DNA of 25,663 nucleotides, taken from IMG/VR virus record IMGVR_UViG_3300009506_000175, positions 1 through 25,663 of that record, one strand, 5' to 3'. The notes under the pieces were generated by a model. That model saw only the letters and a list, made by a program, of their open reading frames with translations. It searched no databases and was not told the DNA's origin. Origin of the DNA: a virus. This document shows, in pieces, positions 1-25,663 of the stretch. Positions within the stretch are counted from its first letter, which is position 1; every line of letters starts with the position of its first letter. Made by a program: the position numbers and the translations under genes.

Positions 1-284
1 GAATTCTTTAGAATTACTGTATATTGACCATCTTCAAGTTCAATTGAATAAGGAGCTAGTATAGTAATCGCTCTAGCAAAGGTAGTACCAGCAATCGTAA
101 CTTCTGTACTATGATTATGCGTTTTAGTAAAAGTAATTCCACCATATAACCCATTACCCTCAGCTTCCCAAGCCTTTAAAGCTAATCTGAAAGTATCTGT
201 ATCTAATTCATATATAGTACCACTAACTAGTGTTAAATCAGTTTTTGGTATGTAGATTACAAAAGTACTTGGATAAACTTGCAT
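1..284 (-). CDS. Phage virion structural protein, N-terminal part (cut by window edge)
   Basis: The ATG at 284 opens a frame that runs off the window after 94 codons without a stop. It begins MQVYPSTFVIYIPK and contains TFRLALKAWEAE, a THNHSTEV stretch and a C-terminal EDGQYTVIL stretch. I recall this pattern (FRLALKDLE, THNHNTEV, FEDGQYAVNL) from a conserved protein next to tail or fibre genes in many phages, but I cannot verify that here. It follows the 81-aa coiled-coil gene by 9 nt and is the last visible member of the fibre operon. A virion or tail-appendage component is the best guess; the exact role is unknown. Confidence 0.75.
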   Translation of the reverse strand, partial: MQVYPSTFVIYIPKTDLTLVSGTIYELDTDTFRLALKAWEAEGNGLYGGITFTKTHNHSTEVTIAGTTFARAITILAPYSIELEDGQYTVILKN

Positions 285-293
285 ACTTAAAAT

Positions 294-539
294 TTATTCT
301 GTTCCACCTACATAGAGTTTACTTTGGATATTAGCTAACTGATTCCTAAGTAATTCTAATTCTTTATCTTTCATTATTAACAAGTCTCTAAAATGTTTTA
401 CTTCATTCTCAAGACTTCGTACAATCCTACGTGTTTCTATACTATAATCTCGTATACTCATAACATTACGAACTGTAACATCCTCAAAAGCTTTCATAAG
501 CTCTTTTTCACCTGATTCAAATATTTCTTCTTTACTCAT
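294..539 (-). CDS. Small coiled-coil protein of the fibre operon
   Basis: This 81-aa protein is charged. Residues about 35-72 form a strongly predicted coiled coil by eye (SLENEVKHF, then MKDKELELLRNQL with leucines in heptad spacing). It overlaps the end of the upstream 627-aa fibre gene by 8 nt and precedes the partial structural gene by 9 nt, so it is co-transcribed with fibre genes. A small oligomeric linker or an assembly chaperone for the fibre would fit the position. That is inference; I recognise no family. Confidence 0.7.
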   Translation of the reverse strand: MSKEEIFESGEKELMKAFEDVTVRNVMSIRDYSIETRRIVRSLENEVKHFRDLLIMKDKELELLRNQLANIQSKLYVGGTE

Positions 540-2415
540 CCTTTACTAATTGTGCAGTCATAGACAAACCATTCTGAGTATCAATAGTACCTGATAACCC
601 ACTCTGTACATATAATGGAGATGAAGTACCTTTGCGTACTCTTCCTAGTACAGCCTGATCTGCTGTCCATGATCTATTATCTGATATTAATCCTACAGCA
701 CTAGTTAACCCACTGATAACAACAAATGTTGATGTTAATGTTCCTGTAGCTGGTGAAGTAGCAGATTCTGCCATAGTAAAAGTATATGCATTTGCACCTG
801 TTACTGTGACCTCATAAGCCCCATTATAAGCTTCTTCATTAGCTCCTTGTATATTAACCCAGTCACCTGTAGATAATCCATGGGATGTATGTGCTACTGT
901 AGCAGTTGTACCACTACTAGTTGCAGTCACTGAAGCATTATAGAAATAATTAGCATTATCTGTTACCCATAACAATACTCTAGCATTTTCTATTTCATCA
1001 CCTGTAGCAGCATCTAAAACTAATACTGAAGTTGTTACAGGGTCAATAACTAATGTTACAGTAGCTCCTGCAGATTTATATGTCATAGTCCCACTACATC
1101 CTACTAAGTTAATAGTAACTGTCCCAGATGTTCTAGCTACATAAAATGTAGAATCATTCTGTCCATTAGATGCATTAAAACCACTAAACGTTAAGCCTCG
1201 TAATGTTAAGTCTGTAGGAGATGTAGTACCAAATTCAATAGCATGGTGTGCATTTGTTCCTTTCGAAAATGTCATATTATCCATATATCCATCAGGATCT
1301 ACGTTAACATCCCATGTGAATGCTGAAGCATCTGCAGCTACTGATGAGGTTAAAACATTTGAACCTGTAAAGTCTCCTCCACCAGCATCTATATTTTCAC
1401 AACTAACAAAAGATGATCCTAATATAGTTGCATTATTTAAGAATATAAATGTCCCCATCGCTACAAATAAACAACCATTCATATTAACAGTAGCATTATC
1501 TACCATCTCAAAATATCCAATACCGTTAGTAGTCGTAGCAGTCGAAATAAAGGAAATATTGCTCCATGTAACGGAAGAGCTTGAGTTATTTATCTCTACT
1601 TTATTAAAAGAAGCATAAGTATGTGGGCAATCATCAATAATTATAGTCTCATTAGAATCACTAAATGTAACTGATGTACTTGAAGTACCTAATGACAATA
1701 AACCTTTCCAAAGATAAGTTCCACTACTTGCCTGAAATAATCCTAATCTATGCCTGCCAGAATCTATAGATGTAGAACCACTACCAGGAGGTGTACTTCC
1801 TGCATTATAATCATTATATTCTGCTAACTCAGAAAATGAACCACCACTACCTGTAATACTTATTATTCCTCGTCCTGCTCTAATAGCATCAACACCAGAA
1901 GGAGTCCCTTTACTAATTTCACCAAGTGTATTACAAACTTGTCCAAAGTAGCGATAAGTACCACTATTACCACCTGCACCCAAAGTACCTGATTCTGTAG
2001 CTGTCGGATCTATAGCAACATTAGTCCAACCACCATAAGGATTTCTTCCATAATCAGAACCTCCAATTACAAAGTAGTCACCAGTTGTAAGGCTATTGCA
2101 AATAGTAAACATCCATCCACTATTAGCATATGTCTTAAGGTTTGCACCTACTGCATAGAAACACCATCCAAATACTACATATCCTGCTGAAAATGAATAT
2201 CCACTACCATAATCAAAAGAAATAGATATTTCTGCATCAACAGCTTTACCTGTAGTTTGTGAATAACAATTAGTACCTTGAATATAGTTTTCAGTGTCGA
2301 CTGCTGGAGTTCCAGCACCACTCAAAGTATATCCAAGTATTGTTCCAGTAAGCTCTACCCAAGTGCCACTTTCAGCAGTTGTTAATGTAGATAAATCTGT
2401 ACTATAGGTTGCCAT
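532..2415 (-). CDS. Large beta-structured fibre or adhesin-like virion protein
   Basis: This 627-aa protein is rich in Ser, Thr, Gly and Asn. The N-terminal 150 residues (WVELTGT, ENYIQGTNCYS) look like a lectin or concanavalin-like beta-sandwich. Residues about 255-450 have short repetitive beta-strand patterns (for example VEINNSSSSVTW, ATVNMNGCLF) typical of a right-handed beta-helix. Residues about 498-563 look like an inserted small beta domain (ATVAHTSHGLSTGDWV, YNGAYEV). The C-terminal 60 residues return to the host fold. It overlaps the YkgJ-like gene by 14 nt at its start and the coiled-coil gene by 8 nt at its end. Receptor binding or virion decoration is inferred from composition and position. 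No catalytic motif is seen. Confidence 0.75.
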   Translation of the reverse strand: MATYSTDLSTLTTAESGTWVELTGTILGYTLSGAGTPAVDTENYIQGTNCYSQTTGKAVDAEISISFDYGSGYSFSAGYVVFGWCFYAVGANLKTYANSGWMFTICNSLTTGDYFVIGGSDYGRNPYGGWTNVAIDPTATESGTLGAGGNSGTYRYFGQVCNTLGEISKGTPSGVDAIRAGRGIISITGSGGSFSELAEYNDYNAGSTPPGSGSTSIDSGRHRLGLFQASSGTYLWKGLLSLGTSSTSVTFSDSNETIIIDDCPHTYASFNKVEINNSSSSVTWSNISFISTATTTNGIGYFEMVDNATVNMNGCLFVAMGTFIFLNNATILGSSFVSCENIDAGGGDFTGSNVLTSSVAADASAFTWDVNVDPDGYMDNMTFSKGTNAHHAIEFGTTSPTDLTLRGLTFSGFNASNGQNDSTFYVARTSGTVTINLVGCSGTMTYKSAGATVTLVIDPVTTSVLVLDAATGDEIENARVLLWVTDNANYFYNASVTATSSGTTATVAHTSHGLSTGDWVNIQGANEEAYNGAYEVTVTGANAYTFTMAESATSPATGTLTSTFVVISGLTSAVGLISDNRSWTADQAVLGRVRKGTSSPLYVQSGLSGTIDTQNGLSMTAQLVKDE

Positions 2416-2824
2416 GCTTCAATAGATTTATATATTCATCATATATATCTTGCCTAGTATGTCCTTCAGCAAGTTCTATATATGGTTTTTCTCCTAACTT
2501 TAATAATATTACGGAATAACCTTGTTTTTTAAATGAATCAATTTGTCCCTTTGCTAGATTACTTACAGGTACGTTAGGAACTAGCATTCCAACAAATATT
2601 CTATCACTCTTTTTAAAAAACATTATCCCACACTTATCTGGGCGTAATTCTATATTTGTACCACCTTGGAGATATGCACACTCAAAGTCTTTACAAACTT
2701 GTGGATGTTTTCCATATATACTGCATTTATTATTAATACAGTAGCGACATTGCTCACCAACTTTTTTATTAAGTTCAGAAACAACTGATAGAGTACAACA
2801 TACTGTGCATTCTCCACAAGTCAT
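2402..2824 (-). CDS. YkgJ-type CxxCxxCC zinc/iron-chelating domain protein
   Basis: The 140-aa protein starts with C3-x2-C6-x2-C9-C10, followed by C26-x2-C29, C34, C44 and C49. This matches the cysteine signature of the YkgJ family (putative metal-chelating CxxCxxCC domain), and the length fits a single-domain member. It probably binds Zn or Fe, perhaps as an Fe-S site. The C-terminal half (YSVILLKLGEKPYIE) is an ordinary alpha/beta region without cysteines. Its ATG shares one nucleotide with the stop of the 591-aa structural gene (TAATG), and its end overlaps the 627-aa fibre gene, so it sits inside a virion gene cluster. Its role in a phage is unknown; redox or metal help in maturing the Cys-containing fibres is speculation. 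Confidence 0.8.
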   Translation of the reverse strand: MTCGECTVCCTLSVVSELNKKVGEQCRYCINNKCSIYGKHPQVCKDFECAYLQGGTNIELRPDKCGIMFFKKSDRIFVGMLVPNVPVSNLAKGQIDSFKKQGYSVILLKLGEKPYIELAEGHTRQDIYDEYINLLKHGNL

Positions 2825-4599
2825 TATACGTCTGTAGTTCTAATTACTGCAATACTCTGGTTAGATGATGTGAATGACCAGGCAGATATGAACTGCTTAA
2901 TAGGTGTTCCACCACCATCCCTAACTACTACAACTAAGTCTCGATCACTAGCATATGTACCTTGATATGATAAAGAACCTGAATCTGATAGTTTATCTAT
3001 ATAAGTTATATATACATCATTGTCTGCACTAGCATTTACACTAGCAAAATCTTCCTGTCCATCAGTAGTATCAATAGTGAATGTAGTACTAGTCCAACTT
3101 GAGTAATGAAGTCGTCTTTCATACCCATTATTATCAGTTACTCTTATATAACCTGTAGAAGGAGTATCAACTGGAATAGCTGTTTCTGTACCAGTCTTAA
3201 CTACCACTGAAGTTATATTATCAGTAGTAAGTGCTGTATTCAATAACAACTGTCCTTTATCTATTGCTGGATCACCATTTGTATCTGTAGTACTACCATC
3301 CCAAGGAGCTACTAACACATAGTCTTCTGTAGCTACTAAACCTGTTACAGAATTAGTTACTAAGTTAGGTGGTGAATACTGAGTATTAGTTAAGTCAAAT
3401 ACTTTATCTCCAGAGTTAATATCTGCTGGTTGAATACCTATACCATAAGCACCAATTATCTGAGTACCTGTTGATACACCGATAAAAGGTTTAGATACTA
3501 AAGCAGATCTATCTGTTACAGTTCCTGCAGTTGCAGAAGCTGAGTCAGGTGAAGTTTGTGATAATGATGCTGTTGATACTGGAGCAACTCCTGTTAGTAT
3601 CTGTATCCACATTTTATCACTTCCATTATCTGCAAGTACTTGTCCAGTACCTGCTGAAGCTCCAGACCATGTTACAGGATAGGCTTCATCAAATGTACCT
3701 GATAATGATGAATAAGCTACTTCATGGGTAATACCTCTGAAAAGTTCACCACTCAAACCATATAAGGTTTCGCTATTACCATCTCTGGTTAAATACTTCA
3801 TTCTTTCATAGAAGTCATTTATACTTCTAGTAGGATAATCAGTATTCCATTCTGAGTAGTAGTATTCATCTGTAGTATCCTGATTTATATCCAGACCTAC
3901 ATATCCTTCAGTTACTAATGTAATACCAGTCCATGTTGCTACTGTCGCTGATGCTGTCTGATTATTTAAATCAGTTGCATCTGCAAGTGCTAATACGTTG
4001 TTACCTCTAGCTGAACCATTAATCTTGAATTCCTGATAAGTATAATTAAATCTACGTGCAGTACCAATGATCCTACGACCATCTATATCCCCACCATCAG
4101 ATACATAATCATGTACTTTAATCATGAACCTATGTGAGATACCTGCATCATCATCATAATTTAATCCACCATCACCATAAACTTTATCTCTATGATTCCA
4201 CCAATCATCAGCTATAACAACACCATCCTGTATTAACTGAATCTGTACATCAGAGTTACCAAAGTTTACGATACCATCCCAGATTATCTGATCTACCCCT
4301 ACTGTCCCTTGTATAATGGAACCATCATATAAATGCTCTGGGGCTGCGGCATTTAATTCATACCCATTGATGAGGGTAATGATGTTGTCTGTAGAACGTC
4401 TTGATGGGTCAGTATTAGTTATATCAAGTTCATCACCAGATGAAGGAATCGCATATTCATCATCAGCTAAACTCTGTAACCATCTATGAAACTGTATTAC
4501 AGTTGCATAAGAAGGACTAGTACCAGTATGGTCATCACCTACATAAGCAATAACCTTAGTTGCCCTATCAATTGTCCAATCTGCTGCTACTATAGCCAT
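2824..4599 (-). CDS. Virion structural protein, 591 aa
   Basis: The protein begins MAIVAADWTIDRATK. Conserved-looking blocks follow: YATVIQFHRWLQSLADD (about 31-47), TDNIITLINGYEL (about 70-82), YDGSIIQGT and WDGIVNFGN (about 91-114), SHRFMIKVH and DGRRIIGTARRFNYTYQEF (about 150-195), then RGNNVLALADATDLNNQ. I recall this block order from a structural protein in phages of uncultured marine bacteria, but cannot check it. The C-terminal third is Ser/Thr/Asp-rich beta sequence. It is preceded by only a 17-nt A/T leader with no Shine-Dalgarno. Its position among fibre genes supports a tail, neck or appendage role. No enzymatic motif is seen. Confidence 0.75.
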   Translation of the reverse strand: MAIVAADWTIDRATKVIAYVGDDHTGTSPSYATVIQFHRWLQSLADDEYAIPSSGDELDITNTDPSRRSTDNIITLINGYELNAAAPEHLYDGSIIQGTVGVDQIIWDGIVNFGNSDVQIQLIQDGVVIADDWWNHRDKVYGDGGLNYDDDAGISHRFMIKVHDYVSDGGDIDGRRIIGTARRFNYTYQEFKINGSARGNNVLALADATDLNNQTASATVATWTGITLVTEGYVGLDINQDTTDEYYYSEWNTDYPTRSINDFYERMKYLTRDGNSETLYGLSGELFRGITHEVAYSSLSGTFDEAYPVTWSGASAGTGQVLADNGSDKMWIQILTGVAPVSTASLSQTSPDSASATAGTVTDRSALVSKPFIGVSTGTQIIGAYGIGIQPADINSGDKVFDLTNTQYSPPNLVTNSVTGLVATEDYVLVAPWDGSTTDTNGDPAIDKGQLLLNTALTTDNITSVVVKTGTETAIPVDTPSTGYIRVTDNNGYERRLHYSSWTSTTFTIDTTDGQEDFASVNASADNDVYITYIDKLSDSGSLSYQGTYASDRDLVVVVRDGGGTPIKQFISAWSFTSSNQSIAVIRTTDV

Positions 4600-4616
4600 A
4601 ATTTATTTATTTTATT

Positions 4617-4949
4617 TTAAGTTATTTCTGCACCACTAATTGTTATTGTAATTTGATTCGCTGTTTCACTTTGTGCCACAATTGAATCTCCTGCTGTATC
4701 AAGGATTTGATAACCTGCCCAGTGTGCAAAATCATTGGCAGGAATATCCCATTGATAAAACATAATATTTTCATTACTCACACTCCCTCCATTAGGAACT
4801 AACCATAAACTTACATAACAATTAGTAGTTGAGTTGTTACATATATGTATATCCTTAATAACACTAACAGTACTTGCTGGAACTGTATATAACGTTTCTG
4901 CTGTACTATTAACTGCTTGTCTTGCTATGTTCTTTTCTGTAAATGTCAT
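4617..4949 (-). CDS. Small beta-sandwich virion protein
   Basis: This 110-aa protein alternates hydrophobic and polar residues as in a beta-sandwich (TLYTVPASTVSVIKDIHICNN, CYVSLWLVPNG, then ITITISG at the C-terminus). Small proteins of this type occur among phage tail or capsid decoration genes. The start codon shares one nucleotide with the stop of the preceding 56-codon gene (TAATG), which suggests coupled translation. It sits between the 654-aa and 591-aa structural genes. A minor virion or appendage subunit is inferred from context only. Confidence 0.7.
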   Translation of the reverse strand: MTFTEKNIARQAVNSTAETLYTVPASTVSVIKDIHICNNSTTNCYVSLWLVPNGGSVSNENIMFYQWDIPANDFAHWAGYQILDTAGDSIVAQSETANQITITISGAEIT

Positions 4950-5119
4950 TACATTATCATATAACTATATTTGCGTAGAAAATCTAAATCTTCTTGAGCT
5001 GCTCCTCCTGGAGAAGTTATTAAGTCAAGGATATCTTTATTATCATGCCAGTGTCTCTGTTCAGTATTATCCTCAACATCTCTCTCTATAAGAGGTATTG
5101 CTTTATTTAATCTTCCCAT
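4949..5119 (-). CDS. Small hypothetical protein, 56 aa
   Basis: This frame is below the usual length cut-off but fits the operon closely. It begins with ATG at 5119 (MGRLNKAIPLIERDVED), overlaps the end of the MGCNC gene by 13 nt and ends in a TAA that shares one nucleotide with the ATG of the 110-aa gene. Without it there would be a 157-nt hole in an otherwise gapless operon. The product is hydrophilic and mildly acidic, with a QRHWHDNKDILDLI segment and an aromatic C-terminus (YSYMIM). The function is unknown. Confidence 0.7.
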   Translation of the reverse strand: MGRLNKAIPLIERDVEDNTEQRHWHDNKDILDLITSPGGAAQEDLDFLRKYSYMIM

Positions 5120-5298
5120 TGTACTATTTCTACGATATCTTTCCTAGTATCATTTACTGGTTCAAAATCATATATTAAACCTATTCCTATTTCTCTCTGA
5201 TATATCTGCATATTTTGTCGATTCATTTTTGCAAATGTTTTAGCATTACGCCTTACAACATCAATATCTTTACGTCTTTCTAAACAATTACAACCCAT
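5107..5298 (-). CDS. Small MGCNC protein, 63 aa
   Basis: The product starts MGCNCLERRKD, a CxC motif at residues 3-5, followed by a basic helix (residues about 10-32) and a short beta segment ending in IVEIVQWED. I recall small proteins with the same MGCNC start from phages of Bacteroidota, with no known function. It lies 9 nt after the 654-aa structural gene and overlaps the 56-aa gene. Metal binding, or assembly on another virion protein, is possible but not shown by the sequence. Confidence 0.75.
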   Translation of the reverse strand: MGCNCLERRKDIDVVRRNAKTFAKMNRQNMQIYQREIGIGLIYDFEPVNDTRKDIVEIVQWED

Positions 5299-5307
5299 GT
5301 TATATTA

Positions 5308-7272
5308 TTATGGACAGCCACTTACAGGTACCTCAACTATCCAGTTATTAATCTTATAAACTAACACAAAATCATCAGGAAACTTAGGCGTACCACTAAT
5401 CTCTGTAGTACAAGTTTCAGCATCACCATAACTATATAATTCAAAATTTCCTTCTGGATCATCTAAATCTGTTACAGTTACTCTATAACCTTCTATCATG
5501 TCATAACGTGAATCATCCCCATCTGATGTATCATAATCATCCCAATGACAGAATTCTGGTTCTGAAGGTGTACATTCCATTAAATAATCAGATATTCGTT
5601 TATGCCAGATTATCTGTCTATAACCTTGTGATGCTGTTGCAGTAATATAATATCTCCCAAAACCAATCGAACCTCCACCACACTCATAAGTAAATGTTTG
5701 ATCATTATCCACATAAGATTGCATCAACGATATATAATTATTAATAGCATTATAAATCTGTCCATTAGTACATGTTGGTAATGAATCAAATTCATTAGTT
5801 GGTACTGTTGCTGTTACTTCTATCCTACCTTGAGAATAAGCTCCACCCCCTGGAGTAAAAGTAATAGGAGAACCATATTGCCATCCAAAATTAGAAGAGG
5901 CAGCGCCATCTGCACAAGTTTCATATTGCCCTATCTTATAACCTTGATAATGTTCCATTGTTGTATCATCTGGGTCGTAAGTTAATTCTATAACAGTTTT
6001 AACTGCATAATAATATGTTTCCCAATCATCATAATCATCACTATCTTCAAAATCAAGACGGAGTAACGAAGTACTACTAGTTTGTTTCGTAGATGTTAGA
6101 TGAATTGGTGCATTGGTTGGGTATCTACCCTGAGATCCACTTCCTGAGGATTGAGTATAGTTAGCTGTAGTACCAACATTAACATACAAGTAAAAAGGTG
6201 TGTTAAACATAGCAGCTTGTCCACCTGTCCCTCCAATATTACCAAATATAGGATATGAAGACAGATAAGTATTAAAATCAGAATCAAGAGTAGTAGAACC
6301 TACTCTATCAAAGAATACATATAATCTACAATTAGTTGTATTGTAACTTGTATATACTGAACACTCTTCAACCTTATTAAAATCAGAATCAATAACACTA
6401 CATCCTCCATCTACAAAAGATAAACTTTCCAAACATGTAAACTTAAGTGTCCATATAGTTCTTAACTCTGTAGGTACTTCTACACTACCAGTAATATCAA
6501 ATTTAATATAATCACCAGTAGTATAAGTGAATCCTGATACATCTATAACACCTCTAAGATCATAAGAAGCTTTCCAATAAAAAATATCATTATATACGCC
6601 TACTTTCGTAGCATCTGCACCAGCAATAACATCTTTTACTAGAGTTTCAGTTTCACCAGAAACATAATACATCTTTACCTCATCAGCAATTAGATCTCCG
6701 TCAAAATAATAAGCTACATAATTAGTAGTGTTATCTAGCTCAAACTCAATAGTCCTGGATGAATTCTCTCCTTCTTCTGCTTTTTCCCAATCATATGTAA
6801 TAGTATGTGCATAAGTTCCTATATCACCATTATCGCAAGATGGTCTGTAAATAGCAACTGAATCTAAACAATCTACTAAGTCTGTAGATACACTACCATC
6901 AATTGGAACAGATACAGATGATTTATACGTCTTATTATCTATAATCACATATAGAATAACAGGATATAATGTTCCTGCTTCTACTGGTTGATTTTCAAAA
7001 GGATGTGTATCATCCAATGAAAATTCTGGTGGAGTGTTGGTAGTACCTGATGTAAACACAATCTCACCATCTCTAGCATTAAGATGCCACTCTATTACAT
7101 AATCTGTAACAGTACCATAGGATGATTCTAATACCCCTGCACTTAATAGTCCATAATTAGGACTCTCTGCATCAGGATTAAATATAGGTGCAAACTCGCC
7201 ACAAGCCGCTGCTGATGGAAAAGACGATGCTGCCCAGTATAAACTATATATGTGACATTTATTATGTGCCAT
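5308..7272 (-). CDS. Cys-rich beta-structured virion protein, 654 aa
   Basis: This is a long beta-rich protein (many Tyr, Thr, Asp and Gly residues) with about 18 cysteines spread along its length, many in spots such as SCDNG, ECSVY, NCRLY, YECGGG and FCHWDD. The last residues are SGCP. There is no signal peptide, although AAACGEF sits near the N-terminus. The TAATG junction with the 891-aa fibre gene implies translational coupling. A large tail-appendage or adhesin protein fits best. The cysteine count is high for a cytoplasmically assembled phage protein, which may mean disulfides formed after release or metal sites. Confidence 0.75.
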   Translation of the reverse strand: MAHNKCHIYSLYWAASSFPSAAACGEFAPIFNPDAESPNYGLLSAGVLESSYGTVTDYVIEWHLNARDGEIVFTSGTTNTPPEFSLDDTHPFENQPVEAGTLYPVILYVIIDNKTYKSSVSVPIDGSVSTDLVDCLDSVAIYRPSCDNGDIGTYAHTITYDWEKAEEGENSSRTIEFELDNTTNYVAYYFDGDLIADEVKMYYVSGETETLVKDVIAGADATKVGVYNDIFYWKASYDLRGVIDVSGFTYTTGDYIKFDITGSVEVPTELRTIWTLKFTCLESLSFVDGGCSVIDSDFNKVEECSVYTSYNTTNCRLYVFFDRVGSTTLDSDFNTYLSSYPIFGNIGGTGGQAAMFNTPFYLYVNVGTTANYTQSSGSGSQGRYPTNAPIHLTSTKQTSSTSLLRLDFEDSDDYDDWETYYYAVKTVIELTYDPDDTTMEHYQGYKIGQYETCADGAASSNFGWQYGSPITFTPGGGAYSQGRIEVTATVPTNEFDSLPTCTNGQIYNAINNYISLMQSYVDNDQTFTYECGGGSIGFGRYYITATASQGYRQIIWHKRISDYLMECTPSEPEFCHWDDYDTSDGDDSRYDMIEGYRVTVTDLDDPEGNFELYSYGDAETCTTEISGTPKFPDDFVLVYKINNWIVEVPVSGCP

Positions 7273-9947
7273 TATTGCATATCATAAATCATAGCTACAT
7301 GGAAATAACCTTTAGCAAACCAGAATGCTAATACATCAATTGTTGCAATAGTACTTAAAGCAACTTGATTAGCTGCACTGTAAGAGTTTAAAGCTATTTT
7401 TATTGTAGCTCCAGGAGCTGATAAAGTAAGTGTAGCATCTCCATTATGGTTAATTTCTACATGTCCTGTATCACCTTCTTCTATATTATCAAACTCTAAA
7501 GTTACAGAAGCACCAGTATCAATGGTCATTGTTGCTCCTGAATATACATCTAAATCTAAATAAGCAGTATTACCATCAGTTATAGTTCCTAAACCATCTA
7601 CTAGTTGACTACATGCTCCAGAACTAGAGGAATCAATTGTAAGAGTGTTTAAAGCATCATTATAGGATAAAACTATACCTGATCCAGCATCAAAATTTAA
7701 AGATGCTCCAGGCCCTATCTCTTCTTGAAAGATACCATCTACCTCAATATTCCAGCCTGGTAAGAATGACATTAAGGTTCTGGATTGTGTACCAGTTGAT
7801 ACATCATAGAATCCTATATAATCTGTTACTACTGGAGTAGACTCTGTTAATTTATAGTCATTCTGATCTAATTCAATAGTTGATGCAGAACTAGTGGAAC
7901 CACCATTAACCATCATACCAGAATAAGGATCTGCTACTAAAGTCTGTACACCACCACTAGTAGTAGGTTTAGCACCCCATGTAACTAATCCTGTAGTATC
8001 ATCAAAATATAAAACATTGTCTGTTGAAGCAGAAGATAATTTAGGTAAGTAAAAGTCTCCACTATTACTAAGATCAAGCATTGTTTCATCTGATAAATTA
8101 TCAATTCGCAATACTTCGTCATAGGTAATAGCATTAGTATCTTTAATGTGCATAAAAACAGTACCATCCAATGTAGGATCACCCATTACGAGTCTACTTC
8201 CTAACAGTTGAATTATATGTTGATCAGCATTATCATTCTCTAATACTAAAGAAACAGTTAAACCTGATTGATTTTTATGAATACTAGGTGATGTAGCTAA
8301 ATCATCACCAAAGATAAAGTTAGCTCCAGTACTAGTATTAACATCATCAAAGTAAATTGTGTCTACAGTAGGATCATAGAGTAAACCAGCATCACCACCA
8401 AATGTATTACTATCATTGTATTGAATAGAGTTTAATGGTAATCCTGGAGTTGTAGCACCTATACCAGGATCTGCAAACTTAAACATATTAGTTGCAAGGT
8501 CATAGTACACAAAATATGTATCTATGGGTGTATCTACATTTCCTAAATCCTGTACGTCCCATGTAGATAAATCTACAATATGTTGGTGAGTAGTTCCTAT
8601 TGCTGCATTAGCTATAATAGCTTTACTAAGTGTAGTAGGAGTACCCATATCTATATTTCCTGTAGAAGTGATAGTAGTAAAATCCATACCATCTCCTGCA
8701 GATATACTCACTGCTAACTCACCTATAACATCAGCTAAGGTTACCTTAGCATGCGTTGCACTAGTAGTATCATAAACTGCTATAAAATCACCAGAGTCAT
8801 ATGGTATTGTAGGAAGGTTTTGAAATGCTAATCCTACATATCTATCTATATCTAATACACCACCACCAGTTAATCCTGTTAAAGTATATACACCAGTGGT
8901 TAATGGTACATAGTAAGTATTATGAACTTCTGTTACACCTTCAATTAACTTCTCATAACTAATGGAAAAGTGTTCATCCTCTCCTGAATCATTTCTATAA
9001 AATGCAAATATATCTGTTTGTAGAGGTGGATCAGTTTCTTGAGTAAGTTCATCAAAGGCTAATGTAAGTGTCCTAGTTGCAGTTAAATCTCCACCACCTG
9101 TAATACCCTCTTGTGTGAGTATAGAAACAGTTGTATGGTCTATATGTTCGTTGGGGTCGTAATTTTCAAGTGAATTATGATCTATATTAGCTTCTATAAG
9201 ATCAAAATCAATATCATTGTCTACTGCATCAAATGTAATAGATAGTCCTGTATGTAAACTTGCTACATTTCTAAACTGTAGATCTACTCCTACTTTAGCA
9301 TCAAATACACCTACACCATCAGTTCCTACATTTGAACCAGTATTTGTTTCACCCCCACCTGCACCTGTAGCATCAATTGTGATTGTATCTGTACCTGGAG
9401 TTAAAGTTACTCCAGTACCTGCTACTAATGTTTTTAAATGATGAGTTCTATCATCACCTGAATCTGTATAATCTTTAAATATACCTTCTCCTGTTCCTAC
9501 ATTATCTAAATAATCAAACTTTAAATCTGTTAGTTTAGTATAATGAGAAGCACTCATTGAGCCAGGATTAGTATCAGAAGATGGACTTAAGGTTAAAACT
9601 TGCGTTGCAGAAACTATAGCTAAACCACCATCTGGTGTACCAATAGTAACAGGGGGATGTTCATCTCCTCCCCCTGTTAAATCAATAACTCGCCACGTAT
9701 CTCCACCATCAGTGCTGACACGAATATAATCGTGATCATCTTCGACTATATTACTCCAGGTTGCAGAATCATAAGATCCCTGAAACCAAGCATTACCTAT
9801 TAGTTTTAAAGGTATAGGTCTAGCCCATACCAACTGATTAGCTGGGTTATTGACTTCCCAGTCAGTTAATATTTCCCCATTGTTATTAACAACTTCTTCA
9901 AAGGTTGTTCTTATAAGGGAAGGATCTCTAAGTCTTTTTCCTGGCAT
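7272..9947 (-). CDS. Tail fibre-like protein, 891 aa
   Basis: This is the largest gene in the window. Residues about 35-95 (NQLVWARPIPLKLIG, DYIRVSTDGGDTWRVIDL) form a compact N-terminal module. Repeating beta motifs of phage fibres follow: AGTGVTLTPGTDTITIDAT (about 180), EGITGGGDLTATRTLTLA, DGMDFTTITSTGNIDM, and GSGIVLSYNDALNTLTIDS near the C-terminus. The final IDVLAFWFAKGYFHVAMI resembles the closing strands of many phage fibre or spike proteins. The N-terminus probably docks to the virion and the C-terminus contacts the host. It is the second gene after the promoter at 10159 and is coupled by TAATG to the 654-aa gene. Confidence 0.85.
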   Translation of the reverse strand: MPGKRLRDPSLIRTTFEEVVNNNGEILTDWEVNNPANQLVWARPIPLKLIGNAWFQGSYDSATWSNIVEDDHDYIRVSTDGGDTWRVIDLTGGGDEHPPVTIGTPDGGLAIVSATQVLTLSPSSDTNPGSMSASHYTKLTDLKFDYLDNVGTGEGIFKDYTDSGDDRTHHLKTLVAGTGVTLTPGTDTITIDATGAGGGETNTGSNVGTDGVGVFDAKVGVDLQFRNVASLHTGLSITFDAVDNDIDFDLIEANIDHNSLENYDPNEHIDHTTVSILTQEGITGGGDLTATRTLTLAFDELTQETDPPLQTDIFAFYRNDSGEDEHFSISYEKLIEGVTEVHNTYYVPLTTGVYTLTGLTGGGVLDIDRYVGLAFQNLPTIPYDSGDFIAVYDTTSATHAKVTLADVIGELAVSISAGDGMDFTTITSTGNIDMGTPTTLSKAIIANAAIGTTHQHIVDLSTWDVQDLGNVDTPIDTYFVYYDLATNMFKFADPGIGATTPGLPLNSIQYNDSNTFGGDAGLLYDPTVDTIYFDDVNTSTGANFIFGDDLATSPSIHKNQSGLTVSLVLENDNADQHIIQLLGSRLVMGDPTLDGTVFMHIKDTNAITYDEVLRIDNLSDETMLDLSNSGDFYLPKLSSASTDNVLYFDDTTGLVTWGAKPTTSGGVQTLVADPYSGMMVNGGSTSSASTIELDQNDYKLTESTPVVTDYIGFYDVSTGTQSRTLMSFLPGWNIEVDGIFQEEIGPGASLNFDAGSGIVLSYNDALNTLTIDSSSSGACSQLVDGLGTITDGNTAYLDLDVYSGATMTIDTGASVTLEFDNIEEGDTGHVEINHNGDATLTLSAPGATIKIALNSYSAANQVALSTIATIDVLAFWFAKGYFHVAMIYDMQ

Positions 9948-9954
9948 TCTTTAA

Positions 9955-10137
9955 TTATTTTTCACTAGGTGGCGTATCTTTCGCTTCTTCTGCCTCCTTC
10001 GCTTTCACTTGTTTCTCATACTCTGTTGAAATATATTGAATGACATTAGCTGATTCCTTATAAGGTAATTCACGACAGCCCTTCAATAATGTCAAGATCG
10101 TAGCAAAATTAAATTCAAATACAAACTTTTCTTCCAT
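9955..10137 (-). CDS. Small hypothetical protein, first gene of the fibre operon
   Basis: This 60-aa protein has a helical core (FNFATILTLLKGCRELPYK, then IQYISTEYEKQ) and a charged tail (KAKEAEEAKDTPPSEK). Its ATG lies 21 nt downstream of a strong Bacteroidota-type -7 element, so it is the leader gene of the fibre transcript, and it ends 7 nt before the 891-aa fibre gene. No family is recognised. A fibre-assembly factor or small virion subunit is possible from position alone. Confidence 0.75.
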   Translation of the reverse strand: MEEKFVFEFNFATILTLLKGCRELPYKESANVIQYISTEYEKQVKAKEAEEAKDTPPSEK

Positions 10138-10158
10138 AATACTAAAATTTATTTTTTA

Positions 10159-10190
10159 CAAAGATACAACATTTTTTTCGTTTTTCCAAA
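10159..10190 (-). promoter_or_regulatory. Bacteroidota-type promoter for the fibre operon
   Basis: On the minus strand a TTTG (10187-10190) is followed after exactly 20 nt by TATCTTTG (10159-10166), matching the Bacteroidota -33 TTTG and -7 TAnnTTTG consensus. The start codon of the 60-aa gene is 21 nt further on. It lies immediately behind the terminator hairpin at 10208-10246. Confidence 0.85.
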
Positions 10191-10196
10191 TTTTAA

Positions 10197-10246
10197 ACAA
10201 AAATAAAGGAGTCTCACTTCAAGATGTATACTCAAAATAAGACTCC
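10197..10246 (-). terminator. Rho-independent terminator after the capsid/connector operon
   Basis: On the minus strand a perfect 7-bp inverted repeat, GGAGTCT (10240-10246) and AGACTCC (10208-10214), encloses a 25-nt loop. It is followed directly by TTTATTTTTG. It sits 14 nt after the stop of the 85-aa membrane-protein gene and 6 nt before the -33 box of the next promoter. The large loop makes it weaker than a classic terminator, but the position is right. Confidence 0.65.
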
Positions 10247-10260
10247 AGTGTTAAGATCAT

Positions 10261-10518
10261 TTAATTTTTTCTAAATATTCCAGCCAAATTGTCCCAATTC
10301 GACTTCATAAATTTATAAAATTTATACCCATAACTAATTATGGTAAGAATTGCGACTATACCTGTTAACACTAAGGCTAAAACCTGTAGATCGTACAATA
10401 GTGCAATCTCTTTTTCCTTTAAAACCAACTCTGGTAATGTCCCAGCACCAGTCCCAGTTAGAGTGAGTATAAATCCTCTTGCTTTTTCGCTAAAGAAATT
10501 TAATACGTCCACTATCAT
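10261..10518 (-). CDS. Small one-helix membrane protein
   Basis: In this 85-aa protein, residues about 1-25 could be an amphipathic helix (VLNFFSEKARGFILTL). Residues about 43-63 are a clear transmembrane helix (LQVLALVLTGIVAILTIISYG), followed by a basic C-terminus (KFYKFMKSN, IFRKN) expected to stay in the cytoplasm. Size and topology would allow a holin or other lysis protein, but a single transmembrane helix is not diagnostic and no endolysin lies nearby. It is the last gene before the terminator and starts 11 nt after the 415-aa structural gene. Confidence 0.75.
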   Translation of the reverse strand: MIVDVLNFFSEKARGFILTLTGTGAGTLPELVLKEKEIALLYDLQVLALVLTGIVAILTIISYGYKFYKFMKSNWDNLAGIFRKN

Positions 10519-10529
10519 CTTACTAGGGG

Positions 10530-11777
10530 TTACGAGATACCAAATACAGTTTTAAGGTCAGTATGTACAGAAGAAGAAGATTCTGCTTCAGTGTAAATCA
10601 ACAGCGTAATGAAAGACAACACGTCAGCATCCACACTAGTTGCATTATCATTCACGAATGAGAGTGTTATAGCTTCATAAGTTTTACCAACTGTTGCATT
10701 TAAAGTACGACCACTTACTGGGTACTTAGCAACACGGAAGGTTTCCCCTCTGTTACCATTTAAGAACCATTCAGTTTCAGCAACGGAACGATAGGTACCA
10801 GTTCCTTTTGATGCTACAGCCAAATCAGTTACAGGAGTTGACCCAAAAGCTTCAGATAAAGAAACTTTAAAAGTTATTTTATCATAGCGGAACAACCCAG
10901 GTTCAAACTTACCAGGGGCGCTTTCAAAAAATAATCCCCAACTACCTGCAACAGCAGTAGCACTAGGAATAACTTCAAGATCTGCCGTAGCAGCTGCATA
11001 AGTCCCTGAGGCTTCTAATACAGGAGCATCCAAAGTAATTGTAGTAGAATTGATCGCAACAATTTTATATACGCTAGATGTTAAGGCAGTACCACCACCT
11101 ACTGATCCCATACGAACATAATCACCTACTACAGCAGTACCTGCACCTGTATTATACTGAAGATTAGTAGAAACAGTTACATTTTTACTACCATTTACTA
11201 CAGTAGCATCATTATCAAATGCATTAGCTGCAGTTACCGTAGAATCATTTAAACGACCAACTTTAGTTACTTCAACGCCTGACCTAGCTTTTTCAACTCC
11301 AAGGTTTTTAACAGCATTAGCTAACAAAGCATCTGCAATTTCAGTTTCAGTTGCAGAAGCGTCTGATTTATAAGCAGCAACCAATTTGTACAAATTGTGT
11401 TCCCCATAAGTTTTGGAGAAATCTTTACGGAAGAGATGGATGTAGTAATCTGAACTATTAGCGACTTCTATTGCTCCACTAGTACCATCAAACCCAATAA
11501 CGGTTTTCTGTTCTGTATCAGCAACATAATCATTAGCCGCTTTATTACGGATCAAACTATATTCGATCTCTGGAGATTCAATAATATTACCATCAACATT
11601 CATGAAGGTAACCTTAAAGGTATCACCAGCTACCAAAGCAGTAGTTTTACCTACATTTAAACCATTGGCGAATACACCAATCTTACCAGCTACTAAGTCC
11701 GCCCTAGATTCACCAGAAGTTACAAGGTCTAAATCTTTACCCACTACTAGCTGGGTAATATTCTTTTGATTAATCAT
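10530..11777 (-). CDS. Beta-rich virion structural protein, 415 aa
   Basis: The protein begins MINQKNITQLVVGKDLDLV. Its N-terminal 150 residues and C-terminal 130 residues look like parts of one fold. Residues about 165-275 (KNVTVSTNLQYN, VVGDYVRMG, VYKIVAINSTTITLD) form a self-contained beta domain, probably an exposed insertion. Arg codons are mostly CGT, as in the major capsid gene and unlike the fibre genes, which suggests high expression. Gene order (capsid, unknown, ring-like, this protein) points to an abundant virion component such as a tail-tube, head-decoration or muzzle-type subunit. I cannot choose between these. Confidence 0.75.
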   Translation of the reverse strand: MINQKNITQLVVGKDLDLVTSGESRADLVAGKIGVFANGLNVGKTTALVAGDTFKVTFMNVDGNIIESPEIEYSLIRNKAANDYVADTEQKTVIGFDGTSGAIEVANSSDYYIHLFRKDFSKTYGEHNLYKLVAAYKSDASATETEIADALLANAVKNLGVEKARSGVEVTKVGRLNDSTVTAANAFDNDATVVNGSKNVTVSTNLQYNTGAGTAVVGDYVRMGSVGGGTALTSSVYKIVAINSTTITLDAPVLEASGTYAAATADLEVIPSATAVAGSWGLFFESAPGKFEPGLFRYDKITFKVSLSEAFGSTPVTDLAVASKGTGTYRSVAETEWFLNGNRGETFRVAKYPVSGRTLNATVGKTYEAITLSFVNDNATSVDADVLSFITLLIYTEAESSSSVHTDLKTVFGIS

Positions 11778-11806
11778 TTTAAAAAAATTTTAATTAGACA
11801 ATATAC

Positions 11807-12529
11807 TTAATTTTCACGATCTTTCTGTTGAGAGACCGCAATTTGAATTTCATCAGGTTTAATTGAAGCCACTGCCATACTATATGCTTTATCTACTATT
11901 TCTGAATGAATAGAATCATCTAGTATACAATCAACTTGATTTCCTGTGTTTACAGAGTCTGCTACAATACTTGGTAAGGTACGTAAATATCTTACCCTGT
12001 AATTTAATATAGTAGAACCATCTGTAATAATTTCTGTTCTCTTTTCTCCTGTTGGAGTCTCCTTGCTAATATCCATCCTCCAAGCTACCCAATCATAAGG
12101 ATTCTGATAAGGATTATAAACATTTGCTATATATTGGTCATGAGTGATTGGTTGTACCGTTATCTCATTCCCTGTAGTAGCATTTATAACTACTGATTCT
12201 TCTATAGCATATTGAAAATCACTAGGCAAATCAAAGAAAACACCACTAGGATGTACCCCTGTTTGTGATGCTGATACAGTTATAGTACTTCCAGGAATAT
12301 CGGTAGAGTCATATTCTGCTGATTTAATCAGTTGTTCTAACTCTCTCCTTCTATCCTCAGAAGATTCAAATGCCTTCTTAACATTTCTCCCATACTTATT
12401 ACGAAATACATCCTGCTGGGCTTTAGTTAATAGAGTACTAATTTGTCTATCATCATAAGCAGGGGCACCCCATTCAATTAAGTTATCTAAAAGGAGCAAA
12501 AGCTCATAACGCATTTGATTAGCTGTCAT
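11807..12529 (-). CDS. Head-tail connector or tail ring-like protein
   Basis: This 240-aa protein has a helical N-terminus (MRYELLLLLDNLIEWG, then DDRQISTLLTKAQQDVF at about 26-42 and RRRELEQLIKSA at about 60-71). A beta domain follows (FFDLPSDFQYAIEE, then VQPITHDQYIANVYNPYQNPYDWVAWRMD at about 122-150) and a helical end. I associate the D-x-x-I-x-x-LLTKAQ segment followed by PITHDxY and NPY with ring or connector proteins of crAss-like phages; this is from memory. Its place after the capsid gene fits an adaptor under the portal. It is preceded by the 283-aa gene with a 2-nt gap. Confidence 0.75.
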   Translation of the reverse strand: MTANQMRYELLLLLDNLIEWGAPAYDDRQISTLLTKAQQDVFRNKYGRNVKKAFESSEDRRRELEQLIKSAEYDSTDIPGSTITVSASQTGVHPSGVFFDLPSDFQYAIEESVVINATTGNEITVQPITHDQYIANVYNPYQNPYDWVAWRMDISKETPTGEKRTEIITDGSTILNYRVRYLRTLPSIVADSVNTGNQVDCILDDSIHSEIVDKAYSMAVASIKPDEIQIAVSQQKDREN

Positions 12530-12531
12530 TC

Positions 12532-13383
12532 TTAATTACTTAACCTAGTTTCAATAATCTGTTTCATTTCTAGTACATCTGGATCTTTACTATCGAAGTA
12601 ATCTACAGCTTCTTCCAAATGTTTACCCAAGAATTTATTAAACTCTTTAACACGTAATCCTTCAGGTGTCCTAACTATATCACCATTATCAATGGCATCT
12701 AATACAAATAGTTTTAAAGTAGACTTAGGATCTTTCGATACTCTAATAAAATCTTGAATACCTACTTTTCCTCTAGCACTCTTTTCATCTATAATCTCTA
12801 GAACTTGTCCTTTTAACCACTCAAGAGAGGCATCTTTAGATGGTTTCTTATTGAGTAGTCGTAATGTGTTATATAAGTTCTTTTTACTCTTGTTAATCTT
12901 CATATAATACCCTAAAGCTTCCTCTTTTAAGAGAGCACTTTTTGATGCTTTTGCTTCTTGAACAGCTTCATCTTCTAAGTAGAAGTCACACTTAGGATGT
13001 TTCTTATCCTCTGGTGTGTTAGCAAACCTAGGGCTTACTAGAAATATTCTATAAAATAAAGCATCAGTTGGGTTATTTAAATTTAAAGTTGTTCCATCCT
13101 TTGTAAGTGCCATTGAAAATTCACCCCAAAACTTAGATGTGAAATTGTAAATATTTAATGCACCTCTTGGTTTATTTAACAACCTTTCAAATTCTTCTTG
13201 TTCATTATCATTAAAGAAAGGATTTACGAAACTTCGTACCTTACTATCATAAGGTAATCCATAATCTTTAAAACACCCAGTATAGGTGTGTTCTCCATCA
13301 TGTCCTTCTGGTAGGAACCCCCTGCGATGGATAGCAGGTTTTACTTTTATTCTTCTGTCCTCTAATACACTAGTCTCTATCAT
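12532..13383 (-). CDS. Conserved-looking virion-associated protein after the major capsid gene
   Basis: This 283-aa protein has a mixed fold. Visible blocks are FVNPFFNDNEQEEFERLLN (about 52-70), NIYNFTSKFWGEFSMAL (about 77-93), LNLNNPTDALFYRIFLVSPRFA (about 99-120) and a long charged helical C-terminal half. The NPFF...EQ...FE, FW.EF and LNL.NP.D.L.YRI layout suggests a conserved phage family, but I cannot name its function. It lies between the major capsid protein and the ring-like gene and starts 78 nt after the capsid stop, behind a GC-rich hairpin. A head-completion or capsid-associated role is inferred. Confidence 0.7.
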   Translation of the reverse strand: MIETSVLEDRRIKVKPAIHRRGFLPEGHDGEHTYTGCFKDYGLPYDSKVRSFVNPFFNDNEQEEFERLLNKPRGALNIYNFTSKFWGEFSMALTKDGTTLNLNNPTDALFYRIFLVSPRFANTPEDKKHPKCDFYLEDEAVQEAKASKSALLKEEALGYYMKINKSKKNLYNTLRLLNKKPSKDASLEWLKGQVLEIIDEKSARGKVGIQDFIRVSKDPKSTLKLFVLDAIDNGDIVRTPEGLRVKEFNKFLGKHLEEAVDYFDSKDPDVLEMKQIIETRLSN

Positions 13384-13405
13384 ATGCTTTTAATTTTAGA
13401 TGAGT

Positions 13406-13432
13406 GGGGCTGACCCAACGGTGGCCAACCCC
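13406..13432 (-). other. GC-rich hairpin in the gap after the major capsid gene
   Basis: On the minus strand GGGGTTG (13426-13432) can pair with CAGCCCC (13406-13412) as a 7-bp stem with one G-U pair and a 13-nt loop. Competing pairings exist (TGAC with GTCA; TGGG with CCCA). The patch is strikingly GC-rich for this genome. No T-run follows on the transcribed side, so it is not a standard terminator. It may cap and stabilise the capsid transcript or reduce read-through. Confidence 0.5.
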
Positions 13433-13461
13433 TGTCATCAGTATTTACTTGTGAGCCAAAA

Positions 13462-14988
13462 TTATACAATATTGGGAATCCATTCACCCATACGAAGTGG
13501 GTTATGCACTTTGATACCTAACCAGTCTGCACGAGTTATTTCGTATCCATCAACCTTACTTGAGATTGATTTTGGACGACCATTACCTCCACCAGGAGTA
13601 TAAGGATCACGCAAACCTGATAAGTATGCAAATACTTCTTCCTGTCCTTTAATACGTACCAACTGGATATTAGGTTGACCAGCAGAAGTACCAAAGTCCA
13701 TAAGAGTTAAACGATAAGATTCAACAAGACCACCATCTGGGTGATATTTCTTGAATCGTACTGGGTCATCATACCACGGTATATGGATGAAGTTAAATTG
13801 AATACCATTGATGTCGATCACTTTATTGTACTGAGGACGATGATATGTAGCCCCTGAGCCACTTCCAACGCCATCAATCCTATTGTGTTCTAAACCAGTG
13901 GAACTTCCACTCTTGATTGCGAATGATCCTGCGTATTCTTCAACAGCACGAGAAACCATCTTCAATCCATGTTCACCTGTACCAATAACAAACTTACGAG
14001 AGTCTTCTGGCAATTTACCTACAGACAAGCTCAAAGCCCAGTCTACAAGTTTAGTAATTGAGAAGTTAGTGTAGTAGTGAATATTAGCTGGAGAAATCTG
14101 GTCACGAAGTCCCATACCAGCTTTGATTTCACCCCCTGCATCTCCTAAGTTACCATAAGTACCATCAGCCCTCCGATTTGATTTACCAAAGAAAAGCAAT
14201 TTAGCTTTTTCTCTACGGAAGAATTTATCAAATTCCCAATCCAAACGGTTCAACCAAGTATTAAACTTAGTCACCATACCATTTTTGTTAGCAATCTGCC
14301 AATCAAAAACGACTGGGTTATTCCTTCCTTTTAAAATCATTTCACCAGGAACAGTAGTTTCCTTACGGATCATACTAATACGGTTAGCAAGTCTGAATGG
14401 AGAAGTATAACTAATATCAGAACCTTTCTTACTCATGAATTGTTCTGATAAAGAGTAGTCTGCACTCCACAGAGTACCAGAGGCTAATTCTTCATAAGGT
14501 ATGTACAACTCAGGATCAGTGGTTACTAATTCAGTTTTGTATTTCCACAATCCATCTTCTTGGATACCGTCATCACGTACCAACAAATGGTAAAGATCTG
14601 GTTCTTCACCTACAATAACGTGAGTTTGGAAGAATAACCTTTCTGAGAAGTACATGTAAACAGGTTGTCCATATTGACCTGCAGTAGAAGCAGCAGTGAA
14701 GCTGTTTCCAGCCGCATCCAATGCTTTCTCCAAAGGAAGATTCTTAGCATCAGCGCCCATAAGCATCCATTGGTACTCAACATCATCTGGTAAGTACAGA
14801 ATAGGATATTTATTCAATTCGCTAATGAGATCATCCTGGAGGTTTACCTTATACAAAGTATCAATAAAATCTGTTACAGTGAATGGTTGTTCTCCAAATA
14901 AAGCTCCTAAATTATTGGAAGATGTTAAACCTGACCAATCCTTCGCATCATAAACGATACGAGGGAAAGCAGCAGTATTTAAAGCCAT
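13462..14988 (-). CDS. Major capsid protein (crAss-like, HK97-fold candidate)
   Basis: The 508-aa length matches major capsid proteins of crAss-like phages. The N-terminal region (about 25-65) is followed by a YMYFSERLFFQTHVIVGEEPDLYHLLVRDDG segment at about 111-141, whose layout I associate with these capsids. Loop- and strand-rich sequence follows, with a C-terminal FNFIHIPWYDDPVRFKKYHPDGG block. It comes directly after the scaffold-like gene and before virion genes, the classic head-gene order. Of eight Arg codons checked at the 3' end, seven are CGT, while fibre genes use mainly AGA, consistent with codon adaptation for the most abundant protein. No Shine-Dalgarno precedes the ATG; the leader is nearly all A and T. 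Confidence 0.88.
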   Translation of the reverse strand: MALNTAAFPRIVYDAKDWSGLTSSNNLGALFGEQPFTVTDFIDTLYKVNLQDDLISELNKYPILYLPDDVEYQWMLMGADAKNLPLEKALDAAGNSFTAASTAGQYGQPVYMYFSERLFFQTHVIVGEEPDLYHLLVRDDGIQEDGLWKYKTELVTTDPELYIPYEELASGTLWSADYSLSEQFMSKKGSDISYTSPFRLANRISMIRKETTVPGEMILKGRNNPVVFDWQIANKNGMVTKFNTWLNRLDWEFDKFFRREKAKLLFFGKSNRRADGTYGNLGDAGGEIKAGMGLRDQISPANIHYYTNFSITKLVDWALSLSVGKLPEDSRKFVIGTGEHGLKMVSRAVEEYAGSFAIKSGSSTGLEHNRIDGVGSGSGATYHRPQYNKVIDINGIQFNFIHIPWYDDPVRFKKYHPDGGLVESYRLTLMDFGTSAGQPNIQLVRIKGQEEVFAYLSGLRDPYTPGGGNGRPKSISSKVDGYEITRADWLGIKVHNPLRMGEWIPNIV

Positions 14989-15012
14989 AATCTATATATA
15001 TTAAAAATTAAG

Positions 15013-16167
15013 TTACAAATTTACTCTTCGCATAGCATCTAGGTAAGAGTTAGTTTCTGCAGCAGATATTGGGGATTGTCGTCTAGGAACTTGCTGTTCC
15101 ATATTAAGCTTCTTAGTAGCTTCCTCAAAGTCTTTAATTGCACTCTTTTTACCAGTTGAGGATAGTACATCCCATTTGGTAAAGCCATTTGTAATTTCAA
15201 ACAAATAAGCTAATTTAATTTCAAATCCAATTGGATCTGACTCTCTAGCCTTCGCTATGTTATTTAAAGGTTGTCCATATTCATTTACATCTACTACAGT
15301 AGTAATATTCTTGTAAACTTTGTCTTTTACAGCATTATTAACTGGTACTCCAGGAATAATCTCTCTAGTATCCCTTAAAGTATTTTGAAAGTTCTGAATT
15401 ATTTCAAGTTGCTGTTGTCTATAAGCTTCTTCTTCAGCTTGTGCTTCCTGCTGTATTTGAGTTTCCTGCTGGGCAATCAATGTTTTTAATTCAGTTAAAG
15501 CACCTTTACTTTCATCTTCCAGTTCTCCTAACTGAGACAACCTTTCTATTTCTTTATCAATTTTAGAATCTGAGAACTTAGTACTGCGTTTATAGTACTC
15601 CCTAGTAATGCTTTTCTGTAAATCTTCATTGTCAATCAATGATTCTTCACTCATATCATTATACTGGGTTTTTGCTCTATCAATCTTGAGTAGGTCTTCC
15701 AGAGGAATACCCATCTCCATATTGTTTTGTAACCATTTTACACGAGGATCTAAACCATTTTTATAATCTTCAATCCCAGCGTAAATTTCATTCTGAAGCC
15801 TTTGTGTTTGGGCATTCAATAATGATTCTGCAGTACCATCAAATTTCTCAAGATCTAACTCAGGAAGGATACCCTCTGCTACTAGCATTTTAGCATATGG
15901 AGTGAGAAGAGAAGAAGTGTCATCAGTATCTTGAGCAGAGGGCTCCTGTCCTTCATTTTCTTGTGTTGTTTGACCTTCTAAATTACCCTCATTGGGGTCT
16001 TCATCACTTGTTTGTTCTATATGCTTATTAATATCTTCTTCAGGAACCTCAGGTTCCTCTTGTGGTTCGTCGAATTGTTCTGGGTTTAATTTATCTTCCC
16101 CAAACATTCCTGCCATTCTATCTAATGAGCTTAAATCAACTCCAAAATCAAAGTCTCTCTCTTCCAT
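15013..16167 (-). CDS. Scaffold-like protein
   Basis: This 384-aa protein is strongly acidic over residues about 25-85 (runs of Glu, Asp and Gln). A LTPYAKMLVAEGILPELDLEKFDG block follows (about 88-111). Long helices and a Gln/Glu-rich coiled coil come next (about 215-260, TLIAQQETQIQQEAQAEEEAYRQQQ split across heptads), with a basic C-terminus (PRRQ, AMRRVNL). Acidity, coiled coil, basic tail and position immediately before the capsid gene are the usual marks of a prohead scaffold that leaves or is degraded on maturation. It is the first gene behind the promoter at 16178. Confidence 0.75.
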   Translation of the reverse strand: MEERDFDFGVDLSSLDRMAGMFGEDKLNPEQFDEPQEEPEVPEEDINKHIEQTSDEDPNEGNLEGQTTQENEGQEPSAQDTDDTSSLLTPYAKMLVAEGILPELDLEKFDGTAESLLNAQTQRLQNEIYAGIEDYKNGLDPRVKWLQNNMEMGIPLEDLLKIDRAKTQYNDMSEESLIDNEDLQKSITREYYKRSTKFSDSKIDKEIERLSQLGELEDESKGALTELKTLIAQQETQIQQEAQAEEEAYRQQQLEIIQNFQNTLRDTREIIPGVPVNNAVKDKVYKNITTVVDVNEYGQPLNNIAKARESDPIGFEIKLAYLFEITNGFTKWDVLSSTGKKSAIKDFEEATKKLNMEQQVPRRQSPISAAETNSYLDAMRRVNL

Positions 16168-16177
16168 ACTTTTTGTG

Positions 16178-16209
16178 CAAATATAATTAATTCAAATTCT
16201 AATACCAAA
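16178..16209 (-). promoter_or_regulatory. Bacteroidota-type promoter for the scaffold/capsid operon
   Basis: Minus-strand TTTG (16206-16209), 20 nt, then TATATTTG (16178-16185). Only 10 nt separate the -7 box from the ATG of the scaffold gene at 16167, so the mRNA should have a leader of only a few nucleotides. Confidence 0.85.
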
Positions 16210-16242
16210 TTTTAGACAATATATTTTTTCCTATTATAAACA

Positions 16243-17184
16243 TTATCGTGCCAATGACACTCCTAAATGTATTTTTTGTTCTTTTCCAAAGACAGATTTT
16301 CTACCTCTAGTATAAGCACCACATTCACATTTAACGATAGGAAATTGACTAGTTTGAGTATAATAAAACTTATCTGGTACTTCTTTAACATGAACACTAC
16401 CACATGCGGAACATACTGGTTCATCTGCTTCTAAGAACATAGCCAGATTAGGATGTGATTTAATCCAAGGTCTTAGTTTTAAATATACCTCTTCTAGTAA
16501 TATTACATCTTGATCATTATACTCACTCATATAAGCTAATGCTTTCTCATCACCAGCTTTACAAGCTTTCCATAAATCAAAGTCTGTATCTTTCTTACTA
16601 CCTAATTTAAAGAATTCTCCTAAACCATTCAAACTATTATGGGTAAATCCAAATTGTTTAGCAGCAATCTTCTTAGTATCTATCTGTTGATAGGGAGACG
16701 TAGGTGGTAAATCATTTATAATAAACCTTGTATTAACATTAGGTACATCAAATTTATCACCATTATGTGCAATTACAATATCAGCATCATCCAATAATTT
16801 CCATAAAGAAGTAACAATACGTTTGTCATTCTCTGAACGAGCTTCTTTACCTGTTAATCTATCTGATAATACTTTTGTATCATATAACCACTTAGCAGAC
16901 CATGATAACATAAACCATTCTGAGATTACTCTATCTGCATAGATATTAGCTCTCCATACTTCTTTTTGAAATACATAAGCCTCTAGAGGGCTAGTTTCAA
17001 TATCAAAGACAAGTACTTTTGGAAATTTCTGTTTATACTTCTTGTTTAACTCTTTACGAGCTATAGATCGTGCTTTTGTTATATCTTCTTCATCACAATG
17101 CCAATTCTTGGCCAATTTACCCTTCCCCATTCTCATTCTTGTTGGATTCTCCAAGAATTTCTGTACTACTTTTTCTAAGTTCAT
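16243..17184 (-). CDS. DnaQ-like 3'-5' exonuclease with HTH-like N-terminus and C-terminal zinc ribbon
   Basis: This 313-aa protein carries the three Exo motifs of the RNase H-like exonuclease fold. ExoI is VFDIET with D61 and E63. ExoII is IAHNGDKFD with N141 and D146. ExoIII is YNDQD with Y222 and D226. All carboxylates of a DEDDy-type nuclease are present, so it should cleave DNA or RNA from the 3' end with two metal ions. Residues about 5-45 look like a helix-turn-helix module (KLAKNWHCDEEDI). C258, C261, C286 and C288 form a CxxC...CxC zinc-binding site. It is a stand-alone exonuclease with no polymerase domain. Lying between portal and scaffold genes, it is probably expressed with the head genes. 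Confidence 0.88.
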   Translation of the reverse strand: MNLEKVVQKFLENPTRMRMGKGKLAKNWHCDEEDITKARSIARKELNKKYKQKFPKVLVFDIETSPLEAYVFQKEVWRANIYADRVISEWFMLSWSAKWLYDTKVLSDRLTGKEARSENDKRIVTSLWKLLDDADIVIAHNGDKFDVPNVNTRFIINDLPPTSPYQQIDTKKIAAKQFGFTHNSLNGLGEFFKLGSKKDTDFDLWKACKAGDEKALAYMSEYNDQDVILLEEVYLKLRPWIKSHPNLAMFLEADEPVCSACGSVHVKEVPDKFYYTQTSQFPIVKCECGAYTRGRKSVFGKEQKIHLGVSLAR

Positions 17185-17332
17185 TAATTACTTGTTTAAT
17201 TTCTAATTCATCTACATGTATTAAACTAGGTGAATCATCACTAAAATATAAGATAATATGATCATTATTTACTTCAACGAGTTTCACCAGAGATAGGTTA
17301 TAGAACTTATCTCGTATGTAAAGCCACTGCAA
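17117..17332 (-). CDS. Possible small protein with non-ATG start, 71 aa
   Basis: The frame begins with TTG directly after the portal stop codon; there is no ATG in it, and the next plausible start is a GTG at codon 16. The first 50 residues read like a real folded protein (VEVNNDHIILYFSDDSP, ELEIKQVINELRKS), while the last 20 are polar. It overlaps the exonuclease start by 68 nt, which is long for this genome. It fills the 148-nt space between portal and exonuclease that would otherwise be empty. I consider a real gene about as likely as not. Confidence 0.5.
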   Translation of the reverse strand: MQWLYIRDKFYNLSLVKLVEVNNDHIILYFSDDSPSLIHVDELEIKQVINELRKSSTEILGESNKNENGEG

Positions 17333-19699
17333 TTATACTTTTGATTTTGATCGTCTAGAAATTCCTTCAGCTGCTCTATTATGTCTTTCACGTTCTCTTA
17401 AATCACGTTCTTTTAGAGTAGCGTCAGAATTCTGTTTTGTTTCTTGTAAATTTAACTTACGATTATCTAAATCTAACTTCATAAAGTCTGCTGTATGATC
17501 TTCAGGTAATTCTTCTTTTTCATCATTATCCTTCATACCAGCAATTTGTAACTTAGTTTGATTGTCAGTGTCTATTCTATAGTATTCTAAATCTCTATCA
17601 GCTTGCTTATCTTGCAATTGAGCCTGTTGCATACGTTCATTAGCTTCAGATGTTTCTTTATTCATCTGTTCTTCTCGTTGTAATTTCTCCTGCTCTGCAG
17701 TTTCAATCTTACGAGCCATATCTGTAATACTATCTGAGCGTAATATAGTAATAGGTAATGTAAGTGAAGCCCCATTCTGTACAGCAGCTTGAGCTAACTG
17801 TTTCAGAGATTGTCTGATTTCAAGATCATCACTACTATTAGTAATAAACAGATCATACTCAGTTGAAGCAAAATCCTCACCATTAAAGTCAATCATTTGC
17901 CTAGACATATCATCGAGTATGAATCCTAACTTTTTAGATTTAGAATTTTTCCAGATTTGCTTGGCAGTATCCAATAAAGCCAATAATACACGTTTCTTGG
18001 TTTCATCATGTACGAAGAACCATTTCTCAGTAGTATGAGAAGATTGTGTTACTGCTCTTTCTACACCACCTACAGTTTCTCTGTTATCTACTTGCCCTTC
18101 ACGCTGAGCTGTAACTCCAGCGATCTGTCCCATTTGAGTTTCTATATACTGTAACATTAGTACTAATTGCTGAATATAGTTACCAACATCAGCATCTAAT
18201 ACCTTACCAGTTGTATTCATATGACCTGATAGTACACCAGTAGCTGTACCTTTCTTACCCTCATTAAAGGGATCTACAACAGCCCAACCAAGTACCTCAG
18301 CATAATACATCCATTGTTCAACGTCCCATTCTTCTGGTTTTTTAGTTATATCTAATTCATATATAGGCCCCTTGTATTTAGCTATTGCTAACTCTAAGCG
18401 GCGCATATATACGTTATAAAGGTACTGATATGATTCCATACGACCCATTAAGGATTTACCGTAATCAGTACCAACATATCCTAAGAAGCATTTACTAGGG
18501 TTATCAAAGTGACGCATTTGTACATCACGAGGCCCAAACTTAATATACTTATCATCAGCAATTCTATGCCCTTCATAAGCCTCATTTACCCAAATCCACT
18601 TAACTGTTTCCCCTAATTCTTCATTGACTTTATACCTTTCTGATACTAAACGTTCTTCTTGGTCACCAGTCATCTCATCAAAATAAGTTAATACCCCTAG
18701 TCTCCTACGTCCTTTCCATCTTACACGAACTACACGAACATTACCCTCATAGTCATAGGGTAAGTTATAGACACTATTTGTGACTACTAAATCTTCCATA
18801 GACTGCCCATCCCCACCTATCTGTCCAGATGAGTATAGTCTAGGAAATGTGTTCTTATGCTGAAGGATTCCTGCGCTTGATGAACCTCTAAGGCTTTCAT
18901 ATCCCTTTTCGATGTCATCAATTTCAGATGGGGTGAGATAGTCATAGAATTCATCTATGACTTTACCAATGGGTTCATACCCAATTTCAACAATAATATC
19001 TGCATCTTCAATGCGATGTGAGTTACCTTTACGAATAGTATAAACATATTTAGGGTCTGTTTTAACTACAAAAGGTTCTCCACCCACATTATCAACTCTA
19101 TATATTTCAACACCTTTAACTAAAGCGTCACGAAAACCTGATGAGAACTTCTCCTTTAAATCCTGTTGCCTCCATAGGTTTTGTAAGACTCTAGTTGCGG
19201 CCAATTCATTAAGATCCTTAAATTCATATTTAAAATATTTAGAGATTTCTTGAATTCGTTGTTCTATTTGCTGTTGGTCTGGGGTCTCTTGCTGTATATG
19301 TGTTATAGCAGCTTGGATGATTTCATCTCTTAAATTCTTCGAATAGTTTGAATAAGCATCTTCATTCTTAGCCATTACACTCCAATCGAATCGTCTTTTC
19401 AATTCTTCCCCCTGTAACAAGTCTAATTTAGGTACAGATAGGGGATAATTCTTAATTGAAGCTGGAAATGAAGATTGAGTTAACTGCATAGGGTTAAATA
19501 CCTTTTCAATTTCTCCTTCATTTATAATATCGTTATCTAGATCTTCCCAGATAAACATCTTCCTATGTTGCTCAGCAGTACTATCTGCACGCAATACTGC
19601 TAACATCTCAGCAGAATCCACACATTGTTTGTACCACTCTCTATTCTTTTTACCTGTAGGAATTTTTTGCCTAGGAAAAAATAGTGGATGTTCTCTCAT
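17333..19699 (-). CDS. Portal protein (crAss-like)
   Basis: At 788 aa this is long for portals in general but typical of crAss-like phages. Near the N-terminus are REWYKQCVD (about 20-28) and YPLSVPKLDLLQGEE (about 85-99), a block I associate with these portals. The core has RVVRVRWKGRRRLG (about 322-334) and a long helix at about 505-535, followed by GVTAQREGQVDNRETVGGVE (about 538-557) and QSSHTTEKWFFVHDE, the usual portal stem and wing region. Residues about 675-788 are a charged coiled-coil tail rich in Glu, Gln and Arg. It forms the dodecameric DNA gate that binds terminase. It has its own promoter, and its gene follows the terminase gene as in most tailed phages. Confidence 0.9.
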   Translation of the reverse strand: MREHPLFFPRQKIPTGKKNREWYKQCVDSAEMLAVLRADSTAEQHRKMFIWEDLDNDIINEGEIEKVFNPMQLTQSSFPASIKNYPLSVPKLDLLQGEELKRRFDWSVMAKNEDAYSNYSKNLRDEIIQAAITHIQQETPDQQQIEQRIQEISKYFKYEFKDLNELAATRVLQNLWRQQDLKEKFSSGFRDALVKGVEIYRVDNVGGEPFVVKTDPKYVYTIRKGNSHRIEDADIIVEIGYEPIGKVIDEFYDYLTPSEIDDIEKGYESLRGSSSAGILQHKNTFPRLYSSGQIGGDGQSMEDLVVTNSVYNLPYDYEGNVRVVRVRWKGRRRLGVLTYFDEMTGDQEERLVSERYKVNEELGETVKWIWVNEAYEGHRIADDKYIKFGPRDVQMRHFDNPSKCFLGYVGTDYGKSLMGRMESYQYLYNVYMRRLELAIAKYKGPIYELDITKKPEEWDVEQWMYYAEVLGWAVVDPFNEGKKGTATGVLSGHMNTTGKVLDADVGNYIQQLVLMLQYIETQMGQIAGVTAQREGQVDNRETVGGVERAVTQSSHTTEKWFFVHDETKKRVLLALLDTAKQIWKNSKSKKLGFILDDMSRQMIDFNGEDFASTEYDLFITNSSDDLEIRQSLKQLAQAAVQNGASLTLPITILRSDSITDMARKIETAEQEKLQREEQMNKETSEANERMQQAQLQDKQADRDLEYYRIDTDNQTKLQIAGMKDNDEKEELPEDHTADFMKLDLDNRKLNLQETKQNSDATLKERDLRERERHNRAAEGISRRSKSKV

Positions 19700-19714
19700 T
19701 TACGTAAATTTTTA

Positions 19715-19746
19715 CAAATATAATATTTTTACCAAAAAAATGCAAA
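19715..19746 (-). promoter_or_regulatory. Bacteroidota-type promoter for the portal operon
   Basis: Minus-strand TTTG (19743-19746), 20 nt, then TATATTTG (19715-19722). The portal ATG is 15 nt further on. The -33 box begins directly after the terminase stop codon. Confidence 0.85.
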
Positions 19747-21945
19747 TTATAACATAGGAAATTTCACTCTATTATAAACATTATCCATTTTAGGCTTCTT
19801 ATAAGCTCTATTCCAAAATGCATCTCCTGCAGTTGTTTGTATAGATTTAGTTCTATTTGTTTTAATAATATTAGTTATTTCCTCTCTATATATCATTAAG
19901 ACAATTAAAGCAGAAATTCTGTCAGCATTTATCTCTAAACTAAATGACAACATTTCTTTGAGTAGAGCAACAGACCTAATTTTATCTAAGTTTATCTTAG
20001 AAGGATCATCATATGCTGGTTTTTCAATCCACATTTTAATCAATTCTATACCAAATACTTTAACTGATACAGTACTTACACTTACTCCTAACGCTCTATT
20101 ACCTATCCCTGTCTGCTTTATTAATCCTATATCTTTAAGGATTTTAGGTGACTCAGCTAGTAAGTGTAAAGAGTTTTTAACTTTAAAGTGACCATATAAT
20201 CCTTTCTTATTATTTTCATATAATAATCTAGCATTATAGTAGTAAATCAACTTCCTTACGTTTTCATAGTATTCTTCTGCTAAGTATGTTCTAGCAGTAT
20301 ATTCTGCAACAATTCTATCAGTCCAAGTATCTAGTATAAAAGTAGATTGGAGAGACCTAGTAATATCTTGATTACCATCATCATCTACAGGGTCAGTAGC
20401 ACCAATATATCTATTTCCATATACTATACCTGATGAATTTGTTTTAGGTTTTTCAAATATTGATACACAAGCATCCATTGTATGGCCCTTACGCAGTGGA
20501 TACTCATTAATAGGTAACTTATCAGAAGGGTTAATATCAACTAATCCTTCTTTCTCCATTACCAAATCTGCGTGGTATATAGCCTTCATGAGGATACGAT
20601 TCCTCTCTAAATTAGCTAGAGCCTCTTTTACCTTATGTACTGGGAAGAATACCCCTTCTTTTCTTAAGAAAATATCAGATGGTACTCTTGGATTATTAAT
20701 AATATAGGATAAATAAGTGTTAGTATTATTAGAAGCCTTAGCTTCTGCTAACTCTTCTTCTAACATTCTAACAGCTAAATCCATATCTGTTATATAATCA
20801 TCTCCTTTCTTAAATGCATTTCTAGTTAAATCAGCTGGTACAAAGAAACCTAATGTCCCTTTCTTCTCCCAAGTATCCTCAAATGCTACACAATTGTAAG
20901 CTTCTGGATTATAGAATATATCTTGGGCATATACAGCAGCTCCAGCAGTTGTTAAACCACCAGTTCCTAGCCCATATATAACCAATCTCTTATGTTCTGC
21001 AGCTGTTTGAGTATTAGTAATAGCACCCCATGATTCCACAAGGTTATTCATAAACCCTACTTCTTCTAGGAATACTCTATTTGGACGAGTACCATTAGCT
21101 GCCAATGGATTATCTTTAAATGATACATGCTTTAAGACAGATAGATTAGATGAAGTAATAACTTTACCTGGCATCATAGAGCCTGTATAAGGCTTAAACA
21201 ATGGTGCTGGATGTACTTCATGATCTCCATATTTATTTATAATCTCTGATCTACCTGGATAATGTTCAAATGCTAACCTTACTTTAGTTAATAAGTCAGT
21301 ACTATAACCTGCTTCAATAGCCCCTACAACCGTATCAGAGGTGTAGGGCTTCCCTGATCTAAATTTTGCTAGATATTTATCGTAGTCTCTGGCTCCATCA
21401 AATATAAAGTTATGAGCAATCATTCCTGATGCCCAATATGACTTACCGCCTCCACGACCTTCCAAGTCCATGATATTCTTTGCAGAATTAGCATAAATAG
21501 GTTTTCCTAGGTCACCTGGATGTATTCTACGTAAATATTCTCTAGCTGGTACATAAATTTTAGATTTAACTTCTTTCTCTGTAATCCAACCATACTTTAT
21601 AGCCCTTTCTTTCTCTGGGCCATACCATCTATGGCAAGTTTGCAGTTCATCACCCTCAAAACCACTGAATCCAGTGGCCTCAGCATATATATATGCTTTC
21701 TCCCATTCTAAATCTCTTAACCAAGGAAGCCCAATAGCAACAGCCTTTCCGCCTTCATCCTCAAATTTTATATTATGAAAGTTAATATAATAGTATAATT
21801 CAGGTGGCATCCATTTACCACCTATCCAATACCCTTCAATACAGCGTTTTTTCTGTTCTCTCCACCACTCTAATCTTTCATATCTTTGAGCAATTGGGTG
21901 AAAGTCTGGTACTTCTCCTATCTTAAATAAGGCATTATTTATCAT
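19747..21945 (-). CDS. terL: Terminase large subunit
   Basis: I start it at the ATG at 21945, giving 732 aa; a TTG at 21957 would add four residues. The N-terminal domain has WWREQKKRCIEGYWIGG (about 27-43) and PPELYYYINF. The ATPase has a Walker A GRGGGKS (163-169), a Walker B VFLEEVG (291-297) with the catalytic Glu, and a motif III-like VIYGLGTGG (about 332-340). The nuclease domain has an Asp in GATDPVDDD (about D518), a YNARLLYEN stretch and an Asp in NADRISAL (about D685). It packages DNA into proheads through the portal and cuts concatemers. It overlaps the 87-aa gene by 11 nt and is the last gene of the first operon. Confidence 0.93.
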   Translation of the reverse strand: MINNALFKIGEVPDFHPIAQRYERLEWWREQKKRCIEGYWIGGKWMPPELYYYINFHNIKFEDEGGKAVAIGLPWLRDLEWEKAYIYAEATGFSGFEGDELQTCHRWYGPEKERAIKYGWITEKEVKSKIYVPAREYLRRIHPGDLGKPIYANSAKNIMDLEGRGGGKSYWASGMIAHNFIFDGARDYDKYLAKFRSGKPYTSDTVVGAIEAGYSTDLLTKVRLAFEHYPGRSEIINKYGDHEVHPAPLFKPYTGSMMPGKVITSSNLSVLKHVSFKDNPLAANGTRPNRVFLEEVGFMNNLVESWGAITNTQTAAEHKRLVIYGLGTGGLTTAGAAVYAQDIFYNPEAYNCVAFEDTWEKKGTLGFFVPADLTRNAFKKGDDYITDMDLAVRMLEEELAEAKASNNTNTYLSYIINNPRVPSDIFLRKEGVFFPVHKVKEALANLERNRILMKAIYHADLVMEKEGLVDINPSDKLPINEYPLRKGHTMDACVSIFEKPKTNSSGIVYGNRYIGATDPVDDDGNQDITRSLQSTFILDTWTDRIVAEYTARTYLAEEYYENVRKLIYYYNARLLYENNKKGLYGHFKVKNSLHLLAESPKILKDIGLIKQTGIGNRALGVSVSTVSVKVFGIELIKMWIEKPAYDDPSKINLDKIRSVALLKEMLSFSLEINADRISALIVLMIYREEITNIIKTNRTKSIQTTAGDAFWNRAYKKPKMDNVYNRVKFPML

Positions 21946-22198
21946 TAAAACGTTCAATTAGTTCTACGAACTCTATAAAAGGCATAAATACCATATGTCC
22001 GTAGCCATCAGCTAGTATCAAGTTAACATTTCCACCACTATCTTCATTAAAACAAACAATTTGACTAGGGTTTACATATAGTATCCCCTCATATGAATAA
22101 TCATCTCTGTCAAATGGGACACTTAATCCCTCTAAGTCAGACATCTTATTTGCCTGTTCTTCCGTTATAAACCTAACTGGTAATTCTAAAAATTTCAT
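21935..22198 (-). CDS. Small hypothetical protein, 87 aa
   Basis: The product is a compact mixed protein with a beta segment (YEGILYVNPSQIVCFNED, VNLILADGYGHMVFM) and a C-terminal helix (IEFVELIERF). The pattern (N-P-S-Q-I-V, then a short strand and L-x-D-G) is reminiscent of small SH3-like or FlbD-like beta domains, but I recognise no family with confidence. It is coupled to the RusA-like gene by a TAATG overlap and runs 11 nt into the terminase gene. Confidence 0.75.
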   Translation of the reverse strand: MKFLELPVRFITEEQANKMSDLEGLSVPFDRDDYSYEGILYVNPSQIVCFNEDSGGNVNLILADGYGHMVFMPFIEFVELIERFNDK

Positions 22199-22632
22199 TA
22201 TGATTTATTTAGTATTCGTAAATAGACTCCTGGTTTTTCTTTATCATATGAATAGGCTTTTCCATCTATCCACAGACATTCTGGTACTATATAATCCATG
22301 TTATCATCCTCAATTATATCAAAAGCTACTAGTAGATCGAGTATAATCTGAGTAACATTATTAAAATCAAACTTGTGCTTAGTACCTCGCACAAAGTGAA
22401 ATCCCAATCTAACTGGGAAATCATACCCTTTAAACATCCATTTTAATTCTTCTACAGGAAATGTTAAAGGAAATGTCTTATATAAAGTAACTTCTTTTCT
22501 ACTACTTGAAAACGACAATATACCATGAGCCCTAAGAAACTTTACAACAGTCCTCGAATGTATCATATTTCCCCGTGAAGTCCTTTGCTTAGAGTTCTTA
22601 GAGCTAGGTATATTGTGTTCTATGAAAACCAT
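22198..22632 (-). CDS. RusA-like Holliday junction resolvase, variant active site
   Basis: This 144-aa protein has the RusA layout: an N-terminal PSSKNSKQ substrate loop (9-16), a central beta region, then F-D89-F-N91-N92 followed by IILDLLVAFDIIEDD (D99, D109, D110). In classical RusA the site is D-x-D-N-x-x-K. Here the second Asp is Asn91 and the Lys position is Gln95. I recall similar D-x-x-N-x-x-Q forms in phages of Bacteroidota, so this is probably a functional subfamily and not decay. RusA enzymes cut four-way junctions, here likely clearing branched replication DNA before packaging. It lies two genes ahead of terminase and shares TAATG junctions with both neighbours. Confidence 0.8.
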   Translation of the reverse strand: MVFIEHNIPSSKNSKQRTSRGNMIHSRTVVKFLRAHGILSFSSSRKEVTLYKTFPLTFPVEELKWMFKGYDFPVRLGFHFVRGTKHKFDFNNVTQIILDLLVAFDIIEDDNMDYIVPECLWIDGKAYSYDKEKPGVYLRILNKS

Positions 22633-22928
22633 TATACTTTTCTTTTATTATAATGATAGTTGTAAAACATTGCATTACATTGAATATGCCCCATGTGGTG
22701 TATACCACTTTCTTTATCAAATTCTTCACCATCCATGAGAGCAGCTAAATGTCTCTGCATAGATTCTAATACTTCTTTAAGATCTAATCCTATTTTCCAG
22801 TTATCTCTAGAATACTTATTAGCACCAAACTCAAGTACTCTAATCATAGGAATCATGGACTCATAATGCATTAGAGACCATCTAGGTTTACCTTCGTTCT
22901 CTCTTATAGACTTTTCACTTTGTTCCAT
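22632..22928 (-). CDS. dATP/dGTP diphosphohydrolase-like protein (MazZ/DUF5664 type)
   Basis: The 98-aa all-helical protein has the run of motifs I associate with this phage family: GKPRWSL (13-19), VLEFGANKYSRDNW (31-44; E33, K38, Y39, N43, W44), a MQRHLAAL helix (57-64), and GEEFDKESGIHHMGH (67-81) with E68, D71, E73, H77 and H81 as likely metal and phosphate ligands. Members hydrolyse dATP or dGTP to the monophosphate and are best known as MazZ in phages with 2-aminoadenine genomes. The length matches a single domain. It overlaps the deoxyribosyltransferase-like gene by 25 nt, suggesting a joint role in shaping the nucleotide pool. No purZ-like gene is in this window. Confidence 0.8.
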   Translation of the reverse strand: MEQSEKSIRENEGKPRWSLMHYESMIPMIRVLEFGANKYSRDNWKIGLDLKEVLESMQRHLAALMDGEEFDKESGIHHMGHIQCNAMFYNYHYNKRKV

Positions 22929-23278
22929 TTTACTAGATCTTTTAGTGAGTAGAAAATAGGAATACCTAATTTTGTTGCTTGCTCTAACTCAATTAGTACA
23001 CCAACTGAATCTTCCCAATCTTTTAACCCAGGAGTATTAGGTACTACCAATACTGCGTCAGATGCTCTTAACCAAGCCATACTGTACTCATAGAACTCAG
23101 GAACTGTATATTTCTTATCCCAGTTACTAAATATAAACTCTTTGTCAAACCAAGGTACAAAAGGTGCCATTCCAGCTTCAAATACCTTTCTACCATACTC
23201 CTGTCCTCTTCCAATGTTCTTCAATACGCCTAATACATTAGTATCTGAATAGGCTCCTGCTACATAAACTTTCTTCAT
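22904..23278 (-). CDS. Nucleoside 2-deoxyribosyltransferase-like protein
   Basis: This 124-aa Rossmann-like protein begins KKVYVAGAYS (nucleotide-binding strand and loop, 2-11). It continues with an EAGMAPFVPW block (34-43), a strand ASDAVLVVP (72-80) after an active-site-type helix, and DSVGVLIELEQATKLGIPIFYS (90-111) with E97 or E99 in the place of the catalytic Glu. This is the layout of the nucleoside 2-deoxyribosyltransferase / DUF4406 superfamily, whose members move a deoxyribose between bases or hydrolyse dNMPs. Phages use them in nucleotide salvage or pool remodelling. It directly precedes and overlaps the dATP/dGTP diphosphohydrolase-like gene. The substrate cannot be read from sequence. 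Confidence 0.8.
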   Translation of the reverse strand: MKKVYVAGAYSDTNVLGVLKNIGRGQEYGRKVFEAGMAPFVPWFDKEFIFSNWDKKYTVPEFYEYSMAWLRASDAVLVVPNTPGLKDWEDSVGVLIELEQATKLGIPIFYSLKDLVKWNKVKSL

Positions 23279-23356
23279 TTACTTCTTCCATTTTAATTCT
23301 TCATAATCAACTTCATAATCCATCCAAGTGATTGGTTTAGATTTCTCCAGTTTCAC
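23279..23356 (-). CDS. Possible 25-aa mini-gene with GTG start
   Basis: A GTG at 23356 opens VKLEKSKPITWMDYEVDYEELKWKK, here split as VKLEKSKPITWM and DYEVDYEELKWKK, with the stop one base before the next ATG. It fills the only 58-nt hole in this operon and overlaps the 194-aa gene by 20 nt. At this length coding cannot be told from chance. Confidence 0.25.
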   Translation of the reverse strand: MKLEKSKPITWMDYEVDYEELKWKK

Positions 23357-23921
23357 TTGGAGATAAGGGTTTGTTCCCTTTGCCTCGCTTAATTTCCTCT
23401 TCTGATAGAGCTTTTTTAATTTTCTCATACTCTGCATACATTTTAGGGGTTACTGCATATGCTTTATCTAATTGTTCTGCAGTTCCCTTAACTACAACTA
23501 ATGCCCCAGTTCTACTGTAAACATTGTCTCCATTCTCATCCACTTTGTATTGATCAAAGTAGTAATCCATACCTTTGAGGTATTTATCCCTCTTTCGCAT
23601 ATAATTGTCCCAGTTAACTAAAGATCGCTCCGCTTGAGTGAGTATAGCAGCTGAGAATAGTGATATTTCCTCCTCTACTGTAGCCCAATCAAAGTTTTTA
23701 TCTTTTATATAATTCTCTATAATTAACTCCTCCTTATTAGGTAAATGATATAAATCTGACCTAGGATGTACTAAGAAGTAGATTCCCCACATAATTTTAG
23801 AGGATTTGTTATGATTCTTAGTTTTATCCTTCTTATAGAAGTCTTCAAACATTACTATATACTCAGAATTCCATTCCCAGAAATTCTCTACACCTTTAAA
23901 TACATCAGGTACCTTAATCAT
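23337..23921 (-). CDS. Hypothetical protein, 194 aa, upstream of packaging genes
   Basis: The protein is charged and mostly helical, with many aromatics in the first half (FWEWNSEYIVMFEDFYKKD; IMWGIYFLVHPRSDLY at about 44-59; NYIKDKNFDWATVEEEI at about 70-86). A YMRKRDKYLKGMDYYFDQY helix follows, and the C-terminus is polar and basic. Its position before the terminase makes it a possible small terminase subunit or packaging factor, but it has no clear helix-turn-helix, so I give no function. It overlaps the 81-aa gene by 8 nt. Confidence 0.75.
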   Translation of the reverse strand: MIKVPDVFKGVENFWEWNSEYIVMFEDFYKKDKTKNHNKSSKIMWGIYFLVHPRSDLYHLPNKEELIIENYIKDKNFDWATVEEEISLFSAAILTQAERSLVNWDNYMRKRDKYLKGMDYYFDQYKVDENGDNVYSRTGALVVVKGTAEQLDKAYAVTPKMYAEYEKIKKALSEEEIKRGKGNKPLSPSETGEI

Positions 23922-24159
23922 TTTCTTCCTCCTTATTCTTCTTTATATGCTTAAGAATGTTCTTACTGGCATAAAAGGTGCCAAAATAGCGTAAATATAT
24001 ATTTTCAAAAGATTCTATAGTATCTATCCCTTTGGCTATGTTATCCCTTACAAATCTCCACTGAAAAGCCTCTATATCCTTTACTAATTCCTCAGGAATA
24101 CCATACTTCTCAGCAATCCTTTTATACTCCTTAACTAATCTCTTCTGGGTTATCCTCAT
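23914..24159 (-). CDS. Small basic helical protein, 81 aa
   Basis: The product is basic and helical (RLVKEYKRIAEKYGIPEELVKDIEAF), with an ENIYLRYFGTFYAS segment (about 52-65) and a Lys-rich end. I associate the IYLRYFGTFY pattern with a small conserved protein of crAss-like phages; the function is unknown. It overlaps the 49-aa gene and the 194-aa gene and is part of the same transcript. Nucleic-acid binding is possible from its charge. Confidence 0.7.
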   Translation of the reverse strand: MRITQKRLVKEYKRIAEKYGIPEELVKDIEAFQWRFVRDNIAKGIDTIESFENIYLRYFGTFYASKNILKHIKKNKEEEND

Positions 24160-24280
24160 TTAAATACTTTAAAATTGACTTACGGGTAAAAATTAACTCC
24201 TTAATGTCTCCATCCTCACCTAAGACTACTAGGTAGTATTTAGGGTTTTCAATAGGATAATCATCGCCATCTATCAACAT
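24131..24280 (-). CDS. Small hypothetical protein, 49 aa
   Basis: The ATG at 24280 lies one base after the stop of the helix-turn-helix gene, and the frame ends 29 nt inside the 81-aa gene. It fills an otherwise empty 122-nt gap. The product begins MLIDGDDYPIENPKYYLVVL and continues as a short beta and helix protein (GDIKELIFTRKSILKYL). It is a plausible small folded protein of unknown function. Confidence 0.65.
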   Translation of the reverse strand: MLIDGDDYPIENPKYYLVVLGEDGDIKELIFTRKSILKYLNEDNPEEIS

Positions 24281-24281
24281 A

Positions 24282-24656
24282 TCAATCTATTTTAAATATT
24301 ACTGAAAATGTATAGCTGGGGCCAGGAGAAATATCCAGAAAGGCTGGTAACCTGTTATCTTTTCCTAAGACTTTATGCTTACGGAGTATAGATAAGTTAT
24401 TATTAAACGTTTCCTCTGAAATCCCCAGACTATTACACATATCTCTTCTGTTTTCTGTAGAGAACACCAAGACAGATCTTAGATCTTTCACTGAATCTTT
24501 CATTCTAAAACTATCAAAATTCTTCATAATTTCAGCTAATACATCCAATTCTCTAGGTCTAAGCTGATTTAAAGGCTTAAAGTTAGCCATCAAATCAAGT
24601 AACTGTCTGAAGAAATTAATCTTCGTTGTTCTCACTGGTATCTGCATCGTCGTCAT
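24282..24656 (-). CDS. Helix-turn-helix DNA-binding protein
   Basis: This 124-aa protein has LRPRELDVLAEIM at 32-44, a typical first helix of a winged or LuxR-like HTH, then NRRDMCNSLGISEETFNNNLSILRKHKVL (69-97), a clear helix-turn-helix with the recognition helix around NNNLSILRK. It could regulate phage transcription, or serve as the small terminase subunit, which also binds DNA through an HTH and is otherwise missing here. The start is either 24656 or the ATG at 24647; both overlap the upstream gene (41 or 32 nt). I recall similar proteins near terminase genes of Bacteroidota phages. Confidence 0.75.
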   Translation of the reverse strand: MTTMQIPVRTTKINFFRQLLDLMANFKPLNQLRPRELDVLAEIMKNFDSFRMKDSVKDLRSVLVFSTENRRDMCNSLGISEETFNNNLSILRKHKVLGKDNRLPAFLDISPGPSYTFSVIFKID

Positions 24657-24906
24657 ATTTTAAATTCTTATCTAGTAAATGCCAGAATTTAGGTAATGCA
24701 GTCTTAGGATTTTCAAATTCTGATACTTTTGCATTTGCAACCAGTGGACTCTTATTCACCAATACAAACTTCAAAGAATCTCCATCTACTCCCATATACC
24801 TAACTCTTGTGCCATCTTCTGTAATATAAGTCTTACCTACATCATAGAACTCAGCTACTACTAGATTCCCAGAATTATCTTCATAAATATTCTCAAAATT
24901 CAACAT
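24616..24906 (-). CDS. Small acidic hypothetical protein, 96 aa
   Basis: The first 55 residues form a beta-rich region (NLVVAEFYDVGKTYITEDGTRVRYMGV, broken here as GNLVVAEF and TRVRYMGVDGDSLKFVLVN), followed by FENPKTALPKFWHLL and an acidic tail rich in Asp and Glu. No family is recognised. It is coupled to the GroES-like gene by a TAATG overlap, and its acidic tail is encoded where it overlaps the helix-turn-helix gene. Confidence 0.7.
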   Translation of the reverse strand: MLNFENIYEDNSGNLVVAEFYDVGKTYITEDGTRVRYMGVDGDSLKFVLVNKSPLVANAKVSEFENPKTALPKFWHLLDKNLKYDDDADTSENNED

Positions 24907-25241
24907 TATCCAATTAATTTTACTTTATTAACCTTTTTCAACTTCTCATCATAATTATCAGGTGATACAGCTAGAGCTACAGCATTTCTGTAAATCAATC
25001 CTATTCTCTGCTCATTAACCTTAAAACTATTTACTCCACCAATTATTTCAAAAATAATATCACCAGGCTGTAAATCTTCAATCTTATTACCTACTGCAAG
25101 AATTGTGATCTTTTCTGCAATAGATTCAGTTTCCACATCATCTGGGAGTATAATATCAGAGTTTCTTTTCTTTTCTTCAATCTCTACTAAGATACCATCT
25201 CCTCTCAAAATAACCTTACTTAAATCTTTAATTCGTTCCAT
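24906..25241 (-). CDS. GroES-like co-chaperonin
   Basis: The 111-aa protein has the GroES layout: an N-terminal strand with LRGDGILVEIEE (12-23), a shortened mobile loop holding DIILPDD (29-35) whose Ile-Ile-Leu stands where GroES has the Ile-Val-Leu that contacts GroEL, an ILAVGNK strand (47-53), QPGDIIFE (58-65), and a C-terminal IGLIYRNAVALAV (80-92) like the last strands of Cpn10. It should form a heptameric lid for host GroEL and help fold phage proteins, as T4 gp31 does for its capsid protein. No GroEL gene is present. It overlaps the 64-aa gene by 14 nt. Confidence 0.82.
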   Translation of the reverse strand: MERIKDLSKVILRGDGILVEIEEKKRNSDIILPDDVETESIAEKITILAVGNKIEDLQPGDIIFEIIGGVNSFKVNEQRIGLIYRNAVALAVSPDNYDEKLKKVNKVKLIG

Positions 25242-25422
25242 ACTTACTTTTTGCGTTTACTTCAATTACTAAATTCTCTTTGTCCTCAACAACTTCATAC
25301 GTTCTACCTTCCTTATTATACTTCCAAGTTTCCAACATACTCATAAAAGTGTTTAAAACTTCTTCATACTTAGAAGGTGAATCAACTTTTACTTTAAATC
25401 CCACGTTAATCTTTTTTTTCAT
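25228..25422 (-). CDS. Small hypothetical protein, 64 aa
   Basis: The product has a beta-alpha-beta pattern (INVGFKVKVDSP, then EEVLNTFMSMLETWKY, then TYEVVEDKENLVIEVNAK) that could be a small ferredoxin-like fold. No function is recognised. It overlaps both neighbours by 14-17 nt within the first operon. Confidence 0.7.
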   Translation of the reverse strand: MKKKINVGFKVKVDSPSKYEEVLNTFMSMLETWKYNKEGRTYEVVEDKENLVIEVNAKSKYGTN

Positions 25423-25606
25423 CTTTTATATAAGGTGTAGTTCCACTATAGAAAATACTCCCTTTCTTCCTTCGTCTCAAATACTGCGTAACTGCTTTAC
25501 GCTTCAATCTAAATTCTTCGAAATCCATACCCTCAGGTCTTTCTCCTCTTATCAATTTGGAGATTTCCTCAGCAGTAGGTTTCTTGTTTAATTCTTCTTC
25601 CTCCAT
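25406..25606 (-). CDS. Small basic hypothetical protein, first gene of the operon, 66 aa
   Basis: The acidic start (MEEEELNKKPTAEEISKLI) is followed by a very basic helix (EFRLKRKAVTQYLRRRKKG at about 31-49) and a polar end. The basic helix suggests nucleic-acid binding, but no family is recognised. Its ATG lies 15 nt downstream of the -7 box at 25622. Confidence 0.7.
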   Translation of the reverse strand: MEEEELNKKPTAEEISKLIRGERPEGMDFEEFRLKRKAVTQYLRRRKKGSIFYSGTTPYIKDEKKD

Positions 25607-25621
25607 ATATTGTTATTTTTA

Positions 25622-25653
25622 CAAATATAATACATTTTTTTCCAATTTCCAAA
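25622..25653 (-). promoter_or_regulatory. Bacteroidota-type promoter for the packaging operon
   Basis: Minus-strand TTTG (25650-25653), 20 nt, then TATATTTG (25622-25629), followed by an A/T-rich start and the ATG at 25606. The layout is the same as at the other three intergenic sites. Confidence 0.85.
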
Positions 25654-25663
25654 TTTTTACCAC

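Follow-up and report, generated by a model that had tools for sequence, protein, structure and literature searches.

In the human gut, crAss-like phages are some of the most common viruses, and the timing of their late genes is unexplained at the level of DNA. Late promoters governed by P2 Ogr, Mu C or phi29 p4 combine a host-sigma core with an upstream site that is conserved and keeps a constant distance from this core. The Mu C promoter is described as an activator-dependent late promoter (PMC4461284). In Bacteroidota, the promoter consensus recognised with sigma-ABfr is -33 TTTG / -7 TAnnTTTG, with transcripts starting 4-5 nt after the -7 box and with a weak -33 box in Flavobacterium johnsoniae (PMC6847099). 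Published work assigns the late genes of the crAss-like phages crAss001 and phi14:2 to host RNA polymerase (PMC10136315, PMC8375218), and reading of crAss-like late genes by this enzyme is an existing published view, not a new one. The searchable literature yielded neither a promoter map of crAss-like phages nor the upstream element described below. This second, lineage-specific upstream element is the novelty here and may provide a testable explanation for late timing.

The window, that is the whole stretch of DNA analysed, is a virus record of 25,663 bases (a 25.7-kb contig) and is the packaging, head and tail module of a crAss-like phage, encoded on the minus strand (Table 1). Homologues of the TerL, portal and major capsid genes of the Crassvirales late module are present in crAss-like order. 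Gene order agrees with that of phi14:2, except for the exonuclease that the window carries between portal and head, a place where crAss001 has other genes inserted. The first unit also carries MazG-, RusA- and deoxyribosyltransferase-like genes. The only near-DNA match among the phage records searched is a 56-bp portal match to cr116_1. The locus resembles crAss001 and phi14:2 in gene order, late module and the attribution of late genes to host RNA polymerase (PMC10136315, PMC8375218), and differs in that boxes, spacing and upstream element are here defined by sequence.

Table 1. Promoters, upstream elements, hairpin and principal genes of the window. Distances to an ATG are counted from the end of the -7 box.
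Feature	Position	Strand	Remarks
Promoter 1	25622..25653	-	TTTG-N20-TATATTTG; 15 nt 5' of ATG of 66-aa gene 25406-25606
Promoter 2	19715..19746	-	TTTG-N20-TATATTTG; 15 nt 5' of ATG of portal gene
Promoter 3	16178..16209	-	AAAA-TTTG-N20-TATATTTG; 10 nt 5' of ATG of 384-aa head gene, followed by capsid protein
Promoter 4	10159..10190	-	TTTG-N20-TATCTTTG; 21 nt 5' of ATG of 60-aa gene 9955-10137
Upstream element, portal	19769..19785	-	GATAATGTTTATAATAG; starts 63 nt before promoter 2 -7 box; inside TerL 3' end
Upstream element, head	16231..16247	-	GATAATGTTTATAATAG; starts 62 nt before promoter 3 -7 box
Terminator-like hairpin	10208..10246	-	Stem of 16 bp followed by T-rich tail; immediately 5' of promoter 4
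124-aa gene	24282..24656	-	Ortholog of crAss001 gp13 'VpsT-like regulator', cr116_1 gp001, phi14:2 g098
81-aa gene	23914..24159	-	Ortholog of crAss001 gp14 (annotated HU), phi14:2 g097
Large terminase subunit (TerL)	19747..21957	-	PHROG 6681
Portal protein	17333..19699	-	PHROG 6547
DNA-polymerase-type exonuclease	16243-17184	-	
384-aa gene	15013..16167	-	Immediately 5' of capsid gene; homologous to phi14:2 g092, crAss001 gp31
Major capsid protein	13462..14988	-	PHROG 11589

The window holds exactly four matches of TTTG-N20-TAnnTTTG, those at the four promoters of Table 1, against a mean of 0.22 in 100 dinucleotide shuffles, none of which holds four. A sequence-only reading had named these four sites and an identical box, TATATTTG, in three of them; both statements are borne out, the fourth box being TATCTTTG. 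The TAnnTTTG box by itself shows no enrichment (39 against 30.7 expected); the promoter signal lies in the pair of boxes at one spacing. A spacer of 20 gives four matches on the minus strand, while every other spacer tested (8-35), on either strand, gives at most two. All four sites are intergenic and sense to the next gene in a window of which 4.3% is intergenic, an arrangement that randomly placed boxes would reach with a probability of ~2e-7. Motif frequency within genes and in shuffled DNA, the check suggested by that reading, therefore brought no refutation. The -33 box is extended, reading AAAATTTG. A scan for E. coli-type promoters returned 59 sites, below the shuffle mean of 67, and is uninformative. 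Promoter 1 heads the unit of small genes and TerL, and the contig stops 10 nt upstream of it; in the relative L008 the homologue of 24616-24906 has a site of this form in front of it. The genes following promoter 4 are probably tail genes.

For the host phylum, intergenic TTTG/TAnnTTTG pairs were counted in a sample of 80 Bacteroidota species, covering 1.33 Mb of sequence that surrounds their primary sigma genes. Their spacers peak at 19 (37 pairs) and 20 (40 pairs), other spacers giving 1-16 pairs. At the level of whole genomes, a Bacteroidales genome (G010) holds 313 N20 sites against 11 of a reversed control pattern and an Alistipes (G012) 86 against 8, while Cryomorpha (G001) is without N20 excess (41 against 42). 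These counts, taken with the weak -33 box of F. johnsoniae, make a strict -33 box with N20 a normal form in Bacteroidales, and this form may point to Bacteroidales, more than to Flavobacteria, as hosts of the uncultured phage. The rigid spacing is thus largely the host's own rule, with the phage sites tighter and confined to 20. The ratio of spacers 20 to 19 is 11:0 in the window clade and 26:22 in the host sample (p 0.004, orthologous sites not being independent), and the window's own four sites give p 0.13 against that sample. Late-type sites (TTG) of gut Steigviridae, which mostly have NTTG and not TTTG at -33, show 24:3 against 40:36 in hosts (p 0.001). The distance from -7 box to ATG has a median of 19 nt in the phages and 37 nt in the hosts (p 8e-5). 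Compared with sigma-ABfr promoters such as those of F. johnsoniae, the phage sites therefore share the -33 TTTG / -7 TAnnTTTG boxes and a spacing within the host range, but have a spacer of 20 only, a strict -33 box where that of F. johnsoniae is weak (PMC6847099), and a position nearer the ATG.

Conservation was followed in 65 related viral contigs, the close group being those with portal proteins 48-66% identical. Among close relatives the matches with a spacer of 20 are all sense (10, against 0 antisense). Every one of the eight close relatives that cover the junction (L001, L003, L004, L005, L006, L007, L011 and L062) has the head-operon promoter in exact form; because some are near-identical pairs, they amount to about five independent cases. 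When this junction is aligned, the columns without variation are mainly those of TAA-GT-TATA, AAAATTTG and TA..TTTG, most of the surrounding DNA having diverged. At the portal and tail junctions the -7 box is kept, exactly or with one mismatch, in most relatives, while the -33 box at the homologous positions ranges from exact to degenerate to lost. The form of promoter 4 is the same in L062 and has one mismatch in L006. A sister marine clade shows no TTTG-N20 peak and carries another sequence at the head junction, so the TTTG-N20 form is not universal in crAss-like phages.

The case for promoters thus draws on sequence, position, statistical excess, conservation and a geometry matching that of host-phylum chromosomes. 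The four sites are very probably promoters for host RNA polymerase with the Bacteroidota primary sigma of sigma-ABfr type, and the housekeeping identity proposed from sequence alone agrees with the consensus (PMC6847099), with junction conservation and with the N20 geometry of the host phylum. Host RNA polymerase with its primary sigma would then read promoters lying 10-21 nt 5' of the gene that opens each of four sets: packaging, portal, head and tail. The promoters are predicted to be active, transcription beginning 4-5 nt beyond the -7 box, a placement that leaves predicted leaders of only ~5-17 nt. The earlier reading is retained as to host-type promoters with a rigid spacing; this spacing is largely the host's own rule, and late transcription by the host had been published (PMC10136315, PMC8375218). 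The earlier description was also incomplete, having missed the extended -33 box, the very short predicted leaders and the second upstream element at two promoters.

This upstream element is a block, GATAATGTTTATAATAG, that is identical (17/17) at the portal and head promoters of the window. Among all pairs of 21 gene starts the portal/head pair scores 17 and the next pair 10.5. Seven genomes, namely five of the window clade, phi14:2 and cr108_1, share such a block between portal and head promoters, with equal distances to the -7 box, and none of 2000 shuffles reached the observed block score in any of the seven. The block differs between lineages and matches within a genome: CTAATGTTTATAGAAATT in L001 (18/18), TAAAGTTTATAA in L006 (12/12) and TAAACGCTATTAAAA in phi14:2 (15/15), with 14/16 in L003, 14/15 in L005 and a 40-nt imperfect block in cr108_1 (Pipoluvirus). 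The upstream 13-mer of phi14:2 has exactly two occurrences in 100 kb, one at the portal and one at the head promoter. Relative to the predicted start, the element covers roughly -68 to -55, and at the portal of L001 its distance is kept although the -33 box is lost. It is absent from the window's tail promoter, while the flank of promoter 1 lies beyond the contig end. Further matches occur one helical turn closer, at offset 46, in the L001 tail and the L010 portal; in phi14:2 the core GCTATT stands at offset 68. In the sister marine clade no portal/head block was found at equal offset; there an element stands at the head junction only. A sister clade carries AAAGCTATAGnnCTATAG ahead of its own -7-like box TAATATTG, in most cases by 56-59 nt and in two by 68-69 nt. 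The offsets thus fall into groups at 46, 56-59 and 68-69, roughly one turn of the helix from each other, and this spacing suggests a protein in contact with RNA polymerase from one constant side of the helix. A block common to crAss001 and cr116_1, CAGTAAATTTAGTA, overlaps TerL coding sequence or a stop codon and answers to a loose pattern with many matches; for these reasons it is not claimed as an element.

Crass-like late promoters resemble good host promoters, which are expected to fire at once. The likeliest reading of the element, though held at somewhat less than even confidence, is that a phage-coded activator binds it and contacts the host polymerase, since such binding would explain the lateness of a near-perfect host promoter. 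The activator would dock at the upstream element of the portal and head promoters and there touch host RNA polymerase. This arrangement resembles the late promoters dependent on P2 Ogr, Mu C and phi29 p4 in its upstream site at a fixed distance, here at portal and head only, but differs in that the phage sites have near-perfect host boxes and the activator is only a candidate. To our knowledge the element is unrelated in sequence to the sites of those systems.

It is also quite possible that the promoters are of host type while the element is the relic of a duplicated cassette, a distal A/T-rich UP-like element, or overlapping coding or stop-codon sequence. A duplicated promoter cassette could explain part of the pattern, and two copies overlap coding sequence. 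One copy lies inside TerL coding sequence in the window and in L001, and a number of genomes have the element right next to the stop codon of the preceding gene (TAA|AG...). The element is, moreover, A/T-rich and missing at some promoters. Such explanations have to account for an element that is kept while the DNA between it and the boxes has diverged, that is lineage-specific yet matches within a genome, that in L062 and L001 also precedes the tail promoter, away from a stop codon, and whose offsets of 46, 56-59 and 68-69 stand about one helical turn apart.

For the activator reading, the product of 24282-24656, HTH-like and encoded in unit 1, is proposed as the candidate late activator by position, conservation and weak HTH likeness. 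Its family is present in 34 phage sequences searched, the window included, and where annotated is encoded upstream of TerL at a distance of a few genes, except in cr116_1, where it stands at the far record end; several copies are annotated as VpsT-like regulators. The model of the 124-aa protein has a pLDDT of 90.7, and many of its best PDB fold matches by Foldseek are HTH regulators, all weak and none significant, while comparison with solved structures gave no sequence match. The fuller proposal, that a conserved crAss-like activator (perhaps of the VpsT-like gp13 family) binds a lineage-specific element ~60 bp upstream, on a fixed helix face, of promoters written in the host-sigma code and so switches on the capsid genes, is, as a whole, rather unlikely. 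Together, promoter map, second element and candidate regulator make the early-to-late switch testable in cultured phi14:2, crAss001 and DAC15.

That the sites instead serve the phage virion RNA polymerase, or a phage sigma mimicking the host consensus, is improbable. All crAss-like phages code for a virion RNA polymerase, gp49/gp50 have been proposed for late transcription in crAss001 (PMC8375218), and the head element of the sister clade departs from the host consensus. Against this, boxes and spacing equal those of host chromosomes, and in phi14:2 the virion polymerase was tied to rifampicin-resistant early, not late, transcription (PMC10136315). The phi14:2 upstream 13-mer stands at two late promoters only, and family matches of the scanned window genes include no sigma factor, only one sub-threshold region-4-like match. 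Chance matches in A/T-rich intergenic DNA, for which the ~65% A+T of the region and the chance frequency of the -7 box alone might speak, are in practice refuted by the pair excess, the sharp spacer peak, the sense bias and the conservation at homologous junctions.

Host-type promoters at these four places need not delimit four separate units, as had been claimed. No strong hairpin precedes the portal or head promoter in the window, so upstream transcripts probably read through, and these two are better seen as internal promoters or boosters. Since a terminator-like hairpin shields the tail promoter only, the transcripts probably form a nested set and not four separate blocks; the division stands for the tail unit, split off by hairpin and promoter, and falls away for portal and head, while promoter 1 lies at the contig end. 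At the place equivalent to 10208..10246, L001, L006 and L062 carry hairpins whose sequences differ, which indicates that a terminator together with a promoter separates head and tail genes.

In the sister clade, a marine crAss-like group (L013–L064), the promoter form TTTG-N20-TAnnTTTG upstream of the 384-aa head gene is replaced by a strongly conserved sequence, TATAAAAATAATTTTAATATTGTAAC. Across 771 kb, TTTTAATATTG occurs 51 times in the sense orientation and never in the antisense, and in nearly all cases, among the sister-clade loci inspected, it lies at the head junction, that is, before the 384-aa gene. A short leader, GACAGCAAA (81 sense matches versus 18 antisense), directly precedes the ATG of two head genes of this clade, the 384-aa gene and the gene following the capsid gene. 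Downstream of the capsid gene, nearly every sister-clade locus carries a conserved G+C-rich hairpin with a T tail, a putative terminator or attenuator.

The TTTG-N20-TAnnTTTG form in gut crAss-like phages is found also upstream of tRNA genes and of the early TROVE gene, and is therefore not restricted to late genes. Promoter and terminator hairpin overlap upstream of the cr116_1 portal gene (L068) and in the related record L008, the −33 box being inside the hairpin and the T tail inside the spacer.

With regards to gene order, a DNA-polymerase-type exonuclease gene separates the portal and head genes in the window clade, unlike in phi14:2, where the head gene directly follows the portal; cr108_1 possesses a gene of this type further downstream.

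Coordinates of the features in the window and in related viral contigs or phage records (L-numbers)
Feature	Record	Positions	Location
TATAAAAATAATTTTAATATTGTAAC, example	L018	12440-12505	upstream of 384-aa head gene
GACAGCAAA leader, examples (similar sister-clade loci also)	L018	15307	
GACAGCAAA leader, examples	L033	12486; 15293	
G+C-rich hairpin, example	L033	15225-15300	between capsid gene and next gene
TTTG-N20-TAnnTTTG, crAss001	L070	1625-1656	among sites before tRNA genes/early TROVE gene
TTTG-N20-TAnnTTTG, crAss001	L071	48318-48349	among sites before tRNA genes/early TROVE gene
TTTG-N20-TAnnTTTG, cr116_1	L069	1350-1381; 3768-3799	among sites before tRNA genes/early TROVE gene
Overlapping promoter and terminator hairpin	L008	100-192	
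DNA-polymerase-type exonuclease gene	window	16243-17184	between portal and head genes
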